Source: a virus
Reading direction: 5' to 3' (one strand)
IMG/VR virus record: IMGVR_UViG_3300050029_000197
Location: 1-64,000 of that record
DNA: 64,000 nt
Of this stretch, positions 1 through 64,000 are shown one piece after another. The translations under genes and the position numbers were made by a program. How positions within the stretch are numbered: the stretch's first letter is position 1; each line of letters begins with the position of its first letter. The notes beneath the pieces are model-generated. The model ran no database searches and was not told the origin of the DNA. It worked only from the letters and a program-made list of their open reading frames with translations.

Positions 1-689
1 CCGTCGCTTGCCACAGCCGTGTAGTCTACCACGGCTATACCCAACACGCGCGCCATCGCGTCCGCCGTACCGGACGGCACCGCCCCCGCGTCTTCGAGCG
101 TCCGCATGTTCGCCAACGCTTCGACGTCACCGACCGGGATCTGCTGCACCCGCAGCGGGCCACCCTCCGGGCCCTGGTGCTGTTGGATCGTGTCCGGCTC
201 GCCGCGCGCGAGCCGCTCGATCTTCTGGCCGTCGAGCGCGAACCGGACGACGTCGCCCGGCTTCAAGTCGTTCGGGTTCATCGCCATCACATTCGTGCTG
301 TCGTCACCGAGGATGCGGCGGATCGCGACGTTCTGGAGGTGCATGCCGATCCGGGCCTGACGGCGGGCCATCTCGACGTGCTCGTCCTCGATCTCGGTCC
401 GGCGGGCGTCCTCGTTGTGCCGGTCCCACGCCTGCGCGCGGTCGGGCCAGCTCCACCGTTTCGACCACAAGGTGATGCGCGCGAGGCTCGCCCCGGTCCG
501 TGCGATCTCCGTCTGGCCATCGCGCGCGGACTTTCGGGCGATTTGTCGCAGTCCTCTGCGGGGGCCGAGGTCGCGGTAGAGGCAGAAGTTCGCGTACCCG
601 AGTGGCGATTCGCCGGGTTGCATCTCCCACGCTTCGAGCTCGTCCTCGAGCGTGACCGGCTGCTCTTCGTCCGGGTCGAGGTCGGTCAT
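1..689 (-). CDS. Small terminase-like HTH protein (3' end outside window)
   Basis: The reading frame opens with ATG at 689 and runs off the left edge without a stop; 229 codons are visible. The ATG overlaps the TGA of the upstream gene (ATGA). Around residues 47-98 it has a helix-turn-helix-like stretch ending in SWPDRAQAWDRHNE, a pattern seen in small terminase and related phage HTH proteins, where a W(V/P)xRAxAxD motif follows the recognition helix. The rest is charged. It may bind the packaging site, but it lies far from both large-terminase genes. A general phage HTH protein is the alternative. Confidence 0.6.
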   Translation of the reverse strand, partial: MTDLDPDEEQPVTLEDELEAWEMQPGESPLGYANFCLYRDLGPRRGLRQIARKSARDGQTEIARTGASLARITLWSKRWSWPDRAQAWDRHNEDARRTEIEDEHVEMARRQARIGMHLQNVAIRRILGDDSTNVMAMNPNDLKPGDVVRFALDGQKIERLARGEPDTIQQHQGPEGGPLRVQQIPVGDVEALANMRTLEDAGAVPSGTADAMARVLGIAVVDYTAVASD

Positions 690-1024
690 CGGATGCTTCC
701 GGCGTGCGGATCGTTGACGCGGGAGCCGTCGAGACGTAGGAACTCATCCAGTTCGTGCGTCTCGAACGCGATCAGACGATCCCGGATGAGCGCGAGCACA
801 CGCGTCGGATCAAGAGCGGCGCCTTCCGGCACGTTGAGCCCGCAGCCTGCACGGCTGGGCTGCTCGGTGATCGAGTCGAGCACGTCGAAGCCCATGTCGA
901 TGTAGACGGCAGGGTCGTGGATGCTCGTCGCGTAGGGCACCACGACGAAGGTCGCTCCCGGCTTGTAGCCGAGGCGGGCGACCAGCTCGGTTACGGCCGC
1001 AGTCGCGACAGCGTTGGCGGTCAT
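686..1024 (-). CDS. Hypothetical protein, 112 aa
   Basis: Not recognised. It is a compact globular-looking protein with an Ala-rich N-terminal helix followed by a mixed hydrophobic region (TFVVVPYATSIHDPAVYI) and an acidic C-terminus. Its stop codon overlaps the next start (ATGA), and its own ATG overlaps the stop of the gene upstream, so it sits in the middle of a translationally coupled operon downstream of the ParB and WhiB genes. Confidence 0.75.
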   Translation of the reverse strand: MTANAVATAAVTELVARLGYKPGATFVVVPYATSIHDPAVYIDMGFDVLDSITEQPSRAGCGLNVPEGAALDPTRVLALIRDRLIAFETHELDEFLRLDGSRVNDPHAGSIR

Positions 1025-1302
1025 GCGACGTACCGCAGATATCGGAGCATCGACAGCGGCGGCTCCGCGGTCGTGTAGCGGGCGACGGTCACGAGGTCAC
1101 GGCCGTGGTCGCCCCAGTAGACGCGCTCGATCAGGTGCGCGTTGGCCTTGCGGATCGACAGGACCCGCACGCGGCCGTCCGCGAGCAGCTCGACCGTGCG
1201 GGTCCAGTAGTCGGGCTCGACCCGCTCGAGCCACGCGGCCCACTCGGTCCGCAGTTCGAGCCCGGCCCGGAGAAAGTCGACGATGGTGAGCCGCGTCGTC
1301 AT
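1021..1302 (-). CDS. Hypothetical protein, 93 aa
   Basis: Not recognised. The sequence has amphipathic helices (FLRAGLELRTEWAAWLERV) followed by beta-rich segments (RVRVLSIRKANAHLIERVYWG). It overlaps both neighbours by 4 nt, the same coupling used throughout this operon. There is no membrane segment and no metal-binding cluster. Confidence 0.75.
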   Translation of the reverse strand: MTTRLTIVDFLRAGLELRTEWAAWLERVEPDYWTRTVELLADGRVRVLSIRKANAHLIERVYWGDHGRDLVTVARYTTAEPPLSMLRYLRYVA

Positions 1303-1613
1303 CCGCTTCTCCCCCGTCGTTTGCAGTCCTCACACTGGCGCGGGTATCGGCCGCCCGTATGGGCGAGGACCTTCCCGCAGCCGTCGTTCGGGCAGATGCG
1401 CTGGCCGAGCACGTTCGTCGCGAAGTCGGCCGTCCAGTTGCGGAGGCGGGTCACCGTCGGTTCCGACTGGGGGAGACCGTTCCACGAGGAGAGGCTCGCC
1501 CTCGTGAGGATCTCGTTGTGGTGCGGGCAGCCGCACGGGTTCATCGCACACCGTTCGTGCTCGCCCGTCCGGCAATAGATCCCGAAGGTGCGAGGGTCAG
1601 TCGTGGTGGTCAT
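1299..1613 (-). CDS. Cys/His-rich small protein, probable zinc binding
   Basis: The start is ATG at 1613 (MTTTTDPRTFG); longer extensions are Arg/Ser-rich out-of-frame noise. The 104-residue product has an N-terminal cluster C-x5-C-x4-C-x-C-x2-HH and a C-terminal CPNDGCGK...CEDCKRRG pair, which looks like two zinc knuckles. It overlaps the upstream wHTH gene by 17 nt. Function unknown; nucleic-acid binding is likely from the treble-clef-like spacing at the C-terminus. Confidence 0.7.
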   Translation of the reverse strand: MTTTTDPRTFGIYCRTGEHERCAMNPCGCPHHNEILTRASLSSWNGLPQSEPTVTRLRNWTADFATNVLGQRICPNDGCGKVLAHTGGRYPRQCEDCKRRGRSG

Positions 1614-1965
1614 CGTCACCGACAAGCTCCAAATCGACGTCGATCGGACGGACACGAACCGCGAGTTTCCAGACGATCGTTCGGCCGACCCGGTCGCCCG
1701 CGACGATTCCCGCTCGCTCGAGCCGCACCAGGATCGGGTACACGTCGTGATTCCCCGCGAGGCGCCAACCCTCAACCGCACCTTCACGGTCGCGACACGT
1801 CGTGCACGGGGCGCCCGAGGACCAGCGGCCCGGATGGCCGTCGACGAGGCAATGGCACGGGACCGTCCCGACCCGGCGCGCGACCTCGCGGGTTTCGGCC
1901 GGCTCGCGGACCGCCGCGACGATCTGGTCGGTGAGCGCGAGCAACGCCTCCGAGGTGCGCCTCAT
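1597..1965 (-). CDS. Small winged-helix-like DNA-binding protein
   Basis: A 122-residue protein. The C-terminal half (DVYPILVRLERAGIVAGD followed by RTIVWKL) looks like the recognition helix and wing of a winged helix. A Cys/His stretch (CHCLVDGH...CTTC) lies in the middle and may hold a metal between the helix and the wing. The ATG overlaps the TGA of the ParB gene upstream. A local regulatory role is inferred only from the fold. Confidence 0.65.
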   Translation of the reverse strand: MRRTSEALLALTDQIVAAVREPAETREVARRVGTVPCHCLVDGHPGRWSSGAPCTTCRDREGAVEGWRLAGNHDVYPILVRLERAGIVAGDRVGRTIVWKLAVRVRPIDVDLELVGDDDHHD

Positions 1966-2870
1966 GACGTGCCCAAGAACTCGGCGGCGATGAACTCGAG
2001 CGCCTGCGCCGGATTCGTCGCCTCACCGGCAGCGAGCATCTTCTCGATCGCCTGCTCCACCACCGCGGCCGCCGAGGCGGGCATCGCGTCGACGAGCGGG
2101 ACCGGGACCCAGTCCTCCGGAACGTCCGCGACCGGGCGCAGCTCTACCGGTTCGAGACCGGCGAGTTCGCGGTTCGCGACGTCGACAAGATGAGCGACGG
2201 TCGCACCCACGCTGCGGATGTCGCGCACCCGGCCGATCGCGGCGACTGCCTTCGCGAGCGGCTCGAACTGCTCGAGGGGCGCGACGCCGATGAGGTCCGG
2301 GTTGCCGTCGATCTGCTTCGCGAGCTCCTTGAACCCGTCGAACGCGGCGGGGAGGAACTCGAACGTCACGGTCCGCCACTCGAACGCCGCCGCCGGCGTG
2401 TGCAGCATGGTCGTGTCCGGTGCTGGGATCGGGAGGAACTCGTCGGGGAGACCCGTCATGAGGAAATGCTCGGGGACGTCGATCATCCGCACCATCTGGC
2501 GGATCACGGCCGGGTCCGGTTCGCCGGCGAGTTCGTTGTGCGCGATCTGCTTCGCGACCAGCTCCGACCGGGACATCTCCTGGTAATCGACGATCATCGG
2601 GACGAGCTTGTGGCCCGCCTTCTTCGCCCCGCGGACCCGGTGGTGACCCGAGATGATCTCGACCCGTTTTCCGTCGTCGTGCGGTTTGCCGTACGGCAGC
2701 GACTCGAGCGCGCCCCGCTGACGGATGTTCTCGGCCAGACGGTCGAACTTCGCCGGCGTGAGCACCTGAGCATTGACATCCTGCTCGACGATGTCCTCGA
2801 TCGGAACGAGCTCGACGTAGAGGTCGTCGCCGATCTGGAACCGTTCGCGGTCCGTCGTCGGCGCGGTCAT
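1962..2870 (-). CDS. ParB/Srx-fold protein 1
   Basis: The start is ATG at 2870 (MTAPTTDRERF), overlapping the stop of the second ParB gene. Residues about 10-110 form a ParB/sulfiredoxin domain: an N-terminal VELVPIEDI strand, LAENIRQRGAL helix and the IISGHHRVRGAKKAG box, where GHHR replaces the usual GERR. The remaining ~190 residues are helical and not recognised. ParB-fold proteins in phages bind CTP or act as nucleases, and are often found beside DNA-modifying enzymes. This one is one of three in 9 kb. Confidence 0.85.
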   Translation of the reverse strand: MTAPTTDRERFQIGDDLYVELVPIEDIVEQDVNAQVLTPAKFDRLAENIRQRGALESLPYGKPHDDGKRVEIISGHHRVRGAKKAGHKLVPMIVDYQEMSRSELVAKQIAHNELAGEPDPAVIRQMVRMIDVPEHFLMTGLPDEFLPIPAPDTTMLHTPAAAFEWRTVTFEFLPAAFDGFKELAKQIDGNPDLIGVAPLEQFEPLAKAVAAIGRVRDIRSVGATVAHLVDVANRELAGLEPVELRPVADVPEDWVPVPLVDAMPASAAAVVEQAIEKMLAAGEATNPAQALEFIAAEFLGTS

Positions 2871-3619
2871 CGGGACTCCCGGCGGGCCTGGTCGGCGATC
2901 GCCTGCTCCACCCAGTCGACCAACGGCACGTCGCGCGCCTTCGCCGCCCGCTTCGCCTTGTCCCGGAGGTCCTCGCGCACCTTGAGGCTCCAGTACGGGA
3001 CCGCGTCGCGTCGCACGCCCGGGCCCGTACCGACGTGCCGGCCGATCCATCCCCGCACCGCCGCGCCGGAGCCCAACGAGCTCGGGAGCTGGGCCATCGC
3101 CTTGTCGTCCTTCAACAGCGACAGCGGGATCGCGAGCGCGTCCCACAAGCCAATGCGACGCGAGTTGACCGCCATCTGCACGACCTCCGGGTACCGCAAC
3201 AGCAGCAACGTCCGCGAGACGTGCGCCTGCGAACGTCGGGTGCGGGTCGCGACCTGGATTTGCGTCAGCCCCGAATCAACCAGGTCGCGGAACAGGCGCG
3301 CCTCGTCGAGCGGCGACATCTCCTGGCGGTCGAAGTTCTCCGCGGCCTGCGCCAACAGCCGGTTCTGCTCGGTCGCGCGCTGACGAAGGAAGCACGGAAT
3401 CTCCGCCATGTCGATCAGCAGCGCCGCAGTGTGGCGACGGTGGCCGAACAGCACCTCGACGTCGTCGCCGTCCTCGGTCGGAACGACCGTGATCGCCTGC
3501 AACATGCCGTGCTCGAGCAGTGAAGCGGCGAGGTCCTCGATGCCGTCCATCGAGACGCGGACGTTGCGGCCCGGGCGGATCTTCTTCGGGTCCAGGTGAG
3601 TGAGCTGCGCCCGCTTCAC
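2867..3619 (-). CDS. ParB-family protein 2 with HTH
   Basis: A 250-residue ParB-like protein. The N-terminal domain contains KKIRPGRNVR, the LAASLLEHGML helix and the VEVLFGHRRHTAALL box. It is followed by an AENFDRQEMSPLDEARLF segment and a helix-turn-helix (TQIQVATRTRRSQAHVSRTL), the order of a classical ParB. The C-terminus is helical and basic. No ParA partner was seen nearby, so plasmid-type partition is not shown. A regulatory or DNA-modification role is equally possible. Confidence 0.88.
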   Translation of the reverse strand: MKRAQLTHLDPKKIRPGRNVRVSMDGIEDLAASLLEHGMLQAITVVPTEDGDDVEVLFGHRRHTAALLIDMAEIPCFLRQRATEQNRLLAQAAENFDRQEMSPLDEARLFRDLVDSGLTQIQVATRTRRSQAHVSRTLLLLRYPEVVQMAVNSRRIGLWDALAIPLSLLKDDKAMAQLPSSLGSGAAVRGWIGRHVGTGPGVRRDAVPYWSLKVREDLRDKAKRAAKARDVPLVDWVEQAIADQARRESR

Positions 3620-4017
3620 CGGCTCTCACCCCGCGCTCGGTGAAGGTGCGCGTAGTACGCCTTGATCGCCCGGCCGCCCATGAGCAAGTTGCCGAACCCG
3701 GCCGTGGCGCGGTCCTCCTCGCTCTCGCCGCCCCAGAGTCCGAACTCGCGGCCCGCGCGCCCGGCGTCGCCGCACTCGTTGCTCACCGGACAGCGGCCAC
3801 AGAACCGCAACCGCGCGTCCCATTCGCGCGCGGCGCGCATCTCGGGCCGCTCCCCCTCGAGCGCGAAGAACGGAGCAGGCCCCTCGCCTCGGCAGGCCGC
3901 GTCGGCTTTCCAGGCCATGCCCTCGAACAAGCGGCCGAACAGCTCCGCCAACGGCGAGGGATCGTCTTGCCTCTCGACCGGTTCGTCGTCGACGTCGGCC
4001 GGGTCGATCGTCGCCAT
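3616..4017 (-). CDS. whiB: WhiB-family iron-sulfur transcription factor
   Basis: The protein has the four-cysteine signature of the Wbl family: a first Cys in AACRGEG, then FCGRCPVSNEC (C-x2-C-x5-C), followed by the G(V/L)WGG turn (FGLWGGESEEDR). The start is taken as ATG at 4017, which overlaps the upstream TGA (TGATG). Wbl proteins carry a 4Fe-4S cluster and bind the actinobacterial primary sigma factor. Phage copies can reprogramme host transcription. The family is confined to actinobacteria and their phages, which supports the host assignment. Confidence 0.93.
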   Translation of the reverse strand: MATIDPADVDDEPVERQDDPSPLAELFGRLFEGMAWKADAACRGEGPAPFFALEGERPEMRAAREWDARLRFCGRCPVSNECGDAGRAGREFGLWGGESEEDRATAGFGNLLMGGRAIKAYYAHLHRARGESR

Positions 4018-4421
4018 CACGCCGCTTGCTCCGGGCGCAACAGACCGAGCTCGTGAGCGCGTGCTGGGTCGACGTCATGGATCCAGTGGTGCACCTTGGC
4101 GCAGACGAACAGCCCGCGTTCGGGATCGTGGACGCCGCGGTCGTGGTCCTCGGGGAACAGATGATGGGCATGGTGACCTTCGTGCGGCCACGGCGACGCA
4201 CAGCCAAGAACGATCTCGGTGCCGTCGAGCATGAACAAGGCCTCGCAATACCCGCCGCTGCGTCGGCGTAGCTCGGCACGGAACGCGTCAAGGGCGGGAC
4301 GTTCGCGCTTCGCCTTCCGGCCCGGTCCCCGCCGCAACGCGGTGCGGGCGATCGCCCTGCGCGGCTTCCGCAACCAGGCCGCGATCTTGTCCGGATCTCG
4401 TTTGATCTCGGTGCGTTTCAT
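4017..4421 (-). CDS. HNH endonuclease
   Basis: The start is ATG at 4421 (MKRTEIKRD), which overlaps the TGA upstream. Basic N-terminus, then YCEALFMLDG...CASPWPHEGHHAHHLFPEDHD and FVCAKVHHWIHD: the paired His motif with following Asn/His and a zinc-type Cys set typical of HNH nucleases. At 134 residues it is a free-standing phage HNH enzyme. Many such enzymes near packaging genes assist terminase, but this one lies beside ParB and HTH genes. Confidence 0.85.
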   Translation of the reverse strand: MKRTEIKRDPDKIAAWLRKPRRAIARTALRRGPGRKAKRERPALDAFRAELRRRSGGYCEALFMLDGTEIVLGCASPWPHEGHHAHHLFPEDHDRGVHDPERGLFVCAKVHHWIHDVDPARAHELGLLRPEQAA

Positions 4422-4720
4422 GTCTGGCGTCTCGCCCACGCCGACCAGGCGAGGAGCTGCTCACGATCGTCCGCGTCGAGCCCGGGCTGACGGTACGCGA
4501 GCGCCGAGCACAGCGAGTCGAGCGCGACGAGGGCGCGCAGTTCGATCTCGACGATGATCCGTTCCCCCTCACCGGTCTCGACCCGGAACGGTCCCCCCGC
4601 CGGCACGACCGGTACCGGAGGCACGCCGAGTATCCCGGCGACCATCTCCATCGGCGGCATGTCCGGCCGTCGGATCGGACCCCACCAGCCGTTCGCCTCG
4701 AGCCATGCCCGGATCCTCAC
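4418..4720 (-). CDS. Hypothetical protein, 100 aa
   Basis: The GTG at 4720 overlaps the TGA of the HTH gene (GTGA). The sequence starts VRIRAWLEANGWWG. A Pro-rich middle (PMEMVAGILGVPPVPVVPAGG) and a helical C-terminus follow. It is not recognised. Its position between an XRE-type regulator and an HNH gene suggests no specific role. Confidence 0.7.
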   Translation of the reverse strand: MRIRAWLEANGWWGPIRRPDMPPMEMVAGILGVPPVPVVPAGGPFRVETGEGERIIVEIELRALVALDSLCSALAYRQPGLDADDREQLLAWSAWARRQT

Positions 4721-4938
4721 GCCGCGACCGCCAGCAGCGACAACAAGAACCCGGGCCGCATCTCGTATATCGCCGCGAGGCCGAACAGGTCGTCGACGTC
4801 GAAGTTGCGTTCGCCACGCTCCCATTGGCTCACAACCCCGCGCGAGTAGCCAAGCTGGGCCGACACGCCATCGGCGGTGAGTGCCCGTTCGCGTCGCAAC
4901 TGGCGGAGCACCGCACCGATCCGCTGCTCGAACGTCAC
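4717..4938 (-). CDS. XRE-type helix-turn-helix regulator
   Basis: The start is GTG at 4938, overlapping the stop of the methyltransferase-like gene. The 73-residue protein is almost entirely an XRE/Cro domain: RIGAVLRQLRRERALTADGV, then AQLGYSRGVVSQWERGERNF, then DVDDLFGLAAIYEM. The SRGVVSQWERG recognition helix is canonical. It could repress its own operon or be a phage Cro-like switch. There is no oligomerisation domain. Confidence 0.88.
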   Translation of the reverse strand: MTFEQRIGAVLRQLRRERALTADGVSAQLGYSRGVVSQWERGERNFDVDDLFGLAAIYEMRPGFLLSLLAVAA

Positions 4939-6425
4939 GCCGCCGTCTCCTTCTTCCGTCGTCGCCCGGTAGTGACGCCCGAGGTCGCGCGCCCGTAGCG
5001 GGCCTCGTCCGCGATCCACCAGGCGAGCGCGTCCGCCCAGGTGCCCGCCTCGAGCGGCGCCGCGTAGAAGAGCCGGAAGCAGCCCTTGCGTTTCGGGTCG
5101 GTACGCCGCTCGACGAGGTCCATGAGCCCCCGCTTCGACTTCGACTCCGGGAGCCGGGCCTCGTCGACCGTCAGGATCCGGGCCGCGGCCGCGACGTGAA
5201 TCGACGTCTTCGGTGACGCCAGTAGCTCCAACGTGCGGCGCTGGAGCGAGACCTTGAGGATCAGTCTGCTCAGACGAGATGCGTGCGCGGCGGAGAACGC
5301 CCAGGTGAGCAGGATCGCGTCGCGGAACTTCGTGACCCCGTTATGCGGGTGCACCATCGTGTCCGGCGAGAACCCGCCCGCGCAGGCGAGATAGCCGTCG
5401 ACGACGACCGCGAAGTTCATCGACGTCGACGCCGAGGCCGGCCGGTGCGTCCACAACTCTTTCAGGTAGGCGGCCTCGGGCGCGCTGATCGCAATGACGT
5501 CGATCGACGAGTCGGCGGTGATCTGGTGGTCGGATGGCATCGGCTCCCGGCGTGGCCGTTCGAGCTGACCAGCGGACCTGCCCCCCACCTTCACCCCGAC
5601 GAGGTCGCGCACCTCGTCCGGCCGGTTCGACAGGTAGTAGATGTAGCGACCGTTCCCGAGGTAGCGGGCGTAGACGACCTGGCGTTCGTCGAGTGCCGCG
5701 GCCTTGGTCTCGGTCATCACGACGAGAAGGCCGGGCGCGCCCTCGGCGCGGGTGAGGAGCTCGCGGACGCCTTCGACCGGGTCGAACATCGCGAACGTCG
5801 GCTCGTCCCACGTCACACGCGCGCCCGTCGCGAACATCTTCTCGTAGCCGTTTTTGATCGTCGGCGGGTTGAGGAGGATCAGCGCGTGCTCGTCGTCGAG
5901 CGCGTCGAACGTGTGCTCGAAGAGGCAGCGGGGCCGGAAGTCGATGCCGGCGAGCGACTTCGACAGCGCCTGCAGCGTCTCGGTGAACTCGGCGATGTGG
6001 CCGTTCTGGCCCGTCCGGAGCTCGGCCAGCACGCCCGCCAGGTATTCGGATGGCGCTTTCTCGTACTGGTACTCGTTGCGGACCAACAAGAACCGCATCA
6101 GCAGCTCCGCGCAACGGGCTTCGACCGTCTCCCCCACCGTGACGGCCGGTTCCCCGTCGACCCGCACGTCCAGGTCGAGCGTCGAACGCGCCGCGGCGAC
6201 GCCGACGAGTGCGGGCACGAGCATCACGTCCGACGCCTCGATCCCGGCTGCGGGCCATCCGAGCTCGCGTGCGAGGAGGCTCACCGCGAGCATCCCCGCC
6301 GCCGGCTCGACGAGGCGCGTGTAGCGCGCGCGGTCAACCGTGCTCAGGACCTCGCGCAGGAACGACCTCTCGGGGTTCGTGAGCGAGCCGAGCCAGAGCA
6401 TCCAGGGCTGCACGTAGGCGGGCAT
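4935..6425 (-). CDS. Methyltransferase-like protein fused to GNAT/Mom-like domain
   Basis: A 496-residue protein with two parts. Residues 30-290 resemble an adenine-type DNA methyltransferase: LVEPAAGMLAVSLLA as SAM-binding motif I and LLNPPTIKNGYEKM in the NPP[YFW] position, with Thr in place of the aromatic. Residues ~310-470 contain MNFAVVVDGYLACAGGF and LSRLILKVSLQ, resembling strands of a GNAT acyltransferase such as phage Mom. Phage genes of this type have been linked to anti-restriction base modification. It is the first protein gene after tRNA-Pro and a family B promoter. The altered motif IV makes true methylation doubtful. Confidence 0.65.
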   Translation of the reverse strand: MPAYVQPWMLWLGSLTNPERSFLREVLSTVDRARYTRLVEPAAGMLAVSLLARELGWPAAGIEASDVMLVPALVGVAAARSTLDLDVRVDGEPAVTVGETVEARCAELLMRFLLVRNEYQYEKAPSEYLAGVLAELRTGQNGHIAEFTETLQALSKSLAGIDFRPRCLFEHTFDALDDEHALILLNPPTIKNGYEKMFATGARVTWDEPTFAMFDPVEGVRELLTRAEGAPGLLVVMTETKAAALDERQVVYARYLGNGRYIYYLSNRPDEVRDLVGVKVGGRSAGQLERPRREPMPSDHQITADSSIDVIAISAPEAAYLKELWTHRPASASTSMNFAVVVDGYLACAGGFSPDTMVHPHNGVTKFRDAILLTWAFSAAHASRLSRLILKVSLQRRTLELLASPKTSIHVAAAARILTVDEARLPESKSKRGLMDLVERRTDPKRKGCFRLFYAAPLEAGTWADALAWWIADEARYGRATSGVTTGRRRKKETAA

Positions 6426-6430
6426 CTCGT

Positions 6431-6501
6431 CCGGGAACCTCGGATCGAACGAGGACTACGACACCCCAAGCGTCGCGTGCTGCCAGCTACACCATTCCCG
6501 G
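6431..6501 (-). tRNA. tRNA-Pro (UGG)
   Basis: A full cloverleaf folds on the minus strand: acceptor CCGGGAA/TTCCCGG, D stem GTGT/GCAC, anticodon stem CGACG/TGTCG with loop CTTGGGG (anticodon UGG, G37), and T arm CCTCG-TTCGATC-CGAGG. No 3' CCA is encoded. It lies 5 nt upstream of the methyltransferase-like gene and about 15 nt downstream of a family B palindrome, so tRNA and gene are probably co-transcribed. UGG reads CCA/CCG-type proline codons. Confidence 0.93.
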
Positions 6502-6512
6502 TGCAGTCAACC

Positions 6513-6534
6513 TAAACCACACGCGTGTGGTGCG
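6513..6534 (-). promoter_or_regulatory. Family B palindromic promoter/operator, copy 1
   Basis: Contains the perfect palindrome CCACACGCGTGTGG (6517-6530) followed on the minus strand by GTTTAGG. It belongs to a six-copy family whose other members sit directly before start codons. Here it precedes tRNA-Pro. Confidence 0.7.
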
Positions 6535-6591
6535 CAACGACAGTCGCGAACTACCTCGCAGCGCGCGCACGAATCGCGCGGACGGCGCGCA

Positions 6592-7029
6592 TCAGTCGAC
6601 GTCGGGATGTGCGACGCGAACGAGGCTCTCGGCCACCCGCGTCAACGCGTTCAGCGCGTTGCCGAGGTGGGTCAGGTGCGATTCGGTCAGCCGGTCCAAC
6701 GCGATCCCCCATAGCGCGTGCCCAACAGCAACGACGATCTCGCGCTCGGCATCATGCAGCCGCTCGAGGAGGTCGTCATCGCCTGTCTCCCCGGCATCGC
6801 CGTAGGCCATCAGCGTGACGTACCGCACCTCATGCGCCGCACTGACCAAGGTCCCCGCCTTATCGGCCCGGTAGTGGCGGCTGTCGTGGTCGCCGATCCG
6901 ACAGACCATGTCCGCGACGTCGTAGAGCGGGCTCACGATCGACCGTTCCGCGTAGTTCTCGGCCTCGTCAAGCTCGTGGAGCTGCTCACGGAGGTAGGTG
7001 CGGGCAGCGTCGAGCGGTGAAGTGGTCAT
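6592..7029 (-). CDS. Hypothetical helical protein, 145 aa
   Basis: The start is ATG at 7029 (MTTSPLDAARTYL), overlapping the upstream TGA. The protein is predicted almost wholly alpha-helical (YLREQLHELDEAENYAER, LLERLHDAEREIVVAVGHAL, HLTHLGNALNALTRV), like a four-helix bundle. No catalytic motif is seen. It is the last gene before the tRNA-Pro unit. Confidence 0.75.
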   Translation of the reverse strand: MTTSPLDAARTYLREQLHELDEAENYAERSIVSPLYDVADMVCRIGDHDSRHYRADKAGTLVSAAHEVRYVTLMAYGDAGETGDDDLLERLHDAEREIVVAVGHALWGIALDRLTESHLTHLGNALNALTRVAESLVRVAHPDVD

Positions 7030-7289
7030 GGGAGCAACTCCTCTTCGGTGATCTCGTAGCTCCGATAGGTCAGGCCAGGAACGACGCCGGCCAGATCGCG
7101 CGCGATGATCGAGTCGGCATACACCTCCAGCTCCCACTCTGCCGTGTGGTTCTTGGAGTGCATCTTCTCGATCGCCGCGAGCGCACCGTCGAACGAGCGG
7201 CACGCGGCCAGAGTGCGCGGACCGTCGTATTCGTTCTCGCGCACCATGAACACACGCTCGCGCTCGTCGTCCGGGTCCCAGCCGCTCAT
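7026..7289 (-). CDS. Hypothetical protein, 87 aa
   Basis: Acidic, with FMVRENEYDGPRTLAACRSFDGALAAIEKMH resembling a small alpha/beta domain, then EWELEVYADSIIARDLAG. Not recognised. ATGA-type overlaps on both sides make it a genuine operon member. Confidence 0.75.
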   Translation of the reverse strand: MSGWDPDDERERVFMVRENEYDGPRTLAACRSFDGALAAIEKMHSKNHTAEWELEVYADSIIARDLAGVVPGLTYRSYEITEEELLP

Positions 7290-7663
7290 GGCCGCATCGG
7301 TCCGATCGCTATGACGGTCTCGTGGGTTTCCGGGTCATGCCACGTCTCGAGCTTCGTGCGCTGGTCGACCTTGATCGCTGTCGCGTCCGAGATCCGCATG
7401 ACCATCCGGCCCTGCTCGTCGAGCTCACCCTTGTCGACGAGCAGCATCCCGATCGTCATTTTGGCGTCGCGCCGCTCGCGCGCATAGCGATCGTGGTCCT
7501 CGACGAACGCGAGGAGTGCCCTCGCGTCCACCGCCACCTTCATCGGTCGATCCAGTACGGCCTCAGGCCAGTCAGCCGTCGCGGTTCGCCAGCGGTCTTC
7601 GAGAAGCCTGCGCGCCTCCTGGGCGATTGCCTCGCTCGTTGCTCGGTCGTCGGCGTCGCTCAT
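7286..7663 (-). CDS. Hypothetical protein, 125 aa
   Basis: ATG at 7663 overlaps the stop of the DUF488 gene (TGATG). An N-terminal helix (IAQEARRLLEDRW) leads into a domain with MKVAVDARALLAFVEDHD and a beta-rich C-terminus (TIGMLLVDKGELDEQGRMVM). The family is not identified. Confidence 0.75.
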   Translation of the reverse strand: MSDADDRATSEAIAQEARRLLEDRWRTATADWPEAVLDRPMKVAVDARALLAFVEDHDRYARERRDAKMTIGMLLVDKGELDEQGRMVMRISDATAIKVDQRTKLETWHDPETHETVIAIGPMRP

Positions 7664-8100
7664 CAGAAGAGTCTCGTCTCCGCCGGCGTCTCGCGCTCGG
7701 GCATCGGCCGGTAGGTGTGCTCGCAGGACAGCTCGCGCACGTCGATCCCCCACCGCTCGTGGAGCCACTGGGCGGCGAACTCGCGGTGGCAGAGATCCTT
7801 GCGGACGTCCTCGAAGCAGAGGCAGACGATGGTTTGCCCTGGGTACTTCTCCGCGACGCCGAGGAGTTGCGCCTCGATCGCGTCCGCGAGCCCGTCGAGC
7901 CGCGCGATGTATCGCGCGGCGAACTCGTCCGGGTCGGCGATCTTGAGCAGGCCGTACGGGGCCAGCTTCGAGCCCGACTCACAGGCAATGTTGCGGATGA
8001 GCCCGACCGTCGTTCGCAGCGGCACCCCGTACTCGTTCTTGAATGCTCGGATCGAACACGTTGCGATTTTCACGTCGTGAATGTCCATAGGTCCCATCAT
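7663..8100 (-). CDS. DUF488-family protein
   Basis: It starts MMGPMDIHDVKIATCSIR; either of two adjacent ATGs could be used. The N-terminal DVKIATCSIRAFKNEYG and the C-terminal QTIVCLCFEDVRKDLCHREF-AAQWL segment match the DUF488 family, whose hallmark is a Cys/Glu-rich strand followed by CHR. The family is widespread in bacteria and phages, often near DNA-modification or defence genes, and its chemistry is unknown. It lies between the third ParB gene and small accessory genes. Confidence 0.8.
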   Translation of the reverse strand: MMGPMDIHDVKIATCSIRAFKNEYGVPLRTTVGLIRNIACESGSKLAPYGLLKIADPDEFAARYIARLDGLADAIEAQLLGVAEKYPGQTIVCLCFEDVRKDLCHREFAAQWLHERWGIDVRELSCEHTYRPMPERETPAETRLF

Positions 8101-8101
8101 G

Positions 8102-8902
8102 TCAAGCTGCTGCCCCAACCCGCTCGGCGGCGAGGATCGCGCGGACCCGGTTGCGGTGCGTGTGATCGGCGTCGCCGACGACGAACGCTTCGAGCAGGCC
8201 GAGCAGCTCGGACCGGCCGACACGTTTCGCCTTGCGGGCGTCGTCGATCAGCTCGGCCACCAAGAATGCGGAGGCGTCGAACATCCCGTCTGCGTTCTGT
8301 TCGGCCGCCAGCTTGTCGCACGCCCGGCGCGCCGAGTACCAGTCGAGCCCGCCCGACAGGATCGCCTGCGCGGCGAGCACCTGACGGTTCGTGTCCAGCC
8401 CGCGGAGCATGTCCGCGAATCCGACCGTCAACGTGCCCGCCGAGACCAAGGCCCGGATCTCGGGCGCGAGGTCGAGGAGGGCGGTGCGGCGGTCGATCGT
8501 CGCCATGCTCACTCCGACCGCGTCGGCGAGCTGCTCGCGCGAGACCCCGGCGTCGAGACGCTTGCGGTAGGCGGCGCCCTCCTCGATCGGGTCCAGATCC
8601 ACCCGGCCCACGTTCTCGGCCAGCATCACGGCCTGAGCCGCGTCGTCGTCGAGTGGCCGCACGAACGCCTCGATCTCGACCAGGCCGGCGAGCCGACAGG
8701 CTCGGACGCGCCGCTCCCCCGCCACCAGTTCGTATCTTGATACGGCATTCCGGATTCCCGATTCTCGAACCGTCGGCGGCTGCACCAGGCCGATCTCGCG
8801 GATGCTCTTCGCCAACTTGTCGAGCTCATCGTCGCGGAACGTCTGACGGTCATTGTCGCCCGCGACGATCGCGTCGAGGCGAACCGTGCGCAGCGCGCTC
8901 AC
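8102..8902 (-). CDS. ParB-family protein 3
   Basis: The start is GTG at 8902 (VSALRTVRLDAIVAG), overlapping the stop of the gene upstream. This is the most canonical of the three ParB copies: NDRQTF, LAKSIREIGLVQPPTVR, YELVAGERRVRACRLAG with the GERR box, AENVGRVDLDPIEEGAAY, then the HTH REQLADAVGVSMATIDRRTA. The C-terminus is helical. It has 266 residues. No ParA is present in the window. Confidence 0.9.
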   Translation of the reverse strand: MSALRTVRLDAIVAGDNDRQTFRDDELDKLAKSIREIGLVQPPTVRESGIRNAVSRYELVAGERRVRACRLAGLVEIEAFVRPLDDDAAQAVMLAENVGRVDLDPIEEGAAYRKRLDAGVSREQLADAVGVSMATIDRRTALLDLAPEIRALVSAGTLTVGFADMLRGLDTNRQVLAAQAILSGGLDWYSARRACDKLAAEQNADGMFDASAFLVAELIDDARKAKRVGRSELLGLLEAFVVGDADHTHRNRVRAILAAERVGAAA

Positions 8903-9129
8903 TCCCCCACCACCGCGACCGTGCGCTGCCGGAGCTGCGCTGCTGCTCGGTCGGCTTCGTGGATCGCTCCCCGATCGCCCGAGGACACGAACCCACCGCC
9001 CAGATCCCGCACCTCCCAGGTGCCACGCCCCTCCGTGTCGAGCGAGACGTTCACGACGTAGCCGATATGCGCGCCGTCGTCGACGATCCCCTGCCACCGG
9101 GGTCGGGTCGTCGCCTGGAGCACGATCAC
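8899..9129 (-). CDS. Hypothetical small beta-rich protein, 76 aa
   Basis: GTG at 9129 overlaps the upstream TGA. Sequence VIVLQATTRPRWQGIVDDG continues as WEVRDLGGGFVSSGDRGAIHEADRAAAQLRQ, resembling a DUF2188/WGR-like strand-strand-helix fold, but this is only a resemblance. Not recognised. Confidence 0.7.
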   Translation of the reverse strand: MIVLQATTRPRWQGIVDDGAHIGYVVNVSLDTEGRGTWEVRDLGGGFVSSGDRGAIHEADRAAAQLRQRTVAVVGE

Positions 9130-9305
9130 GCGAACACCACCAGCGGGGCGACCCAGATCGGCTGCGGACCGTTCGGGATGACCGCGGCCCGCACGTAGGA
9201 GACCCACGTCGCCTCGTCGACCACGCCGGCCTTGTACGCCGCCCGGACCTCGAAGTAGGCGTCGGTGGCCGGATTCGGGATGATGGTGGCGAGCAGGGCG
9301 ATCAT
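9126..9305 (-). CDS. Hypothetical small protein, 59 aa
   Basis: ATG at 9305 (MIALLATIIPNPATDAYFEV) overlaps the stop of the gene upstream. It has a short helical centre and a hydrophobic tail (PIWVAPLVVFA). Function unknown. The overlap at both ends argues that it is translated. Confidence 0.65.
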   Translation of the reverse strand: MIALLATIIPNPATDAYFEVRAAYKAGVVDEATWVSYVRAAVIPNGPQPIWVAPLVVFA

Positions 9306-9544
9306 GACGCCACCCGGACGAGGTCGCCGTGCCAGAAGCCGTTCGGCGCCCAACGGAACACGCCGTCGGCGAGGCGCAGCTCCATGCCGGCGAGCCACTC
9401 GACGACGTCGGCGAAGTGAAGGAAATCGGTGTGCTCGCCCCAAGGGCCGCAGATGCCGGCGCGCACGCTCCGGTACACGAGGGCGTCGAAGCGGTATCCG
9501 GGCTTCGGGGTGATGCACACCTCGTAGGTGACGTCGGCGCTCAT
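9302..9544 (-). CDS. Hypothetical protein, 80 aa
   Basis: Begins MSADVTYEVCITPKPGYRF. It is rich in aromatic residues with alternating strands (FRWAPNGFWHGDLVRV). Not recognised. The ATG overlaps the stop of the small gene upstream. Confidence 0.7.
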   Translation of the reverse strand: MSADVTYEVCITPKPGYRFDALVYRSVRAGICGPWGEHTDFLHFADVVEWLAGMELRLADGVFRWAPNGFWHGDLVRVAS

Positions 9545-9675
9545 CGGGTGTACCCGTTGGTCTGCGCCGCTTCCATTGCATCGCCGTGGGTCGCACCGCA
9601 GCCGGTCGCCTCGTAGTAAAGGCTCTGCTGCTCGGACGTCAGGGCGTCGAACTCGGCTTGCTGGCGTGCCTTTAT
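9541..9675 (-). CDS. Small protein gene with apparent AUA start, 44 aa
   Basis: The frame reads IKARQQAEFDALTSEQQSL and continues to a TGA at 9541 that overlaps the next ATG, so it behaves as a true operon member. No ATG, GTG or TTG precedes the conserved region. A strong GGGAGG lies exactly 8 nt before ATA at 9675, the same spacing as the GGGAGG-ATG at 31936 behind the related promoter. The helical body with one Cys is not recognised. A downstream CTG, or no translation, is the alternative. Confidence 0.5.
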   Translation of the reverse strand: MKARQQAEFDALTSEQQSLYYEATGCGATHGDAMEAAQTNGYTR

Positions 9676-9706
9676 GACTGCTACCTCCCTACCCAAGTCC
9701 CTCTTG

Positions 9707-9745
9707 GGTATAGGATAACTATACCACGCCAGCTAGGGGAAGCAA
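9707..9745 (-). promoter_or_regulatory. Family A promoter/operator
   Basis: On the minus strand TTGCTT (9745-9740), 16 bp, TATAGT (9723-9718). The -10 lies inside the inverted repeat GGTATAG-TTATC-CTATACC (9707-9725). It is followed by GAGGGAC and the GGGAGG ribosome site of the next gene. Confidence 0.8.
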
Positions 9746-9759
9746 GGAGAATGACGCGG

Positions 9760-9788
9760 GAAAGGCGCCCCCGTACCGAGGCGCCTCT
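9760..9788 (-). terminator. Intrinsic terminator
   Basis: Minus-strand hairpin AGGCGCC / GGCGCCT with a 10-nt loop followed by TTT. It lies downstream of the 9947-10213 gene and just before the next family A promoter, as expected for an operon boundary. Confidence 0.6.
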
Positions 9789-9928
9789 CCGTTGCCCTTC
9801 TCGGCTGATTCGTCCGGGCCAGACGCAGCACATGGCCGAGTCTCACGAGTAGCGGCTATCGACGTAGAGCTTTTGCCGCCACCTGAGCCAGTCTCTCGTC
9901 CGTCGAGGCTCGCAAAGCGTGACGGTAC

Positions 9929-9955
9929 AGGACGGCTGAGACAGAATCAGTCGTC
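9929..9955 (-). promoter_or_regulatory. Family C promoter-like site
   Basis: Minus strand TGTCTCAG followed by CGTCCTGTACC. It shares the CCTGTACC and TGTCTCAG elements with other family C sites. The only frame behind it encodes about 19 residues, so its target is unclear. Confidence 0.4.
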
Positions 9956-10213
9956 GTCGGCTTCGTCGACGAGCTTCCGGCCGGCGACGACCTGCTGTTG
10001 CATCAGCGACTTCGACTTGTCGAACGCCTCGGCGAGTTGATTCAGCCCGACCCCACCGAGGTTCGCGTCGAAGATCGCGATCGATCGCTGATCGACGATG
10101 CGGGCGCGGAGCTCGTCGACGTCATCGAGGAGCTTGTCGAGCACGAGACCGCGCCCGAGCGGGTCCGCGATCTCCTTCGCACGTTCGAGCCGTCTCTCTA
10201 CCGAGTACGCCAT
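9947..10213 (-). CDS. Hypothetical coiled-coil-like protein, 88 aa
   Basis: The start is ATG at 10213 (MAYSVERRLERAKE), preceded by GGGGAGAG at good spacing; an upstream in-frame ATG at 10270 lacks such a site. The protein is helical and charged, ending VDEADDD. It lies downstream of the Trp-rich leader frame, whose stop falls just inside this gene. Function unknown. Confidence 0.7.
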   Translation of the reverse strand: MAYSVERRLERAKEIADPLGRGLVLDKLLDDVDELRARIVDQRSIAIFDANLGGVGLNQLAEAFDKSKSLMQQQVVAGRKLVDEADDD

Positions 10214-10290
10214 TTCGTCTCTCCCCACATCGTCCATGACGTGAGCAGCGTCGGATACCACCAGAGCCACCTCGGAGAGTCAGCGAACAT
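10198..10290 (-). CDS. Trp-rich 30-residue leader peptide candidate
   Basis: ATG at 10290 lies only 4 nt after a TATAGT -10 box, so the transcript would be leaderless. The frame encodes MFADSPRWLWWYPTLLTSW and ends at TAG 10198, with six Trp in 30 residues, and overlaps the ribosome site and start of the next gene. The arrangement resembles an attenuation or translational-coupling leader. Chance coding cannot be excluded. Confidence 0.35.
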   Translation of the reverse strand: MFADSPRWLWWYPTLLTSWTMWGETKWRTR

Positions 10291-10294
10291 GATG

Positions 10295-10302
10295 ACTATA
10301 CC
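10295..10302 (-). promoter_or_regulatory. Family A half-site with TATAGT -10
   Basis: GGTATAGT (minus strand 10302-10295) directly before the leader ATG at 10290. The second half of the operator is missing. Confidence 0.5.
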
Positions 10303-10823
10303 CCGCGGGTGTTCTGATGGGTGTTCGACGACAGCTCGACCCGTTCGTTCCTGGCGCGTCTCCCCCATCGGCGGCGCGGTTTCGGTGCTTCGATGATCGT
10401 CGGTCGGGGCGCTTCGAGCATCCGGAGTGCGGTGCGGAGGTCGGTGAGCGCGTTCTGACGTTCGATCGCGAGCGCCTGATACAGGTCGCGCTCCGCGCGC
10501 GCCCGCGCCAGGTCCACGCGCTGGGTCTCGACCTCGGCTCGAAGATTCTCGTCGGGGTCTTGGGCGCGCTCCCCCATCGCGGGCGCGTCCGGCTCCGGAT
10601 GCTGGATCTTGTGCGGATGCAGGCCGGCGCCGAGAAGGTCGTCGATCGGGATGACCCACGTCCCGCCACCCTGGCCTCTCGGGCCTTCGAGCTGGCGGGC
10701 GTTCGGGAACGTGCCCGCATCGAGGCGACGTCTGATCGTGATCCGTGCGACACCGCACGCCTCGGCCGCGGCGGTCAGGGTGAGCTCGGGCCGGCGGACC
10801 TGTTGGTCCTCGTCTGGTTGCAT
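10296..10823 (-). CDS. HTH (excise/MerR-like) DNA-binding protein
   Basis: The start is ATG at 10823 (MQPDEDQQVRRPELTLT). Residues 12-70 read TAAAEACGVARITIRRRLDAGTFPNARQ...TWVIPIDDLLGAGL, the layout of helix-turn-helix excise/MerR-type proteins where a wing (GGTWVIP) follows. The rest is a long coiled coil (NLRAEVETQRVDLARARAERDL) and a basic tail. This plasmid-replication/TetR-like layout suggests a dimeric DNA-binding protein. A TTGTGG-17-TGTAAG promoter lies 30-60 nt upstream. Confidence 0.75.
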   Translation of the reverse strand: MQPDEDQQVRRPELTLTAAAEACGVARITIRRRLDAGTFPNARQLEGPRGQGGGTWVIPIDDLLGAGLHPHKIQHPEPDAPAMGERAQDPDENLRAEVETQRVDLARARAERDLYQALAIERQNALTDLRTALRMLEAPRPTIIEAPKPRRRWGRRARNERVELSSNTHQNTRGV

Positions 10824-10946
10824 GCACGCGAAAGCCTTACACGCTGCCCTACGCCTGTCCACAATCGAGGACGCGCGAGGCTGGTCACGCGGCGTGTGTG
10901 CCGTCTACAGCCGTTCCGGCCGTGCAGCGTACGGCGGTGAGCGCGT

Positions 10947-11411
10947 TCAGGCCGCGACGAGTACCAGGCGCGCGATCTGCGGTGGGACATACCAGGCGCC
11001 CCGCTGCAACCCGGGCGCCGGGACCGGCTCCTCGAGGAGCTGCGGGTCGTAGAGCTGGTAATGGAAGCCGCCACTCCCCCACGGCCGACAACACCCACGA
11101 TCCGGGTGCACGTCGACGAGGTGAGCGGTCGCGATGATCCCGCCCGTCGCCTCGGTGATCCGGGCCCACAGCACAGAGTCGGCCCGATGCAGGCGGCAGT
11201 CGCGCGCGGCAGTCTCCCACGGCTGGCCGCTACAGGTGCAGTCCAGCGCGGCCCGGACGTGTTCCAGGCGCAGCGCGCTCAGGTCCCACGGGCCGCTGGA
11301 GTAGAGCGCGATCAGACCACGCTCGGCGGTCGGCTCCGCAAGGTCGATGATCGATGTCGCGCCCGTCGCGGCGAGCCAACCCCACGGCGGTCGAAGCGTA
11401 ATCGCTCGCAC
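10947..11411 (-). CDS. ASCH-domain protein 1
   Basis: The start is set at GTG 11411 (VRAITLRPPWGWLAATG), 8 nt after GGGGAGG; the GTG three codons earlier overlaps that ribosome site. The opening ITLRPPWGWLAATGATSIIDL matches the ASCH fold start (ITLWQPWASLIxxGxKxxExR), although the usual K-x-x-E-x-R residues are replaced. Family members bind RNA or modified nucleosides. Residues ~85-110 (DSVLWARITEATGGIIATAHL) match the second conserved strand. A second ASCH protein lies at 63050. Confidence 0.75.
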   Translation of the reverse strand: MRAITLRPPWGWLAATGATSIIDLAEPTAERGLIALYSSGPWDLSALRLEHVRAALDCTCSGQPWETAARDCRLHRADSVLWARITEATGGIIATAHLVDVHPDRGCCRPWGSGGFHYQLYDPQLLEEPVPAPGLQRGAWYVPPQIARLVLVAA

Positions 11412-11454
11412 CTGGCTCACCTCCCCTCGGCGACAGCGCGTCGTCCCTGCTCCT

Positions 11455-11500
11455 CAAGGGTACAGGACGGTTAGCCCCATGTCACCGCGATATATCGCGG
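11455..11500 (-). promoter_or_regulatory. Upstream region of ASCH gene: CCTGTACC site and 16-bp palindrome
   Basis: Minus strand CGTCCTGTACCCTTGAGG (11469 down) matches the second half of family A (CCTATACCCTTGAGG at 31971). Just upstream lies the perfect palindrome CCGCGATATATCGCGG (11485-11500), a likely protein-binding site. No gene was seen in 11501-11607. Confidence 0.5.
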
Positions 11501-11607
11501 GTCGGGCGCGGCGGGGGAGTAGAGGGGGGCGCGAGCGGCAAGCGCGACGATCCACGTGAATCATCGCGAGCGCGGTTGAGCGTCCTGAGTCGGACTCGCG
11601 ACCTAGA

Positions 11608-12177
11608 TCAGCCGCCTGCGTAGCACCCGTCGCCATACCAGTTGCTGGCCCCGCGCCCGCCGGCGAACACAATCGCTGCTCGTTCATTCTGGACGCTCGG
11701 CGGAGCATCCTTGGCATGGCGATAGCCGCCATAGCCCGCCCACGTGTCGTCTGTGAACTGCCAGAGCCCACTCGAGCTCGAGGTCGGGTTCTGCGCCGTC
11801 GGCGTACCGTGCGACTCGTGGATGAGCGTGCAGCACGAGGGAAGTGATCCGCCACACGGATAGCCGTTGACCGCCCCCGCGCTAACGACGGTGCTCCCTG
11901 AGGCGGTCTGAGAGGGGCGTAGCGTCGTGCTCGTCGTCGGCGGGTGTGCCGCGGCGACGAACGCCCAGACGGCCGCCTCGTCGACGGTGGTCGTCGTGAC
12001 CGGCACGGTCGTCGCCGACGTCGAGCTCGGCGCCGGGGGGTGTGCCGATTGTGCCGATACCACATCAGGCGCGACCCTGATCCTGGATCGCGAGCTAGGG
12101 GAGTGGGCGCCCAACGGAGCGGCGAGCAGCCCGAGGATGGCGACCAGCCCGAGGGCCGATCCCACCCGTCCCCGCAT
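11608..12177 (-). CDS. Secreted Rpf-like lytic transglycosylase
   Basis: It begins MRGRVGSALGLVAILGLL, a clear signal peptide, followed by a Ser/Thr/Pro linker to about residue 105. The C-terminal ~80 residues read CCTLIHESHGTPTAQNPTSS, SGLWQFTDDTWAGYGGY and ERAAIVFAGGRGASNWYGDGC, the resuscitation-promoting-factor/lysozyme-like fold with catalytic Glu in IHESHG. Such enzymes cleave peptidoglycan glycan strands. In an actinophage it may help DNA entry, spread or superinfection control. It stands alone with its own upstream region. Confidence 0.88.
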   Translation of the reverse strand: MRGRVGSALGLVAILGLLAAPLGAHSPSSRSRIRVAPDVVSAQSAHPPAPSSTSATTVPVTTTTVDEAAVWAFVAAAHPPTTSTTLRPSQTASGSTVVSAGAVNGYPCGGSLPSCCTLIHESHGTPTAQNPTSSSSGLWQFTDDTWAGYGGYRHAKDAPPSVQNERAAIVFAGGRGASNWYGDGCYAGG

Positions 12178-12280
12178 CTACCGGCGCCTCGCTCGGCTAT
12201 CAGAGGTTCGCGTGAGCGCGCGGCGGTGCTGATCCAGGGTCAGATCCATGCGCCCATGATGCAGGAGCACTGCGACAGGA

Positions 12281-12565
12281 TCAGGCCGCCAGCCACTCCA
12301 CGTAGTGCTCACCCCAAATCGCGAGCGGATGCACCCCCAACTTCACGGCGATCCGATCAGCCCACCGCAACGGGATCCGGCCCGACGTCCGCCAACGGAC
12401 CACCGTGCGATCCGAACAGCCAGCCAGGTCGGCGAAGTCCTGACGGTGATACGGCCACTCGCGCGAGCTCATCCCGCGGCCGCCGGTACCGACCTGCTCA
12501 CAGAAGTGGGGGCCGAGGAACCGTTCGAGCGGCTCGAGCGGGAGCTCGAAATCGTTGACGGTCAC
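12281..12565 (-). CDS. Helix-turn-helix protein, 94 aa
   Basis: GTG at 12565 overlaps the TGA of the replication-type gene upstream. Residues 40-85 read RQDFADLAGCSDRTVVRWRT and PLRWADRIAVKLGVHPLAIWG, a helix-turn-helix with a following helix as in XRE-type or actinophage repressor-like proteins. The short N-terminus contains LPLEPLERFLGPHF. Likely a DNA-binding accessory factor of the wHTH protein it is coupled to. Confidence 0.75.
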   Translation of the reverse strand: MTVNDFELPLEPLERFLGPHFCEQVGTGGRGMSSREWPYHRQDFADLAGCSDRTVVRWRTSGRIPLRWADRIAVKLGVHPLAIWGEHYVEWLAA

Positions 12566-13272
12566 GACGACACCAGCATCGGCGGTGGGGGAGGGGACCC
12601 GGCGTCGGTCCACTCGCGGTGGGTCATGCCGTGCAGCGTCCAGGGTGGGGGAGTGGGGTCGGCCGTGTCGCGCTCTCGGGTGGTGCAATCACACGCGCGG
12701 TCGACGACGCTGGCGACCATCTTGCCGAGCTCGTCGAGGCCGGTACCGCGGCCGGGAATCGTGCCTCCGCCCTGGCACTGCGGGCAGTCGGGGTCCGGGT
12801 CTCCTGTGGAAAACTCCGCGGTCTTGTTCTGCTTGGGCTCTTCTTGAGTTCGGGTCGCGTGGCGCGACCCCTTTGGTCGCGTGGTGCCAGAGGAGGGGTC
12901 GCGTGATGACACCCCTCGGTTCGAGAAGGGGGTCGCGTAGTGCGACTCCTCCTCCTCGTCGTCCACAGGCATTCCCTTACGCCCGCGCGGGTCGTAATGG
13001 ATCGGGACCGCGGGAAAGAGCATCCGGTATCGGGTCGTGCTACCTCGGCGCTCTTCGAGGACCTCGAGATATCCATCCTTGACAAGCGACTGCAGCGCGC
13101 GCCGGGCCGATGCTTCGCTGCAACGTGCCTTGCGAGCGAGTTTCTCGACCGACGACCAGAGCTCGTAACGATGCTGCTCGTTGGCGGAGTCGCCGAGAGC
13201 GCAGTGAACCTGAAAAGTCGTGCCGTCGAAAGCCGAGTAGGAGAACACCCAGCCGATCGCATCGCTACTCAA
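12562..13272 (-). CDS. Winged-helix replication-initiator-type protein
   Basis: The start is TTG at 13272 (LSSDAIGWVFSYSAFDG), 7 nt after GGAGG. Residues 5-95 form an HTH_36-like winged helix: ELWSSVEKLARKARCSEASARRALQSLVKDGYLEV. An acidic/Ser-rich linker follows, then a zinc-type CPQCQGGGTIPG...CDC motif resembling a DnaJ-like CxxCxGxG knuckle. Many actinophages carry this architecture next to SSB as a replisome organiser; that role is inferred, and no helicase is nearby. Confidence 0.75.
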   Translation of the reverse strand: MSSDAIGWVFSYSAFDGTTFQVHCALGDSANEQHRYELWSSVEKLARKARCSEASARRALQSLVKDGYLEVLEERRGSTTRYRMLFPAVPIHYDPRGRKGMPVDDEEEESHYATPFSNRGVSSRDPSSGTTRPKGSRHATRTQEEPKQNKTAEFSTGDPDPDCPQCQGGGTIPGRGTGLDELGKMVASVVDRACDCTTRERDTADPTPPPWTLHGMTHREWTDAGSPPPPPMLVSS

Positions 13273-13478
13273 CGGTCAGCCTCCAGGTCCTGCAGCGGAC
13301 GGTCACACACGTGGGATTCTTGCCACCGACGTATGGTTTACGCCACCCTCGCGCGGTCTGTCCAGCCCGTCAACCACCTCGCGCGGACCGCGCGACCAGC
13401 CCAAACGTCATCGCGCGGAGCGCGCGAGACGCGGCCAGGACTGACGAACGAGGGCGGACCTCGACGAAGACCCAACCC

Positions 13479-13491
13479 GTGTGGTCTATCT
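13479..13491 (-). promoter_or_regulatory. Family B half-site
   Basis: CGTGTGGTCTATC on the plus strand is identical to the right half of the portal-gene copy at 41561-41573. The remaining 13273-13508 interval upstream of the replication-type gene holds CG-rich inverted repeats and no gene. Confidence 0.35.
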
Positions 13492-13508
13492 CTATCTCAG
13501 GTTGAGGG

Positions 13509-13631
13509 TTAGTCGTCGATCGCCCAGAAGATCAGCGCGAACCCGGCCAGCATCACCAGCGCGAGGCCAACGATCGCGGCCAACACTTGCCACTCGGGCG
13601 CGGTTGCCATGAACCAGGTGACCCAACTCAC
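13509..13631 (-). CDS. Small membrane protein, 40 aa
   Basis: GTG at 13631 opens VSWVTWFMATAPEWQ, followed by one strongly hydrophobic segment (VLAAIVGLALVMLAGFALIF) and WAIDD. No good ribosome site is visible. The single-span composition is what supports it. Function unknown. Confidence 0.5.
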   Translation of the reverse strand: MSWVTWFMATAPEWQVLAAIVGLALVMLAGFALIFWAIDD

Positions 13632-13673
13632 GACACAACCGCGCGCGCTGTCTCTCCGTCGACGTGAGCCATA

Positions 13674-14201
13674 TCAGAACGGCTCTTCGCCGTAGTCGTC
13701 GAGGCCCGGGTCGTAGGCGGTGGACGCTCCCGTCGGGGCGCCGGCAGGGGGGCCTTCGTCGTAGTCGTCGTCGACGGGGTGCGTCGGCGCCTCGTAGCGG
13801 GCGACGTACTCCTTCGGCGGGTTGAATGCCCGGTTTGTCGCTTCGCCCTCGCGGAGGAACTTCATGCCGAGTTTCCCGCCGATGCCGACACCTCCCGCAC
13901 CCGACTTCTTCACCGCCGTCGAGAGGGCTTCGCGCATCCCCTTGGAGCCGACGTAGAGCTTGCGGACGCCGCTGTCGTTCTCCGCCTGCTGGTCGCGCTC
14001 ATCGGTTTGGAGCGTGATGATCATCTGCATCATCGGAGAGCCGTCGTCCCAGGTCTTCGGCTTGTTGTTCGCCGGGTCACGTTGCTGTCCCATCTCGACG
14101 GCCATGATCTGGCCGTGGTGCTCGTCGCCCAGGTTGAGGAACGAACACGAGGGGACGCTCGACCCCATCAGCCAGCCGTTCGCTTCGTCGATTGCACCCA
14201 T
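13674..14201 (-). CDS. SSB-like single-strand DNA-binding protein
   Basis: A 175-residue protein with an OB-like first half (SFLNLGDEHHGQIMAVEMGQ, MMQMIITLQTDERD, GVRKLYVGSKGM) and a glycine-rich middle. The acidic tail ends GLDDYGEEPF, resembling the DDDIPF tip by which SSB proteins recruit partners. GGGAG lies 7 nt before the ATG. It is transcribed from a family A promoter and sits next to the replication-type wHTH gene. No firm family match, so SSB is an inference from architecture. Confidence 0.6.
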   Translation of the reverse strand: MGAIDEANGWLMGSSVPSCSFLNLGDEHHGQIMAVEMGQQRDPANNKPKTWDDGSPMMQMIITLQTDERDQQAENDSGVRKLYVGSKGMREALSTAVKKSGAGGVGIGGKLGMKFLREGEATNRAFNPPKEYVARYEAPTHPVDDDYDEGPPAGAPTGASTAYDPGLDDYGEEPF

Positions 14202-14247
14202 TGCGTCACTCCCATCGGTCTATCCCCCAGGTCATAGCTACGTCGGG

Positions 14248-14266
14248 GGTATAGGGAGACTATATC
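14248..14266 (-). promoter_or_regulatory. Family A promoter/operator upstream of SSB-like gene
   Basis: GATATAG-TCTCC-CTATACC on the minus strand with TATAGT as -10. It lies in the divergent region shared with the plus-strand MerR-like regulator, a natural place for autoregulation. Confidence 0.7.
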
Positions 14267-14329
14267 CGAGGGGTGCGCCAGTGATCCTGCCGCGCGCCCG
14301 CGCGCCTGGCGCGCGATCCAGGGGTCCAC

Positions 14330-14357
14330 TTGACGCCTGTCCGTGGTCGCGTACACT
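14330..14357 (+). promoter_or_regulatory. Sigma70-type promoter of the MerR-like regulator
   Basis: TTGACG (14330-14335), 16 bp, TACACT (14352-14357), then 7 nt to the GTG start at 14365, so the transcript should be leaderless. Confidence 0.8.
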
Positions 14358-14364
14358 TGGGGAC

Positions 14365-14784
14365 GTGAGCACCGGGACCATCCGAGACGCGTCGGTCGGC
14401 GCGCTTCTCCTCACCACGAAGCAGGTCGCCGCCTACGCGGGCGTGTCCGTTCGCCAACTTGACCACTGGGTCCGGATCGGCGAGGTGATCCAGCCGTCCA
14501 CGACGCCGTGGCAGGGGTCCGGGAACCATCGGCTCTGGACGGCGGAGGAGGCCCGGGTCGTGCGGGTCCTCGGTCAGCTTGCCGCCGCCCGCGCCCCGCT
14601 GAGCGCGCTCGCCGCCGCCGCCGAGGTGCTGATCTCGGACGTGCCCCGGGTGGGGGACTCGCGCTGGATTGTCGTCGACCGCGATCGGGCTGAGCTTGTC
14701 GCGCTCAAGGACCTGCGCCGCGTCGCGGGCACCGCCGGCTATTGGTTCGTGCCCCTCGCCATTGGGGCCGAACCCGCCGCGTAG
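14365..14784 (+). CDS. MerR-like regulator (plus strand)
   Basis: It starts at GTG 14365 (VSTGTIRDASVGALLLT), directly behind its promoter. Residues 17-70 read TTKQVAAYAGVSVRQLDHW, GEVIQPSTTPWQGSGNHRLW and TAEEARVVRVLGQLAAARAPL: the helix-turn-helix, wing and third helix of a MerR/BldC-type domain. The C-terminal ~55 residues (WIVVDRDRAELVALKDLRR) may be a ligand or dimer module. One of only two plus-strand protein genes, and the best candidate for a phage master regulator. It converges with the tail operon. Confidence 0.85.
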   Translation: MSTGTIRDASVGALLLTTKQVAAYAGVSVRQLDHWVRIGEVIQPSTTPWQGSGNHRLWTAEEARVVRVLGQLAAARAPLSALAAAAEVLISDVPRVGDSRWIVVDRDRAELVALKDLRRVAGTAGYWFVPLAIGAEPAA

Positions 14785-14787
14785 ATT

Positions 14788-16359
14788 CTAGATGCCGACG
14801 ATGCCGTTGAGTTCGAGGGTCCGGACCCGGCGGGCGAGCTGGCGGAGATCCTCGTAGCCATTCGGCCGGAAAATCGGGTCGCCGGGCAGCACCTCCGACA
14901 ACGTCGCGCCGGACACCTTCACCAGCCCGTCGTCGGCGACCGTGAACGTCGCGGCGGTGATGCGGTACTCGGTCGCCGGGAAACGATCCGACGGGATCAC
15001 CAGATCGACATCATTAGCGATCACCTGGACGATGTCGCCGACCTTCCAGGTCCCGAACGTCGCCTCCGGATGCGCCACGTCAACGTCAGCGGTCAACGTG
15101 ACAAGCGCCCGCGCGTTGCGCGCCGCGCCGGCCTCGGCGGCGGCGAACAGGGCGGCCGCGTCGGTCGTGTCCTTCTGCGCCAGGACCACCTCGAGCATCG
15201 GGCCGGTCAACGGGCCGTCCGCCGACTGCAACGCTGGCGTCGTGCTCGTGCTCGCACCCGCGACCCACGCCCGGCGCGCACGGGCGGTGCCGTCACGCGA
15301 CACGCCGGTGATCGTGATCGCCTTGCCGTGCTCCCACGTCTGATCGAGCACGACGCCCATGCGCGGATACCAAAAGTCGACGGTGCGGGTCACCTCGGCG
15401 CCCGGGCTGCCGTGCGCGCCCCAATCAAGCGTGAGGGCGAAGTCGAACCCGTCACTGAACGCCGAGAGTTTCTGCAACTGGGCGAGGATCGACGTCAACT
15501 GTGTTGGTGTCCACGCCAGGTTGCGGAGGATGCCAGTCGACGGGCCGGGCAGGCTGCGGGTCGTTGCCCCGAAGTCGGGTGCGTGAGCGACGAGGAAACC
15601 GGCGAGGTCAACCTGCTCCATCGCGGTGATCGTCGACGTGTCATGCAGGAACACGCGGGCGAGGTAGCCGATGAGCTCCGGGCCCGACAGCTCCCACCCT
15701 TTCGACGACCATTTCGACGACTCGACCACCCCGCCGAACAGGGGAGGGTCGTCGCCGTACCCGACGTAGATGACCGATTCCCACTCGTCGAGAAGCTGGC
15801 CGAGGCGCGGGTCGCCAGTCTTCACGGTCGCGGACCAGGTGCCGGCCCGGTCAAGTATCGGCGTCCATGACGCGGCGGTGAGTTCCACCTCGTCAACGAC
15901 CTGCAAACTGCCGACCGAACCAATGTAGTAACGCAGCCCCTTCGGTCGGCGGGGCGTGAAAACGGAGGGGACGATATGCACGGCGGGCACGACGGACGTG
16001 TACCGGTAATGGTCGGGTGCGCTGATCGCCGACGTCGCGACCGGGGTCGTGACGCGCACGTCGATCGTGCCCGGCGCACCCGCGGGCGCGACCGCGGTGA
16101 TCTGTGTGTCCGCATCGACCGTGAACACGGACGCGGGTGTCGTGCCGAACGTGACGTCGGTGGTGCCGGTGAATCCGACGCCGGTGATCGTGACCGACGT
16201 GCCACCCAACTGGGGCCCGTTGTTCGGTGCGAGCGCGGTAACCACCGGCGATGTCGGCGGGGTGACGCCGCCGAGATGATCGAGGACGAGCGCGTCGCCG
16301 GACCCGTCGATGAGGAGATGATCGCCACCCGGATCGATGAGGAGAAAGTCGTCGGGCAT
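14788..16359 (-). CDS. Minor tail protein: IPT/TIG domain plus Gp37-like tail domain
   Basis: The N-terminal ~35 residues are a DFLLIDPGGDHLLIDGSGDA repeat, followed at ~36-118 by an IPT/TIG immunoglobulin-like fold (APNNGPQLGGTSVTITGVGF). From ~145 to the end it resembles the siphovirus Gp37-like tail protein seen in actinophages (ILDRAGTWSATVKTGDPRLG, WESVIYVGYGDDPPLFGGVV, LELNGIVGI). It is the last gene of the tail operon, transcribed toward the convergent MerR-like gene. A baseplate or fibre-anchoring role is expected. Confidence 0.8.
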   Translation of the reverse strand: MPDDFLLIDPGGDHLLIDGSGDALVLDHLGGVTPPTSPVVTALAPNNGPQLGGTSVTITGVGFTGTTDVTFGTTPASVFTVDADTQITAVAPAGAPGTIDVRVTTPVATSAISAPDHYRYTSVVPAVHIVPSVFTPRRPKGLRYYIGSVGSLQVVDEVELTAASWTPILDRAGTWSATVKTGDPRLGQLLDEWESVIYVGYGDDPPLFGGVVESSKWSSKGWELSGPELIGYLARVFLHDTSTITAMEQVDLAGFLVAHAPDFGATTRSLPGPSTGILRNLAWTPTQLTSILAQLQKLSAFSDGFDFALTLDWGAHGSPGAEVTRTVDFWYPRMGVVLDQTWEHGKAITITGVSRDGTARARRAWVAGASTSTTPALQSADGPLTGPMLEVVLAQKDTTDAAALFAAAEAGAARNARALVTLTADVDVAHPEATFGTWKVGDIVQVIANDVDLVIPSDRFPATEYRITAATFTVADDGLVKVSGATLSEVLPGDPIFRPNGYEDLRQLARRVRTLELNGIVGI

Positions 16360-16361
16360 CT

Positions 16362-19300
16362 CTACGATCCGAAGTCCGAGTAGAGGCGGCCGGGCCCGCC
16401 GAACAGGTCCGCGTAGGTGACGACACGACCGTTGAGGCCGTAGAAGTTGAGCGACCCGGCCGCGACGATCACCACGTCCGTCTCGGATGACGTGTCGTAG
16501 GTCGACGAGCCGCCGTAGCTGGCGGTCACGTTGTAGATGCCGTTCGTGAGCGTGCCGCCGGGGACGGTGAGCGTCGCGGTCGCCTGATTCGGTCCGGACG
16601 GTACAAGAGTGCCCGCGCCGAGGATGTCGACACCGTCATCGAACATGACCGGGCCGGTCGGCGCGCCGTGCGTGAAGTCGCCGGTCACGGTCGCGGTCAA
16701 CACGAGCGGTGTCGCGGTTGTCGGTAGCGGGTTCGGTGATGCGACGAGCGCGGTGACCGTCGCGGGCAGGTCCGGGACCTGCGAATCGATCGCGCCGGTC
16801 CACCGGTTCCCGGAGATCGCCCAGTGTGTGACCCATGCGGGCGGCGGATCCGCCCACGGTGGCGGACCGCCCGGCCAATACAGCCCGTAGGAGCCGGTAC
16901 CGGCGTTCGGTGTGCCACCCGGGTGCGTTTTGAACGCGTGACGGTTGCCGGTGATCGTGACCCGATCCCATGACGACTCGATCAGCGGCTCGAGACGGCC
17001 GGGCTTGACGCCCGCACCGTCGTAGAGCTTCCCGGACGTGTTCACGTTGTCGACGACGGTGAGGCCCGTGCGCGGCATCATCGTGCCGGCCGTGTCGGCC
17101 TTCCCGCGGCCGCACGCCATGTGCATGTGACCGAAAACGATCGTGTTCGAGTCGAGCGTCAGGTCACGCCACCGGGCGAACGGGCCGAGCTGCCACGGCT
17201 GATTCGTGAGCGTCATGAGCGCCGGTTGCGACAGGCGCAGCCAGCCGGCGTCAAGGTTCACCTCCTTGACGTAGGTGCCGTCGGGCAACGCCGGCGTCGA
17301 GATGAGCGCCTGGCCGGCGTCGTAATACTTCGACTTGTGCGTCGTGAACGTCACGAACGGCGACCCGACCGTCGTGTTCAGGTCGGTTCCGGTCGTCGGC
17401 GGCGCGTACTTGCCGCCTTCGCTCGCGATGGACAGGAACCCGTAGCCGCTTTGCGACAGCGTGTTCCGGTGCAAGGTGACGCCGAGCATCACACCCCACG
17501 GTGTCTCCGAGTCGAAAACCTGGTGCCGGCACCCGGAGATGTTGCAGTCCTCGACGAGCATGTCGACCGCGTCCTGACAGGTGATGCCCTGCCGGCCGCA
17601 TTTCGTCATCGTGACCCGCAGCACCTGCAGATCCCAGTTATGGAAGTCGGCGAGAACATTGAACGCCGGCTTCGGACTGCGGACGTTCGTGTAGAGGAAG
17701 TCGCCCCATATCGTGCGGATCTCGAGGTCTTGGATCGTGCACGCGCGCGAGCCGCCGACCGTGATCCCATGCCACGGCTCGCGGCCGGCCTGCACACCGT
17801 CGGCGGTGTGATTGCCGAGACGGTTGCCGCCCTGGATACCACCGCCCGGTCGTGAGGTGAGGATCCGTACCCGGGTCGTGAGGCCCGCACCCCACGTTCC
17901 CGGAACGAACGTGTTCCCGGTCGCGACCGGCCAGAAGCCGGGCGACTGGATCGCGAGCATCGCGAACCCGAACGCGCGGCGCGGCTGCACCATGTAGTCG
18001 GTGAAGTGGATCACCTGCCCGACCGTCGTGTATTGGGGCGCCGTCTTCATCGTGATCTTGCGGTGTGCGGTGTCGACACCCCATGTGACCGTGTCGATCG
18101 CGAAGTTGGTCGGGATGACCGTGGGGCTTCCACCGCCCGCCTTCGCGGGGTTGTAGAAGACGATCGTCGCGTCGACCCACGTCGAATCCGCGGTGACGGT
18201 CAGCGCGGTCACGTTCGGGCTACCGACCGTGAGCGTCCCGTCGAACAGGACGGTCGCGCCGCCGACGAGCGTCGCTTTGAGCGGTACGACGCCGCCGAGC
18301 TGCGCGTTCTGTGACGCGACGAACGCCGTACCCGATTGGGACAGCACGGTCGTCGTGACTGGCGTCACCCCCACCTTGAGCGGGAACGGGGCCAGCACGA
18401 ACGACGCGGCGAGTTTCCCGGCCGCCCATGCGAGATCGACGACGTTCGTCATCTGCTGATCGGCGACCGTGCCGTCGTGGAGCGTGAGGACCGCGGTCGT
18501 GACGGTCCCGATCGCGGCGATCGGCAGGTTCGCGGTCGGGGAGCTCGACAAGGTTCCGTGTGCCGCATCGACGACGGTGCCGACGTATGCGGGGAACGGG
18601 ATGCCGGCGAGGTCGTCGGTGATGAGCCGCCCGACGTCGGCGCTGGTGAGCGCGGCGGTCGCGCTCGAGAAGTTCGCGGACGCGGCCGCGACGTGACCGT
18701 CCGCTGCGGTGATGCGCGTCGCGGCACCTCGATATATCTGGACGTTCGTGATGTCTTTCGACCCTTGGGTCGTGTCGCCGATGATCCAGAAGTATTTGTT
18801 GCCGTTGTTCTGTGACCAGTTCTGCTGGAAGGTCGCACCGTTGCGGTCGAGGTCGAGATCGGACCAGAAGTGCGCCGGCATGGCGGGCCATACGACTGTT
18901 CCCGACCCGTTCTTCACCGCCGTACCCGCAGCCGCGCGACCGACCCGCAGGCCGGACTCGAGCGGATAGATCGCGTCGGCGGTGAGAAGCACCCGGTTCG
19001 GGTCGCCGAGCACACCAGACGCGACGGGCGGGCACGTGACCGCCTGCGTGACCCACGACCCGTTGGGAGTCGTGTCGAGCACGGTGACGGTCGACGAGCC
19101 GAACACGGCAGCGACGGTGTGCGCGACGCCGCCGACCTTGATTGGGATAGCGCCGGTCACGCGTGCCGGGTTCGACAGGGTGATCGTTGCGCCCGCGTAC
19201 GACGAGACGGTCGTGCCCGCGAGGAAGTAGAGGGCGCTCGTCCCGTTCGTGAGCCAGTAGTTGAGCGGGTCGGATACGTCCGCGAACCAGGTCACGATCT

Positions 19301-19685
19301 GATCGGCGATCGTCCAGCGCGATTTGCCGCCGAGGGTCACGGTGCGGGCGCCGCCGTTCATCGTCTGCACGTAGCCGGCGCCGTCGTCGATGAGGTACCC
19401 CTTCGGCAAGGGCGGTACGCCGACGGTGAAGTCGCCAGAGAAGGCGGTCATGCCGCCGAGCCATCCGGCCTTCGGTGTCAACGGGTTCCCGAGCACGTCG
19501 CGGACGTTCGACAGGACGGCGGAGTCTTTCGTCAGGTCCGCGAGGAAGTAGTCGGTTCCGCCGATCCAGTCGGACGCGACGGTGAGGCCCGGCGGCGGCG
19601 CGATGAAGTTCGGATGGCCGGGCAGGAGATGGTCGTAGCCGAGTGCGTCGGTCACGACAAATGGGACCGGCCAGGTCGTCCCCAT
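16362..19685 (-). CDS. Tailspike-like minor tail protein with right-handed beta-helix
   Basis: 1107 residues. The central region (about 560-900) has a pectate-lyase/beta-helix look: short repeated strands with GNHTADGVQAG, ACTIQDLEIRTIW, VLRVTMTKCGRQGITCQDAV and DMLVEDCNISGC. Near residue 985 begins a Big_3/Ig-like domain (LVLTATVTGDFTHGAPTGPV) ending ASYGGSSTYDTSSETDVVIV. Such proteins bind or degrade surface polysaccharide. The start overlaps the stop of the upstream gene (TAATG). Confidence 0.8.
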   Translation of the reverse strand: MGTTWPVPFVVTDALGYDHLLPGHPNFIAPPPGLTVASDWIGGTDYFLADLTKDSAVLSNVRDVLGNPLTPKAGWLGGMTAFSGDFTVGVPPLPKGYLIDDGAGYVQTMNGGARTVTLGGKSRWTIADQIVTWFADVSDPLNYWLTNGTSALYFLAGTTVSSYAGATITLSNPARVTGAIPIKVGGVAHTVAAVFGSSTVTVLDTTPNGSWVTQAVTCPPVASGVLGDPNRVLLTADAIYPLESGLRVGRAAAGTAVKNGSGTVVWPAMPAHFWSDLDLDRNGATFQQNWSQNNGNKYFWIIGDTTQGSKDITNVQIYRGAATRITAADGHVAAASANFSSATAALTSADVGRLITDDLAGIPFPAYVGTVVDAAHGTLSSSPTANLPIAAIGTVTTAVLTLHDGTVADQQMTNVVDLAWAAGKLAASFVLAPFPLKVGVTPVTTTVLSQSGTAFVASQNAQLGGVVPLKATLVGGATVLFDGTLTVGSPNVTALTVTADSTWVDATIVFYNPAKAGGGSPTVIPTNFAIDTVTWGVDTAHRKITMKTAPQYTTVGQVIHFTDYMVQPRRAFGFAMLAIQSPGFWPVATGNTFVPGTWGAGLTTRVRILTSRPGGGIQGGNRLGNHTADGVQAGREPWHGITVGGSRACTIQDLEIRTIWGDFLYTNVRSPKPAFNVLADFHNWDLQVLRVTMTKCGRQGITCQDAVDMLVEDCNISGCRHQVFDSETPWGVMLGVTLHRNTLSQSGYGFLSIASEGGKYAPPTTGTDLNTTVGSPFVTFTTHKSKYYDAGQALISTPALPDGTYVKEVNLDAGWLRLSQPALMTLTNQPWQLGPFARWRDLTLDSNTIVFGHMHMACGRGKADTAGTMMPRTGLTVVDNVNTSGKLYDGAGVKPGRLEPLIESSWDRVTITGNRHAFKTHPGGTPNAGTGSYGLYWPGGPPPWADPPPAWVTHWAISGNRWTGAIDSQVPDLPATVTALVASPNPLPTTATPLVLTATVTGDFTHGAPTGPVMFDDGVDILGAGTLVPSGPNQATATLTVPGGTLTNGIYNVTASYGGSSTYDTSSETDVVIVAAGSLNFYGLNGRVVTYADLFGGPGRLYSDFGS

Positions 19686-20941
19686 TAGAACGGCGTCTTC
19701 GGCGTCCGAATCAGTAGGGCCATCGCCCGGCCCGACGTCATCGAGATCGGGAAACTACCGGCGCCGGGCGCGAGGAAGTGCTGCATTCGGAAGTCGATGA
19801 GCAGATCGTTCGCGGTGATGTCCGCGACGGTGAACGTGCCCGCACCGCCGCCGTCGTCGTTCACTTCCGTCGCCGAAGAGATCGGGCCCCACCGGACCGC
19901 GCCCGTGCAGAACTTCGATTCGATCTTCGCGATGACGTGCGTCGTGTCGAGGATCATGCACACCGCCCGGAAGGTGAGCGTCTTCGTCGCACCACCGCCG
20001 AGTTGCATCACCCCGCCACCTTCGGCATCGGAGCCGAGGATGAAGAACCCTTCGACTTCGCGGGTCGCGCCCGACGAGTTGACGGAGGTCACACCGAGCT
20101 CGAGGATGAACCCGTCGCCCGGCTTCATCGTGCCGGCCGGGGCGACGAAACCGCCGTCGAGCATCGACTGTTTCGCGATCGCCGTCGCGGGCGACCAGGT
20201 CGCCCCGACACCGAGGCCGAGCTGCGTGCCGGTCAGCTTGAGCGACTGAATCGCCGCGGCGGCGTCGGCGAGCGAACCGGTCGGCGCGATGTCCGACGCG
20301 AACGCCTGGTAGAAGGCGACCGCGTCGGCGGTCAGCGCGTTGAGCTCAACATGGCCGGCGGTGTGATGGCCCGCATGCACGGCCGGTGTCGCCGGGTCGG
20401 TGTCCCTGACGATCGGCAACGCCGACGCCGCGGCCGGATAGTTCGCCTGGATCGTGCCCGACGGTGCGACGACGTTGTTGGTCTGCGCCCACACGAGGTT
20501 CGTGGTCCCAACCGTGATCGGGGCGGGTGTCGTCTGCAGCCAGAACGTCGACGCCTGCGTCGTCCCACCGAGGACGTAGACGACGGCGAGGGCGAGCTCA
20601 CCGGACGTGTCGGCGTCGGTGGAACGGGTCGGCGCGCCTGACGCGTTGACCGTATAGAGGCCATCCTCGGCTTTGGCAACCTGATCTTTGATGAGGATGC
20701 GGTCATCGGTATGGATCGTGACCCCGTCGATCGTCGAGCCGTTGAAGAACGAGGAGGACAGGGTGCCGGGCCCGGCCGTCGCCGCGACGGCCTGCACCTT
20801 CCACTGGTAGCCGGGTCCGGCGAGGCCGAGGACCGTCGCGAGCGGCACCTTGACGGCGACGCCGCCCTGTTCGATCGCGATGAGCTCCGAACCGTCGAGC
20901 GTTGCCGCCGCGTCGAGCTCGTGGAACTGCCTATTCGCCAT
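19685..20941 (-). CDS. Tail fibre-like protein
   Basis: 418 residues opening MANRQFHELDAAATLDGSEL, the common start of phage fibres (xLxxATxLxGxELxAIxQ). It is Gly/Ala/Thr-rich and beta-rich (WKVQAVAATAGPGTLSSSFF, YTVNASGAPTRSTDADT). No enzymatic motif. It lies between two other minor tail genes. Confidence 0.8.
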   Translation of the reverse strand: MANRQFHELDAAATLDGSELIAIEQGGVAVKVPLATVLGLAGPGYQWKVQAVAATAGPGTLSSSFFNGSTIDGVTIHTDDRILIKDQVAKAEDGLYTVNASGAPTRSTDADTSGELALAVVYVLGGTTQASTFWLQTTPAPITVGTTNLVWAQTNNVVAPSGTIQANYPAAASALPIVRDTDPATPAVHAGHHTAGHVELNALTADAVAFYQAFASDIAPTGSLADAAAAIQSLKLTGTQLGLGVGATWSPATAIAKQSMLDGGFVAPAGTMKPGDGFILELGVTSVNSSGATREVEGFFILGSDAEGGGVMQLGGGATKTLTFRAVCMILDTTHVIAKIESKFCTGAVRWGPISSATEVNDDGGGAGTFTVADITANDLLIDFRMQHFLAPGAGSFPISMTSGRAMALLIRTPKTPF

Positions 20942-20948
20942 TGGTCCC

Positions 20949-21902
20949 CTACTCGAACGTCACACAGAGGTAGGCGGTCGAGTCGCCGTCGACCCGGATC
21001 GCGCCAGAACCGGACACGTTGTTCGCGAAGACGCGCATCACGACCGACGTGCCGGCGAGGGATGAGCAGTCGACGTCACCCTCGAGCACGAGCGTCTGGC
21101 CGGTCGCGGCGGTGACGAGCATGTTATCCCATCGGATGCGGGCGCCCGCGTCGACCGCGAGCGTGTCGAGCTGCAGCTCGACCGCGGTATTGCAGACGCT
21201 GGTCACGGCGTAGACCTTTTCGATCACGGCTCGCAGATGCGCGCTTGTCGCCCAGGCGGGCACGCTGACCGTTTTGTGCAGGCCGACCGGCCATGTCGCG
21301 TTGCTGGCCGACTGTTCGACGCCGGACGGCTTGTAGCGGACGGAGTCGCGGGTGCGGGGCTGTGCTGCGAACAGTGGGAGGGCGCGGCGGGTGATGTCAT
21401 CGGAGATGAACGTCGTTTGCGCCGCCCGCCGTTTGCATTCGGCGAGGACGAGGAACTGGCCGCCCGGATCGGCTGGCGCGGCACCGCCGGGCGTGCCGGG
21501 GATGATCGCGTAGACGGCGTCGTTGTCGCCGCTCGAGTCGAGCTCGTTGTCGCGTACGTGGAGGCAGAGGAGGTCGATCGTGTCGAGCGATCCGTCCGCG
21601 GCGCCGAAGCCGGTGACGACGGTCGTCGCGTTCTCGTGCGCGAGATGAAAACTGGACGCGGTCGAGTCGGTCGCGATGATGCCATACCCGCCAGCACAGG
21701 TGACGGCGAAGCCGCCTGCGCCGCCCGCGGTGACGACCAGATCGGCCGCCGAGGCCGCGAAGCCGATGGACGCGCCACCAGCGAACAGCGGCAACTGGGG
21801 GCCGGACGCGAGGCGTGCGAGGACCGCGAGGATGCCCCGCAGGTCTGACGCCGTGTAGATGGGTCCGGCCTCCTCGGCGAACAGGACTCGGTCAAGACTC
21901 AT
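20949..21902 (-). CDS. Minor tail protein
   Basis: 317 residues, Ala/Val-rich, beta-dominated, with GFAASAADLVVTAGGAGGFAV and a carbohydrate-binding-like C-terminus (GARIRWDNMLVTAATGQTLV). No domain can be named. Its place directly after the distal tail protein in a tail operon makes a structural role likely. Confidence 0.75.
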   Translation of the reverse strand: MSLDRVLFAEEAGPIYTASDLRGILAVLARLASGPQLPLFAGGASIGFAASAADLVVTAGGAGGFAVTCAGGYGIIATDSTASSFHLAHENATTVVTGFGAADGSLDTIDLLCLHVRDNELDSSGDNDAVYAIIPGTPGGAAPADPGGQFLVLAECKRRAAQTTFISDDITRRALPLFAAQPRTRDSVRYKPSGVEQSASNATWPVGLHKTVSVPAWATSAHLRAVIEKVYAVTSVCNTAVELQLDTLAVDAGARIRWDNMLVTAATGQTLVLEGDVDCSSLAGTSVVMRVFANNVSGSGAIRVDGDSTAYLCVTFE

Positions 21903-21918
21903 AGCTCTCCTTGGTCAT

Positions 21919-22896
21919 CTACCTGAACCACGCGTCTCTCCAGCAGACCTGCATGACGGCCGACCCGTTCAGGGCCGAGAACGCGAGTGATGTGACGCCC
22001 GACGGCAGATCAATCCACCGTGAGCCGGGCCGATGCACCCACTTCGACGCGAGGGTCGCCCCGTCCGGTAGCTGATCGACGGGCGCGTCGAGCGCGAGCC
22101 CACTGATAGGACCCAACTCGAACGGTCCGCCCGGCATCGTGAACACGATCCCTTCACCCATGTCGACAATCAGATGGGTGCCCGCAGTGAGGACACCGTC
22201 CCAGCGGAACTCGAGGTCGCGGGCGTTGTCACGCACGATGAGCGGACCGACCGTGTCGGTGAGCGCAATGAACCGCACGACCGGCCATGTTGTTGACGTT
22301 CCGACGTTCATCACGTCGGTGGGGCCGGTCGAGTCGGAGGTACCGAACCCGAACGGGAACCCGAACGGGAACCCGAACCCGGCGCCGGTCACCCCTGCGA
22401 TGCCGGCGGCGAGGTTCGGGAGTTGGCTGTAACGGACCGGGTGCGTCGCCTCGAACAGAAGCTGCGTGTAGATGATCGACGACCGCACGTGCTTCTCGTC
22501 CTGCATCGTGTCGCGCGGCTTACCGCGGTACGCGTATTGCTGGCCGATCGGGTCAGTCACATACAGCCAGGCGGGGAGCGTGCGTGGCGCCCATGCGCCG
22601 AGGAGCGCGTCGAGTTCGTGTTCGGCGTTTTCGGGTGTGTCGGTGAGGATCTCGATCGGACAGTTCACGTAGATCGTCGACAGCATGTCGGGACGGCGCG
22701 AGATAGCACCTGCGCGCAACGGTCGTGAGGTGTCGTCCTTGCGGATGGGTTGGCGGCGGATTGATACCGGGTCGGGGCCGATCTGTGACAGGCGTGCACT
22801 GCCGACGTGATGCAAGATCGTGGTCCCCGCGGCCGGGTCGTAGTCGCCGATACCGATTTCCCATGCGCCTGTCGGGGCGAGACTCGTTTCGGTCAT
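21919..22896 (-). CDS. Distal-tail-type minor tail protein
   Basis: The ATG at 22896 overlaps the tape measure stop. The position immediately after the tape measure and the pattern WEIGIGDYDPAAGTTILHHV, YVNCPIEILTDTPENAEHEL, TLPAWLYVTDPIGQQYAYRG fit the siphovirus distal tail/first baseplate protein. A GFPFGFPFGFG repeat near residue 180 comes from a short tandem DNA repeat at about 22340-22380. Confidence 0.75.
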   Translation of the reverse strand: MTETSLAPTGAWEIGIGDYDPAAGTTILHHVGSARLSQIGPDPVSIRRQPIRKDDTSRPLRAGAISRRPDMLSTIYVNCPIEILTDTPENAEHELDALLGAWAPRTLPAWLYVTDPIGQQYAYRGKPRDTMQDEKHVRSSIIYTQLLFEATHPVRYSQLPNLAAGIAGVTGAGFGFPFGFPFGFGTSDSTGPTDVMNVGTSTTWPVVRFIALTDTVGPLIVRDNARDLEFRWDGVLTAGTHLIVDMGEGIVFTMPGGPFELGPISGLALDAPVDQLPDGATLASKWVHRPGSRWIDLPSGVTSLAFSALNGSAVMQVCWRDAWFR

Positions 22897-25800
22897 GCGG
22901 GCAACCTCAGATCCCACGCGATGCGATGCGCGGTCTCCGCGGCCAAGTGTTCGGGGTCGAGGGCTTGGAAGATCGCACCCCGGAAGTCGAAATGGGAGCC
23001 GGTCGCGCTCGACGGAGACGTCGACGTCGAACGGTCGGCGTGTGAGGGCGTCGACGTGGCGGTCGATGCGGACGCGTGCGCTTGGGAGAGGCTCACCGTT
23101 GACGTACCGAGCAGGTGCCGCGATTGGGGGTTGGACAGAATCTCCACACCGCCGGTGGGGAGGCCGCGCGCGAGCTCGAACCCTTCCTCCCCGACGGTGA
23201 AAACCTCGTTCGGGCCGCCGATCCCGCCCGCAGCGTTCGCCGCGGTGCTCTGATTCCCGTGCGGGTGCGCGGCGTTCGACGCAGCACGTCCCGCCGACGT
23301 GCTGAGATCCACGACCTGACCGCCGACGATACCGACGTTCGAGCCGGCGAAGGCCAACGCCGACATTGCGACCAGCTTTGCCTTGGCCGCGTTGATCGCC
23401 GGGTCGAGCGCAGCCGCGAGCAGGGGCTCCGTATCGACCACGGACTGCAGGCTCTCGACGTAGGTGAGCATGCCGGCCGCGACCGAGCCGGTCGACTTTT
23501 CTATGGCCTTGCCGGCGTTGGTCGCTTCGGCTTGGGCGGCGGTTGCGGCCGCGTCGAGTTTCGTCTGGAAGTTGTCGAGCGCGGCGGCGGCTTTCGCGGG
23601 ACCGCCCCCCGAGCCGGACGATGCGACGAGGGACCCGTTCAACTCGTCCTGGGCGCGTTGCAGCGCGAGGGCGTGCGTGGCGACCTGATCCTGCACGTCG
23701 CGCACACCGTTGAGGGCACTCGTGACGGCGTCGCTCGCACTCTGCCCGGCGGTGAGCGCGGTGGTGAGCTGATCCTGCGCGGCTTTCGCTTCGGCCGACG
23801 CTGGCGGGAACCCTTGGACGGTGCCGGTGTAGATGCGCTGCGCCTCGGTCTGCGCGACCGTCACGTCATGGTTGCGTAGGCGGGCTTCGGCGAGCGCGAT
23901 CTCGGCCCGCTGAATCTTCTCGTTATCGGACGTCTGCGTCGTCGCCGACAACGTCTTGGCGTCCTGCAACGTCTTCTCGGCAGTCGCGACCTGAGCCGCG
24001 GCGGTCGCCTTCGTCGTCGCGAGGTTCGTTTCCGCTACCGCGATCGTCGCCGGGTTGAGGTTCGCGGCCCGGTATTCGGCGAGCTGCTGTTCCGCCTGCT
24101 GTACCTGCTGTGCGGCGGTGGTCTGCGCCGCGCCGGCGGCGGTGGAAGCGGCTGCGACGGCCGCCGCGTTGGTTGCCGCGTCGGTCTTCGGTGCCGCGCG
24201 GGCAGCGCCGAGCGCGAGTTCGGCGTCGTGGACGTCGAGCACCGCGGATTGGGCGTCGAGGCGCGCTTTAGTCAGGCTCTCTTGCGCGTCTTGCGCCACT
24301 TTCGTATCGGCTGCGACGCCATGAAGCACAGAACGCAGATTCGATTCGGCAACGATGACGTCCGCGGCCGCGATCTTCTCCGCCGTCCGGGAGGCGGTGA
24401 GCTGCTCGTTCGCTTTTTGGAGATTGAACGTCTCGTCGTGCACGGTCTTGAGCGCGTCTCGAAGGGCAAGCTCCTTTTGTTGCTGATCGAGCGCAGCCTG
24501 CGCGGCGGTCGTGTGCGCCCCACCCCCACCGCCACCACCCGACGATGCTGCGGTGCCGGCGGTGTGCAACGCGGCGAGCGCGCTCGTCAGATCGGACGTG
24601 ACCTTGTGCGAGTCGATCGCGCCCTGAGTCGCTGCGAACGACTCGGCTTCCATCGAGGCGAGCGCGCTCGCCGCATTGGACGCGCTCTGTGCGACCCCTT
24701 CGATCGCGGCCTGCTCCGCCGACAGCGCGGGAGCGTGACCGGCCGCGGCCGCGGTGCCGGCATCGGTCGCCGCGTTGACCTGGTTCTGAGTGTCGGTCTG
24801 AGCGGTGGAGGCGGCGGTGACCGCAGCCTTGTCGTCGGCGAGTCGTGCGGTCGCAGCCGAGTTGCCTTCCGATGAGAGCACCAGGTCGTCCGCATACTGC
24901 TTCTGCGCCGCGGAGAGCTCAAGCGTCTGGACCCCGGAGGCGCCGTACTGCTTCGTGAGCGCGTCGAGGGTGGCGATCGCGTACCGTTCCTCGTCGGTCG
25001 TCATCCGCACAGCCGTCGCGTACTGGCTGTTCGTCACCTTGAGCGCGTCGAGCTGCTCCTGCGACATTTGCGACGCTTTGGCTGATCCGACGAACCCGGC
25101 GGCGAGCGCGCGTTCGGTGTCGAGCGTCATCGCCTCTTTCGAGGCGAGGAGCTGGCTCGCGGTCGCGCCGTCGCGCAGTTCCTTCGCGTAGTTCGCGATG
25201 TCTGCGGCAGCCTGCTTGCCGGCGTTGTTGGTCGAGAAGCTCAGATCGAGGGTCTTCGGGACGACGATACGGGCGATGTCCGCCTGCGCAGCCTTCGCGG
25301 CCGCGCCCATGTCATTGAGGGCCTTAGCGTCCGCCTCGATCGCCTGGGTCGTCTGATTGTTGTCGCCCCAGTGGAGTGCGATGACCCCGGCCGCGGTCGC
25401 GAAGGTCGCGGCGACGACGCCGACGGTCGCGATGACCGGCAGAAGGGAAGCGTCGAGAGCTGACCCGGCGACTGCTGCGCCACCTTCGGCTTCGGCGAGC
25501 GTCCCAATGCCGAGCGCCGCGAACGCCGAACCTTCACCGGCGGTCGCGGCAGCCATGCCGACACCGGTCTGCGCGGCGGCGTCGATGTCGGCCGCGAGCG
25601 CGGCGGTCATCTCCGCGGATTCGAGATTCGCCGTCGCGAGGGCGTCCGCCTCGTCGAGCGCGATCTGCTGCGCGTCCGCTGCGGTCTGCGCCTCGGTGGC
25701 GGTCAGGAGCCCGGCCTTCGATGCGGCTCGCCGCTCTTCCGCGGTGGTGAGAACGACGGTCGCGTCCGCGGCCGCGTAGGTACGGGCGATGAGGAAGTCA

Positions 25801-27227
25801 TCCGCGGCTGCGGACGCGGTGGCAGCGTTGACGCGCGCCGCCGCGAGGGCCTGCTCTGCGGCGATGCGGACGGAGGACGTCGTGATCGTCTCCGCCGCGT
25901 CGGCGCTCTCGGCCGCGATCGCCGCGAACGTCGACGCGGTGCGCTGGTCGATCGCGGCCTGCACGATCCCTTCGGACGTGACCCGCTCCCCGGCCGCCGT
26001 CGCCGCGGTCTGCGCCGCCGCGACGTTCGCGGCTGCTTCCGCTTCGGCGGCGCTGGTCGTGAGCCCGAGGGTGCTGGCGACGCGCCCGTAGGTGGAGACG
26101 ACCCCCTCGCCGACCGAGATCAGTTTCTCTCCGGCGAGGAACACGAGCGGGATCGCCGCGCCCACGAGTACGAGCCGGCCGGTCCAGCCGTCCGTTGCGG
26201 CGTTGATCGACTGGAACGTGTTGACACCGGCGAGGAGGCCGGTGACGAGATGTTCGACCTGGGGGATGATGAAGTTACCGATCCCGACGCCGAGGTCTTG
26301 ACCGGTCGCGGACAGCGTCTTGAGTGACCCAGCGAACGTATCGGCAGCGGCGGCGGCCTGGCCGCCGTAGAGCTGCGTGATGAGGTTGACCGCGTCGGCT
26401 TCGGAGTGGATTGAGTTGACCTGAGTTTGTGACAGGCCGATCAAGCGGCCGAGGAGCGTGTACCGGCCGCCCTCGACGCGCACCAGCGCAGTCGTAGCGG
26501 CCTCGAGCGACGTGTGCCGGCCGGCGGCGAGGTTCGCGACCGCGGCCTCGTCGGCGATCGCTTTCGACGCGGAGCCGGTGACCGGGATCAGCTTCGAGAT
26601 CGAGTCTTCGGTCTGCGCGTGCGTGAACCCGTACTTCTCCATCGTTTTTTCGGTGGAGGAAAGCTGCTTGTCGTACTCGGATTGTTGGTGGCCCGAGTCG
26701 AGGATCGCCGTGTCCATCCGGGCATGCGCCGTCTCGAACGTGTCCGCGAGATGGACCGCTTCGACGCCGACGGTCGCGAGCGCGAGCCCGCCGACAACTG
26801 CTTCCTTTTGGCCCAGGTTCGCGAGGCTTTGCCCGAACGAGGTCGCTTTCGTCTGGGTCGCGTCGAGACCCTTCGACACCGCCGCGAGCGCACCACCGAA
26901 CGGCAGACCGAAGGTCGCGAGCTGACCGTCCACGCTACGCGCGATGGTGCCGATCCGCGACAGGCCGCCGACTGACTGCGCCGCGGTCTGTTCGACCTTG
27001 CCGCCCAGCACACCGAGCGACGACGCCGCGGCGGTGCCGTAGTTCGCGACCTCACCGGTCAGACCCCGAAGCGCGGCCTGACCGGCATTCGTCGACGCGT
27101 TGACTTTCGATTCGACCGCCGTCAGGCCGGGGAGGATCTGCGCTTCGGCTTGCGCCGCGAATGTCGGCGACGCGATCGGCCGCAGCTCGATATAGGCGCC
27201 GCCGACAATGTCGCCGAGTCCGGTCAC
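22893..27227 (-). CDS. Tape measure protein
   Basis: 1444 residues starting at GTG 27227. It is Ala-rich with long coiled coils, a glycine-rich hinge near 900 (SSGGGGGGGAH) and hydrophobic stretches, and follows the tail chaperones. These are the hallmarks of a siphovirus tape measure. At about 0.15 nm per residue the tail would be roughly 210-220 nm. The many long frames on the opposite strand are by-products of its Ala/Asp codon bias. Confidence 0.93.
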   Translation of the reverse strand: MTGLGDIVGGAYIELRPIASPTFAAQAEAQILPGLTAVESKVNASTNAGQAALRGLTGEVANYGTAAASSLGVLGGKVEQTAAQSVGGLSRIGTIARSVDGQLATFGLPFGGALAAVSKGLDATQTKATSFGQSLANLGQKEAVVGGLALATVGVEAVHLADTFETAHARMDTAILDSGHQQSEYDKQLSSTEKTMEKYGFTHAQTEDSISKLIPVTGSASKAIADEAAVANLAAGRHTSLEAATTALVRVEGGRYTLLGRLIGLSQTQVNSIHSEADAVNLITQLYGGQAAAAADTFAGSLKTLSATGQDLGVGIGNFIIPQVEHLVTGLLAGVNTFQSINAATDGWTGRLVLVGAAIPLVFLAGEKLISVGEGVVSTYGRVASTLGLTTSAAEAEAAANVAAAQTAATAAGERVTSEGIVQAAIDQRTASTFAAIAAESADAAETITTSSVRIAAEQALAAARVNAATASAAADDFLIARTYAAADATVVLTTAEERRAASKAGLLTATEAQTAADAQQIALDEADALATANLESAEMTAALAADIDAAAQTGVGMAAATAGEGSAFAALGIGTLAEAEGGAAVAGSALDASLLPVIATVGVVAATFATAAGVIALHWGDNNQTTQAIEADAKALNDMGAAAKAAQADIARIVVPKTLDLSFSTNNAGKQAAADIANYAKELRDGATASQLLASKEAMTLDTERALAAGFVGSAKASQMSQEQLDALKVTNSQYATAVRMTTDEERYAIATLDALTKQYGASGVQTLELSAAQKQYADDLVLSSEGNSAATARLADDKAAVTAASTAQTDTQNQVNAATDAGTAAAAGHAPALSAEQAAIEGVAQSASNAASALASMEAESFAATQGAIDSHKVTSDLTSALAALHTAGTAASSGGGGGGGAHTTAAQAALDQQQKELALRDALKTVHDETFNLQKANEQLTASRTAEKIAAADVIVAESNLRSVLHGVAADTKVAQDAQESLTKARLDAQSAVLDVHDAELALGAARAAPKTDAATNAAAVAAASTAAGAAQTTAAQQVQQAEQQLAEYRAANLNPATIAVAETNLATTKATAAAQVATAEKTLQDAKTLSATTQTSDNEKIQRAEIALAEARLRNHDVTVAQTEAQRIYTGTVQGFPPASAEAKAAQDQLTTALTAGQSASDAVTSALNGVRDVQDQVATHALALQRAQDELNGSLVASSGSGGGPAKAAAALDNFQTKLDAAATAAQAEATNAGKAIEKSTGSVAAGMLTYVESLQSVVDTEPLLAAALDPAINAAKAKLVAMSALAFAGSNVGIVGGQVVDLSTSAGRAASNAAHPHGNQSTAANAAGGIGGPNEVFTVGEEGFELARGLPTGGVEILSNPQSRHLLGTSTVSLSQAHASASTATSTPSHADRSTSTSPSSATGSHFDFRGAIFQALDPEHLAAETAHRIAWDLRLPA

Positions 27228-27249
27228 GCGCGGACCTCGATCCCGGCGG

Positions 27250-27510
27250 TCACACGAACCTCACGTCCGTGTCAGGGTCGGAGAGCGCCTGGTGAATGCG
27301 GGCTTGGCGTGCGAGTTCGGGGTCGATGGAACACTCGAACGAGAACCGGTCCTCGGCGCTCATGTGTTCGGTGACGATCCCGAAGATGACCATCATTGCG
27401 CGTCGGGCTCCGATGTCGAGGAGTCGGATACCTCGTTGTTCGCATCGCCATTCGAGCCATCCCCATTCGTCGACGGCGGCCCGTCCGAGAGTGCGGACGC
27501 GTCCAAAGGG
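27250..27510 (-). CDS. Tail assembly chaperone frameshift extension (GT-type)
   Basis: This frame has no start of its own. It is entered from the upstream chaperone by a -1 slip at CCCTTTG (27504-27510). After the slip the sequence continues FGRVRTLGRAAVDEWGW for 84 codons to the stop at 27250, just before the tape measure. The fusion product would be about 233 residues. This arrangement is conserved among siphoviruses. Confidence 0.85.
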   Translation of the reverse strand, partial: PFGRVRTLGRAAVDEWGWLEWRCEQRGIRLLDIGARRAMMVIFGIVTEHMSAEDRFSFECSIDPELARQARIHQALSDPDTDVRFV

Positions 27511-27950
27511 AGCGCGGTGCCTCCTCGGACGACGTAACCGCACAACTCGTCGAGGACGTCGGACGTGATCCGGGACGCGGAGACGGCGTTCGCGATCGAC
27601 GTGATGGTCGCGGTGACCTGCGCGAGCGCGAGCGCCTGATCTGCCGCGGCGATCGTCTCCTCGTCGGCGCCTTCGGCGCGCAGGCCCTCGACCTTGCGTT
27701 GCTCGATCCCGACCTGACGTTGGCGGGCGAGATCATCGGCGGAACGGTCAACGCACGCTTCGAGGAGTGCGATGCACGCGCGCGCGTACCCGGTCGTGAG
27801 GCCGAAACGGCCGGTATCGACCCAGCGCAGGATCGGGCCGACCGGGATCGGGACGTGGACGGTGAACGTCTCGGCGGCGAGGGTGAACGTGCTGGCTTCG
27901 GTCTTGTCGATCTCCGCTATCGCGGCGTCGAAGTCTCGGTGTTCGGACAT
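27393..27950 (-). CDS. Tail assembly chaperone (G-type)
   Basis: 185 residues starting MSEHRDFDAAIAEIDKTEAS. The first half has mixed alpha/beta character (FTLAAETFTVHVPIPVGPIL), then helices, then an acidic Asn/Ser-rich C-terminus. It lies between the major tail protein and the tape measure and contains the slippery heptamer. Such chaperones coat the tape measure during tail polymerisation. Confidence 0.88.
   Translation of the reverse strand: MSEHRDFDAAIAEIDKTEASTFTLAAETFTVHVPIPVGPILRWVDTGRFGLTTGYARACIALLEACVDRSADDLARQRQVGIEQRKVEGLRAEGADEETIAAADQALALAQVTATITSIANAVSASRITSDVLDELCGYVVRGGTALPLDASALSDGPPSTNGDGSNGDANNEVSDSSTSEPDAQ
27504..27510 (-). promoter_or_regulatory. Programmed -1 ribosomal frameshift site
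   Basis: C CCT TTG in the zero frame (codons 148-149 of the chaperone) is a classic X-XXY-YYZ heptamer. Shifting by -1 joins the two chaperone frames exactly. Confidence 0.85.
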
Positions 27951-27976
27951 GGTGGGCGACTCGTTTCAAGGTCGAT

Positions 27977-28005
27977 GCGGCGCGCGCCATGAAGGCGCGC
28001 GCCGC
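27977..28005 (-). terminator. Hairpin downstream of major tail protein gene
   Basis: Perfect 12-bp inverted repeat GCGGCGCGCGCC / GGCGCGCGCCGC with a 5-nt loop and no T-tract. Probably an attenuator that keeps major tail protein mRNA above that of downstream genes. Confidence 0.6.
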
Positions 28006-28040
28006 GGAGCGGACAGCATCGGGAAGTTCGGCTGGGCGGA

Positions 28041-28598
28041 TCAGGCGGCGCGCGTTGCTGCGTCGAACAGCGCGAAGAACGGGTCTTGGCCGGTCACGCC
28101 GTACGCGGTGAACTCGATGTTCAACACGGCGAGGTCCGCGGTCTTCGTGCGGCGCGGGATCGTGAGCGCGGACGTGTTGAGGCAACGGCGCCACACGCGA
28201 CGTTCGTCGCCCGGGGTGGATTCCCAGCCGACCGCGACGTACAGCTCGCCACCGATCTTGAGCGGCGTCACCTTCGTTGTCGCGCCGGCCGTGGCGATCG
28301 TGCCGCCGTTCATCGCCCGCTTGTAGTTCAGGGCGGTCATCTGTGCGGCGGAGAACATCACTGACGCCTTACGCGACGACGTGATGCCCTTGATCGGGTC
28401 GAGGACTTCCTCGACGATCGCGTCGACGATCGTCTGCGTGAGCTTCTCCTGCACGCCGTCTTTCGTGAACCCGATCTCGACCCAGCCCGCGTCCCACGCG
28501 GTTGTGCAGTCGGTCGGTTCCACCGCGCCGACAGCCCCGAGGAGGAGCCGGCCGGAGCCGAGTTGTGTCTGGTCTACGTTCCCTGCCGGGGTGCCCAT
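28041..28598 (-). CDS. Major tail protein
   Basis: The start is ATG at 28598 (MGTPAGNVDQTQLGSGRLLL) with GGGAGA 7 nt upstream. 185 residues, beta-rich: GWVEIGFTKDGVQEKLTQTI, VDAIVEEVLDPIKGITSSRK, GGELYVAVGWESTPGDERRV. This matches actinophage major tail subunits in size and pattern, and the position between the tail terminator and the chaperones supports it. Confidence 0.85.
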   Translation of the reverse strand: MGTPAGNVDQTQLGSGRLLLGAVGAVEPTDCTTAWDAGWVEIGFTKDGVQEKLTQTIVDAIVEEVLDPIKGITSSRKASVMFSAAQMTALNYKRAMNGGTIATAGATTKVTPLKIGGELYVAVGWESTPGDERRVWRRCLNTSALTIPRRTKTADLAVLNIEFTAYGVTGQDPFFALFDAATRAA

Positions 28599-28615
28599 GG
28601 TTCTGTCTCCCTGAT

Positions 28616-29047
28616 CTATTGCGCTACCGCGGCTGACTGCCACAGTCGGAACCGCGCCCCGACGAGATACCGAGCGAACTCGGCCTTTTCGTTGGGCCGC
28701 CACAACGGGCCGAGTGTGACGTCGCCTCCGTTGCATGCCACCCCGGGAGCGAACCGTTGTCCGCTCACGAGGTTCACCACGGCCGAAGCGATACGCCATG
28801 CGATCGCGGCCGCAGATTTCTTGTTACGCCCGTAGGCGTCGAACTGGATGACCGGCATCGTCTGACCCCGAATGTCGGAGTCGACACCCGCGTCGATGAG
28901 ATGGATCGCGACGAACTCGCGGGGGATCTGCTCCCCGCGCGGGAGGCCGATGAACACCTTCCCCGACGCGAGTGGCCCAAGGTCGAGGGTCTGCGCCCAC
29001 TTCGCCGCGGCCCAGTCCGCGTCGACAAGCTGCAGCAGGTCGGGCAT
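28616..29047 (-). CDS. Tail terminator-type protein
   Basis: The ATG at 29047 overlaps the upstream stop (TGATG). MPDLLQLVDADWAAAKWAQT, GQTMPVIQFDAYGRNKKSAA and ARYLVGARFRLWQSA resemble the gp17/DUF3168 tail-completion fold, in which a strand-rich core follows an N-terminal helix. 143 residues, directly after the HK97 gp10-like gene, the standard order. Confidence 0.75.
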   Translation of the reverse strand: MPDLLQLVDADWAAAKWAQTLDLGPLASGKVFIGLPRGEQIPREFVAIHLIDAGVDSDIRGQTMPVIQFDAYGRNKKSAAAIAWRIASAVVNLVSGQRFAPGVACNGGDVTLGPLWRPNEKAEFARYLVGARFRLWQSAAVAQ

Positions 29048-29346
29048 CAGCCGGCCGCCGCCGCGAGCGCGGGCCGAAGGTACGGCTGCGGGGCCATGAA
29101 CCGCGTGCCGAACTCGACATAGCCCGCGTACTCGACGTTTGACCCGACGAGCGCGTACGCGCCTTCGGCGTCGACACCCATCTCGTGGTCGATCGACGCG
29201 CGGAGGCGGCCGGTGTCGACCGGGCAAAGTTGCGTCGCGCGGTTCTGCACGCGGAGCGCGGCCCGTTCGAGCTCAAGTGCGACGGGCCCGTCGATCCTGA
29301 CCGCGAGCGCCATGACGGCGAGCTGGTCGATATGGACGGCAGGCAC
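29047..29346 (-). CDS. HK97 gp10-like tail completion protein
   Basis: The start is set at GTG 29346 (VPAVHIDQLAV), 12 nt past the GTGTGG of a family B palindrome, as in the 50561 gene. Downstream ATGs would cut into the domain. The signature ATQLCPVDTGRLRASIDHEM is the A(x)P-x-DTG-x-LRxS box of the HK97-gp10 family, with GYVEFGTRFMAPQPYLRPAL at the end. It joins tail tube to head connectors. Confidence 0.85.
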   Translation of the reverse strand: MPAVHIDQLAVMALAVRIDGPVALELERAALRVQNRATQLCPVDTGRLRASIDHEMGVDAEGAYALVGSNVEYAGYVEFGTRFMAPQPYLRPALAAAAG

Positions 29347-29354
29347 GGCGCCAG

Positions 29355-29376
29355 CAAACCACACGCATGTCGTTTG
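29355..29376 (-). promoter_or_regulatory. Family B palindromic promoter, copy 2 (tail operon)
   Basis: Imperfect 22-bp palindrome with core ACACGCATGT. On the minus strand it ends GTGTGGTTTGCT, and the GTG start of the tail operon's first gene follows. Confidence 0.75.
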
Positions 29377-29398
29377 CGGGGGGACAGACGGGGCGCGG

Positions 29399-29442
29399 AA
29401 CGGCCCGCCGGGGCGGCTGTGAGGCTTTAGCGGCGGGCCGTT
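29399..29442 (-). terminator. Terminator-like hairpin between accessory and tail genes
   Basis: Perfect 11-bp inverted repeat AACGGCCCGCC / GGCGGGCCGTT with a 22-nt loop. A second repeat, CGATCGGAG / CTCCGATCG, lies at 29461-29492. They separate the accessory block from the tail promoter; no T-tract. Confidence 0.5.
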
Positions 29443-29534
29443 CGTGCTGCAAGGACCCGGCGATCGGAGTATGCGGAGTCGGCCTCCGATCGACCAGGCT
29501 CAGACGATCGTACGCGCGCCCTGAGACAACACCG

Positions 29535-29663
29535 TCAGGTCCGGGCGCATCGACAACCACACGCCGCGTGCGGCCGCTGAGGGTGCATTCCGATCCAACA
29601 GAGTCCGCAGACCGCGCGGATCGGGACGAGCGGGCCCGGTGGGGGAGGAAGCGGAGACGTCAC
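29535..29663 (-). CDS. Cys/His-rich small protein, 42 aa
   Basis: GTG at 29663 overlaps the stop of the methyltransferase gene. The sequence VTSPLPPPPGPLVPIRAVCG is followed by C-x2-C, HPQRPH and a C-x-C-x-C end, a compact metal-binding arrangement. Only coupling and composition support it; function unknown. Confidence 0.6.
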   Translation of the reverse strand: MTSPLPPPPGPLVPIRAVCGLCWIGMHPQRPHAACGCRCART

Positions 29664-30274
29664 AGCAGCGTCGCGTCCGGTCGAATCGTGCGCGCCTTCG
29701 CCTTGCGGAACACCAAAAGCGTGCTGTAGTTCCGGCGCGCGTGCACCTGTCGGGTACCGGCGGGCTGCTCGCGGTGGCCGAGGATCAAGAACGCGTCCAC
29801 GAGCCGCAGCCCGAGCGTCTGTGCGTGCCCGGTGAACTCGTGGGTCTGCCAGCGGACCTTCCCGCCGTTCACCTGGTCCTGACACTTGACGAGGAGATGC
29901 CCGTCGAGCGCGAGCACCCGTTTGCATTCGGTGATCCCGTCCCGGATGAGCTGATGTCGGCCGTCGCGCGTGTCGACGACGTCCACGCCATAGGGGGCAT
30001 CGACCTTGTCGGTCGGGGTGCCATTCAGCTTGTAGGGCGGATCGAAGGCGATCGCGTCGAACGACTCGTCGGGGTGAGGAAGATGGCGGAAGTCGACACC
30101 GTCGGTCTTGAGGTCATGCGCGACGAGCCCATCGGGACACCACGCCGTCCACCACTTGCCGCGGCCGTAGGTGGGGTCGAGGACGCGGCCGGTCAGGTAG
30201 CCGAGCCGAGCACAGTCCGCGATCAGCTCAGCATTCGTCGCCCATGCCTGCGCGGCGAGGATCGTCTCCGTCAC
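29660..30274 (-). CDS. DNA methyltransferase (DPPY type)
   Basis: The start is GTG at 30274 (VTETILAAQAWATNAEL), coupled to the upstream wHTH gene. Residues 31-41 (VLDPTYGRGKW) are the SAM-binding motif I in the form used by a group of phage methylases, and 78-81 (DPPY) is the catalytic motif of adenine-N6 or cytosine-N4 enzymes. CKRVLALDGHLLVKCQDQV supplies the later strands. No target-recognition domain or partner nuclease is present, so a solitary protective methylase is likely. It sits inside the structural operon region. Confidence 0.85.
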   Translation of the reverse strand: MTETILAAQAWATNAELIADCARLGYLTGRVLDPTYGRGKWWTAWCPDGLVAHDLKTDGVDFRHLPHPDESFDAIAFDPPYKLNGTPTDKVDAPYGVDVVDTRDGRHQLIRDGITECKRVLALDGHLLVKCQDQVNGGKVRWQTHEFTGHAQTLGLRLVDAFLILGHREQPAGTRQVHARRNYSTLLVFRKAKARTIRPDATLL

Positions 30275-30615
30275 GCCGAGACGCGCTCGAGCTCGGGTCG
30301 CGCGCCGACGTACCCGTCGCGCGCCCATTTGTACCGGGCGGTCGCGAGGCGGATCCGGTCGAGGTCGTCGTCGACGCGCGGCCGTGCGAGGTACCGGCAG
30401 CGAGGCTGATCCGCAATGTTGGCGGTGCCTCGTTCTGCTGGTGGGAGACGGTTCACGAGCCCGACCGACACGAGCGCGTCGAGGAGCAGCCTCGTTTTGC
30501 GGTGCGAGATGGTGCCGTCGCGCATGGCGCCCAGCTTGACGACGACGTCGTGACAGGTTGACGGGCCCGACGCGTCGCGCAGAGCGACGAGGACCGTGAG
30601 GGCGCCGACCTTCAT
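30271..30615 (-). CDS. Winged-helix protein, 114 aa
   Basis: ATG at 30615 (MKVGALTVLVALRDASGPST) overlaps the stop upstream. CHDVVVKLGAMRDGTISHRK and TRLLLDALVSVGLVNRLPPA describe a winged helix with recognition helix and wing; the C-terminus is basic. Possibly a local regulator of the methyltransferase to which it is coupled. Confidence 0.7.
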   Translation of the reverse strand: MKVGALTVLVALRDASGPSTCHDVVVKLGAMRDGTISHRKTRLLLDALVSVGLVNRLPPAERGTANIADQPRCRYLARPRVDDDLDRIRLATARYKWARDGYVGARPELERVSA

Positions 30616-30908
30616 CGTGCGGCCTCGCCATCCCCGCATATTGGGCGCGCGGCGGCGAAGCACTCAGCGCAGTTCTGCTGCACGACGCCCGGACCGAACA
30701 CGCCGCCGCCCACGCTCCATCCGCGAATATCGGCCTCCTCGATCACGGCCCACGTCTCGGGGTCGCGCCGATCGAATCTCGTCAAGCCGCAGAGCGTGTC
30801 GCCTGGCGTGCCGCCGTTCTCGGATCGGCGAACGAGGTGCGTTGTCTGCACGTTCGGCCCGGTCGTCGTTCGTAGCGGAGCGGTCCCGTCAGGCACGATC
30901 GCGGTCAC
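30612..30908 (-). CDS. Cys-rich hypothetical protein from leaderless transcript, 98 aa
   Basis: The start is GTG at 30908 (VTAIVPDGTAPLRTTTG), exactly 7 nt after the CATACT -10. An upstream in-frame extension encodes the promoter itself and is rejected. It contains a C-terminal NCAECFAAARPIC cluster and a middle Cys (TLCGLTRF), suggesting a zinc knuckle. Function unknown. Confidence 0.7.
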   Translation of the reverse strand: MTAIVPDGTAPLRTTTGPNVQTTHLVRRSENGGTPGDTLCGLTRFDRRDPETWAVIEEADIRGWSVGGGVFGPGVVQQNCAECFAAARPICGDGEAAR

Positions 30909-30915
30909 GCCGTTC

Positions 30916-30945
30916 AGTATGCCTGCACCCTGAGACACGTCAGTC
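30916..30945 (-). promoter_or_regulatory. Family C promoter (leaderless)
   Basis: Minus strand CTGACG, 16 bp containing TGTCTCAGGGTGCAGG, CATACT (30921-30916), 7 nt, GTG. Nearly identical to the site at 59394. Confidence 0.75.
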
Positions 30946-31176
30946 GATCACGTAGAACTCGTCGCCGACCGGCCGCACGTGTGCGAGCGGCACCGACGAG
31001 CGCGACTCGGTGCCGTGCCAGTCGACGAGGACCTGCAGCTCGTCGCACTCGACCCGCGACTGTTGGATGCCCCGGTAGAACCGCCACGCGGTGTGCGACA
31101 CGGAGTGGACGTGGCCGACCGCGTTGCGGCGGTGGATGATCGCGCCGGCCGGGATGGTGACGGTCGTGTCACCCAT
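30940..31176 (-). CDS. Hypothetical protein, 78 aa
   Basis: The ATG at 31176 overlaps the upstream TGA. Beta-rich throughout (MGDTTVTIPAGAIIHRRNAV, VSHTAWRFYRGIQQSRVECD, ELQVLVDWHGTESRSSVPLA). Possibly a small barrel; not recognised. Confidence 0.7.
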   Translation of the reverse strand: MGDTTVTIPAGAIIHRRNAVGHVHSVSHTAWRFYRGIQQSRVECDELQVLVDWHGTESRSSVPLAHVRPVGDEFYVID

Positions 31177-31568
31177 CACGCGACCGCCTGGAGGACTGCG
31201 CTGGCGGCGTCTTGGAGCCAGCGGGGGGTGAGGTCGTAGAAGTCGGGGCGGCTGCAGGCCCGGCGGATCAGCACCAGCGACGCCTCGAGCAAGGCTGCCT
31301 TCTCGATCGCCTTGACCAGCATGACGTTGAGCCGGTCGGGGTCGTCGAGCAGCTCGAGGGCGCTGTCCAGGTTGCCGACCTCGGCGACTTCGAGCGCGAA
31401 CGGCACGTACTGCACCTCCCACGGGGTCCCTCGGGTTTCGAGCCGTTGGACCCGCCAGAGGCCGTCGTCGGTCGTCGCGAGCCAACACTCGGCCCGGGTG
31501 CCCGACGTGGGGTCGTTGTGCCGCCGGAACGTCTGGAGGTAGTGCTTCGTGATCGTCGGGGCGGTCAT
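31176..31568 (-). CDS. Hypothetical protein, 130 aa
   Basis: The ATG at 31568 overlaps the stop upstream. A beta-rich N-terminus (TKHYLQTFRRHNDP, AECWLATTDDGLWRVQRLET) leads into helices (NLDSALELLDDPDRLNVMLV). No known motif. Part of the accessory block between head and tail genes. Confidence 0.7.
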   Translation of the reverse strand: MTAPTITKHYLQTFRRHNDPTSGTRAECWLATTDDGLWRVQRLETRGTPWEVQYVPFALEVAEVGNLDSALELLDDPDRLNVMLVKAIEKAALLEASLVLIRRACSRPDFYDLTPRWLQDAASAVLQAVA

Positions 31569-31936
31569 GACTGTGCCGCCTTCAAGCGTGACGCCGCGGC
31601 CCGGTTGAACGAGCCGCGCTCGTCCTGGATCGCGCACGCGAGCACGTAGGCCGCGTTGAACGTCGCCTCGCCGACCCACTCCGGCCAGGTCGGGCCGTCG
31701 TATTCGGCTTTCGTGCGCGGGCAGTCGTGGTCGCACGCGTAGCTGTAGCCGAAGCAGCGGTTGAACGCGTTGTCCGGGTGGAGCATGCACTTCGTCGAAT
31801 GCTCCGGCCATGCCGCTTCGATGCCCTGCTGACGCAAGATCGACTGGGCGAGCGCCAGCCGGTGCGTCGTCCGGGCGCACTCGATGTCGTAGGTCCGGCC
31901 CTTCTTGACGAGCCGACCGCCGTTGGTCAATGTCAT
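31565..31936 (-). CDS. Hypothetical Cys/His protein, 123 aa
   Basis: The ATG at 31936 has GGGAGG at 8 nt and lies behind a family A promoter. MTLTNGGRLVKKGRTYDIEC contains KKGRTYDI; CMLHPDNAFNRCFGYSYACD and CDHDCPRTK give a cluster of four or five Cys with His. A zinc-binding role is plausible. First gene of the accessory block. Confidence 0.7.
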   Translation of the reverse strand: MTLTNGGRLVKKGRTYDIECARTTHRLALAQSILRQQGIEAAWPEHSTKCMLHPDNAFNRCFGYSYACDHDCPRTKAEYDGPTWPEWVGEATFNAAYVLACAIQDERGSFNRAAASRLKAAQS

Positions 31937-31970
31937 TGCGTCTACCTCCCTGAACCCCCTGTCCCTCAAG

Positions 31971-32010
31971 GGTATAGGACAACTATACCAGACGGGTGGG
32001 CGGGAAGCAA
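31971..32010 (-). promoter_or_regulatory. Family A promoter/operator of the accessory block
   Basis: TTGCTT (32010-32005), 17 bp, TATAGT (31987-31982) inside GGTATAG-TTGTC-CTATACC. The -35 abuts the stop codon of the head gene upstream, as at 61541. Confidence 0.85.
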
Positions 32011-32406
32011 TCAGGAATGTGGGCCCGGGGTCATGCCGTCGACGCGTTCGAGGTCGCCGATCGTCCGGTCGAGCATCGGAGCGAACGTCGACTGGCGGGC
32101 CACGCACCACCTCACCCGGTAGGTGAGGCCGGTCAGTTCGTCGTCGACCCAGTCGTCTTTGCGGAGATCGCACGGGTCCGCCGAGAGCGCGACGGCCATC
32201 TCGGGGAAGTTCGCGCCGTCGCGGAAGTCGCGAAACTTCGAGACGAGGATCTTGCCGATGTTCGCCGGGATGCCCGTCGCGACGACCTTCGTGCTCTCTG
32301 GGTCTTCCCACGGATCCGACCACGCGTCCTGATCGTCCGGGGCGCCGTCGGCGTAGTTGTTGGGCCGGCGGATCGTGATCGTCGTCACTGGCAGGGGGAT
32401 ACTCAT
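32011..32406 (-). CDS. Head closure/head-tail adaptor protein
   Basis: The ATG at 32406 (MSIPLPVTTITIRRPNN) overlaps the stop upstream. 131 residues, beta-rich (TKVVATGIPANIGKILVSKF, LTGLTYRVRWCVAR), with the size and position of a gp16-type stopper that seals the connector. Last gene of the contiguous head module. Confidence 0.65.
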   Translation of the reverse strand: MSIPLPVTTITIRRPNNYADGAPDDQDAWSDPWEDPESTKVVATGIPANIGKILVSKFRDFRDGANFPEMAVALSADPCDLRKDDWVDDELTGLTYRVRWCVARQSTFAPMLDRTIGDLERVDGMTPGPHS

Positions 32407-32639
32407 GACGGGCCGATCCCAGTCGCGATGCCGTCGTGGTCGTCGCAGCCGCGCGCGCAGCGCCGGTAGACGCCGGGCCCATACGCGACCCGCTCGTCGA
32501 CGGTGCCGGCGAGGAGCAGCACGGCCACTGAGTCGAACCCGCAGGTGGGGCATTGTTCGTCGGGAAGCCGGGCCACGATCTCGACCTTGATGACAACGGC
32601 GACCGGGTCGCCGACCTTGTGCTCGCGCGGTTCGTTCAT
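32403..32639 (-). CDS. Zinc-ribbon-like small protein, 78 aa
   Basis: The ATG at 32639 (MNEPREHKVGDPVAVVIKVE) overlaps the stop upstream. EQCPTCGFDSVAVLLL and YRRCARGCDDHDG give two CxxC/CxxxC knuckles separated by ~25 residues. An unusual member of a connector operon; function unknown. Confidence 0.7.
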   Translation of the reverse strand: MNEPREHKVGDPVAVVIKVEIVARLPDEQCPTCGFDSVAVLLLAGTVDERVAYGPGVYRRCARGCDDHDGIATGIGPS

Positions 32640-33142
32640 AGCTCGAACGGGAAGTTGGGCGGCAGGTCGTCGAGCCACCGGGGCAGGTCATCGTTCTCGA
32701 CCCGCTGCGACGGAAGCTGCGGATTGTCGTGCATGCCGAGCCGGAAGTAGGGGCCGTCATCGACCGCGGTCAACCCGAGGCCTAGCGGGACACCCTTGAA
32801 TGGTGCGAGCCCATCGACGCGTTCCGCCTGCCGGTCGAGGTCCTGACCCATGGCCTCGAAGTGTTCGAGCTGCGTCGCGAGGGACGCCTTCGCGTCCCCG
32901 TCGGCGACGTCGACACGTTGCGCAGCACGGGCTTTGATGTGGCGCATCGCCGCCGCCGCGGTCGTGTAGCAACGGTCGAGGCCGGTGAGCGGGTCGTTCC
33001 AGCGGGCGAGCTCGTAGGTGAGTTCGGCGTCGGACAGCCACCAGGCGCCGTCGAAGCCGGTGTCGCCGGTCAGGTGGCGGACGAGGTCAAGATGGCTCGA
33101 TGCCGGGTCGCCCGTGTAGCGCGCGTCGCCGACGCTCGGCAT
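32636..33142 (-). CDS. Head-tail connector protein
   Basis: 168 residues. MPSVGDARYTGDPASSHLDL, VRHLTGDTGFDGAWWLSDAE, LTYELARWNDPLTGLDRCYT and the long helix AAAAMRHIKARAAQRV match the gp6/gp15-like adaptor pattern in which an N-terminal helical part precedes a membrane-distal arm. Its position after the capsid genes supports this. Confidence 0.75.
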   Translation of the reverse strand: MPSVGDARYTGDPASSHLDLVRHLTGDTGFDGAWWLSDAELTYELARWNDPLTGLDRCYTTAAAAMRHIKARAAQRVDVADGDAKASLATQLEHFEAMGQDLDRQAERVDGLAPFKGVPLGLGLTAVDDGPYFRLGMHDNPQLPSQRVENDDLPRWLDDLPPNFPFEL

Positions 33143-33145
33143 TGC

Positions 33146-33886
33146 CTACTCCGTGGCGACAGGCGGTGCGCCGACGGGTGTGTGAGCACCGAGGTCGGCG
33201 TCACCGCCCATGCCACCACTACCGGACTGCGTGTCGCCCTCGACGGCGGCCGGAGCGGTTCGTGTGATCGCCTGCGCTACCGCGGTCCTGGGATCGCCAC
33301 CGTCGGGCACGTCGACCGGGTTGCCCCGCGTGTCGGTGAGTGACGCAAGATCGTGCTCGATGCTGTCCGGAGCGGTCTCGGCGTCGTCCGCGGGGCGTGA
33401 GATGACGGTGACGGCCGGCGCGTCGCCAGGTGCACTGTTCTCATCGTCGGGACGCGCTGCGACCGTGACGCCGGCGACACCGGGAGCGGCCGTGCCAGCG
33501 AGGCGAGCCTCGAGCTCGGCGATGCGTTGCAACGCATCGTGCAGCGACGCGTTGACGGCGCCCTTCTCCGGGTCGGCTTCATTCACATCGAGGACCGGGG
33601 CACGGTCGCCGAGGTCGACGGCCTCCTCGGAGAGCTGGTTCGTGCCGTTGTCGGCGTTCGTGATCAGAAACGCGCCGTGCGGCGCCTCCGGGATCTCGCT
33701 GGCGTCGACCGACCCGGCCGGGCCGAGGTAGCCGAGGTGCACGAGCCGAGTCGCGCTTATACCCCCGGACGGGATCCACGAGTCGTACACGACGGTGCCG
33801 GGCGGGCATTGGTACGACTCGTCACCGATGCCGAGCGAGAATGCGCCGGGCTTTTCGAGCACGACGTAGCGGGCGACACGTGCCAT
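33146..33886 (-). CDS. Hypothetical virion-associated protein, 246 aa
   Basis: It begins MARVARYVVLEKPGAFSLGI with a beta-rich first third. The remainder is a low-complexity Ala/Asp/Pro tail with one short coiled coil (LHDALQRIAELEARL). GGAG precedes the ATG. Between capsid and connector genes, so a structural or head-fibre role is inferred. Confidence 0.7.
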   Translation of the reverse strand: MARVARYVVLEKPGAFSLGIGDESYQCPPGTVVYDSWIPSGGISATRLVHLGYLGPAGSVDASEIPEAPHGAFLITNADNGTNQLSEEAVDLGDRAPVLDVNEADPEKGAVNASLHDALQRIAELEARLAGTAAPGVAGVTVAARPDDENSAPGDAPAVTVISRPADDAETAPDSIEHDLASLTDTRGNPVDVPDGGDPRTAVAQAITRTAPAAVEGDTQSGSGGMGGDADLGAHTPVGAPPVATE

Positions 33887-33915
33887 CGAAGGCTCCTACT
33901 CGAAGGTCGAAATTC

Positions 33916-34899
33916 CTATTGCACGAGCCCGGAGAAGAAGACGCCGAGGTCGGGGGCGACGACGCGCATGTCGTACGCGGTGCGGGCCTCGAACACGTCG
34001 GAGTGCTCCTGCTCCTCACGGAACCGTTCCACCGCCGCGGGCGATGATGCGCCCTCGCCGAGGAGGCCGGTCCATGCGAACACGTACCCGGCGGACGGCA
34101 CTTCGAGCCCGGGCTCTGGCGCGGCGTACACGAGCAGCGCGTTCTTCGGGCCGACGATGAAGTCCGACGTGTACGCCTGGCCCTCTTCGGATGTCGTGTT
34201 GATCGCGGTCGCGACCCGGACCGAGTCGACCGCGAAGTATTCGGCGGCCTTGCCGAGGTCCATCGACAGGGCACCCTGGGTGTATTTCACGCGGTCGATG
34301 AAGTCCGGGTGCTGGATCAGGGCCTGCTCGACGTCCGAACCGAGGATGAGGCAGTTCGCGCCGTATCCGGTGAGCTTCGTCATCCCGCGCGACCGGCTGC
34401 GGATCGTCTTCGACGGCAACGACGTCCCGAGGTTCCAGAACACGTCGTGCGTCGCGTCGGTCAACGTCGCGTGGCCGGCGATGTCGGTCGTCCAGACGCC
34501 GGTCTTCATGAACGAGGACACGAACCGCTTGTCCCGGTGGATCATGTGCTGACCCATGATGAGCCGGATCTTGGCGCGTTCGCCGTCGTAGCCGGGCGAC
34601 CAGTTCGCCCGTTCCGAGTCGTCGATCGCCGCGGACAGGCCCTCTTCGGTGCACGCGTAGCTGGCGGTCGTGAGGTCGTGACCGGTGCGCGGCGAACGGC
34701 CTCGCAGCGGGCGGGGGCCGACGTCGTCGCGGTAGAACGCGTCGCGCGGGTACACCCAGTAGATGTCGGTCTTGTGATTGACCGGCACCGTCGGGAACGC
34801 GCCCGGTGCGACGAACGCCGAGTCCTGTTGCATGTACGCAACAGAGATGGTCGTCAGCAGCGCATCGATGTGGCCCTGGTTGGCTGTCGGCTGGGGCAT
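33916..34899 (-). CDS. Major capsid protein
   Basis: 327 residues starting MPQPTANQGHIDALLTTIS with GGAGG 8 nt upstream. AFPTVPVNHKTDIYWVYPRD, RAKIRLIMGQHMIHRDKRFV, GYGANCLILGSDVEQALIQH and the closing RTAYDMRVVAPDLGVFFSGL follow the phage HK97-fold capsid family common in actinophages. It lies downstream of the scaffold and decoration genes. Confidence 0.9.
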   Translation of the reverse strand: MPQPTANQGHIDALLTTISVAYMQQDSAFVAPGAFPTVPVNHKTDIYWVYPRDAFYRDDVGPRPLRGRSPRTGHDLTTASYACTEEGLSAAIDDSERANWSPGYDGERAKIRLIMGQHMIHRDKRFVSSFMKTGVWTTDIAGHATLTDATHDVFWNLGTSLPSKTIRSRSRGMTKLTGYGANCLILGSDVEQALIQHPDFIDRVKYTQGALSMDLGKAAEYFAVDSVRVATAINTTSEEGQAYTSDFIVGPKNALLVYAAPEPGLEVPSAGYVFAWTGLLGEGASSPAAVERFREEQEHSDVFEARTAYDMRVVAPDLGVFFSGLVQ

Positions 34900-34943
34900 T
34901 GTCTACGCCTCCGGTTGGGAAAACATCGAGGGGGTCAGACGGC

Positions 34944-35315
34944 TCAGACGATGCCGCGGTACTGGAGCAGAACTGGGATGACCGAACCTGCGTTCGCGCA
35001 TCCCTTTTCGCAGATCCCGACGATTGCGTGGCCGGTCGTCGCGGCGGTGATCGCGTGGCCGGATCCGTCGATCTGCACTTCGGCGCCGGTCGCGACCGCC
35101 GCACCGGCGATGACCTTCGCGGTGTCGCGGATCTGCACGGTGCCGACCGCACCCGAGCGCGGGTCGTCGATCATGACGCCGATGGCCTTGCCGCCGGCGG
35201 CCGTGTGCAGGGAGATCGTGCCGTCGGACGCGAGGTCCATGAAGCACATGATGTTCGCGTGCTGGTCGCCGTTCGTGGGGTAGGCCCGCGTAGGGCCGTC
35301 CTGCCAGAAACTCAT
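34944..35315 (-). CDS. Capsid decoration protein
   Basis: The ATG at 35315 (MSFWQDGPTRAYPTNGDQHA) overlaps the scaffold stop. 123 residues, beta-rich, with GGKAIGVMIDDPRSGAVGTV, QIRDTAKVIAGAAVATGAEV and GHAIVGICEKGCANAGSVIP, like DUF2190-type decoration proteins. Immediately precedes the capsid gene in transcription order. Confidence 0.8.
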   Translation of the reverse strand: MSFWQDGPTRAYPTNGDQHANIMCFMDLASDGTISLHTAAGGKAIGVMIDDPRSGAVGTVQIRDTAKVIAGAAVATGAEVQIDGSGHAITAATTGHAIVGICEKGCANAGSVIPVLLQYRGIV

Positions 35316-36103
35316 CGGCCGTTCTCCTTGTCGTACTCGGCCTTGAGGGCCGGATTGGCCTGGATCGCCTTGTCGACCGCGACCTCGGGTGTGATCGTCG
35401 GGTCCGCGGCACGGATGTCGTCGGCGGCCTTTTGGATCTGCGCCCACGCGCCGCCGACGGCGATGTCACCGGAGCCGTGGACCTTGAACGCGTCGGACTT
35501 CACTGCGACCGCCTCCGCGGAACGGAGCACCCGCTCGAGCTCGGCGAACTGCTCCGGCTCGAGCGCGTCCCACGCGGCGCGCAGCACCGGCGCGAACGCC
35601 TTCGGGGTGACACCGATGTTGGTGAAGTCGGACTTGACGACGTCGACCCACTCGCCGTCGATGCGCCGCGACTCTTCGGCCTTCGCGACCCGCTCGGCCT
35701 CTTCGGCCCGCTTGCCCGTCTCCTCCGCCGTCTTCTGCACGGCGGCGAAGTGGGCGCGCAGTTCGGGATCGAGGGTCTCCATCGCCTTCGCGACCGCCTC
35801 TGGAGTGCCCGGCGCGGGCGCGCTGCCCGCGGCCTTCTCGGCGCGGAGCGTCTCGAGCTCGGCGGTCAAGGTGACGAGGTCGGCCTCGGCCTTCTCGGCG
35901 CGCTGTTCCGCGGTGGGCGTGTCGGTCGCGGTCGTCACGATTGCCTCCTCGACGGGGGTGCCGTCTGCCTTTTGTATGGCCCAGCCGTCGACTCCGTCGG
36001 CGCCGAGCTGCTCACGATTCGCGGCGCGACGCACGCCCGCAACGCCGGTCTGCCGAAGCGCAGACATGCGCCGGGGGGCCGCCTTGGTGGTCGTCGCCGT
36101 CAT
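35312..36103 (-). CDS. Scaffolding protein
   Basis: 263 residues. A central coiled coil (AEQRAEKAEADLVTLTAELE and KTAEETGKRAEEAERVAKAE) is flanked by Ala-rich regions and a C-terminal helical domain (FAELERVLRSAEAVAVKSDA). The ATG is 14 nt past the GTGTGG of a family B palindrome with no ribosome site, so it is probably read from a leaderless mRNA. Position between protease and decoration genes fits. Confidence 0.8.
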   Translation of the reverse strand: MTATTTKAAPRRMSALRQTGVAGVRRAANREQLGADGVDGWAIQKADGTPVEEAIVTTATDTPTAEQRAEKAEADLVTLTAELETLRAEKAAGSAPAPGTPEAVAKAMETLDPELRAHFAAVQKTAEETGKRAEEAERVAKAEESRRIDGEWVDVVKSDFTNIGVTPKAFAPVLRAAWDALEPEQFAELERVLRSAEAVAVKSDAFKVHGSGDIAVGGAWAQIQKAADDIRAADPTITPEVAVDKAIQANPALKAEYDKENGR

Positions 36104-36113
36104 CGAGCGGTAT

Positions 36114-36135
36114 CAAACCACACGCGTGTCGTTTA
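36114..36135 (-). promoter_or_regulatory. Family B palindromic promoter, copy 3 (scaffold-capsid)
   Basis: Palindrome with core ACACGCGTGT; the minus strand reads GTGTGGTTTGATACC and then ATG at 36103. Confidence 0.75.
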
Positions 36136-36164
36136 GCGGGGGGATACCCACCCGGCGCGCGAAA

Positions 36165-37697
36165 TCAGGCTGGGGGAGTGGCGTCGTCGTAGAGCGTGAA
36201 CCCTTCGAGCGACAGGCCCTGGATCTCCTTGCGGAGCACCTTCTCCCAACCGAAGTCGTTCCACACGACGCCCATCCACACCGTCCCGGCCGGCACCTCG
36301 ACTGATTTGCGGACACCGTCGACGGTCGCGAGCTCGCATGTGACCGGGTACGGCCAGGTGACGAGGTCGACCCATTCGCCGGCGTCGGTGCCGGGGAAGT
36401 GCTGGAGGTTGACGGTCCGATCCCCGCAACGGACGTAGTCCCACTGCGCCTCTTGGAGCGAGTCCTCGGTGATCCATTCCTTGTGCGTGTCGAGCCGGCC
36501 GGGCACGTACATGGGTGCGAACGTGTATCGCTTCGCCGCGTCCGATTTGCCGACCGCCATCTGCACATACGACGGGCCAAGGTCCTGGTCGTCCATTGGT
36601 TCGGCCCACCCGCCGATGAGTGGGAAGTGTGCGACGACCCCGCCGACCGCGACACAGAACGAGTCGACGATCCACTCGGCCGACTCGGGCAACGGCAACG
36701 CTTGCAGCGCGGTCGGGTCGGTCGCGGTCGCGAGCGTCACGTGCGGGACGAACCCGTGCGTGAAGTCGTCGACGGGCAACCCTTGCGCGTTGAGCTGCTC
36801 GATCAGATCGGCACGCAGGTCGGACAGGTCGATCGAGTCGATGAGCGCGACCGCCGTGTACCAGGGGCCGTCACTGTCCGCATCACCGTCGTCTTCACCT
36901 TGGGCGAGGGGCGCGTCGTTGTCGTCATCGTCGTCGTCGGTGTCGGGGATGAAGATGCCGACACCGGACACCTCCGCACCGAACGGTGAGATCGAACATG
37001 CTGCGCGCATCGCCGACGCGACAAGCGTCAACGCTTGCGACACCCGGCCCGCGGGGATCCGCACGTACGCGAGGGTGACGTGCATGTCCTCCGCGGCCTG
37101 GCAGAGCACACCATCGCTGTCGGGAAGTTCGAGCGCCATCGCGATGTCGGATGGGAGGCCGAACCCGATCATGCACGGCACGACCTCGTCGTCAGGAATG
37201 GAACCGACTGCGTCCATGAACTGGGAGCGCGCATCCGCCGGGGACAGGTCCGCCTTCTGCACGCCGACGAGCTTCTCCGCGACGTCGGCGTACAGGCGGG
37301 TCGCCTTCGCGATGTCGTACGCGACGAGCACCCCATGCGACACCGCGCGCGGTTCGGCCTTCGCGAGCGGCGCCGGCAACCGCCGGTCCGGGTACAGGGC
37401 CCGGTACGCCTTCGCGATCCTGGGCGACGCCTCCGCGCGCGCGACGTCGTCCATGCGGGCCAGTGCACCCATCGCCGCGTGGAGCCGACCCTGAGAAATG
37501 ACGCCGTCGGCGGTCTTCCACAGCGGATGCCGCCACGTGGACCGGTCGGCCCGATCGCCGATGAGGGCGAACGCGTCGGCGGGCAGGTCCGCGGCCTTGG
37601 CCGTCTGCGACGGGATCTTCGCCTTCGGCTTCTTCTTGCCCGTACCGCCCGAGAGGAGCTCGTCGACGTGACCTTCGTTCGCGGTGGGGTCGGGCAT
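36165..37697 (-). CDS. Capsid maturation protease (XkdF-like) fused to 2H phosphoesterase domain
   Basis: 510 residues from ATG 37697 (MPDPTANEGHVDELL). Residues 40-110 form a helical domain of unknown type. Residues ~118-365 contain two H-x-T motifs (HVTLAYV at 206 and HVTLATA at 319) separated by an acidic Asp-rich loop, the signature of 2H phosphoesterases/2'-5' RNA ligases. Residues 388-510 (KRYTFAPMYVPGR, THKEWITEDSLQEAQWDYV, PAGTVWMGVVWNDFGWEKV) match XkdF-type phage proteases. It stands between MuF and scaffold, the standard protease position. The 2H domain could act on cyclic nucleotides, but this is untested. Confidence 0.85.
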   Translation of the reverse strand: MPDPTANEGHVDELLSGGTGKKKPKAKIPSQTAKAADLPADAFALIGDRADRSTWRHPLWKTADGVISQGRLHAAMGALARMDDVARAEASPRIAKAYRALYPDRRLPAPLAKAEPRAVSHGVLVAYDIAKATRLYADVAEKLVGVQKADLSPADARSQFMDAVGSIPDDEVVPCMIGFGLPSDIAMALELPDSDGVLCQAAEDMHVTLAYVRIPAGRVSQALTLVASAMRAACSISPFGAEVSGVGIFIPDTDDDDDDNDAPLAQGEDDGDADSDGPWYTAVALIDSIDLSDLRADLIEQLNAQGLPVDDFTHGFVPHVTLATATDPTALQALPLPESAEWIVDSFCVAVGGVVAHFPLIGGWAEPMDDQDLGPSYVQMAVGKSDAAKRYTFAPMYVPGRLDTHKEWITEDSLQEAQWDYVRCGDRTVNLQHFPGTDAGEWVDLVTWPYPVTCELATVDGVRKSVEVPAGTVWMGVVWNDFGWEKVLRKEIQGLSLEGFTLYDDATPPA

Positions 37698-37738
37698 GAG
37701 GTGGACTGTACGCCGCCACGGTCGTTTCGGCTGGGTTG

Positions 37739-37757
37739 GGTATAGGGAGACTGTTTT
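37739..37757 (-). promoter_or_regulatory. Degenerate family A operator
   Basis: TCTCC-CTATACC is intact but the TATAGT half is replaced by AAACAGT. It lies between the protease gene and the inserted GIY-YIG gene, which may have damaged it. Confidence 0.45.
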
Positions 37758-37788
37758 CAGTGTCTCACCGGACTGCGATGCTGAGGTC

Positions 37789-38241
37789 GTGAGCACCGAC
37801 GGACCCGACCTTCCAGTCATTGAGATATGCGTCGTCTATCGAGCCTTCGCCGCGGACCGTGAGCTCCTCTACGTGGGCGTCACATCACAGTTCATGCAAC
37901 GTATGCACAAGCATCGCGCGCGCAGTCCTTGGTGGCGGCTGGCGAGCAGCGTTACCGCCGAAGTGTTTATGACCCGGGCGGAGGGAGTCGCGGCGGAGGC
38001 ACGAGCTATCGCGGACGAACGTCCTCGGTTCAACCTGGAAGCCGCACAGCGGCGAAGCGCAGCGGGTCTGATCGCCGGCCGCAAACGAAATATCCTGCTG
38101 CGTACGCATTGTCGGAGGGGTCACTCATACGACGAGGCGAACACGATGATACGGAAGAGCAAGGGAAGGACCTATCGTGTGTGCAGAAGTTGTGCGCGTG
38201 AACTCGGCCGGCTGAGATACGCCCGGCTCACTCTTCGGTAG
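37789..38241 (+). CDS. GIY-YIG endonuclease with C-terminal zinc finger (plus strand)
   Basis: The start is GTG at 37789 (VSTDGPDLPVIEICVVYR). Residues ~12-90 carry the GIY-YIG core: VVYRAFAADRELLYVGVT, RMHKHRARSPWW and the RAEGVAAEARAIADERPRFN end. Residues ~105-140 form a C-x2-GH...C-x2-C finger (HCRRGHSYDEANT, YRVCRSCARE) as in phage homing-type nucleases. It is reversed relative to the surrounding operon, overlaps the 3' end of the MuF gene by 14 nt and uses more A/T-ending codons. Probably a mobile gene. Confidence 0.88.
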   Translation: MSTDGPDLPVIEICVVYRAFAADRELLYVGVTSQFMQRMHKHRARSPWWRLASSVTAEVFMTRAEGVAAEARAIADERPRFNLEAAQRRSAAGLIAGRKRNILLRTHCRRGHSYDEANTMIRKSKGRTYRVCRSCARELGRLRYARLTLR

Positions 38242-39085
38242 TCGTGCCGAAGCTCGACAGGATGGTCGTGCACCGGCAGTTCGGGTGGTCTGGCGGCCCG
38301 TCGTCTCCGTTCGAGAACGTGTCGCCGAGCGTGATCTCTTCGCCGTTGAGCCCGTCGCACTCGTCGCAGGCGCCGTCCGCGGCCACCCATTGCACCTTGG
38401 CGTCGGTGCCGACGGCGCCCTGCGCGGCCGCGAACGCGTACCCGTCGAGCCGGCCTTGATTCGAGGCCCACATGGTTTCGTAGCGGGCGATCGACTCGCC
38501 GCGTTGGGCGAGCATCCGGTCCCGGTACTGCACCGACATCGCCCGGATCCGCGGCGACTCCACACCCTGCTTCACGAGCTGCTTCTCGAACCGGTCGAGC
38601 GCGAGCCCCTGACCGTCGGTGAGCCCAATGACGTTCTGCAGCCTGCGTGAGATGTCGGGGATCGGGGACCCGTTCTGGAGGCCTTTGGCGATGACGTCGC
38701 GCACCGCGGCGCGGGTGCGGCGGTCGATGCCGGTGATGTGTTCACCGACGCCGGCTTCGGCGCGCGCGGACGCTTTTGCCATGGTGCCGCCGAAGTGGGC
38801 GATGAGGTCTTGGCTGATCGAGACGATCGCGTCGTACGCGGCGTTGGCGGCTTGGGCGCCGAGGCGGGTGGTCATCGTGTCGAGTGCTGCGGTCCAGCCG
38901 GCCCAGTCGAGTTCTTCCATGATGCCGTCGACGTCTTGGGCGGAGATGCGGGCGAGGACCCGCTGGCCGCCCGCGGACTGTTGCAGGCGGGCGACGGCGT
39001 CGCGGAACGCCTGGCGGACCATCGTCTCGGTGAAGTTGAGGGGCGCGGCCTTCGCAACCTGAGACGGCCTGGCGCTACTTGACAT
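38228..39085 (-). CDS. MuF-like head morphogenesis protein
   Basis: ATG at 39085 (MSSSARPSQVAKAAPLNFT), 7 nt after GATAGT, so possibly leaderless. The C-terminal part has the MuF signature: RYETMWASNQGRLDGYAFAA, then CDECDGLNGEEITLGDTF and PPDHPNCRCTTILSSF, with Cys/His residues at the typical spacing. The helical N-terminus contacts portal and scaffold in relatives. 285 residues. Confidence 0.9.
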   Translation of the reverse strand: MSSSARPSQVAKAAPLNFTETMVRQAFRDAVARLQQSAGGQRVLARISAQDVDGIMEELDWAGWTAALDTMTTRLGAQAANAAYDAIVSISQDLIAHFGGTMAKASARAEAGVGEHITGIDRRTRAAVRDVIAKGLQNGSPIPDISRRLQNVIGLTDGQGLALDRFEKQLVKQGVESPRIRAMSVQYRDRMLAQRGESIARYETMWASNQGRLDGYAFAAAQGAVGTDAKVQWVAADGACDECDGLNGEEITLGDTFSNGDDGPPDHPNCRCTTILSSFGTTTEE

Positions 39086-39138
39086 AATGGGGACTATCGG
39101 CGGGCTGGGGGAGTGTCGAGCGTGAACCGGGGCGCGCA

Positions 39139-40026
39139 CTACAGACCGACCGCCTGGATGACGTCCTCCGCGGCCGCGACGATCCCCTCCTCGGCATCGC
39201 GCACGATGCGGGCCACCTCGGCGCGGAACCGGTCGAGCGGACTCGGCCCGGGCGTCGGTGACGGAGCGGGCTGCGGTGCGGGCGCGGGTGGCGTCACCGG
39301 TCCAGGCGCGGGTGTCGGCGTCACCGTCGCGTGCGGGAGCGCCTGCAAGTCCGCGAGCAGCGCCGCGAACGCGACGTCGCCCATGTCGTCCTTCGTGACG
39401 ATCGCCCACGCCTCTTCGACGCACGCCTGTTCCCATGTCCAGTCCGCCTCCTGGAGCGCGCCCCACGTGACGACGGTGCCGTACCCGTTCGCGCCCGTGG
39501 GCTGCTGTTGGCCCACCTTGAGAATCGCGTGCCCCTCGGCCGGGTCCGGCTGCTCGCCGTTCGCGACCGTCCACGGTTGTCCGGCGTTGAACAGCGCGTT
39601 GGCGTCGTCGGTCAGGTTCACGCCGAGGATCACCCCGCGGCCCAACTGGCCCATCACCGCGTCGACGGTGCCGAGCTCGACCGGGGCGAACCCTTCGATC
39701 TCCCCGTTGTGGAACAGGTACAGCAGGAAGTCGGCGAGGTTCACGCCGACGTCCTGGCCGTGGTCGTACGTCTGGTACAAGCCAACCGTCTCCGCGGTCG
39801 TCGGGGTCGCGCCCGCGAGCATCCGGTCATGCTCGTACGCGGCGACGCCGCAGTCGCCGAAAACATCGTTGCCGAGCATGCCGAAATCGGTGATGCCCTT
39901 CGAGACGTCGATCGGATATGCGGGCACAGGAGCCGCGGCGTACTCGTGCAGCCAGCGGATCGCGTACCGCTCCCCGACCGGCTTGATCGGGAGCCGTCCG
40001 CGGAGTCCTGCGATGCGTTCGGTCAT
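39139..40026 (-). CDS. Papain-like cysteine peptidase-type protein
   Basis: 295 residues. FGMLGNDVFGDCGVAAYEHD carries the nucleophile Cys in a GDC box, and DPAEGHAILKVGQQ the likely catalytic His, with WEQACVEEAWAIVTKDD downstream. The same GNDxxGDC box occurs in a family of bacterial and phage C1-like proteins. A Pro-rich linker and an amphipathic helix (FRAEVARIVRDAEEGIVAAA) end the protein. Located between portal and MuF, so it may act on virion proteins or be ejected. Confidence 0.7.
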   Translation of the reverse strand: MTERIAGLRGRLPIKPVGERYAIRWLHEYAAAPVPAYPIDVSKGITDFGMLGNDVFGDCGVAAYEHDRMLAGATPTTAETVGLYQTYDHGQDVGVNLADFLLYLFHNGEIEGFAPVELGTVDAVMGQLGRGVILGVNLTDDANALFNAGQPWTVANGEQPDPAEGHAILKVGQQQPTGANGYGTVVTWGALQEADWTWEQACVEEAWAIVTKDDMGDVAFAALLADLQALPHATVTPTPAPGPVTPPAPAPQPAPSPTPGPSPLDRFRAEVARIVRDAEEGIVAAAEDVIQAVGL

Positions 40027-41546
40027 GGTGCTCCTCCGGTCGTGACGTTCTGCGCGTTCGCGTCGTCGGGCGCGTTCGGATCCTGGCCGCCCTGGTTCAT
40101 CTTCCCGAGCTCGGCGAGCTGCGCGTTGACCCGGTTCGTTACCTCGGTCTCGACGAGCAGGTCCTGCGCGCCTTTCTCCTCCGCGCTCATGTGCGGCGCG
40201 TCGAGCTGATCGAGCAGCCAGTCCGACAGTTGCGGATCAGGGAACACGTCAACGCCCGCCTGCGACAGCTTCACGATCGCGTCGAACAGCTTCGTGATGT
40301 CAACCTCTTGCACCGTGTCATGCTCGAGCGTCGGTGTCAGCTCGACCGGCCAGCCGTTCAACTCGACCAGTTCGCGGTAGCCGTTGTCGGTGACTTCGGT
40401 GCCGACCATCGTGAGGTTCGCGTCGAGCGACGCGGAGAACAGTTCGACGCGGGTGGTGCCCATCGAGAAGCCGAGCGAGCCGACACCTTGCGCGCCGAGG
40501 AGGAGGAAGTCGGCGAGACCGTTCAACAAGATTCGATGATCGAGCCGTTCAATCACCTTCGTCGTGTCGAACTGGCGTTGGCCGCCGGTGGTGAGGAGCT
40601 CGAACTTGAAACGGTTGTTGCCTTTCTCGTTCTCGTCGTACGGCAACATCATCCCGTCCGCCTCGTTACGACGGACGTTCTTCACCGCCTCCCGCAACGT
40701 GTTCGCGAGCGCCTTGTAACTCTCGGCGGCGTCAGGCGCGAGGTATTCGGGGGGGAGCCACATGACCGGCAGACCGACGAGGTCGCGTTCAATGCCGACC
40801 GCTTCGATGTCCTCAATACGCCGTTTCTGCAGCCATGGCCTCCACGCGCCCCGCAACATGGAACGGCCAAGCGGGTTGTCTTTGAGTGCGCTGGTTCGGA
40901 AGTGGAGCAGTTTCGCCATTGGGATCGACACCGCGGCGTGGGTGAGCGTCCGCTGATTCGCTCCGACGAGCCGTTCGTTCGACGCGGTGCGCTGGTAGTC
41001 CCACCGCCAGATGGTGTCCTGCGCGCGGATCGGGAGGTTCTCCCACCCGATCTTGCCGTCGTCGTACTTGCTCTTCGGCTGCCCGAACGGTTGCGCGTCG
41101 GTCGGCGGGCCGCCCTTGGGACCGAGGCGCCGCTTGTAGACCTTCTCGAACAGTCCGAAGCCGAACTGGCGGGTGGTGCCGATCGACGACTGCGTGTCAG
41201 GCCACGTGTCGAGCATGTCGCCGCGGCATGAGTCACAGTGGTCGGCGATCTCAGCCGCGAGGCGCGAGTCGTCCGCCGGCGTCGTCCGCCATGACACTTG
41301 CCGTTCGAGAAGCTCGATCGCCAACAGCATCGCCGAGGTGGTCGCGTCGTTGTCGCCCATCTCGCGGAACACGCGCCCGGCGAGCGGCCACGAAAGCTGC
41401 TGGAGGAACTCTTCTTGGATGAACCCGCCGAACTGGCGGAGACCGGTCGAACCGATCTCGATGCCGATCGAGCCGGGGTCGGTGAGGATGTCGTCGAGTT
41501 GCACGCGCAGCGGGGAGGCTGCACCGTTGCTGTTGACGACGGTCAC
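40023..41546 (-). CDS. Portal protein
   Basis: 507 residues starting GTG 41546 (VTVVNSNGAASPLRVQLDD). LSWPLAGRVFREMGDNDATT, SAMLLAIELLERQVSWRTTP, PIRAQDTIWRWDYQRTASNE and AGVDVFPDPQLSDWLLDQLD match DUF935-type portals. No ribosome site; the start follows a family B palindrome. First gene of the head module. Confidence 0.9.
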   Translation of the reverse strand: MTVVNSNGAASPLRVQLDDILTDPGSIGIEIGSTGLRQFGGFIQEEFLQQLSWPLAGRVFREMGDNDATTSAMLLAIELLERQVSWRTTPADDSRLAAEIADHCDSCRGDMLDTWPDTQSSIGTTRQFGFGLFEKVYKRRLGPKGGPPTDAQPFGQPKSKYDDGKIGWENLPIRAQDTIWRWDYQRTASNERLVGANQRTLTHAAVSIPMAKLLHFRTSALKDNPLGRSMLRGAWRPWLQKRRIEDIEAVGIERDLVGLPVMWLPPEYLAPDAAESYKALANTLREAVKNVRRNEADGMMLPYDENEKGNNRFKFELLTTGGQRQFDTTKVIERLDHRILLNGLADFLLLGAQGVGSLGFSMGTTRVELFSASLDANLTMVGTEVTDNGYRELVELNGWPVELTPTLEHDTVQEVDITKLFDAIVKLSQAGVDVFPDPQLSDWLLDQLDAPHMSAEEKGAQDLLVETEVTNRVNAQLAELGKMNQGGQDPNAPDDANAQNVTTGGAP

Positions 41547-41551
41547 CCGGT

Positions 41552-41573
41552 CAAACTACACGCGTGTGGTCTA
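41552..41573 (-). promoter_or_regulatory. Family B palindromic promoter, copy 4 (portal/head operon)
   Basis: Core ACACGCGTGT; the minus strand reads GTGTAGTTTGACCGG and then the GTG start of the portal gene. Confidence 0.75.
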
Positions 41574-41611
41574 TCCCGGCGTGACCGAGGGTTCAGTGTG
41601 ACTGACCCCGC

Positions 41612-42418
41612 CTAAGGCATCAGCGGAGGCGGCGGGCTCACCGTCGACGAGACGACCGCGCGCGCCCAGCGGAACTCGCCGCTCGAGTACGTCGCACAAA
41701 ACCATGGGTATGGCGCTGGGAGACCCGCCGGACAGAAATGAAGGCCGATCTGGGGGCCGGCGACGATTGTGCGGACCGCGATCCGGTGAGTGGCTGGATT
41801 GCAGCCCATCGCGACGGTTTCGGTTGTCGCGCATCGTTTGGTCGGGGTGTACCGTCCGACGTTCGAGAGCGCCGCGCGACCTCGTGTCGAGATGCTCACA
41901 CCATGGTAACGGGCGCCGAGTGCGGTCGCGATGGTCGTCAGTCGTGCGACGTCGGCGTCGCGGACTGGGTCCAACATCGGCGGCCCGGCCATATAGACGA
42001 CACGCGCGCCGGCCGCGGTGACCGTCGCGAAGAACGTGTCGAGATCGGTCGTGTACCGGTCGAAGAATCCTTGGGACCTGTCGACGAGCCGGACACCGTT
42101 GGCGTCAACCATGCACGGGAACGCCGGCCCGTACCCGTTCGCTGCGGTTTCGAGCGTGACGACCGTCGGCCGGTATTGGGCGAGATCCGTGGCGAGCCAT
42201 GTGTCCCACAGGCAGGGTGCGGTCGCCGGGAACGCATGAATCCGTACCGGCCAGCCGGGATGCTGTGCGAACTGGGTGACGAGCTGAGGGGCCGACTCCC
42301 AGGTGAGCGAATCGCCGTAGATGAGCGCCTGGTGACGAACGGTCGCACCCGCAGGCGCCGACATGCTCGCGACGGTGATCCCTACCGTCGCGAGTAGTGC
42401 GATCAGAACGGTGCGCAC
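41612..42418 (-). CDS. Secreted SGNH/GDSL hydrolase
   Basis: The start is set at GTG 42418 (VRTVLIALLATVGITVASM), which opens a signal peptide cleaved near AGATVRHQ. GDSL at 35-38 (ALIYGDSLTW) carries the catalytic Ser; ETAANGYGPAFPC and later GPPML occupy the block II/III positions. Family members deacylate polysaccharides or lipids. It sits between the fibre genes and portal, and is exported, which is unusual for a virion gene cluster. Confidence 0.8.
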   Translation of the reverse strand: MRTVLIALLATVGITVASMSAPAGATVRHQALIYGDSLTWESAPQLVTQFAQHPGWPVRIHAFPATAPCLWDTWLATDLAQYRPTVVTLETAANGYGPAFPCMVDANGVRLVDRSQGFFDRYTTDLDTFFATVTAAGARVVYMAGPPMLDPVRDADVARLTTIATALGARYHGVSISTRGRAALSNVGRYTPTKRCATTETVAMGCNPATHRIAVRTIVAGPQIGLHFCPAGLPAPYPWFCATYSSGEFRWARAVVSSTVSPPPPLMP

Positions 42419-42499
42419 CGGCCCATCTCCCTCCACCCCGGGCGGCCATTGTGGCCGCGCTCAGCCCTGCGCGTCCACCCTAAACGGTGGCTGCCCCCG

Positions 42500-42826
42500 T
42501 CAGGTCCAGCGGACGAAACCGGCGAACTCCATCTTGGCGTCGATCTTCACCCACAACGCATACGTCGTCCCCTGCACTGCGCCCGAGAACGTGTGGCGGA
42601 CGCTGTAGACGGGCAAGCGGCCCGACGCGTCGACGTTCCATACGGCCGCCGCCCAGCCTGTGTCGGTCGGTGACGGGGTCGCACGCCCGATCACGAGCAG
42701 CACCGCGACCGTCGCTCCGGTCGGGTCCTCGTCGACGCCGTTCGTTTCGCCCGCATGCACAGGGATATCGACCGGGTCGGCGCTGCCGAACGCGAGGTCG
42801 AGTACCGGTGAGGTCGTCGCGGTCAC
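42500..42826 (-). CDS. Hypothetical virion-associated protein, 108 aa
   Basis: GTG at 42826 with GGAG upstream. Beta-rich (SPVLDLAFGSADPVDIPVHA, GTTYALWVKIDAKMEFAGFV). Small proteins of this type accompany actinophage fibre genes; function unknown. Confidence 0.65.
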   Translation of the reverse strand: MTATTSPVLDLAFGSADPVDIPVHAGETNGVDEDPTGATVAVLLVIGRATPSPTDTGWAAAVWNVDASGRLPVYSVRHTFSGAVQGTTYALWVKIDAKMEFAGFVRWT

Positions 42827-42837
42827 AGCTTCTCCGT

Positions 42838-43050
42838 TCAGATCGTCGGTGGGCCCGCGGTCAAGTCTGCCACCGGAGCCCCGGCGTCAGGGGACTGCGG
42901 GACGCGTCGCGGGCCGCTGACGGTCCACACCGCGCGTGCCGGGCCAACCCGGCGGAGATGAAGGACCGTGGGCTGAACGATCGGCTCACCGTCGTAGGTG
43001 TAGTCAGACGAGTCGTACGCGACGGGCGCGTCGTACGCGATCGCGGTCAT
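42838..43050 (-). CDS. Hypothetical protein, 70 aa
   Basis: ATG at 43050 (MTAIAYDAPVAYDSSDYTYD), overlapping closely with the stop upstream. Short, Pro/Val-rich; not recognised. Followed by a coupled small structural-type gene. Confidence 0.6.
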   Translation of the reverse strand: MTAIAYDAPVAYDSSDYTYDGEPIVQPTVLHLRRVGPARAVWTVSGPRRVPQSPDAGAPVADLTAGPPTI

Positions 43051-43054
43051 CACG

Positions 43055-43828
43055 TCAGTAGTTCTTCGGGTGGAACATGACCCGGCAGTAGTTCATGCGC
43101 GTGTTCAGCGAGGCCGACGCGTTGCTGTGGGTCGCGGTGATGTTGAAGTTCCGGGCTGCGTTGGTCGCGAGCGCCGCGTTGGTACCGAGGTCGAAGCCGT
43201 CTCGGACCTGGAAGCTGCCCGCCACTGAGGCCGCGTAGCCGGACCCTCGGGTGACGAGGCCGGTGACGGCGTTGAAGCCGAAATCCTCGTCGTCGATCGT
43301 GATTTGTCCGACGCTGGTCGTGCCGAGCACGGTGACGGTCGCGGTGAGCTTGATACGCCACACGCGCACGTTGGTCGTCGTCGCGGTCGACGTGAGGGCC
43401 GCAGAGATGGCGCTGTGGATTGGGTAGGTGCCGTGGTACACCTGGATCTGCGACGTGTACGTGTTCGTGCCGCTTGAGTTCTGGAAGTAGCCACCCGCTT
43501 CGAGGACATAGCGGTCGAGGATTGCCTGCGCAGCGGGGAACCCGCCCGCGATTGCTGCGCCCGTCGAGAGCAGTGACGTTTCGGTGACGGTGCCGCCGAC
43601 GTTCGCGCCGAGGTCGACGACCGACGCGTAGCCGGGCGGATAACGGTATTTCTGATCGGTGCCGTCCGATCCGAGGAACAGTCCGGCCGCTCCGAGAGGC
43701 TGACGAACCGGCAGGCCGGTGGAATCGCGGTAAACACCGTCGCCGCGCGCAGTGAGGAGCGCGGAGTTGCCGTATTCGCCCGGTGCCGCTTTGCCTGCCG
43801 TGTTGCCGATGAGGATGAGCTGGCCCAT
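43055..43828 (-). CDS. Structural/fibre-associated protein
   Basis: The ATG at 43828 overlaps the fibre stop (TAATG). 257 residues, MGQLILIGNTAGKAAPGEYG, beta-rich and Thr/Ala-rich (TSTATTTNVRVWRIKLTATV). No catalytic motif. Likely a fibre tip or chaperone-like partner of the large fibre. Confidence 0.7.
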   Translation of the reverse strand: MGQLILIGNTAGKAAPGEYGNSALLTARGDGVYRDSTGLPVRQPLGAAGLFLGSDGTDQKYRYPPGYASVVDLGANVGGTVTETSLLSTGAAIAGGFPAAQAILDRYVLEAGGYFQNSSGTNTYTSQIQVYHGTYPIHSAISAALTSTATTTNVRVWRIKLTATVTVLGTTSVGQITIDDEDFGFNAVTGLVTRGSGYAASVAGSFQVRDGFDLGTNAALATNAARNFNITATHSNASASLNTRMNYCRVMFHPKNY

Positions 43829-46800
43829 TAGGTGAACTCCAACAGGCGGGTGAAGCGCGAGGCCATGTCGGCGTAGCCGACGCCGCCTTCGTGGTAGCCG
43901 GACGTGTCGAGCGTGTCCATGAGTCCGTCGGCGTTCGCGGCGGCGAAGCCGACGTTGCCTTCCGCCGACCACGCCTTGTAGATGTCGAGCGTCGCGACCC
44001 GGTTCGTGGTTGCCCAATCGTCCAGAGCTTGCCGGTAGGTCGCCTGGAACGCCGCTGTGGATGAGACCGGATTGAGGGTGCCGAGACGGATCGTGCCTTG
44101 CTCGAACGGCACGATGAGCAACTGATCGGCGAACGGGTTGACTGCCGCGTAGAAAGTGTCGAGGCAATGTTTGATGCCCTGGTTCACGACCGCATCGGCG
44201 GTGCAGATCGTGACCGCGAGCCCGGTTTCGTTCGCGGTCGCGTTCGCTGACATAGCCGCATGCGTCGTATCGGTGTAGGTGCTGATCGTCGTACCCGGCA
44301 TGATGCCGGCGCTGATCGCGATGAGCGCGCCCGCGTCGAGCGTCTCGAGGGTGCCTGTCGCCATCGTGAGTGTCGGGCTACCGATAGCGAGGGTCGCGGT
44401 GCCGAGCGTGTACGCGCCGTTGATCGCGGCTTCGAGGCCCATGTCGTTCGTCCAGCAGCCGTGGACGATGAGGTCGGGCATGAGCGACATCGGCGAGCCG
44501 TGCAGGGTGCGGAACGGGTCGCCGTAGCCCCCCTGGACAGTTACGGGGTTGTTGGCTGCGCCTGCGGTGACGGTGCCTGTCGCGTTGTTCGAGAGCGTGC
44601 AGGATGTCCCGGCCTGGGCGGTGATGCAGGTGTTGGCGGGGATGTTCGCTCCGACGATGAGCTTCCCGACATCGTCAGATGTGAACGCTCCGCGCGCAGC
44701 GTTGAGGGTCGCGTTTGCATTCGTTGTCCCGGCGTCAGCGATCGTGCGGGCGTTGAGGAAGTTGTGGAGGAACTGCTGCGCGTATCCGAAGTTGTGGACC
44801 TTCACGCCGGCGGTCGTGCCGTAGACGTTCGGCATGTTCCACACGTCGATACCGGGCGTCGAGCACGTCGACGCGGTACCGGATGCGGAGGCCATGCGGA
44901 TCTTGAACGTCGCCGGGTCGGTGATCGTGATGGACGTCTTGCGCATCTCGGGCCGGGCTTGCACGGTGTCACCAGTGACCGTCGTGAGCGCGTTGTACGC
45001 AGCGGGGCCGACGTACTGCACGTTCGTCAGCGTCGAGCCGGAGATGCCGTCGTAGGTGAACTGGGCGACGCACTTGAATGTGCCCGCGCTGCCGACGTTG
45101 ACGATCACGAACCCCGAGTTGGGTAGGCCGGTGACGGAGGCGAGCGTCATGGTCTTGGTGCCGTCGAAGTAGTCGCATCGGCGGTTGTTGTCGGCGGAGT
45201 TGAGGGTCGTCGCCGCGGTCGGGAACGAGCGCGCGACCGGGTTGTCGATCCAGGTCGAGCCGCCGTCGGTGGAGTACGACCAGCCCTGTCCGGCTGTGCC
45301 TCCGAAGGCGGAGCATTCGACCCACCACACGTCGATCTGGCCGACGAGGCAATCGGCGGGTCGCGTCCAGGTGAGGTTCGATCCCGTGCCGGACCCGAAG
45401 TAGACGATCCACGGTCCGAGGAAGTAGACGGAGTGGTCGAGGTTCCCGACGGTGAGGCCGGCGGTGTCCCACTCGTAGACCTTGCTGCCGGTGCGGGGGC
45501 CGCGGTAGATGCCGCGGAAGCCCCAGCCGAGTGAGCCGCCGAAGCGTTCGTTGAAGATGCGGCGGGTGCGGCGTACCCAGCCGTCCCATTGGCTGCCCGC
45601 GATGCCGGTGTTGACGCCTTCGCAGGTGGAGTCGCCGATGCACGTGACGTTGCGGACGCGGTCGTAGATGATCGGGTCGCCCGCGGTGTGTGATGCGGCG
45701 GTGGTGCCGTTAACGCCGCGGATGACGGTGAGGTTCGCGGTGCGTTGACCGCGGATTACCTGCATTTGCTCGATCACTCCGCCGGAGGAGATGCCGATGA
45801 CCTCGTAGCAGCCGACACGCGTCGCGCGGACGTTGTCGACGGTGATCGTCGTGACGGTGCTGTTGATGTTGCTGGTGAGGTTCGTGCCGATCCGGTTCGG
45901 CGCGCCACGGAACCGGTCGAGCGACCGGCGAGGGATGTCGATCGAACCGAGCAGCACATTCAACGAGGCGGGGATACCGAGATCGGCGGCGAGTTGCGCC
46001 ATCGTGCGGTTTGTCCACGCGCCCGTCTTGCGTTGGATGATGTCGTCGTTCGATGGGGTGAGTGCGGCGATGGTGGTGAGGTCGGCGTCGTGTGCTTCGA
46101 CGTCTGTGCCGATAGCGAGCCCGAGGTTCGTGCGCGCGGTCGCCTCGTTCGCGAGGTCCGAGAGGTTCGATGCTTTCTGCGCCGCTCCCGCGATCCGCGA
46201 GTCGTCACCAGCAGCGACGGTCCCGGCCGTTGTGCCGACGTTGAGGACGGCCGCGCCGCCTAGTCCCGCGGAGGAGCGCAGGGCCGCAGCATCGGCAAGG
46301 ATGAGGAGCCCGCGCCCAAACGCTGTCGTCGCGAGCGCGGCGATAGCCGTGAGGTCGCTGTCGAGCGGCTGACTGGCCGCCTGTGCCGCGGCTGCTGCTC
46401 CGGAAGCATCAAATGCCGTCGTGTTCGATGTCGCCGCGGTCCCGAGCGCGAGCGCGGTCCGGGCCGCTGCTGCGTCCGCGAGCCCGAGAAACGCACGGCC
46501 GTAGGCCGTGGTGGTGAGTGCTGCAATGGCGGTCAGGTCCGAATCGAGCGGCTGCGACGCAGCCTGAGCCGCAGCGGCCGCGCCGGACGAGTCGAAATCG
46601 GTGCTCGCGTGCGTGGCCGCGGTCCCGAGCCCGGCGAGGGTGCGGACCGCGGCCGCGTCCGCCTGGGTGAGTACCGACCGGCCGAACGCGGTGGTGGTGA
46701 GCGCAGCGATCGCGGTGAGATCCGAATCGACGGGTTGCGAGGCTGCGATGGCTGCGGCTTGTGCGCTCGCGGCTGCCCCGGCAGCATCGAAGTCGCCCGT

Positions 46801-47382
46801 GTTGTTCTGGGCTGCGGTGCCGAGTACGGCGGCGGATCGGAGGGCTGCGGCGTCGGCGAGAGTGAGGAGCCCGCGACCGAAGGCCGTGGTGGTCAGGGCT
46901 GCGATTGCGGTGAGGTCCGAGTCCAGCGGTTGGGAGACTGCGACTGCTGCGGCGAACGCTGACGCTGCGGCACCGGCTGCGTCGAAGTCGCCTGCTGCGT
47001 GCGTCGATGCCGTACCGAGCCCGAGCGCGACAATGGCCGCGGTAGCGAACGATTCGGCGTTGGATTGTGCGGTCGCCGCTGCGCCGGCCACGTCGGCGCC
47101 GACGTCACCGGGCCCGAGTACGACGTCCGGGCCCGCGTCTCCGTTGACGGTCTGCACTCCGCCGGGCGGCGCAGCCTCCAGCCCTACGATGCGCGCGTCG
47201 TGCGAACCCGGGTCGGTGGATCCAGGGATGCCGACGACGGTCTCCAGGGCGATGATCGCGGAGTCGCGGATCCCGTCACCGCGCGAGTGGGGGACGGTCG
47301 CGAGTGTGCCCGACGCCAGGGTCGCGGCGTCAGGCAGGGTGGTGGTGTCGTCGAGGGAGTCCGGGTAGTTCGAGTCGCCCAT
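43828..47382 (-). CDS. Large tail fibre with tandem repeats and SGNH hydrolase domain
   Basis: 1184 residues. Residues ~100-400 hold about six copies of a ~42-residue repeat around SQPLDSDLTAIAALTTTAFG, a known phage fibre shaft repeat. Near 580 begins an SGNH domain: VTCIGDSTCEGVNTG (block I Ser), VHGCWTNDMG near 975 (block III G-x-N-D-like) and SGYHEGGVGYADMASRF near 1160 (His block). Such domains remove acyl groups from host surface glycans. The large size and repeats suggest the main receptor-binding fibre. Confidence 0.85.
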   Translation of the reverse strand: MGDSNYPDSLDDTTTLPDAATLASGTLATVPHSRGDGIRDSAIIALETVVGIPGSTDPGSHDARIVGLEAAPPGGVQTVNGDAGPDVVLGPGDVGADVAGAAATAQSNAESFATAAIVALGLGTASTHAAGDFDAAGAAASAFAAAVAVSQPLDSDLTAIAALTTTAFGRGLLTLADAAALRSAAVLGTAAQNNTGDFDAAGAAASAQAAAIAASQPVDSDLTAIAALTTTAFGRSVLTQADAAAVRTLAGLGTAATHASTDFDSSGAAAAAQAASQPLDSDLTAIAALTTTAYGRAFLGLADAAAARTALALGTAATSNTTAFDASGAAAAAQAASQPLDSDLTAIAALATTAFGRGLLILADAAALRSSAGLGGAAVLNVGTTAGTVAAGDDSRIAGAAQKASNLSDLANEATARTNLGLAIGTDVEAHDADLTTIAALTPSNDDIIQRKTGAWTNRTMAQLAADLGIPASLNVLLGSIDIPRRSLDRFRGAPNRIGTNLTSNINSTVTTITVDNVRATRVGCYEVIGISSGGVIEQMQVIRGQRTANLTVIRGVNGTTAASHTAGDPIIYDRVRNVTCIGDSTCEGVNTGIAGSQWDGWVRRTRRIFNERFGGSLGWGFRGIYRGPRTGSKVYEWDTAGLTVGNLDHSVYFLGPWIVYFGSGTGSNLTWTRPADCLVGQIDVWWVECSAFGGTAGQGWSYSTDGGSTWIDNPVARSFPTAATTLNSADNNRRCDYFDGTKTMTLASVTGLPNSGFVIVNVGSAGTFKCVAQFTYDGISGSTLTNVQYVGPAAYNALTTVTGDTVQARPEMRKTSITITDPATFKIRMASASGTASTCSTPGIDVWNMPNVYGTTAGVKVHNFGYAQQFLHNFLNARTIADAGTTNANATLNAARGAFTSDDVGKLIVGANIPANTCITAQAGTSCTLSNNATGTVTAGAANNPVTVQGGYGDPFRTLHGSPMSLMPDLIVHGCWTNDMGLEAAINGAYTLGTATLAIGSPTLTMATGTLETLDAGALIAISAGIMPGTTISTYTDTTHAAMSANATANETGLAVTICTADAVVNQGIKHCLDTFYAAVNPFADQLLIVPFEQGTIRLGTLNPVSSTAAFQATYRQALDDWATTNRVATLDIYKAWSAEGNVGFAAANADGLMDTLDTSGYHEGGVGYADMASRFTRLLEFT
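46260..47010. repeat. Tandem coding repeats of the fibre shaft
   Basis: Diverged DNA repeats of about 130 bp underlie the SQPLDSDLTAIAALTTTAFG protein repeat. Their copy number could change by recombination, altering fibre length. Confidence 0.75.
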
Positions 47383-47403
47383 GCGATCCGGTTCCTGTCG
47401 GGC

Positions 47404-47994
47404 CTATCCGACGCGTTGAATGAGTGCCTGACACGTTGCGGGGATACCCCACACCGACGCGTCATGGCTGATGACCGTCAACGTCGCCACGATCGTCGCC
47501 GCCGCGGGCAGGTAATAGGTGAACGACACCGCCGACTCGGCCGTGATCGCGACGGTTTCGGCGCCGCCACCGATCGATGTCTCGTTGAGACTGTTGAACA
47601 CGACCGCGAGCTTCATCTCGTCGATCAGTTTCCCGGCCCCAACCGTTGCGATCGCCTCGATCGACACCGCGTACAGGCCGGCGGTGACAATGTCGAGCTT
47701 CGTCGCGTCGGACCCGTCGACGGCGACGTCGGTGCCGACCTGCTCGCCACCCGTGACGGTCCAGCCAATCGCCGCGGATGCCGCGGACGCGAGGCCGGTC
47801 TGGGCGGCGCTGACCGCACGGAGACGTGCCACCGCGACCGGGCTGGCCGACCAGGGCGCACCGACTGCGAGGGCCTGCACGGCGTCGTAGAGCTGCCCGA
47901 GGTATGCGAGCGCGGACGGTTCGGCCAGCACTCCCGCGGGACCGCCCGGGATTTGGACGCGCGGGTCGGGGATGGTCGTGAAGTCGAACGTCAT
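47404..47994 (-). CDS. Structural protein with jelly-roll-like end
   Basis: 196 residues, MTFDFTTIPDPRVQIPGGPA, with helical first part and a C-terminal beta region (AGLYAVSIEAIATVGAGKLI, SAVSFTYYLPAAATIVATLT) reminiscent of C1q/TNF-like heads in fibres. GGAG lies 7 nt before the ATG. First gene of the fibre operon. Confidence 0.7.
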   Translation of the reverse strand: MTFDFTTIPDPRVQIPGGPAGVLAEPSALAYLGQLYDAVQALAVGAPWSASPVAVARLRAVSAAQTGLASAASAAIGWTVTGGEQVGTDVAVDGSDATKLDIVTAGLYAVSIEAIATVGAGKLIDEMKLAVVFNSLNETSIGGGAETVAITAESAVSFTYYLPAAATIVATLTVISHDASVWGIPATCQALIQRVG

Positions 47995-48004
47995 GGCAAA
48001 GCTC

Positions 48005-48283
48005 CTATGGGCTCACTGGGGGCGCGACTTGAGGCGCGACGGGCGATACGACGGGAGGTACGACGGGCGGCGATGCGGGCGCGTTCGGAGGGCCGGCCTT
48101 CACACCGAAGAACGCGAAGATCGGCGCGGCCGCGATGAGGCCGAGAGCGATGTCGTGTGACACCGGACCGGACAGCACGCCGAGTGACAGGAGCGCGGTC
48201 GCTTCGGTGACGAGCACCGTCAGCAACGATGCTGTCGCCTTTTTGTGCTGGGAGAACCAGACGGCAATGTTCGAGAGGCTCAT
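48005..48283 (-). CDS. Holin candidate with Pro-rich tail, 92 aa
   Basis: Two hydrophobic segments (ASLLTVLVTEATALLSLGVL and DIALGLIAAAPIFAFFGV) follow a short charged N-terminus; the tail is a PPVVPPVVSPVAPQVAPPV stretch. Adjacent to two other small membrane proteins and the lysin. Confidence 0.7.
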   Translation of the reverse strand: MSLSNIAVWFSQHKKATASLLTVLVTEATALLSLGVLSGPVSHDIALGLIAAAPIFAFFGVKAGPPNAPASPPVVPPVVSPVAPQVAPPVSP

Positions 48284-48304
48284 GGGACGACGTTCTCCTT
48301 CTGA

Positions 48305-48469
48305 TCAGGCGTGAACCGTGTGCGACAACGTCGTGCAGAGGTCGATGATGATGCCGACCGACAGTGCGACGAGCGCCCAGCCGACCAGCGACCGGAACGC
48401 CGTCTGGAACAGGGACACGGCGCCGAGCACTCCGGCAACGACGACGAGCAAAAACGCGAGCAGATTCAT
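48305..48469 (-). CDS. Small two-span membrane protein, 54 aa
   Basis: ATG at 48469 (MNLLAFLLVVVAGVLGAVSL) with GGTAACC before it. Two membrane segments; the second is VGWALVALSVGIIIDL. Tight spacing to both neighbours. A holin, antiholin or spanin-like role is inferred from the cassette. Confidence 0.7.
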   Translation of the reverse strand: MNLLAFLLVVVAGVLGAVSLFQTAFRSLVGWALVALSVGIIIDLCTTLSHTVHA

Positions 48470-48471
48470 GG

Positions 48472-48870
48472 TTACCTCGTTGCGTAGATGATGAAGCTGA
48501 TGATCGACGCGGCGGCAACTACCCAGCCAAGAATGTCCGCACGTCCGAGGGACCGCCCACCCGTAATCGTCTGCTTGTCCTCGATCGCCTTGATACGCGC
48601 GTCGGTTCGAGCGGCATCATCCTTGGCGGTCGACAGGGCTTCCTGTCGGGCCTTCTCCGCCGCTGCAAACGCCGCATCAAGAGTGGTGGTCTGTGTCTTG
48701 AACCGCTCGTCAAGAAGCCGTATGTCGCCCTGGCGTGCCATCTTCTCGTACGCCTCGTGATCGGCGAATCGACGCTCCATGAACAGCTTGAAGTCGGCGA
48801 TCGACTGATCGAGGCGTTCGGACAGCTGCGGAATGTTCCAGGCCGGCGGTTCACCGTTCGGTATCGCCAT
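48472..48870 (-). CDS. Coiled-coil protein with C-terminal membrane anchor
   Basis: 132 residues. A long helical part (LSERLDQSIADFKLFMERRF, TLDAAFAAAEKARQEALSTA) ends in one membrane span (ILGWVVAAASIISFIIYATR). The layout resembles tail-anchored holin-associated or gp-type lysis accessory proteins. Confidence 0.75.
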   Translation of the reverse strand: MAIPNGEPPAWNIPQLSERLDQSIADFKLFMERRFADHEAYEKMARQGDIRLLDERFKTQTTTLDAAFAAAEKARQEALSTAKDDAARTDARIKAIEDKQTITGGRSLGRADILGWVVAAASIISFIIYATR

Positions 48871-48874
48871 CAGC

Positions 48875-49822
48875 TCAGGCGAGGATCGCGGTGACGTTCA
48901 CCGATGGCATCGGCATCCCCGGCCGCCAGTTCGGCGCGTCGACCGTCACCACGACATGATTCCCCCGCGCCTGCGCGCGCGGGGTCGCGCCGATCGAGCC
49001 CGGCCAGTAATCGTCCGGGCTCGACGGGTCCGCCTGGTGCGGGTCCGGGCCGTGCATCGACACCTGACAGCCCGCAACCAGGCCGCCGGCGTCGTAGACG
49101 CCGAAGAACTGGCGCAACGCCTGGCCGGCCGACGAGACGTTGATGACGGCGTGCTTCGCGGTTCCCATGTCGAACGAGATCCCTCCGGTCTGCGGCACAG
49201 GTGCCGGCGACGGCTTCGGTGGTACAGGTGCGGTCGGCCGCGGGTATTGGCCCCAGTCGGCCTTCACGACCGTGTTCACGTCGTACGCGCCCGGCAGACC
49301 CGGGAGCTGCTGGCCGAAGTGCTGCACCAACACGGTGTGCACGGTCGGCGACTGATTGCCGGGAAACGACGTCGACTCCGACTCCCACCCGAACGTGACG
49401 GCGAGCGCCTCGAGCAGCGCACCCTCGCCATACGCTCCGCGCGCGTGGCCGCATTGCTCGTGGAAACCCTGTTCGTAGGCGACCGCCGTCGGGAAGTCGC
49501 CCGGCATGACTTCCTCGTCGAACGACGGGAACACCGGGATCTCCGCGCCGAGGCGGAGTTCGCGCATCGCCTGCGCGGCCGAGGAACCGTCGACCATGCC
49601 GGCGCCGTGTCCGCCGCGCCAGTCGCCCGGGTTCTTCTCGAAGTTGAACCCGACCGCGATACCCGCGCCGATCAGGCCGGCGAGCTCGCCGGGCGTGATT
49701 GCTTTCGGCCAACCCCACACTGCGGGGGCGATGTAGCGCATGACGCCGGTCACACCCGCGGCTTTGAGCGCCTGCGGGGACGGCGGCCGCCAATCCGAGT
49801 AGTCGAGAACGATGCCGGTCAC
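48875..49822 (-). CDS. Endolysin: DUF1906 (Rv2525c-like) glycoside hydrolase
   Basis: 315 residues. The N-terminal ~190 residues start MTGIVLDYSDWRPPSPQALK and include GVMRYIAPAVWGWPKAITPG, IAVGFNFEKNPGDW and FPSFDEEVMPGDFPTAVAYE, the TIM-barrel pattern of Rv2525c-like/DUF1906 hydrolases with an acidic active-site pair. A Pro-rich linker (APVPPKPSPAPVPQ) leads to a C-terminal beta-domain, probably wall binding. Lies in the lysis cassette. Confidence 0.88.
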   Translation of the reverse strand: MTGIVLDYSDWRPPSPQALKAAGVTGVMRYIAPAVWGWPKAITPGELAGLIGAGIAVGFNFEKNPGDWRGGHGAGMVDGSSAAQAMRELRLGAEIPVFPSFDEEVMPGDFPTAVAYEQGFHEQCGHARGAYGEGALLEALAVTFGWESESTSFPGNQSPTVHTVLVQHFGQQLPGLPGAYDVNTVVKADWGQYPRPTAPVPPKPSPAPVPQTGGISFDMGTAKHAVINVSSAGQALRQFFGVYDAGGLVAGCQVSMHGPDPHQADPSSPDDYWPGSIGATPRAQARGNHVVVTVDAPNWRPGMPMPSVNVTAILA

Positions 49823-50235
49823 TCGAGCGGCTCGCGCCCCGGGGGATCCACCACCTCGGCGGTTCCCGACTGCTCCTCGCCGTCTGCGCCTTGCTCGCCC
49901 ACGTCCGCATTGTCGTCGGGATCGATCAGACCGACCTCGGGCGCGAGCTCGTCGTCCGTCGCCAAGGCGCCGAACTCGGTCGACTCTTCACGCTGCACGA
50001 CGAGGATCCGGATCCAGGGTGCGTGCTCGTCGGTGCGGGCTGGATGCCATTCGACGGTGATCTCGACCGGGTCGGGAACCATGCCGGGCGACAAGAGCGC
50101 CGCGACCGCCTCCTTCACCGCGTTGACGCGGGCGTCGATGTCTTCGTCGCCGACGAACAGTTCGAGGAGCTGGCCGTCGACCGAGGCTTCGAGCTCGACC
50201 GCAACACCGGGACCGGCTGAGATTGTGCGGATCAC
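49819..50235 (-). CDS. Acidic hypothetical protein, 138 aa
   Basis: The ATG overlaps the stop upstream. MIRTISAGPGVAVELEASVD, ARVNAVKEAVAALLSPG then a very acidic C-terminus (DDELAPEVGLIDPDDNADVG). Not recognised; coupled to the lysin gene. Confidence 0.7.
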   Translation of the reverse strand: MIRTISAGPGVAVELEASVDGQLLELFVGDEDIDARVNAVKEAVAALLSPGMVPDPVEITVEWHPARTDEHAPWIRILVVQREESTEFGALATDDELAPEVGLIDPDDNADVGEQGADGEEQSGTAEVVDPPGREPLE

Positions 50236-50561
50236 GGGAGGTGCACCACGGCGACGGTCACGCTGGTGACGGCCGAGTATGCGATCGCGGCGTGTCCGGC
50301 ACCGTCGGCGTACCGGCCTGAGTCGAACGGGCCGGCTTCCTCTTCGGCGCCGGCAGCGACGGTTATCACGATGTCGTGATGGAACCCTTGCGAGCAGGGC
50401 ACGACCGACGTGACGGTCGCGGTGTGCGGGGCGGAGTCGCCGTTCTTGATCCGCAGGTGGCAGCCGTTGCCGGGAGCGAACGTGTCTCCCCCGCTGGCGG
50501 CGGCGGCGAACGTGACCGCGGTGCCTGCTGCGGTGACTTCTTGGGTGCTCAGGAGGGCCAT
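50232..50561 (-). CDS. Decoration-like small beta protein, 109 aa
   Basis: ATG at 50561 (MALLSTQEVTAAGTAVTFAA), 12 nt past the GTGTGG of a family B palindrome and without a ribosome site. GNGCHLRIKNGDSAPHTATV and SVTVAVVHLP give an all-beta protein like capsid decoration or head-fibre base proteins. It opens the lysin operon. Confidence 0.7.
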   Translation of the reverse strand: MALLSTQEVTAAGTAVTFAAAASGGDTFAPGNGCHLRIKNGDSAPHTATVTSVVPCSQGFHHDIVITVAAGAEEEAGPFDSGRYADGAGHAAIAYSAVTSVTVAVVHLP

Positions 50562-50569
50562 GGGCGCAT

Positions 50570-50591
50570 CAAACCACACGCATGTCGTTTG
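50570..50591 (-). promoter_or_regulatory. Family B palindromic promoter, copy 5
   Basis: Core ACACGCATGT; minus strand GTGTGGTTTGATGCGCCC then ATG at 50561. Spacing identical to copy 2. Confidence 0.75.
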
Positions 50592-50613
50592 CGGGTGGCA
50601 TAGGCAGATCGGC

Positions 50614-51660
50614 TCAGTGCCGCCAGGCTCGGATGTAGTCGACCAGTTCCTCAGCGTGCGTCGTACTCGACAACACGGTCGGCGCCCGCGACGGCCCGAG
50701 CACCACCTGATAGCTCACGATGTTCCAGGGGGCTGACGGATGACCGGCGACCGAGCACACCTTCACACCGTCCACGTACCAGGTAGTACCGGTCGGCTCG
50801 ATGTCGGAGCCATAGACGTGCAGGCCCGCGGTCGGGTCGAACGGCATCGTGTAGTGGCAGCCGCCACCCGACCCTGAGTGGGAGGTGAGATACAACTGGC
50901 TGTGGTTGTCGCCGTAGAACTCGAACGTGTCCGTCTCCTGCGACGCCCCACCTTGCGCCTGCCACGTCCACAAGGCGGGCTGGACGCCTGTCAGCGGTGA
51001 GAACTGGGCGCGCGTCTCGATGTAGCCGTATGTGAACGCTTGCTTCGACCCGAGCTGTGCCGAAGTCCAGGCCATGCCGTTCGGCGCGGTCTCACGTCGC
51101 GACTGGAACGTCGCGACCCCGTTCGCGAAACTCATGTTCTGGCCGTCGGTCTTGTAGTCGAGCTCACCGTTCCCCGAGTTGGACCGGCCACCGTCGCAGC
51201 ATTCCCAGCTACCCCACGTGTTCCACTTCGTGCGGTCGAGGGTCGTGCCGTTGAACTCGTCGCCGAACGTCTGCGTCCAGGCACCGGGAACGCCGAGGGG
51301 TGACACTCCGCCGGACACAACCGCGGTCGTGGTGGTCGGCGCGACGGTCGTGGTGGTTGCCTGCGTCGTCGTCGACGCGCTGGCTGTGGTGGTCGTCGCC
51401 AGGGCCGTTGTGCTCGTCGTCGTAGAGGCGAACGACTGTGCGCGGGCGAGATCGGCGTCCGCGGCCTGCGATTCCGTTGCTGCGTTCTGCGAATGCACGC
51501 GCGCGCTCGCGAGGCACGACGTCACGTCCGGGCACGTCGCGGTCGCCGCACCCGACGAGGTCGCGACCGCGAGGCCGACCGTGACAATGACGGCAGTCGC
51601 GAGCGCGACGAACGAACGCCGCTTCATCAGGGTGGGGGCACGATGACCGACTCTGGGCAT
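50614..51660 (-). CDS. Secreted GH16 glycoside hydrolase
   Basis: Start ATG 51660 (MPRVGHRAPTLMKRRSFVAL), 13 nt past a family B palindrome; ATG 51627 is the alternative. Signal peptide to ~40, a Thr-rich linker (STTTQATTTTVAPTTTTAVV) to ~115, then a GH16 domain with ETDTFE at 242-247 matching the E-x-D-x-x-E catalytic motif, preceded by YGYIETRAQFSPLTGVQPAL. It may cut beta-1,3/1,4-glucans or other surface polysaccharide. Export before lysis or virion release is implied. Confidence 0.9.
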   Translation of the reverse strand: MPRVGHRAPTLMKRRSFVALATAVIVTVGLAVATSSGAATATCPDVTSCLASARVHSQNAATESQAADADLARAQSFASTTTSTTALATTTTASASTTTQATTTTVAPTTTTAVVSGGVSPLGVPGAWTQTFGDEFNGTTLDRTKWNTWGSWECCDGGRSNSGNGELDYKTDGQNMSFANGVATFQSRRETAPNGMAWTSAQLGSKQAFTYGYIETRAQFSPLTGVQPALWTWQAQGGASQETDTFEFYGDNHSQLYLTSHSGSGGGCHYTMPFDPTAGLHVYGSDIEPTGTTWYVDGVKVCSVAGHPSAPWNIVSYQVVLGPSRAPTVLSSTTHAEELVDYIRAWRH

Positions 51661-51669
51661 GCCGACCAC

Positions 51670-51691
51670 GAAACCACACGCGTGTCGTTTG
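51670..51691 (-). promoter_or_regulatory. Family B palindromic promoter, copy 6
   Basis: Core ACACGCGTGT. Minus strand leads to the GH16 gene; on the plus strand a TATGCT box (51700-51705) follows and the tRNA begins 8 nt later, so the palindrome could serve both directions. Confidence 0.7.
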
Positions 51692-51712
51692 CAGTCGGTA
51701 TGCTCCCCCGCC

Positions 51713-51787
51713 AGCAGCGTGGAGCAGTCTGGTCAGCTCGTCGGGCTCATATCCCGAAGGTCCCCGGTCCGAATCCGGGCGCTGCCA
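51713..51787 (+). tRNA. Initiator-type tRNA-Met (CAU)
   Basis: Cloverleaf: acceptor AGCAGCG/CGCTGCC, D arm GAGC-AGTCTGGTCA-GCTC, anticodon stem TCGGG/CCCGA with loop CTCATAT, T arm CCCGG-TCCGAAT-CCGGG, no encoded CCA. The three G:C pairs in the anticodon stem and the unpaired A1-C72 are initiator features (normally C1-A72). T-loop position 55 is C, which is unusual. The only tRNA on the plus strand. Confidence 0.88.
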
Positions 51788-51788
51788 C

Positions 51789-52424
51789 TCAGATCGACCC
51801 CCACGTCGGCGCCTCCTCCCCCTTCGGGATCGTCTCCGCGGACATCCCGCCAAGCGCCATCCGTTCCCGCAAGAACTTCATCGCGCCGGACGACGCGTCG
51901 ACCTGGTCATCATGCAGGCCATCCGGGAACAGCTCGTGCTCGTCGAGATAGTCCTGATTCCATGCGGCTTCGACGAGGTCGACGTTGCCGGCCTGCGCGG
52001 CACGGCTGAACGGCTTCGCCCGCTCGGCCTTGTTCCCATCCGGGCTTTTGCCGTCGAAGTCGAGCCCGAGGAACACACCGCGCCGCATCCCGTCGACGTC
52101 ACGTTTGCCGGACGCGCCGCCTTCCTGTTCCACGCGGATCGGGACCTGCTTGCGGGTCATCTCGTCGTCGAGCTCATGACGCTCGAACATCAGCCGGTCT
52201 GTCGTCGCCGGCGTTTCCCGAAACCGTGTCACGTTGCAGACGATCCACCGGCCCTTCACCGTGCCCGGCATCTGACCGCGCGTCACCGCGAGCAACACGC
52301 CCGCCGTGAAGTCCGGATCGTGACCGGGCTTGAGTGGCTTCGTCGCCGCGAGGTCCCAGAACCGGACGCACTCGAGATCGGCGAGGATCGGCTCGACATC
52401 CTTACGCCACGAAATGAGCGCCAT
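51789..52424 (-). CDS. terL (C-terminal part): Terminase large subunit, nuclease part
   Basis: 211 residues. RFWDLAATKPLKPGHDPDFT carries the first catalytic Asp of the RNase-H-like terminase nuclease (D24), IRVEQEGGASGKR the acidic middle residue, and HDDQVDASSGAMKF (171-184) the C-terminal HDD box. No ATPase domain is present: the preceding frame is closed by TAG directly before ATG 52424. The missing motor half is encoded at 59427-60311. The ATG follows an 11-codon leader frame (TAGATG). Confidence 0.9.
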   Translation of the reverse strand: MALISWRKDVEPILADLECVRFWDLAATKPLKPGHDPDFTAGVLLAVTRGQMPGTVKGRWIVCNVTRFRETPATTDRLMFERHELDDEMTRKQVPIRVEQEGGASGKRDVDGMRRGVFLGLDFDGKSPDGNKAERAKPFSRAAQAGNVDLVEAAWNQDYLDEHELFPDGLHDDQVDASSGAMKFLRERMALGGMSAETIPKGEEAPTWGSI

Positions 52425-52460
52425 CTACAGGTTCACGGCGAGCACTCGGCGCGCAGTCAT
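52425..52460 (-). CDS. 11-codon minicistron before terminase nuclease
   Basis: ATG 52460 overlaps the stop of the upstream gene (ATGA), encodes MTARRVLAVNL and stops with TAG immediately followed by the terminase ATG. Probably couples translation of the nuclease to the upstream gene, which otherwise lacks a ribosome site. Confidence 0.45.
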   Translation of the reverse strand: MTARRVLAVNL

Positions 52461-52924
52461 GTGTCCTCGGGATGAGCTGCCAACACCGAACAAGAACGCT
52501 GGCACGAACGGCAGGTGACGCTCGCCGGACTGGTCGTGCTCGTCACGTCCTGCGACGACCATCGCTTGCCAACGCCGCACGCATACTCACCTATCCTCCC
52601 AATCCGGAGGTGCACGCGACCGCCTCGGAGCGCGCTCACGTTGCCTTTTCGGATCTCGCGAGTGTCTTCCTTGACGAGCGAGCGCCAACCGTCGCCACGT
52701 TGCTGCGCTATCTCAAGCTCTGAGCGAAGACGTTCCACCTCAGACATCAACGCGACGAACGTGGGCGACACCGCCTCCTCGACATAGCAACACGTCGCGT
52801 CCGCCCGGGTGTCTTTCCGTGCCTTGACGATCGCATCGTGGATCGTCTGGTGAAGTGTGCGGTCGAGTGTTGGCGGGCTTACTGGCTCACTCACCGCGCC
52901 GTTTTCGATTTTCGGCTCAGCCAT
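52457..52924 (-). CDS. Hypothetical protein with zinc-type C-terminus, 155 aa
   Basis: ATG 52924 with GGGGGGA just upstream. Helical first two thirds (TLHQTIHDAIVKARKDTRAD, EVERLRSELEIAQQRGDGWR), then SVTCRSCQRSCSVL as a CxxCxxxC knuckle. Not recognised. Confidence 0.7.
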   Translation of the reverse strand: MAEPKIENGAVSEPVSPPTLDRTLHQTIHDAIVKARKDTRADATCCYVEEAVSPTFVALMSEVERLRSELEIAQQRGDGWRSLVKEDTREIRKGNVSALRGGRVHLRIGRIGEYACGVGKRWSSQDVTSTTSPASVTCRSCQRSCSVLAAHPEDT

Positions 52925-52953
52925 TCAGTCCCCCCCAATAGACGCACGGGCGC

Positions 52954-53199
52954 TCACACTTCGATCGGCAGGCCGGACGTGTTGCGATGGCACGGCGCGT
53001 AGTCCGGCCGCCCACACGAGCAGAGCGTCGCGTTCGGCATCCGCGGGATGAACGGATGTTTCGGTTCGCCGCGCAGAGCGGTAAGCGCGTCGTCGAGCTC
53101 GCCGAGCAGTTCGCCATCGTCGTCTTTCAGCGTCTCACCGCGCGCGACCGCCTCGCGGAGGCGCGAGTGGAACGGCTCGAGCGGGTCGTCAGCTCTCAC
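52954..53199 (-). CDS. Hypothetical small protein, 81 aa
   Basis: GTG 53199 overlaps the stop upstream. VRADDPLEPFHSRLREAVAR, GELLGELDDALTALRGEPKH, then ATLCSCGRPDYAPCHRNTSG. Helical with a C-terminal Cys/His patch. Not recognised. Confidence 0.7.
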   Translation of the reverse strand: MRADDPLEPFHSRLREAVARGETLKDDDGELLGELDDALTALRGEPKHPFIPRMPNATLCSCGRPDYAPCHRNTSGLPIEV

Positions 53200-53393
53200 G
53201 ACCGGTGGGCCGCGGCGATCGCCCGGCGCGACTGACGCACCCTCTTCGGAACGTGACCGACATGGAACGCGCCGCAGAAGCCGCATTCGTACACGCCCAT
53301 CCGGTCGAAGCAGCGTCGGCGGGCGGCCTCGCGTGTCGCGTACGCGATCTTCGATTCGCATGCTTTCCAACGTTGCGCACGCTTCGAGCTCAT
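53196..53393 (-). CDS. Zinc-ribbon-like small protein, 65 aa
   Basis: ATG 53393 (MSSKRAQRWKACESKIAYAT) overlaps the upstream stop. Basic, with REAARRRC...YECGFCGAFHVGH, a ribbon-like motif common in small phage RNA/DNA-binding proteins. Confidence 0.75.
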   Translation of the reverse strand: MSSKRAQRWKACESKIAYATREAARRRCFDRMGVYECGFCGAFHVGHVPKRVRQSRRAIAAAHRS

Positions 53394-53611
53394 GGCGCCT
53401 CCAGGATGCATTCGACGCGATGGTGGCCGGTCTCGTTGAGGTGTCGGACGCACGCGGCCTGGGCGGCCAGCGTCGTCGGGCCACGCGCGCACCGGAACCC
53501 GAGCCCGCGCGCGCGTGGCCCGACGACGCTGGCCGCCTTCGCTTTGGGGGCCTGACCTACCGCGGCGAGGACCTGCGCCCGATACTTCGCCGGGAGATCC
53601 TCGAGCCGCAT
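53390..53611 (-). CDS. Small basic protein containing a long inverted repeat, 73 aa
   Basis: ATG 53611 (MRLEDLPAKYRAQVLAAV). The LPxKYRAQV opening is common in small phage proteins. The middle, ASVVGPRAR...ARGPTTLAA, is encoded by both arms of a 29-bp inverted repeat, so the gene seems to have absorbed a palindrome. Promoter CATCCT-type 14 nt upstream. Confidence 0.7.
   Translation of the reverse strand: MRLEDLPAKYRAQVLAAVGQAPKAKAASVVGPRARGLGFRCARGPTTLAAQAACVRHLNETGHHRVECILEAP
53462..53537. repeat. 29-bp perfect inverted repeat with 18-nt loop
   Basis: Left arm 53462-53490, right arm 53509-53537, perfectly complementary, GGCGGCCAGCGTCGTCGGGC at the start of the left arm. It lies inside a coding frame and would form a very stable cruciform or RNA hairpin. 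Confidence 0.95.
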
Positions 53612-53625
53612 GCTCGTGACGGTAC

Positions 53626-53645
53626 AGGATGCCTGTGCCAGGACT
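53626..53645 (-). promoter_or_regulatory. Family C promoter-like site
   Basis: Minus strand CAGG-CATCCT-GTACC, -10 at 53631-53626; 14 nt to ATG 53611. Confidence 0.5.
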
Positions 53646-53994
53646 ACGCGGCCTCGAGCTCGAGTGCGCGCTCGAGGCGGCGGAGGAACTCGGCGTCGCG
53701 CCGATCGGCCGCCTTGACGGCGTCGGCCGCCCAGCCGAGGTCGCTCTCGCGCGGCCGGCGGATGCGCACCTCGTCGATCGTCGGCGGCATGAGCCGCCCG
53801 GCCGTACCGACAGGGTCGATGTGCTCGTGGTCTCGATTGCAGCCGGCGCAGGTCCGCTGGAGCGGCGAGAGGATCGCGAGGAACCGCTCGTAAACCTCGG
53901 CTTCGGTGTCGCCGGGAACGAGCGCGACGCGGGTGCCGTAGAACACGAGCCAGCTCTGGCGCTCCTCGTCGTCGCTCAGACCGTTCCGCTTCAT
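53644..53994 (-). CDS. Hypothetical protein, 116 aa
   Basis: ATG 53994 lies 6 nt after TACACT, so it is likely leaderless. MKRNGLSDDEERQSWLVFYG, a TCAGCNRDHEHIDP finger-like stretch, then RRLERALELEAA. Not recognised. Confidence 0.7.
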   Translation of the reverse strand: MKRNGLSDDEERQSWLVFYGTRVALVPGDTEAEVYERFLAILSPLQRTCAGCNRDHEHIDPVGTAGRLMPPTIDEVRIRRPRESDLGWAADAVKAADRRDAEFLRRLERALELEAA

Positions 53995-54000
53995 GGGTTC

Positions 54001-54018
54001 AGTGTACCTGAACGGTGC
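54001..54018 (-). promoter_or_regulatory. Leaderless promoter (TACACT)
   Basis: Minus strand TTCAGG-TACACT-GAACCC-ATG: -10 at 54006-54001, start codon 53994. Confidence 0.65.
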
Positions 54019-54033
54019 TCCCGGGCGAAGCGT

Positions 54034-54348
54034 TCAGAGCGTCCCGGCAGGCGCGTCGATCACGGGCCGCGCTGCGATCTCCTCCGGCGTTTCCGCCATC
54101 CGCATCAGAGCCGAGACGCCAACGATCAACAGCGGGATCGTCGCCGTGCACGCGATCAGCAGCCACATAAGGGCATGCGACGTGACGGAGCCGTTGAGCT
54201 GCTGGATCTGGACCGCGGACACGTCGAACGACTTGCGAATCTGATCGTCCGCGTTCATTTTCTGTGTCACGGTCGTGGCGGCTGCGGCGATCCAGGCGCC
54301 GAGCGCCACAAGCGCGCTGAGTTGCAAGGCTGGGGCAGGTCGACTCAT
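54034..54348 (-). CDS. Two-span membrane protein, 104 aa
   Basis: MSRPAPALQLSALVALGAWI and ALMWLLIACTATIPLLIVGV are two membrane segments joined by a charged loop (QKMNADDQIRKSFDV). Between two DNA-transaction genes. Function unknown. Confidence 0.75.
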   Translation of the reverse strand: MSRPAPALQLSALVALGAWIAAAATTVTQKMNADDQIRKSFDVSAVQIQQLNGSVTSHALMWLLIACTATIPLLIVGVSALMRMAETPEEIAARPVIDAPAGTL

Positions 54349-54432
54349 AGGGCCAGATCATGCCGTGCGGCCGGACGGTGGGCAACTGGCGGTTGGCCGA
54401 CGTCCAGCGATCAGGAACTGGTGGACGTCGCG

Positions 54433-55200
54433 TCACTGCCGCGGGAGCAGCTCGGCGGCGATCGCCGTGAGACCCAGGCTGTGCTTGTGCAGCGCCTCGG
54501 CCGTCGAGGCGAGATGCTTCGCCGCCCAGGTCGGGTCCGACTGCCAGGCCCTCACCAGTCCGACGAGCGTGCCGATCCGACGCGCACCTGACAGGCGGGT
54601 GAACTCGGTGACGCTGACACCGCTCGCCTCCTCGAACGCCACCAGATCAGCGCGGAGATCAGCGACGGTCTGAGCCAGCGCGACGTCGCTGGTCGCTCCT
54701 GCGCCGTCGCGTTTGCCGCGTTCGTAGCCGTGCTGCTCCCCCGCCTCTCGCGCACGGACCAGAGCGTTCGCACCGGCGCCGGACGCGCCGCGCATGATTC
54801 CGACAGTCGTCGCCCATTCGAGCGGCGCGGCGTCGTGCTTCGCCGCCTTCACCACGACCGCGACCTTGCCCTCGTTGACCGCGAGGAGACCCCATCCGGT
54901 CGGGAGCGTCTCGCGCACCCTGTCGGCGATCTTCACCGGCACAGCGACATGGAACCGGTCCGCGTGGTTCCACCAGAAATCGGCCTTCTCGGGATTGTTG
55001 ACCTCGCGCATCCAGTCGGACACCGACACCTTGATCTCGATGGCGTCGAGCTCGTAGCCGCGGCTCTTCCACAGCGACACGACGAGGGTGTCGATCTTGC
55101 GGCCCATCCGCATCGCGTCCTCGGCGCACTCGTGTAGCACGAGGTACTCGGACGGCTTCCAGTGCCGCTCGAGCGCGTCGCGAATCTCCGCCGCGTTCAT
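54433..55200 (-). CDS. MmcB-like PD-(D/E)XK nuclease
   Basis: ATG 55200 (MNAAEIRDALERHWKPSEY) overlaps the stop upstream. The first ~120 residues resemble the MmcB/DUF2800-type restriction-like fold: LVLHECAEDAMRMGRKIDTL, then LDAIEIKVSVSDWMREVNNP (E-I-K as the (D/E)XK motif) and FHVAVPVKIADRV. The rest is helical (LRADLVAFEEASGVSVTEF). MmcB relatives are DNA-damage-linked nucleases. It lies downstream of a HerA-type ATPase, a pairing reminiscent of HerA-nuclease systems. Confidence 0.75.
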   Translation of the reverse strand: MNAAEIRDALERHWKPSEYLVLHECAEDAMRMGRKIDTLVVSLWKSRGYELDAIEIKVSVSDWMREVNNPEKADFWWNHADRFHVAVPVKIADRVRETLPTGWGLLAVNEGKVAVVVKAAKHDAAPLEWATTVGIMRGASGAGANALVRAREAGEQHGYERGKRDGAGATSDVALAQTVADLRADLVAFEEASGVSVTEFTRLSGARRIGTLVGLVRAWQSDPTWAAKHLASTAEALHKHSLGLTAIAAELLPRQ

Positions 55201-55427
55201 GCGAAGAGGCTCGCCTGGCCCATGGCGTCGATGAGCCGGCACGCGTAGTACGTGACCGCCGGCCTGGCGTCGCGGAGGTCGGCGATCGACGCCGCGCGCC
55301 CGGCCCGCATGTGCATGTCGGCGCGGAGCAGCGCGTCGGCGTCCGCTTCGGTCACATGGCGCGCGCGGCAGACGCGCCGGGCCATCTCGTCACCGCTCAT
55401 GTGCTCGACGCCGTACTCGACAACCAT
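55197..55427 (-). CDS. Hypothetical protein, 76 aa
   Basis: MVVEYGVEHMSGDEMARRVC, helical, ending RLIDAMGQASLFA. Overlaps the nuclease start. Not recognised. Confidence 0.7.
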   Translation of the reverse strand: MVVEYGVEHMSGDEMARRVCRARHVTEADADALLRADMHMRAGRAASIADLRDARPAVTYYACRLIDAMGQASLFA

Positions 55428-55431
55428 CGAC

Positions 55432-55686
55432 TCAGTCGGCCGAGTCCATCGGACGGTTCGGCACCGCGGCGAGCGCGCTGGTGCCGTGCACGTCGAGCGG
55501 CTCGAAGCCGACCATGAAGTGGTCGCGCAGCGCGGGCGCTTCGGCGGGCGAGCACGCGATCTCCATCGACCCGGACCCGTCCTCCGCTTGGAGGGTCACG
55601 ATCGTTGCCGGGACGAGCTGCTCCGACATCGCGGACTCGCGGGCGCCGGTAGCAAGGCTCGCGACGATCATCTTCCTGGGTTCCAT
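55432..55686 (-). CDS. Hypothetical protein, 84 aa
   Basis: ATG 55686 has GAGGAG 6 nt upstream; the ATG three bases earlier is too close. MEPRKMIVASLATGARESAM and VTLQAEDGSGSMEIACSPAE. Not recognised. Confidence 0.65.
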   Translation of the reverse strand: MEPRKMIVASLATGARESAMSEQLVPATIVTLQAEDGSGSMEIACSPAEAPALRDHFMVGFEPLDVHGTSALAAVPNRPMDSAD

Positions 55687-55696
55687 CATCTACTCC

Positions 55697-57406
55697 TCAT
55701 CGGATCGCTTCCATCAGATCGTCACTCGCGCGCCAGCCGTCTATGAGGCCGAGAGTGCGGAGTTTCGACACGTCGTTTCGGATCGTGGACAGGGCCGGGT
55801 CGTGGCCGGTGACCGCGCACACGTCCTGCTTCGTCAGTTCCGCGGGGTAGGCGTCGACGAGGACGCGCAGCACCTTGCGCGGCCCCTCCCCCACCTCGCC
55901 GAGCCAGTAGTCGTACAGGGCCGGACCGTTCGGGAGTTGCTCGAGCTCGCGGTCGGCGGCGAACGCCACGCCCGTGTCGGTGAGTCGCCACGGCTCGCCT
56001 TGTTCCATGAGCCCGGCGGTGCGGAGGCGTGACGCGATGTTGCGGATCGTCGACTTGCGCGGGCTGTAGCCGGCTATCGCCGCGACCCACCCCTTCGGCG
56101 CGCCGCCCGGGTAGCGCGCGAGCACTGTGAGTACCCGCAGCTCCGGCTGGCCGAGCCCTTCGACCGCTACCACGCCGGCGACGGAAGACGCTCGAGCCGA
56201 GGGCGGCCGCGGCGGAGTCGCGCGCGGCGCGGCCGCCCCGGGGACCGTCGGCGTCACCTTTGAGAGCGCGTCCAGTTCGGCGACAAGCGCAGAGAGCTCG
56301 AACCGGTCGTGCTCCAGTTGCGCGATCGCACGATCAACGAGCGCGAGCGCGACATCGCCGTTCTTGATCGCACGCGCGGGAACGGTCGGAACCTCGATCA
56401 CGGTCGGCTCAGGCGCGACGTCGGACGTATCGGCTTGCGCGGCGGTAAGCGCCTTCTCAAGCTCCCGGATGCGCGCCTGCAGTTTCTTCGGGTCCTCTCG
56501 CTCGGCCCGTTCGATCGTCTCCGCCATCGCCGCGGTCAGACGGCCAAGATCCACCTTCGCGAGCACGCGCGGATCGCGGCGCTTCTCCCCCGCCTTCGGT
56601 GTCGCGCCACTATCGAACGTCGTCACCTTGCGGAACCGGGCCCGGGTGAGGGTGTCAAGCCATGACGGCGACCACACCCACGCCTCACCAACCTGCAGCG
56701 ACGCGAGGCTGTCGATCACCTCCCGCAACTGTGCGGTCGGCGCGTTGCCTTTCACCCAGTCGCTGATGACCTCCTTGTCCTGCGGGGCGGTCGTCTGCAA
56801 CGCGACGAGCACCTCGATCTGCGTGAGGACGTTCTTGTTCAGCGACGCGGAGCGTTGCGAGATCATCGTGCAGCCGATACCGCGCCCGCCGCCTCGTTTC
56901 ACGAGCGTCTCGAACGCGCCGAGCTGACGGTGCGTCGAGTCGCCTTTGACTGTCTGCGGTGCGAACTCCTCCGCCTCGTCGATGACGACCATGACGACGT
57001 CGTGCTGGTGTGCCTTCGCCCGGTAGAGCTGCTCGGCAAAATCGGTCGTGAACCTGACCTGCGCGGCCTTCGACGGGAAGTCGGACAGGTCGAGGATCAG
57101 TGCGATCGGCTGCGACGCGACGAGATTCGCGATGACCTTGCCGGCGGTCTCCTCGAGTGGCAGATGGCCGCGTGGGCCGCCGAGCACGATGACCTGCTTG
57201 CCGGGCCCGTCACCTTTCTCGTTCGAGAGCAGCCCCCACCAGTCGCCCTTCGGGTCCAACACGACGACCGGGAGGCCGGCGTCGATCATCTCCTCGACGA
57301 GGACCTTCGCCGCGTTGGTCTTGCCCGCACGTTTGCGGGCGAGGATCCCGATGGTCTGTGTAACCGCGTCCTCGGGGAACTCGAGCCCCGGGCCGAGCTT
57401 GAGCAT
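55697..57406 (-). CDS. HerA-like ATPase with two C-terminal winged helices
   Basis: 569 residues. Walker A near 19-32 (IGILARKRAGKTNAAK), Walker B near 140 (VVMVVIDEAEEFAPQ) and the SQRSASLNKNVLTQIE sensor strand are those of HerA/FtsK-superfamily ATPases of the DUF853 kind; VVLDPKGDWWGLLS is also typical. After a coiled coil (DPKKLQARIRELEKALTAAQ) come two winged helices: LRVLTVLARYPGGAPKGWVA and VLRVLVDAYPAELTKQDVCA, each followed by STIRN. A hexameric DNA translocase or remodeler is inferred. ATG overlaps the stop upstream. Confidence 0.85.
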   Translation of the reverse strand: MLKLGPGLEFPEDAVTQTIGILARKRAGKTNAAKVLVEEMIDAGLPVVVLDPKGDWWGLLSNEKGDGPGKQVIVLGGPRGHLPLEETAGKVIANLVASQPIALILDLSDFPSKAAQVRFTTDFAEQLYRAKAHQHDVVMVVIDEAEEFAPQTVKGDSTHRQLGAFETLVKRGGGRGIGCTMISQRSASLNKNVLTQIEVLVALQTTAPQDKEVISDWVKGNAPTAQLREVIDSLASLQVGEAWVWSPSWLDTLTRARFRKVTTFDSGATPKAGEKRRDPRVLAKVDLGRLTAAMAETIERAEREDPKKLQARIRELEKALTAAQADTSDVAPEPTVIEVPTVPARAIKNGDVALALVDRAIAQLEHDRFELSALVAELDALSKVTPTVPGAAAPRATPPRPPSARASSVAGVVAVEGLGQPELRVLTVLARYPGGAPKGWVAAIAGYSPRKSTIRNIASRLRTAGLMEQGEPWRLTDTGVAFAADRELEQLPNGPALYDYWLGEVGEGPRKVLRVLVDAYPAELTKQDVCAVTGHDPALSTIRNDVSKLRTLGLIDGWRASDDLMEAIR

Positions 57407-57534
57407 CAGCCAACCAGCTCCAGCAGCGCGCGCGCGTCGCGCTGCGCCTGGTAGAAGCGGTCGAGCTCCGCGCCGAACAGTCGCGCCGGCGGACGCGCGG
57501 TCGCGAGCGCGCGGAGGAGCGGGTAGCCGTTCAC
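57406..57534 (-). CDS. Small helical protein, 42 aa
   Basis: GTG 57534 overlaps the RHH stop and its TGA overlaps the HerA start. VNGYPLLRALATARPPARLF then helical, ending LELVG. Coupling on both sides supports it; function unknown. Confidence 0.65.
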   Translation of the reverse strand: MNGYPLLRALATARPPARLFGAELDRFYQAQRDARALLELVG

Positions 57535-57719
57535 TTGCCGGTCGCGGCGTCAGTGCCGGGCAGCGCCGGCAGCGTCGGCAGGTACACCTCGAGCGCCTTC
57601 TCGATCAGGAACGCGGGCGCGAGCATCCGGCTCTCTGCTTCGGCCTTGAGCTGCTCGGCGACCGGCGTCGCGATGGACGCGTGGATCGCCGTCTTTGTGT
57701 TCGATGCGGGCTGGACCAT
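57531..57719 (-). CDS. Ribbon-helix-helix protein
   Basis: 62 residues with GAGGAG 8 nt upstream. The central stretch TKTAIHASIATPVAEQLKAE followed by SRMLAPAFLIEKALEVYL has the strand-helix-helix pattern of RHH DNA-binding proteins. It may control the clamp-HerA operon. Confidence 0.75.
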   Translation of the reverse strand: MVQPASNTKTAIHASIATPVAEQLKAEAESRMLAPAFLIEKALEVYLPTLPALPGTDAATGK

Positions 57720-57721
57720 GG

Positions 57722-58000
57722 TCAGGGCTCCTCTACTACTTCGGGCAGGTACACCATTTCGCCGGTCGCGCGGTCACGGCCGTTGAGCCGGAACCAGCGG
57801 CCGCGATGCTCGATGCGGCGAAACGAGCGCGGCGCGTTGCGGAACGCGACGACGACCTCGCTGGTGCTTTCGATCAGCACCAGGTGGTCGCGTTGCAGCA
57901 ACGGCTCCGCGTACATCAGGTGACGCCGACTCGGCGCGGGCGCTGGGGCCGCTCTCACCTCGCGGCGTCGTGCCTTCGCTCGCTTGCTCGCGGTCGTCAC
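57722..58000 (-). CDS. Hypothetical basic protein, 92 aa
   Basis: A basic N-terminus (MTTASKRAKARRREVRAAPA) and a beta-rich C-terminus (RDHLVLIESTSEVVVAFRNA, FRLNGRDRATGEMVYLPEVV). Overlaps the clamp gene stop. Not recognised. Confidence 0.7.
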   Translation of the reverse strand: MTTASKRAKARRREVRAAPAPAPSRRHLMYAEPLLQRDHLVLIESTSEVVVAFRNAPRSFRRIEHRGRWFRLNGRDRATGEMVYLPEVVEEP

Positions 58001-59031
58001 GACGAGCGCATCGGCATGAACGCGCCGTGCATCTCCAGGTCGGGATCGTGGTTCGACACCTTGAACAGCACCGGCCGGTCCGGCCCGCAGAACGTCCAGT
58101 CGAGGATCGGATCCTCACCGGTCGGGAGACGCAACGACCCGAGCCGCTTCATCACATGCGCGCCGAACGTGCCGCCGTCGATGTCGCCGACGTCGTGTTC
58201 GAGGATCCGCTCCCAGGTCGGGAACACGCCCTCGTCGTACAACGGCAACACCAGCTCGGAGTCCGCAACCTTCAGTGTCAGCTCGCCGGCGTTCGTGAGT
58301 GCGCTCGTACCCTTCTTCGACTTCTCGTCGCTCTCGCCTTCGTCGGCAGCCTCGACGGGCGCCGGCATGCGGAACCCGTAGAGGTCGAGCTGCTCGACGT
58401 TCATCAGCACCTCGCGGGCGCCGAGCTCGCGGTGGGGGCCGACGACGCCGTGCGCTTCGAGCTCGCCCATGATCCGCTGCGCCCGATGGAACGAGATCCG
58501 CAGCCGACGTTGCAGCATCGACACCGCACCCAGGTCGGTCGCGACGACCAACTGTGCGGCGGCGGCGATGAGCGGATCCTCGAGCTCCCCGACCGCCTCC
58601 GCGAGCTTCGCCCACTCCGAGATCGGGATCTCCGGGCCGTCGTTGATCGAGATGGTCATCTCCAACTCGTCGGCGTCGTCCGCGTCCGGATGCCCACACA
58701 CGAGGTCACAGGGGATTTCCTTCACGCCCTGCAACAGGGCGCCCATGAGGCGGAGCGAGTCGCGATGCACGAGCGCATGCCACTCCCCCCGCCCGGTCTC
58801 ATGATCAAGGCGCGCTTCGCGGCCGATGACCAACTCCTGCACGAGGAGCAGGTAACTGTCGGTCGAGATGATCTGCAGCCGGTCCTCGTCCGCGATCATC
58901 TCCACGCAGCACAACACCGGTCGGAACTCGTCCGAGCTGGCGATCGTCGACGCGTTCGACAGCGCCGCGTTCAGCGCCTTCGGGTTCGTGATCGTCGACC
59001 ACGGCGGCGAGACAACGTCAGTCGGCGGCAT
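57997..59031 (-). CDS. dnaN-like: Sliding-clamp-like protein with inserted FtsK-gamma domain
   Basis: 344 residues. Residues ~16-140 match a DnaN domain (ALSNASTIASSDEFRPVLCC, RLQIISTDSYLLLVQELVI). Residues ~152-210 are an FtsK-gamma winged helix (LGAVSMLQRRLRISFHRAQR and IMGELEAHGVVGPH...REVLM), with the SLLQRRLRIGYNRA box nearly intact. Residues ~241-344 return to a clamp-like fold (LTLKVADSELVLPL, ILDWTFCGPDRPVLFKVSNH) ending FMPMR as in DnaN. With two clamp domains it would need to trimerise. The gamma domain reads DNA orientation sequences in FtsK. Confidence 0.9.
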   Translation of the reverse strand: MPPTDVVSPPWSTITNPKALNAALSNASTIASSDEFRPVLCCVEMIADEDRLQIISTDSYLLLVQELVIGREARLDHETGRGEWHALVHRDSLRLMGALLQGVKEIPCDLVCGHPDADDADELEMTISINDGPEIPISEWAKLAEAVGELEDPLIAAAAQLVVATDLGAVSMLQRRLRISFHRAQRIMGELEAHGVVGPHRELGAREVLMNVEQLDLYGFRMPAPVEAADEGESDEKSKKGTSALTNAGELTLKVADSELVLPLYDEGVFPTWERILEHDVGDIDGGTFGAHVMKRLGSLRLPTGEDPILDWTFCGPDRPVLFKVSNHDPDLEMHGAFMPMRSS

Positions 59032-59386
59032 GCTGGTTCACCACTTCCACTCGGTCGGCTCCGATCGTGAGCTGCAACGACGGCTGCGCGTCTCTGCTCA
59101 CGATCACAACCTTGGGTTCGGTCGTCGTGAACCAGGGGAAGGGATGGCCGTCGATCTCGATGCCGAACGCGCGGCCTTTGCGCGTCACCACGATCGTCCG
59201 CGCGAGGACGGGCTCCGAGACAAAGACGTGTCCATCGAGTCGACGCCAGACCTCGATCTCATCGACCACCTCCGCCACGAGTGCCGCGAGAGACCCGGGT
59301 TCGGGTTCGCCTGCGTTCTCGCGTGCGGTCGCCAGCCAGGTCTTGATCGGCGCGAGGTCGATCCCGTCGTTCTTCGGGGTGCTCAC
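59018..59386 (-). CDS. Hypothetical protein from leaderless transcript, 122 aa
   Basis: GTG 59386 (VSTPKNDGIDLAPIKTWLAT) lies exactly 7 nt after CATACT. Helical N-terminus, then a beta-rich body (FVSEPVLARTIVVTRKGRAF, KVVIVSRDAQPSLQLTIGAD). It overlaps the clamp gene by 14 nt. Not recognised. Confidence 0.7.
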   Translation of the reverse strand: MSTPKNDGIDLAPIKTWLATARENAGEPEPGSLAALVAEVVDEIEVWRRLDGHVFVSEPVLARTIVVTRKGRAFGIEIDGHPFPWFTTTEPKVVIVSRDAQPSLQLTIGADRVEVVNQHAAD

Positions 59387-59393
59387 GAGGTTC

Positions 59394-59422
59394 AGTATGC
59401 CTGCACCCTGAGACAACATCGT
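59394..59422 (-). promoter_or_regulatory. Family C promoter (leaderless)
   Basis: Minus strand TTGTCTCAGGGTGCAGG-CATACT (-10 at 59399-59394) then 7 nt and GTG. It starts transcription of the clamp/HerA/nuclease block inside the split terminase. Confidence 0.75.
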
Positions 59423-59426
59423 CAGG

Positions 59427-60311
59427 TCACGCGGCCTGCAAAAACCATGCTCTCTCGAACATGCGGCCGGCTTCGCTGATCTTCCAGTCGCCCGCGAGCA
59501 TCCGTGCGAGGTCGATCGGGTCGAGACCTTGCTCGAGGCCGGCGACGTAGGTGTCGCGGTCGATGCCCGGGTTGTCGGACAAGAACGCGGGGATGAACAC
59601 CCGATTGGGATTCTCGGTCAGCCGGTCGAGCCCAATCTGGAAGCGGGCCTTCACCCACGGCACGCCGGGCCCGATCGGGTTCGTCCCCGACCTGGTGCGC
59701 AACGGCACGTCGGCGAGCGTGAGCCCGCAGCTCGGGCATGCCTTGAGTCCCGCCCGGCCCTTCGCTGGGCGGCGGACGCGCGCGAACCCGATGTACTGGT
59801 ACGGGCGGGCAGTCATCCAGCCGGTCAGCTCGTCGAACCCGACGTACTGGTAGGCGTGCGACGCGAACTTGAGCCGGTCGGCGTCGCGGTCGGCGTGTCC
59901 GAACTTGAGGATCGCGCCCGACGGGAACTCCCACACGTTCGACCCGAAAATCGAGTGCGCCGCATGCCAGATCGCGTCGGTGCCGGCGAGCCACTCCTCC
60001 GACCTGGGGATCAGACCCTCGGCGCCGGTGAGTTGGGGGGCCGTCTGGCGCATGAGCAGGGCGGCGTAACCGGGCACGCACACGTATTGCAGGGCCGCGT
60101 CGAGGAGATAATCCGACTTGCCCGATCCCGCGCTCCCGCCATAGAGCAGCTCGCGGACACGGTTCGCGTAGCCCGACAGCGCGGCCGACTGCTTCGCCGA
60201 GCGCGGGTAGTCGGGCCGGTATTTCGTGCCGCACGGGTCACGCGGTCTGAACTCGTCGAGCGTCGCGCGCGCCGCGCGCCGCGCCTCGATGGGTAGGACG
60301 AGCGCGGTCAT
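59427..60311 (-). CDS. terL (N-terminal part): Terminase large subunit, ATPase part
   Basis: ATG 60311 overlaps the stop upstream. 294 residues: a Walker A loop GGSAGSGKS at 58-66, Walker B YQYVGFDE at 154-161, and ARMLAGDWKISEAGRMFERA at the C-terminus, the exact point where full-length terminases pass into the nuclease domain. The gene ends WFLQAA and stops; the nuclease domain is encoded ~7 kb downstream. The 390-codon longer frame upstream is out of phase with any start and is rejected. Confidence 0.92.
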   Translation of the reverse strand: MTALVLPIEARRAARATLDEFRPRDPCGTKYRPDYPRSAKQSAALSGYANRVRELLYGGSAGSGKSDYLLDAALQYVCVPGYAALLMRQTAPQLTGAEGLIPRSEEWLAGTDAIWHAAHSIFGSNVWEFPSGAILKFGHADRDADRLKFASHAYQYVGFDELTGWMTARPYQYIGFARVRRPAKGRAGLKACPSCGLTLADVPLRTRSGTNPIGPGVPWVKARFQIGLDRLTENPNRVFIPAFLSDNPGIDRDTYVAGLEQGLDPIDLARMLAGDWKISEAGRMFERAWFLQAA

Positions 60312-60487
60312 GCCGGCTGCAGCGTGCCGATCCGGTCGAGGAGCGCGAGCCGGGCGCCAGTCTCGTCCGGACAGCGCATCGCGAGTCGTCCGCCGGCGCC
60401 GTAGATCACGAGATCGCAGCTCCCGTCGTCGTGCGGGTCGAGCATGAACGCGTCGATGCGTTCGCCGTGGCCGGAAGTCGTGTCCAA
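60308..60487 (-). CDS. Small protein before terminase ATPase, 59 aa
   Basis: Read from TTG 60487 behind GGGGAAGG: LDTTSGHGERIDAFMLDPHD, then CDLVIYGAGGRLAMRCPDET and LLDRIGTLQPA. Its TGA overlaps the terminase ATG. Not recognised. Confidence 0.6.
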   Translation of the reverse strand: MDTTSGHGERIDAFMLDPHDDGSCDLVIYGAGGRLAMRCPDETGARLALLDRIGTLQPA

Positions 60488-60560
60488 CGCACCGAAGCCT
60501 TCCCCGCATCGCGCGCGCCGTCAGGACCGACGTCGTCGTCGTGGATGCCGAATCTGGTAC

Positions 60561-60589
60561 AGGATGGCTGCACCGGACAAGGTTGTCAA
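60561..60589 (-). promoter_or_regulatory. Strong sigma70-type promoter of the terminase operon
   Basis: TTGACA (60589-60584), 17 bp, CATCCT (60566-60561) on the minus strand, then GTACC as in family C. Drives the small gene and terminase ATPase. Confidence 0.85.
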
Positions 60590-60621
60590 CGGGCAACACG
60601 CGTACGGCTGTGGCGCGACGC

Positions 60622-60681
60622 GCAACATCCCGAGCACCCGAGGCGGGAGGTAAAGCCTGCCAGGGCGACTCGGGATGTTGC
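60622..60681. repeat. 13-bp inverted repeat in gene-free interval
   Basis: GCAACATCCCGAG (60622-60634) and CTCGGGATGTTGC (60669-60681), 34-nt spacer with a small inner hairpin. The 60488-60778 interval holds no other gene. Could be a terminator, packaging or binding site. Confidence 0.75.
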
Positions 60682-60778
60682 TTCCGTGCGACGCGGCGAG
60701 GGACGCTACGCCGCCGGGCGCCAGGATCCTCGCGGACCGCAGCGCGACGACAACGCTACACGGCGGGTGTGCCCGAGA

Positions 60779-60922
60779 TCACCGAGGTGCGAGCTCGGCC
60801 GAGTGGCGGCCATCGGCGCACGGCATCGCGCCGGTCGCAACGTGCACGCGGGGCGCGCCGGGTCGGATTGTCGGCTGATCGCACCACGCACACCGCTCGT
60901 GCGTCTCGACGGTCGCGGTCAT
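60779..60922 (-). CDS. Small zinc-type protein, 47 aa
   Basis: ATG 60922 overlaps the stop upstream. MTATVETHERCAWCDQPTIR then VHVATGAMPCADGRHSAELA: CxxC plus C/H, a treble-clef-like knuckle. Function unknown. Confidence 0.7.
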   Translation of the reverse strand: MTATVETHERCAWCDQPTIRPGAPRVHVATGAMPCADGRHSAELAPR

Positions 60923-61467
60923 GACGCCCTCCGGGCCATCTTCGCTGCAGCCGCGTTCAGGAACACGCTCGGGTCGGTGATCTCCCAGGCGTTCGCGTCG
61001 CGGTAGCCGGGGAGGTTCGAGATCGCGCGCTGCTCGAGCGCGCGGCAGAACGCGAACGCCTCGCTCTTGGGCCAGTCCGGCGTCTCGCACGCCTGGTACT
61101 CGAAGCACGAGATCGCCTTGAGGACGACAACCGGGTCCGGGGTGCCCTGCAGCTCGCGGTAGATGTACGGCTCTTCGATCTCGGTCTCGTCGTAGCGGAA
61201 GTCGACCGAGCGCCGGTTCTCGGCCATGAGCATCGCGCCCACCTGGCCGGCCCTGTCTCGGGTGAGTTCCCGCATCGAGTCCCGGTAGACCTTGGACGCC
61301 GCCGGGCCCCACGGTTCGCCCGGCTCGAAGGCGCGGGCGTAGTCGGGGTGGTCCTCGATGTTGACGGTCCAGCGGATCGGGCCCTCGTGACGATGGGGCA
61401 TCCCCCACACGACGCCCGCGGTGAGCAGCGCGTCGATGTGGACCTTGCCGACCTCGAATGCACTCAT
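60919..61467 (-). CDS. Conserved actinobacterial/phage protein, 182 aa
   Basis: ATG 61467 with GGGAGG 5 nt upstream, behind a family A promoter. MSAFEVGKVHIDALLTAGVV, VGAMLMAENRRSVDFRYDET and FEYQACETPDWPKSEAFAFC match a hypothetical family I recall as common in actinobacteria and their phages. Its function is unknown. Confidence 0.8.
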   Translation of the reverse strand: MSAFEVGKVHIDALLTAGVVWGMPHRHEGPIRWTVNIEDHPDYARAFEPGEPWGPAASKVYRDSMRELTRDRAGQVGAMLMAENRRSVDFRYDETEIEEPYIYRELQGTPDPVVVLKAISCFEYQACETPDWPKSEAFAFCRALEQRAISNLPGYRDANAWEITDPSVFLNAAAAKMARRAS

Positions 61468-61501
61468 AGCAACCTCCCTTGCGTATCCCCCGTCCCTCGG
61501 G

Positions 61502-61541
61502 GGTATAGGGAGACTATACCACAAGGCTGTCCGGTTGGCAA
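61502..61541 (-). promoter_or_regulatory. Family A promoter/operator
   Basis: TTGCCA (61541-61536), 17 bp, TATAGT (61518-61513) within GGTATAG-TCTCC-CTATACC. The -35 abuts the stop codon of the gene upstream. Confidence 0.88.
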
Positions 61542-61988
61542 TCAGGAAGACGGGACCACCTCCGGCTCCGAAGCGCGCACGCCACCGAAGCTGCAGTGCA
61601 TCTCGCCTTTGTCGAGGATCCCGCCACACTGGTCGCACACCACTCCCGGCCGTCCGTCACCCGGGCCGCGTTCCTTGTCCCGCTCGAACGCGATCCACGA
61701 CGCGTCACCGTTCAGCCGGTGGTCGGCCTGCTCGCCCGTCGCGAGCGCCGAGATCATCGTGCGGCGTTCCTGGAACGTCAGCGTCCGCGACCCGCACAAC
61801 GAGCAGGCGGGCAGGCCGTCGACGACGATCACCCGGCCGTGCATGGAACGGAAATGGCGGATGACGTCATCGACGGCCTCGAGGATCGTCGCTTCCGGGA
61901 CCGCGGCCCGCCGGCGGCGGGCGAGCTCGGGCATCACCTGGAGCAGGCTCTCGCGCAGCTTGTCGACTTCGGTATCGGGAATGCTCAT
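61542..61988 (-). CDS. Hypothetical zinc-binding protein, 148 aa
   Basis: ATG 61988 with GAGGTAACCG before it. MSIPDTEVDKLRESLLQVMP, helical, then PACSLCGSRTLTFQERRTMI and GVVCDQCGGILDKGEMHC: two CxxC pairs of a zinc ribbon. Function unknown. Confidence 0.75.
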   Translation of the reverse strand: MSIPDTEVDKLRESLLQVMPELARRRRAAVPEATILEAVDDVIRHFRSMHGRVIVVDGLPACSLCGSRTLTFQERRTMISALATGEQADHRLNGDASWIAFERDKERGPGDGRPGVVCDQCGGILDKGEMHCSFGGVRASEPEVVPSS

Positions 61989-62007
61989 CGGTTACCTCGT
62001 CCCTCGG

Positions 62008-62026
62008 GGTCTAGGCAGACTATACC
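62008..62026 (-). promoter_or_regulatory. Family A promoter/operator (variant)
   Basis: GGTATAG-TCTGC-CTAGACC on the minus strand with TATAGT as -10; a mismatch lies in the second half. Confidence 0.7.
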
Positions 62027-62050
62027 GCGAGGGTGTGCCCGGAACGCGAG

Positions 62051-62074
62051 ACGACCGCCCCGAAGGACGGCCGC
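62051..62074 (-). terminator. UUCG-loop hairpin
   Basis: Minus-strand RNA folds GCGGCCGUCC-UUCG-GGGCGGUCGU (10 bp with G:U pairs). Follows the Ig-domain gene and precedes a new family A promoter. Confidence 0.55.
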
Positions 62075-62097
62075 CTCACTGAGAGCCCTCTTCTTCG

Positions 62098-62583
62098 TCA
62101 GACCGTGAGCTGTGCGCCCACCGCGGCGCCCGGGTTGACCGTCACCGCGACCGGGAGAACTGCCTGCCACGGTGTGCCGTCAACCTCGACGAGCGGGTTG
62201 CCCGACGCGTCCGCGAGGCGAACCGCGACGTTCGCGACGCCTTCACCGACGACGGTGATCGCACCCGAGGTCGGGTCGATCGTGAGTGCGGCTTCGTTGT
62301 CGGAGCTGAACGTGGCGACCGCGACGTCAGGCTTCGGGGCGTTGGTGTCGCCCTTGTCGTCGACGTACGCGAGGTTGGCTTGGGCGTTGACGGTATCGAC
62401 CGTCAGGGTGGCTGTGCTCATGGGTGGTGCTTCTCCTACGGTCAGAACGGCCTTGGTGGCCGGCGGGCGGGCTTCTCCGAGCAGAACCGTCAACGGCTTG
62501 CCGTCGAAGTGGTGGTGCACGTGCACGTGGATCTCGATCGCCGGGCGTTCGGGTCCATCGATGTCGGGCACGTCTGCGACCAT
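62098..62583 (-). CDS. Ig-like (Big_2) protein with His-rich N-terminus
   Basis: 161 residues. EIHVHVHHHFDG forms a His-rich start, then residues ~70-155 resemble a bacterial Ig-like Big_2 domain (TFSSDNEAALTIDPTSGAIT, VVGEGVANVAVRLADASGNP). Such domains occur in virion decorations and fibres, but this gene lies among accessory genes. Function uncertain. Confidence 0.75.
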   Translation of the reverse strand: MVADVPDIDGPERPAIEIHVHVHHHFDGKPLTVLLGEARPPATKAVLTVGEAPPMSTATLTVDTVNAQANLAYVDDKGDTNAPKPDVAVATFSSDNEAALTIDPTSGAITVVGEGVANVAVRLADASGNPLVEVDGTPWQAVLPVAVTVNPGAAVGAQLTV

Positions 62584-62599
62584 ACGCTCGTGCTGAGAC

Positions 62600-62625
62600 A
62601 GGATAAGTGAACCCGATCAGACGAC
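62600..62625 (-). promoter_or_regulatory. TATCCT promoter
   Basis: Minus strand TTCACT-TATCCT-GTCTCAG; -10 at 62605-62600, 16 nt to ATG 62583. Confidence 0.55.
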
Positions 62626-62937
62626 TTCGGCGCACGCTTCGGCCAGGGTGCGCCGAAGTCGCGAGCCGGCCATGTCGCCGAGCCGGTTCACTGCGATCAC
62701 ACCGTCGATCATGTCCGCGACAACATCAGCGAGGGGCCGGCCGTGCAGTTTCACCGCGACGACCGCTGTGCCGTTCGACTGGCGGCGGATCGTCCGGTTC
62801 ACGCCCGGTTGGCGTGGTGGGCTACGGAAGGCGGGCACCTCGAGCTCCGCAGCGCGGATTGCCATGCCGATCCGGCGCGCGAGCTCTGCGAACTGCACCG
62901 ACGGCACCTCGTTCCCGAGCGGCATCGCCGCGGTCAT
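62617..62937 (-). CDS. Hypothetical helical protein, 106 aa
   Basis: ATG 62937 overlaps the stop of the small membrane gene. FAELARRIGMAIRAAELEVP, GTAVVAVKLHGRPLADVVAD, RLRRTLAEACAEVV. Not recognised. Confidence 0.7.
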   Translation of the reverse strand: MTAAMPLGNEVPSVQFAELARRIGMAIRAAELEVPAFRSPPRQPGVNRTIRRQSNGTAVVAVKLHGRPLADVVADMIDGVIAVNRLGDMAGSRLRRTLAEACAEVV

Positions 62938-63050
62938 CGGAACGCCAGCAGGTACACGACACCTGCGCTCAGGACCCACATTGCGAGGCCGATCAGCGTG
63001 CCGATGATGCAGCCGCGCGCGGGGGCGAGCGGGTCGACGTCGTCGCCCAT
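62934..63050 (-). CDS. Small membrane protein, 38 aa
   Basis: ATG 63050 overlaps the ASCH stop (TGATG). MGDDVDPLAPARGCIIGTLI followed by GLAMWVLSAGVVYLLAF: one or two short membrane segments. Supported by tight coupling. Confidence 0.65.
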   Translation of the reverse strand: MGDDVDPLAPARGCIIGTLIGLAMWVLSAGVVYLLAFR

Positions 63051-63586
63051 CACTGCCCCCACGTCCAGAGCCCTTGCTTGCCCTTCGCGGGGATCGGCTC
63101 GTCGAACTTCACGACCTCATCGAGCAACAGGGCGAACCGGCCCGGAGCGAAGTCACCGAACGGACGCTCGCGCGTGCAGACCGTCAGGCAGTTGTGATTC
63201 TGCGAAAAGCCGTGGGTGCACGCGTCGTCCATCGCGCCGCCGAGCCCGTAGTGATTCGACAACGTGGGACAGTCGCTCCACCCGATCTCCGCGGTCGGTA
63301 CTACGTCGATGAGCTTGCACGTCCCCAGCACCGCACCAAGACGGAGGATGTGGATTCGCGACGTGTTGCGCAGATGCAACTCGGGCGTAATGCACGGGCC
63401 GAATCGACCCGAGTGCCACTCCCCCAAGTGCTGCTGCTCGACGTGAGCGTCTGTCTTCGCCGCGTGGATTGCGATGGTCTGGCCGATCGCACTCCGCCAC
63501 GGATGCTCCCGCCCGCGCGTCTCGATCGTCTTCACGCCCTCCACGATCAGAGATGCCCACGGTTGCCAGAGCGTGATCGTCTTCAT
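63050..63586 (-). CDS. ASCH-domain protein 2
   Basis: ATG 63586 (MKTITLWQPWASLIVEGVKT). The opening LWQPWASLIVEGVKTIETRG is the ASCH signature with intact K-x-x-E-x-R; RIHILRLGAVLGTCKLIDVV and GRFALLLDEVVKFDEPIPAK supply later strands. 178 residues with a Cys/His stretch. ASCH proteins act on RNA or modified nucleosides. Overlaps the hydrolase stop. Confidence 0.88.
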   Translation of the reverse strand: MKTITLWQPWASLIVEGVKTIETRGREHPWRSAIGQTIAIHAAKTDAHVEQQHLGEWHSGRFGPCITPELHLRNTSRIHILRLGAVLGTCKLIDVVPTAEIGWSDCPTLSNHYGLGGAMDDACTHGFSQNHNCLTVCTRERPFGDFAPGRFALLLDEVVKFDEPIPAKGKQGLWTWGQ

Positions 63587-64000
63587 AGCTGAACCGGTAC
63601 GGCATGGAGCGCGTCGAGGTACATGCCGTGACCCGACGCGGTTGCCCACTCGCTGGCGCTCTCCACGCTGGTCCCCTCGCCCCACTCGTTGAATGTCGTG
63701 ATGAGCTGCCACGGCGTCCCGTTGACCATCATCGACACCAGCCATCGCCAGGTCGGCTCGTCCGCTCGGGCGAGCAGCGGCGCATCCCCCTTCTTCCAGA
63801 ACCCCGGACTGATCGCCGTGGCGAAGTTGGCCTGATAGTCGAGGTAGCGGGACGGGTCGTACTGGTGCCACGAATCGGGTTGCGGTTGGGTGTTCTGATA
63901 GCCCGGATACACGCGCAGCGAGATATAGAACCGGTGGTCCGCGTTCGCCTGCGCCCACCGGGCGACCATCGGCGCGGCGTCGTTCGGCCCGGCGCTCGAA
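63583..64000 (-). CDS. GH99/GH71-like glycoside hydrolase (5' end outside window)
   Basis: The frame is open to the right edge; 138 codons are visible. YISLRVYPGYQNTQ, GTPWQLITTFNEWGEGTSVE and YLDALHAVPVQL match the C-terminal part of GH99/GH71-like barrels, in which a N-E-W-x-E-G-T segment carries catalytic acids. Start and any signal peptide lie outside. It may modify host surface glycan. Confidence 0.75.
   Translation of the reverse strand, partial: SSAGPNDAAPMVARWAQANADHRFYISLRVYPGYQNTQPQPDSWHQYDPSRYLDYQANFATAISPGFWKKGDAPLLARADEPTWRWLVSMMVNGTPWQLITTFNEWGEGTSVESASEWATASGHGMYLDALHAVPVQL

Follow-up and report, generated by a model that had tools for sequence, protein, structure and literature searches.

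The sequence analysed here (the window) is a 64,000-nt stretch of a 65,530-base virus record, IMG/VR IMGVR_UViG_3300050029_000197, in which the minus strand carries nearly all genes of the phage. Six near-identical 22-letter palindromes, all oriented alike and matching AAACNACAYGCRTGTNGTTT with at most two mismatches, were found at the positions listed in the first-pass annotation (Table 1). They head the portal, scaffold/capsid, tail, lysis-side and GH16 genes and tRNA-Pro, as had also been proposed; the product of the gene after copy 3 is called a scaffold on the basis of its position and composition. The tRNA-Pro, which is followed by a DAM-like/GNAT-WhiB-ParB gene string, proved real by both ARAGORN and Rfam. 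The whole-window Rfam scan had missed this tRNA, and a guanidine-III match at the same place was rejected (17.8 bits against a cutoff of 36). No cultured phage matched the late region by megablast.

Table 1. Palindromes, -10-like hexamers and neighbouring features in the window
Feature	Position	Strand	Remarks
Palindrome copy 1, CGCACCACACGCGTGTGGTTTA	6513..6534	-	11 nt before tRNA-Pro; weakest copy, distal half degenerate
Palindrome copy 2, CAAACGACATGCGTGTGGTTTG	29355..29376	-	heads tail operon
Palindrome copy 3, TAAACGACACGCGTGTGGTTTG	36114..36135	-	heads scaffold/capsid operon
Palindrome copy 4, TAGACCACACGCGTGTAGTTTG	41552..41573	-	heads portal operon
Palindrome copy 5, CAAACGACATGCGTGTGGTTTG	50570..50591	-	heads tail-protein/endolysin/tail-fibre operon
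Palindrome copy 6, CAAACGACACGCGTGTGGTTTC	51670..51691	-	heads GH16 gene; also upstream of + strand tRNA-Met
-10-like TAGGTT (TANNNT)	6509..6514	-	7 nt before tRNA-Pro 5' end
-10-like TTTGCT	29353..29358	-	6 nt before GTG 29346
-10-like TTTGAT	36112..36117	-	8 nt before ATG 36103
-10-like TAGTTT (TANNNT)	41553..41558	-	6 nt before GTG 41546
-10-like TTTGAT	50568..50573	-	6 nt before ATG 50561
-10-like TTTCGT	51668..51673	-	7 nt before ATG 51660
tRNA-Pro(UGG)	6429..6501	-	ARAGORN; Rfam RF00005, 46.6 bits
Comparison promoter TTGACG-N17-TACACT	14330..14357	+	7 nt from GTG 14365; spaced as in leaderless promoters, palindrome absent
Neck1/HK97-gp10-like protein	29047..29346	-	first gene of tail operon
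13-bp perfect inverted repeat	29398..29443	-	resembles a terminator hairpin but lacks a strong U run; immediately precedes copy 2
Major head protein	33916-34899		among head genes after scaffold-like gene
Coiled-coil, scaffold-like protein	35312..36103	-	directly upstream of head genes
Portal protein (Mu-type)	40023..41546	-	
Endolysin	48875-49822		follows tail protein 50232..50561
Tail protein (phrog_16194)	50232..50561	-	then endolysin
GH16 glycosyl hydrolase	50614..51660	-	alternative start 51627; start choice uncertain
tRNA-Met	51713-51788	+	adjoins 51670 copy

Searching with the 20-bp motif at up to three mismatches returned 12 strand-hits, which are the six palindromes read on both strands, compared with 0.08 matches expected from shuffled sequences; 12 was reached in 0 of 100 shuffles, and a reversed-pattern control gave 0 matches. 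The whole 65,530-base record holds no further copy. The previously described core, ACACGC(G/A)TGT, is present but is not significant by itself at one mismatch (13 matches versus 12.5 expected), and significance derives from the full 20-mer. Strong conservation is confined to the 20 palindrome columns and is uneven between the halves: read on the minus strand, the gene-proximal TGTRGTTT hardly varies, whereas the distal half is less strict. A half-site GTGTGGTCTA at 13479, included in the family by the first-pass annotation, is a real sequence but was not counted because it is a + strand sequence directed away from the genes on the minus strand and lacks a partner half; position 19 has a similar half-site.

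The number, placement and orientation of the copies can be seen directly in the sequence. All six are fully non-coding, for which about 7% of positions qualify, and all six also have a feature start 5-13 nt downstream, compared with 0.47% of positions. From the 22-mer to the start codons, as assigned in this analysis, the distances are 5, 8, 8, 9 and 10 nt, and to tRNA-Pro 11 nt. The family sits directly before starts and not inside genes, where many copies would have counted against a promoter role; the proposed gap of 9-14 nt after the closing GTTT needed correction, to 6-11 nt. A Rho-independent terminator was rejected on similar grounds (unremarkable folding; copies only at feature starts and none in genes). 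The copy at tRNA-Pro excludes a purely translational role. An element acting at the RNA level, in which a hairpin close to the 5' end of the mRNA serves processing or translational control, is very improbable: the 22-mers can fold (-2.2 to -6.5 kcal/mol), but their z-scores (-0.1 to -1.6) are unremarkable, a non-pairing position is retained in five of six copies (four with G/G, one with C/A) and one copy serves a tRNA.

A -10-like hexamer overlaps the proximal edge of every palindrome, 6-8 nt before the start. It scores 5-6 at all six palindrome starts and at least 5 at 10 of 86 other starts, with the score built partly from the TTT that belongs to the palindrome itself; a true TANNNT is found in only two of the six. 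At copy 4, where the spacing is 3 nt below the commonest value, the hexamer is displaced by the same 3 nt, owing to a G-to-A change. No -35 element was recognisable at any of the six copies, and TTGAC-N16-20-TANNNT was absent from every one. As the first-pass annotation had claimed, a ribosome site is lacking: the five palindrome-headed protein starts have Shine-Dalgarno pairing energies of -2.2, -2.2, +0.6, -2.2 and -2.2 kcal/mol, and pairing is stronger at 32 of 40 other listed starts (a set that includes the alternative GH16 start at 51627). The hexamer spacing and the missing Shine-Dalgarno, both directly visible, are compatible with the predicted geometry of leaderless actinobacterial promoters; TANNNT elements and leaderless genes are documented in M. 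tuberculosis (PMC3898074). The comparison promoter at 14330..14357 is only illustrative of that geometry (1 match versus 0.8 expected).

We put at roughly two in three the probability that the palindrome is a shared control element of six promoters, bound by a dimer and giving leaderless or near-leaderless transcription. With positions numbered back from the start codon, a symmetric dimeric DNA-binding protein would cover roughly -31 to -10, a stretch made up of the spacer together with the upstream margin of a weak, TTTGAT-type -10. Transcription would then begin no more than a few nucleotides from the start codon or, at copy 1, from the 5' end of the tRNA, and the RNA would be leaderless or nearly so. 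The bound protein might replace the -35 contact, like PafBC or MerR-type proteins. Binding and activation are what we infer from the DNA; the odds that the bound protein activates seem slightly better than even, and activation is favoured because the six copies have no recognisable -35 and four of them have a poor -10. The palindromes are probably the binding site for one regulator, which may be phage or host encoded, that jointly controls virion and lysis genes. We likewise infer leaderlessness and timing. A late regulon, as first proposed, agrees with the virion or lysis genes that lie downstream of five of the six promoters, but the unit behind copy 1 may be regulatory because it contains WhiB and ParB-like genes.

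That same unit bears on a second, less probable though possible reading, in which the palindromes are operators where a phage or host repressor, lying over the spacer and -10, silences the late genes until it is removed. Location over the core promoter is typical of repressors, and autoregulation would be possible at copy 1, which precedes the WhiB and ParB-like gene string. A further point in its favour comes from L146, the sister (100% TerL identity) of a contig from a different phage, L008/L145. The identical 20-mer in L008/L145, at a terS-terL-portal-MuF operon and within TTGCGG-N17-TTTACT, is an independent occurrence that supports the shared-element reading; in the same slot L146 carries a perfect SOS (LexA) box, within TTGCAG-N17-TATCTT, that matches real lexA-upstream boxes of Acidimicrobiia. 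The palindrome thus seems to occupy an operator slot within the promoter spacer. Against repression, the promoter elements, without a -35, look too weak to require it, and neither integrase nor resolvase was found in the phage, hence there is no sign of lysogeny.

The sequence of the palindrome is new, and the kind of element is already known. In GIL01 (Tectiviridae), gp6 activates the late promoter P3 from the palindrome GaCACAC-GTGTGaC (PMC6182141). The parallels are a palindrome for a small dimeric regulator of late genes, a similar ACAC..GTGT core and activation of a weak late promoter, the regulator and the activation being predicted in our case; in GIL01, however, a single promoter is involved, and its palindrome has its centre at -43.5, over the -35, whereas ours is centred at about -20. 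The window lacks the exact gp6 motif. The start-associated sequences (SAS/ESAS) of cluster K mycobacteriophages, whose inverted repeats are thought to bind protein (PMC3203893), are also short multi-copy repeats directly before gene starts in an actinobacteriophage, but SAS is a 13-bp asymmetric GGGATAGGAGCCC with a Shine-Dalgarno, whereas the present element is a 20-bp palindrome without one. The window contains no exact SAS and one 1-mismatch match, inside tRNA-Met. Cluster A stoperators are numerous repressor sites that, like the copies here, are spread across a phage genome, but they are asymmetric, are bound by a monomeric repressor and stop elongation (PMC9283540), unlike near-perfect palindromes at gene starts. 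A distant relative, Arthrobacter phage Laroye (about 35% identity in portal and capsid), has its own multi-copy palindrome, CCTAACCNNGGTTAGG, before genes including portal and endolysin and, in several copies, likewise inside the promoter spacer; it differs in sequence, is flanked in several copies by a TTGAC -35 and a TANNNT -10 and mostly precedes leadered genes. Portal relatives (at most 46% identical) lacked our motif, and no palindrome family other than Laroye's was found among them; an unfiltered search for such families was swamped by GC-rich noise.

The six promoters have the sequence features of spacer-activated (PafBC/MerR-like) promoters: a predicted regulator site within the spacer, a -10-like hexamer and no convincing -35. 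The PafBC motif is the asymmetric TTGTCRGTG-N8-TANNNT, of which the window holds just two 2-mismatch matches, none at a palindrome. PafBC, a heterodimeric host activator, uses a -26 motif in the spacer and sigma adaptation at actinobacterial promoters without a -35 (PMC11804915). A MerR-like candidate regulator is encoded at 10296-10823, with a weak HTH_17 match (E 0.0024), a possible coiled coil by eye and no cultured-phage homologue. Promoters of the MerR family have a dyad between -35 and -10 elements spaced 19-20 bp apart, and the promoters here offer no -35 from which a spacer could be measured. Further candidate regulators are WhiB (3616-4017), the product of 12562-13272 and two ParB-HTH proteins.

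Control by a regulator of the host's DNA-damage response, whether PafBC-like or not, which would make the late genes damage responsive, is unlikely. It draws on a related palindrome, RAAYNACAYNNRTGTNRTTY, located 40-60 nt ahead of Acidimicrobiia RecB-like nuclease orthologues (TANNNT nearby in several), which is real but only similar to ours, and on TAAACGACACGCGTGTCGTTTA just upstream of one actinobacterial uvrA. However, a host genome scan gave 14 matches, about chance (~15 by estimate), the genomes tested had a single copy and no regulon, and no PafBC consensus lies in the window at one mismatch or fewer. Nor is the site that of LexA: most Acidimicrobiia lexA genes, used as a positive control, carry CGAACRNRYGTTYG boxes upstream instead, and the window has no exact box and 1-mismatch matches only away from the palindromes. 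Some ParB proteins, of the KorB/VirB type, regulate transcription from palindromes, and the phage encodes two ParB_N+HTH_ParB proteins (2867-3619 and 8102-8902). Centromere-like sites for these are nonetheless improbable: the copies occur at gene starts and do not cluster around parB, and they show no similarity to parS or KorB-OB; no 16-mer in the window came within three mismatches of parS TGTTTCACGTGAAACA.

Palindrome BLAST against phage and plasmid collections gave nothing useful. An AT-rich phage, G006, has seven copies of AAAACGACACRYGTGTCGTTTT; a shared site was rejected when common proteins were no more than noise. A wider scan showed that similar palindromes arise as terminators and as DNA coding for ENDRYVVF. 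The G006 likeness is left as probable convergence because similar palindromes arise in these other ways and palindromes have half the usual sequence freedom. Similar palindromes in unrelated contigs, some within genes, could also point to a short mobile repeat inserted in intergenic space, which we regard as scarcely credible: all six copies lie 5-11 nt from a start in a single orientation, none within a gene, and the outside matches fit chance, terminators in AT-rich phages or coding coincidences. The in-gene matches (L007, L043, L018) were dropped for low copy number. Mobile-repeat, LexA, parS, stoperator and SAS readings of the palindrome are all disfavoured.

To our knowledge, little is understood of how actinobacteriophages control their late genes. 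If the shared-element reading is right, one 22-bp element marks the late regulon in a phage lineage that is uncultured, would be a direct handle for finding the regulator and points to compact, leaderless late promoters that lack a -35. More tentatively, a phage-encoded dimer may switch six leaderless late promoters, one of them for a tRNA, through a palindrome fused to the -10 that replaces the host-sigma -35 contact; the phage would then have its own equivalent of sigma adaptation, and regulator site, -10 and start codon would all fit into ~30 bp. The L145/L146 pair, with the palindrome or a host LexA box in the same slot, suggests cassette-like operator exchange among phages.

A search of the whole virus record (65,530 bases, of which the window covers 1–64000; window G+C, 68%) for the 20-bp palindrome AAACNACAYGCRTGTNGTTT, with two or fewer mismatches, matched exactly the six places proposed in the first-pass annotation (window positions 6513, 29355, 36114, 41552, 50570, and 51670) and found no further copies in the 65,530-base record. 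The full motif gave 12 strand-hits compared with 0.08 expected, and no shuffle reached 12. The core quoted previously, ACACGCRTGT, was not significant when taken alone with one mismatch, whereas the full motif is. Nearly all called genes of the window lie on the minus strand. All six copies are wholly non-coding and, on that strand, end 5, 8, 8, 9, and 10 nt before the start codons at 41546, 29346, 50561, 51660, and 36103, respectively, and 11 nt before tRNA-Pro, in agreement with the proposed placement directly before starts; only 0.47% of window positions are both non-coding and 5–13 nt before a start. The promoter-associated palindrome family is real and without earlier description.

Gene assignments bear out the operons named from sequence: portal, scaffold-capsid, tail, lysis, and GH16 genes and tRNA-Pro. 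The first five units (portal, scaffold-like, Neck1-like, tail protein, and GH16) carry virion or lysis genes, as expected of the late regulon that was proposed, but the tRNA-Pro/WhiB/ParB-like unit contains regulators, so that its membership is no more than likely. A tRNA-Met (51713–51788; Rfam, 56.9 bits) lies on the plus strand, opposite to nearly all genes, and starts 21 bp past the 51670 palindrome; because of this neighbor, that copy might fire in both directions.

Coordinates and genes associated with the palindrome copies, the compared late promoters, and candidate regulators
Feature	Coordinates	Strand	Remark
Portal gene	40023–41546	−	Downstream of a palindrome copy
Scaffold-like protein, then major head protein			Downstream of a palindrome copy
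Neck1/HK97-gp10-like protein, then tail genes			Downstream of a palindrome copy
Tail protein, then endolysin and tail fibre			Downstream of a palindrome copy
GH16 hydrolase	50614–51660	−	Downstream of a palindrome copy
tRNA-Pro, then DAM-like/GNAT protein, then WhiB and ParB-like genes	6429–6501 (tRNA)	−	Downstream of a palindrome copy
Late promoter, phage contig L145	5362–5601		Palindrome
Late promoter, phage contig L146	694–933		LexA/SOS box
Candidate regulator	10296–10823		Weak HTH_17 match, possible coiled coil
Other candidate regulators encoded in the phage			Two ParB-HTH proteins, WhiB, an HTH_36 protein

Elsewhere in the window, the terminase large subunit is split into two genes approximately 7 kb apart (51789–52424 and 59427–60311), the ATPase part matching phrog_979 152–421 and the nuclease part 430–604; the flanks show no trace of an intein. 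The protein at 57997–59031 matches a DNA polymerase clamp weakly and also has a clear FtsK gamma domain (KOPS-binding type); it lies close to a HerA-like ATPase (55697–57406). Three ParB-like proteins lie within 1962–3619 and 8102–8902, two of them with a ParB HTH; Arthrobacter phages Laroye, Kharcho, and Kovu likewise carry multiple ParB-like genes.

A minus-strand alignment of the six copies shows strong conservation in the 20 palindrome columns only. TGTRGTTT, the half nearer the gene, hardly varies and the distal half is more variable, as would be expected if the proximal half had an extra duty, which may be that of a −10 element. Every start or tRNA end (6/6) is preceded at 6–8 nt by a hexamer (TTTGCT, TTTGAT, TAGTTT, TTTGAT, TTTCGT, or TAGGTT), and comparable scores were reached at 10 of 86 other phage starts and 11.6% of random positions, an estimate that is generous because the palindrome's own TTT supplies part of the score. 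Despite this bias, copy 41552 is informative. Here the palindrome sits 3 nt nearer to its start than is most common, and TAGTTT, produced by a G-to-A change, lies 3 nt further upstream, so that the 6-nt gap is regained. The number, position, orientation, and hexamer spacing of the sites are direct observations. No Shine-Dalgarno sequence precedes any of the five palindrome-headed genes, consistent with the ribosome site reported missing in the first-pass annotation. TTGAC-N16-20-TANNNT was found at none of the six copies; its sole match in the window (14330–14357, 7 nt before a GTG) is at chance level. The dominant −10 of M. tuberculosis is TANNNT, a −35 consensus is not seen there, and leaderless genes make up approximately one-quarter of those having a primary start site (PMC3898074).

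The closest cultured phages are Laroye, Kovu, Kharcho, and Microbacterium phage ValentiniPuff (32%–39% identity), and the motif is absent from all of them and from fifteen portal-related virus records. Laroye has its own palindrome family, CCTAACCNNGGTTAGG, also without earlier description, with about 10 copies spanning 1655–49223; as a feature of Laroye, several sit exactly between a TTGAC −35 and a TANNNT −10. A 36% G+C phage, IMGVR_UViG_3300028908_000019 (L006, L037–L039), carries at least seven copies of AAAACGACACRYGTGTCGTTTT, most of them directly ahead of a Shine-Dalgarno sequence and ATG; this family is like that of the window but probably unrelated. On the host side, a related palindrome, RAAYNACAYNNRTGTNRTTY, lies upstream of a RecB-like PD-(D/E)XK nuclease gene in many Acidimicrobiia genomes. 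It is common to the nuclease orthologues (L228–L257), with TANNNT nearby in several, and a related palindrome also precedes one actinobacterial uvrA. LexA was excluded as its binder by comparison with lexA-upstream boxes, each genome checked has one copy, and overall genome matches are at the chance number; therefore, the apparent host link is only a lead.

An IMG/VR scan turned up another phage contig, L008/L145, that carries this asymmetric 20-mer unchanged, in the gap ahead of a terS-like gene, terL, portal, and MuF, oriented as in the window and within TTGCGG-N17-TTTACT. A sister contig, L146, has a 100% identical TerL and identical sequence downstream of the promoter, but the same slot reads TTGCAG-N17-TATCTT, with a spacer holding CGAACAGATGTTTG, a perfect Gram-positive SOS box that is the same as boxes upstream of lexA in Acidimicrobiia. 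By this sequence comparison, the L145 palindrome fills the slot where L146 has a known repressor operator, and the pair provides the best outside evidence for a regulator site in the promoter spacer. Because that operator is a repressor's, repression from the palindrome sites is a serious rival.

Our favoured reading is a dimeric activator, which could be one of the tabulated phage proteins; a host protein is a further candidate. We infer its binding, the activation, the start site, and the timing. There are precedents: in mycobacterial PafBC, a −26 motif and sigma adaptation stand in for the −35 contact (PMC11804915), and GIL01 gp6 acts from a palindrome to activate a late promoter in a phage (PMC6182141). 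The dimer would bind −31 to −10 of each palindrome promoter, counted from the start codon, and would make up for the absent −35.

Follow-up and report, generated by a model that had tools for sequence, protein, structure and literature searches.

A capsid maturation protease gene of a virus carries a putative LigT/ThpR-type 2H phosphoesterase domain, a divergent example of a recurrent 2H–head-protein architecture

In the head operon of a virus we find a gene whose product is, on the strength of its domain matches, almost certainly a procapsid maturation protease with a LigT/ThpR-type 2H phosphoesterase domain on its N-terminal side. The gene lies in a window of 64,000 nucleotides taken from IMG/VR record IMGVR_UViG_3300050029_000197 (65530 bases), and it represents a diverged form of an architecture, recurrent and poorly named, in which 2H domains are joined to head proteins. 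The reading that best explains the observations as a whole, to which we assign a probability of roughly 0.45, is that a LigT/ThpR-type 2H enzyme would be carried on the protease, loaded into the head and injected into the next host.

A 2H domain and an XkdF-type protease in one head gene

The initial annotation had read this gene as an XkdF-like capsid protease fused to a 2H phosphoesterase domain. Both domains exceeded their curated Pfam cut-offs within a single open reading frame, the 2H domain as 2_5_RNA_ligase2 (PF13563, E = 6.6e-9) and LigT_PEase (E = 4.3e-5), the protease as Peptidase_S78_2/XkdF (PF14550, E = 8.2e-9; 36 bits against a cut-off of 24), and the fusion and the protease assignment both held. 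The gene starts at the ATG at 37697, and a further-upstream ATG at 37820 would extend the product to 551 aa. It is read from the minus strand, where GC content per codon position (0.69/0.47/0.87) supports coding; the plus-strand frame across the same interval is broken by stops. A PDB search with the whole fusion protein gave no meaningful match.

The fusion occupies the slot between the portal and MuF genes on one side and the scaffold, cement and major capsid protein (MCP) genes on the other, all on one strand, and thus sits in the maturation-protease slot of the head operon (Table 1). By eye, the true start of the MuF-like protein is probably nearer 39130. Between the MuF and protease genes, the plus strand encodes a GIY-YIG-like endonuclease with an HNH-type C-terminal part (37684-38241, PHROG), and between portal and MuF the minus strand encodes a 295-aa phrog_19005 protein (39139-40026) that by eye recalls a cysteine-peptidase-like start. 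Elsewhere in the window, a 1184-aa putative tail/fibre protein (43828-47382, minus strand) shows, again by eye, repeated LDSDLTAIAALTTTAFGR-type segments.

Table 1 Features of the fusion gene and its neighbours, with window coordinates
Feature	Coordinates	Strand	Basis or remark
Portal protein (Mu-type), upstream head gene	40023..41546	-	Pfam, PHROG
MuF-like head morphogenesis protein	38228..39574	-	ORF as listed; Pfam, PHROG
2H phosphoesterase–XkdF-type protease fusion gene	36165..37697	-	510 aa; ORF and Pfam
First 16 codons, MPDPTANEGHVDELLS, resembling the virus's own major capsid protein start (MPQPTANQGHIDALLT)	37650..37697	-	Pairwise comparison
N-terminal region, partly helical, residues 17-165	37203..37649	-	Low AlphaFold2 pLDDT
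2H phosphoesterase domain, residues 170-362	36612..37190	-	Pfam, profile, AlphaFold2, fold match
First HxT motif (HVT, residues 206-208)	37074..37082	-	Alignments
Asp-rich insertion, residues ~252-277	36867..36944	-	Alignments; window-specific
Second HxT motif (HVT, residues 319-321)	36735..36743	-	Alignments
XkdF/Peptidase_S78_2 protease domain, residues 382-500	36198..36554	-	Pfam, alignments
Scaffold-like protein directly downstream of the fusion	35312..36103	-	Role assigned from position
Head cement/decoration protein	34944..35447	-	Pfam Phage_cement_2, 1.4e-6
Major capsid protein	33916..34899	-	phrog_1005, 6e-63

Conservation of the 2H and protease domains

Two HxT motifs, reported beforehand at residues 206 and 319, were found at exactly these positions, and the protein contains no third HxT. 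Shuffling the protein 20000 times produced pairs of HxT[LIVFM] motifs 60-130 residues apart in 27 cases, a result that, together with motif conservation in relatives, ruled out a chance pair. H206, T208, H319 and T321 were invariant in an alignment of the window protein with six actinophage relatives. We then considered 13 aligned 2H-protease fusions. This set grew from the window protein, and whole-protein or protease matches, not the 2H motif, recruited the remaining 12, so that invariance of HxT was not imposed by a motif search. Both motifs were invariant in all 13; only six of 147 gapless 2H columns were invariant (H, T, F, P, H, T), four of them the H and T of the two motifs, in a domain whose identity to that of the window has fallen to 20-28%. 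The first HxT was likewise invariant in 69/69 proteins of a set gathered by a 2H-only search, whose pattern lacked this motif and included the second HxT. The invariance in the 13 fusions suggests that catalysis is probably retained, such conservation fits an enzyme rather than a remnant, and we consider it very likely that the domain is an active enzyme.

In the protease domain, D403, H405, H433 and S496 were invariant across the seven-sequence alignment, which holds the window protein and its six fusion relatives, and H433 and S496 also align with the corresponding residues of five relatives without 2H; we infer that these four residues are catalytic. Structure prediction, proposed earlier as a check, was run with AlphaFold2 and modelled the 2H domain well, with pLDDT of about 90 across most of residues 170-360 and lower values between 250 and 280; in the protease, residues 380-490 mostly scored 80-93. 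When the 2H domain was modelled by itself from a single sequence, pLDDT reached only 41, and that poor model was left unused.

The 2H domain resembles RNA 2′,3′-cyclic phosphodiesterases

In a profile search against PDB sequences, the best match was the RNA 2′,3′-cyclic phosphodiesterase (CPDase) 5h7e (DrCPDase, 9.5e-12), other LigT-like proteins coming next, with coronavirus NS2a at 9.6e-8 and the best Acb1 chain at 0.021. Fold comparison with the AlphaFold2 model also matched 5h7e (Z 18.9, rmsd 3.2, 169 aligned residues), along with LigT (Z ~16), MHV ns2 (14.1), rotavirus VP3 (4ye2, 13.4) and AKAP18, and Acb1-type chains reached Z values of at most 11.5-11.6 (Acb1 7t26, 11.5). The profile alignment places both HxT motifs on those of DrCPDase, and the folds align too. 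LigT/ThpR CPDases (5h7e, 1iuh, 5ldm) are therefore the closest known proteins by profile and fold, but they are free-standing, whereas the 2H domain of the window is fused to a protease. The only NCBIfam match, TIGR02258, scored 19.5 bits, below the equivalog cut-off of 65.7; the domain is predicted to work like a LigT/ThpR CPDase and is not classed as a TIGR02258 member.

This CPDase-like profile and fold predict, as the likely chemistry, cleavage of 2′,3′-cyclic phosphates or of 2′-5′/3′-5′ oligonucleotides. We give about even odds to a substrate that is an RNA end or a 2′-5′ oligonucleotide and not a CBASS cyclic dinucleotide. The C-terminal 2′,5′-phosphodiesterase domain of rotavirus VP3, which shares the 2H fold, is named an RNase L antagonist in structure titles. 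VP3 is a virion enzyme whose terminal 2H domain removes the 2′-5′ oligoadenylate alarm signal; the virus and the partner enzyme are unrelated to those of the window, making this an analogy of design and not of kinship.

Distribution of the fusion and optional presence of the 2H domain

A tblastn search of 50,697 phage records matched the fusion in 15, representing 11 distinct phages by name, namely ten Arthrobacter phages and Microbacterium phage ValentiniPuff. Both domains were kept, at about 30% identity over window residues 175-501 (204-499 in ValentiniPuff). These proteins, among them Laroyevirus gp18, Kovu gp20, Ottawa gp87, ValentiniPuff gp7 and PHROG 14859 ('RNA ligase'), share with the window a 2H domain followed by an XkdF-type protease, a place in the head operon and two intact HxT motifs, but are without its 165-aa N-terminal region, its capsid-like 16 residues and its Asp-rich insertion. 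The six actinophage regions examined run from portal through MuF or protease to the fusion, with MCP downstream in five; in ValentiniPuff it lies ~20 kb away. The order portal, MuF, fusion, scaffold, cement, MCP is common to the window and the Arthrobacter phages; in the latter, some members of the series are annotated as hypothetical.

Annotations of the actinophage fusions vary among RNA ligase, aldolase, capsid maturation protease and hypothetical protein, and the link of those filed as RNA ligase or aldolase to head assembly is therefore easily missed. In describing cluster AL, Klyczek et al. 2017 (PMC5513430) list Laroye gp18 as an aldolase and gp17 as the protease; domain matches suggest that gp18 is instead a protease-2H fusion.

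Searches of viral contigs with either the whole protein or the MCP as query returned no close relatives of the window, and a search of genome_contigs returned one relative, a 2H-protease in a Chloroflexota MAG (L088). By eye, that protein has a MuF-like end.

We observed that the 2H domain is optional on this type of protease. In five of five proteobacterial phages examined from the same MCP family (Pseudomonas RSP, Erythrobacter R6L, Roseobacter RDJL1, Enterobacter Mulvp2 and Rhizobium Y60), the slot before scaffold holds an XkdF-like protease of 127-245 aa without 2H; the RDJL1 and Y60 proteins scored above the Pfam cut-off, and those of RSP, R6L and Mulvp2 matched below it. The Y60 slot protein has a weak ParB-like match where 2H would be. 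A protease tree of 81 rows required 2H to be gained or lost five times or more, and well-supported branches force three of these changes; this tree has few columns, long branches meet in it, and the window pairs with L088. In the 2H tree, whose partner labels were assigned partly by sequence cluster and not by a Pfam hit per row, the window forms a long, unplaced branch that does not join the 13-row actinophage 2H-XkdF clade, and a topology uniting the window with the actinophage fusions as one clade was not rejected (p-AU 0.218).

XkdF-type proteases of other viral contigs carry different cargo. Within a scan that took in 20 loci, four showed a zeta-toxin-like kinase domain C-terminal of the protease and five an XkdF-type protease with a tudor-like domain. 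As in the window, this protease family acts there as the carrier of an extra domain; the cargo differs, and the zeta-like domain sits C-terminal of the protease. One further contig (L039, 4953-6527), considered as a partial 2H match and set aside when no 2H was found there, encodes an XkdF protease whose C-terminal part looks RelA/SpoT-like by eye, without a Pfam hit, and the reading frame upstream of it looks zeta-toxin-like by eye.

2H domains on other internal head proteins

We asked which partners this 2H domain has elsewhere by means of the 2H-only search of viral contigs, taking the best 80 of 92 relatives. These ORFs had a median length of 690 aa, 70/80 being at least 400 aa, and all 80 carried two HxT motifs; five complete ORFs were of 260 aa or less. 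The Pfam tally covered 69 of these 80 (11 were omitted as near-duplicates by impression or as too long, and families can co-occur) and comprised Phage_portal in 19, Mu-like_Pro in 8, Peptidase_S78_2 in 7, Phage_capsid in 3, MuF in 3, Phage_capsid_4 in 2 and NUDIX in 2, with others in single cases. Proteins with 2H towards the C-terminus (n = 25) included 19 with Phage_portal, two with SPP1_portal, one with Phage_portal_3 and two with MuF, and in two capsid fusions scanned singly the 2H domain lies N-terminal of the capsid domain. Five loci formed a tight 2H clade with 100/100 support, one of which (L143) has a NUDIX match.

Among named phages, 279 records match this 2H domain, 192 from Mycobacterium and 52 from Gordonia phages. 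Carriers of the domain among Arthrobacter, Gordonia and Mycobacterium phages can be propagated on laboratory strains. The Gordonia phages Dexdert and Paries have it inside an 871-945 aa 'head maturation protease' encoded between MuF and MCP. Mycobacterium phage I3 and Gordonia phage ChisanaKitsune encode it in a separate gene of ~300 aa near the portal gene, and these genes, with the five short ORFs, indicate that fusion is not obligatory. In ChisanaKitsune, the separate 2H gene adjoins both the portal gene and a gene annotated as a VIP2-like ADP-ribosyltransferase, and the two may possibly form a cluster of injected effectors.

Judged by these domain matches, internal head proteins repeatedly serve as carriers of the 2H domain. 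Portal, MuF, protease and capsid proteins sit inside the procapsid or line it, and this is the best argument that the 2H domain is loaded into heads. Since the same 2H clade is found also on portal, Mu-type protease, MuF and MCP, packaging or delivery of the domain is plausible from context.

Part of this pattern had been anticipated. In the text of Iyer et al. 2017 (PMC5512222) available in part, 2H on MuF or portal is already predicted to act as RNase or destroyer of nucleotide signals, and assemblin-like peptidases are separately stated to occur at C-termini of polyvalent proteins. The window gene likewise attaches a 2H enzyme to an internal head protein; the partners named in that text are MuF and portal, whereas here the partner is an XkdF protease. 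With an effector domain fused to a head component in a late operon, it has the make-up of a polyvalent protein. Our literature search did not find the 2H-XkdF fusion, which is undescribed in the available portions of Iyer et al. 2017 and of a jumbo-phage survey. One paper (P318) reports a virion-associated phosphoesterase (ORF9 in its table) encoded in the replication cluster, away from the head genes.

Proposed role and alternative explanations

In the reading we prefer, the 2H enzyme would enter the procapsid interior on the protease as the head assembles, a location that we hold to be probable, and in other phages the equivalent carriers would be portal, MuF, capsid proteins or other proteases. 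Some of the enzyme would then remain in the head, whole or released by a protease cut, and enter the next host with the DNA; presence in the mature virion followed by injection is a tentative step, on balance slightly short of an even chance. Maturation proteases often self-digest and exit the capsid, and the 2H domain may therefore not persist in the head. In the new host, the enzyme would open 2′,3′-cyclic phosphate ends or 2′-5′/3′-5′ linked, possibly cyclic, oligonucleotides, with the outcome that tRNA or RNA damage is reversed or a defence signal removed. If the enzyme does enter with the DNA, these actinophages would counter a defence based on nucleotide signals or RNA cleavage ahead of their own gene expression, and the head protease, besides its processing role, would double as a carrier. 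Genomic context makes such delivery plausible; a literature search at the level of listings turned up no virion proteomics of these phages, and no enzyme assay was found either.

Alternatively, the domain might process RNA ends late in the producing cell, for instance on tRNAs cut by an anticodon nuclease of the host, with no injection at all and with the fusion to protease serving expression level or proteolytic removal. This would suit the RNA CPDases that are its nearest solved relatives, and a head protease is produced late and in large amounts. We nevertheless regard it as unlikely: the recurrent portal, protease, capsid and MuF partners are hard to explain without encapsidation, and, according to Iyer et al. 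2017 (PMC5512222), 2H versions of this kind have not been observed together with RNA ligases.

Less probable still is a reading built on the link to Acb1 that the initial annotation raised as speculation, namely an Acb1-like anti-CBASS nuclease on the protease that degrades cyclic di- and trinucleotide alarm signals. Acb1 (T4 57B) is an anti-CBASS nuclease (Hobbs et al. 2022, PMC9117128) that shares with the window protein the 2H superfamily and fold, two HxT motifs and a phage origin. Alignment by hhalign with six T4-type Acb1 proteins gave a probability of 91.7 with both HxT motifs aligned, and 8 of 69 proteins of the wider 2H clade matched the Acb1 Pfam model (PF23474) at E ≤ 0.001 (best 1.2e-5). 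The distant kinship with T4 Acb1 shown by the hhalign comparison is real, and it is expected within the 2H superfamily. The window protein itself, however, had no match to PF23474 at E ≤ 1, three of its relatives matched weakly below the cut-off (E 0.088-0.18), CPDases are clearly nearer by both profile and fold, and the six aligned T4-type Acb1 proteins are free-standing, ~150 aa long and encoded beside 57A or another short gene. We did not adopt Acb1 membership, and Acb1-type activity is one possibility for this domain, not the leading one. The earlier interpretation was partly supported: the 2H domain on a capsid-type protease, the conserved motifs and the head-gene slot held, and the specific link to Acb1 found no support.

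We also weighed a binding role, in which the 2H domain would contribute to procapsid assembly structurally or by regulation, its catalysis being irrelevant. AKAP-type 2H proteins mainly bind, AKAP18 is among the fold matches, and the position of 2H next to the protease is fixed; yet few residues of this otherwise drifting domain are as well conserved as the H and T of the HxT motifs, and the same-slot protease occurs without 2H in other phages, which makes this explanation quite improbable. A chance motif or mis-joined ORF, conceivable in a high-GC window with many antisense ORFs and a very diverged 2H domain, has next to no probability, being already contradicted by two domains over curated cut-offs in one ORF, an architecture common to 11 named phages, a confident AlphaFold2 fold and the shuffle data.

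The capsid-like start and other window-specific segments

The first 16 codons of the fusion resemble those of the virus's own MCP gene (34852-34899), with 34/48 nucleotides identical (third positions 7/16) and a BLOSUM62 score of 60, where composition shuffles averaged -14 (s.d. 8). The capsid protein of ValentiniPuff begins similarly to these 16 residues, and the capsid protein therefore looks like the source of the shared start. The segment is possibly an assembly tag or the trace of an old recombination. A capsid-like start on a 2H-protease was seen in this phage only, and a capsid-protein profile scores the 16 residues weakly, and we accordingly treat it as a lead.

A bolder version of our preferred reading, which we consider a long shot, would make the procapsid interior a loading dock. 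One 2H clade would have been attached repeatedly to whichever head proteins were available (the portal C-terminus, Mu-, XkdF- and other proteases, MuF, and the N-terminal side of capsid proteins), with the capsid-like start as assembly tag; the protease could free the cargo before DNA packaging, and injection would erase an RNA-damage mark or nucleotide alarm at the very onset of infection.

Two further parts of the protein proved peculiar to the window. An Asp-rich loop between the HxT motifs, as had been claimed, is present; it occurs in none of the other 12 fusions aligned and is poorly modelled (pLDDT <50 at 260-267), and we dropped it as a functional part since it was confined to the window in the 13-fusion alignment. 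The claimed N-terminal helical domain fared likewise: the region is partly helical, but its model is of low confidence and it is missing from the six aligned actinophage relatives. A search for this region in phages gave no match, and one weak relative of it was seen in another XkdF protein (L032).
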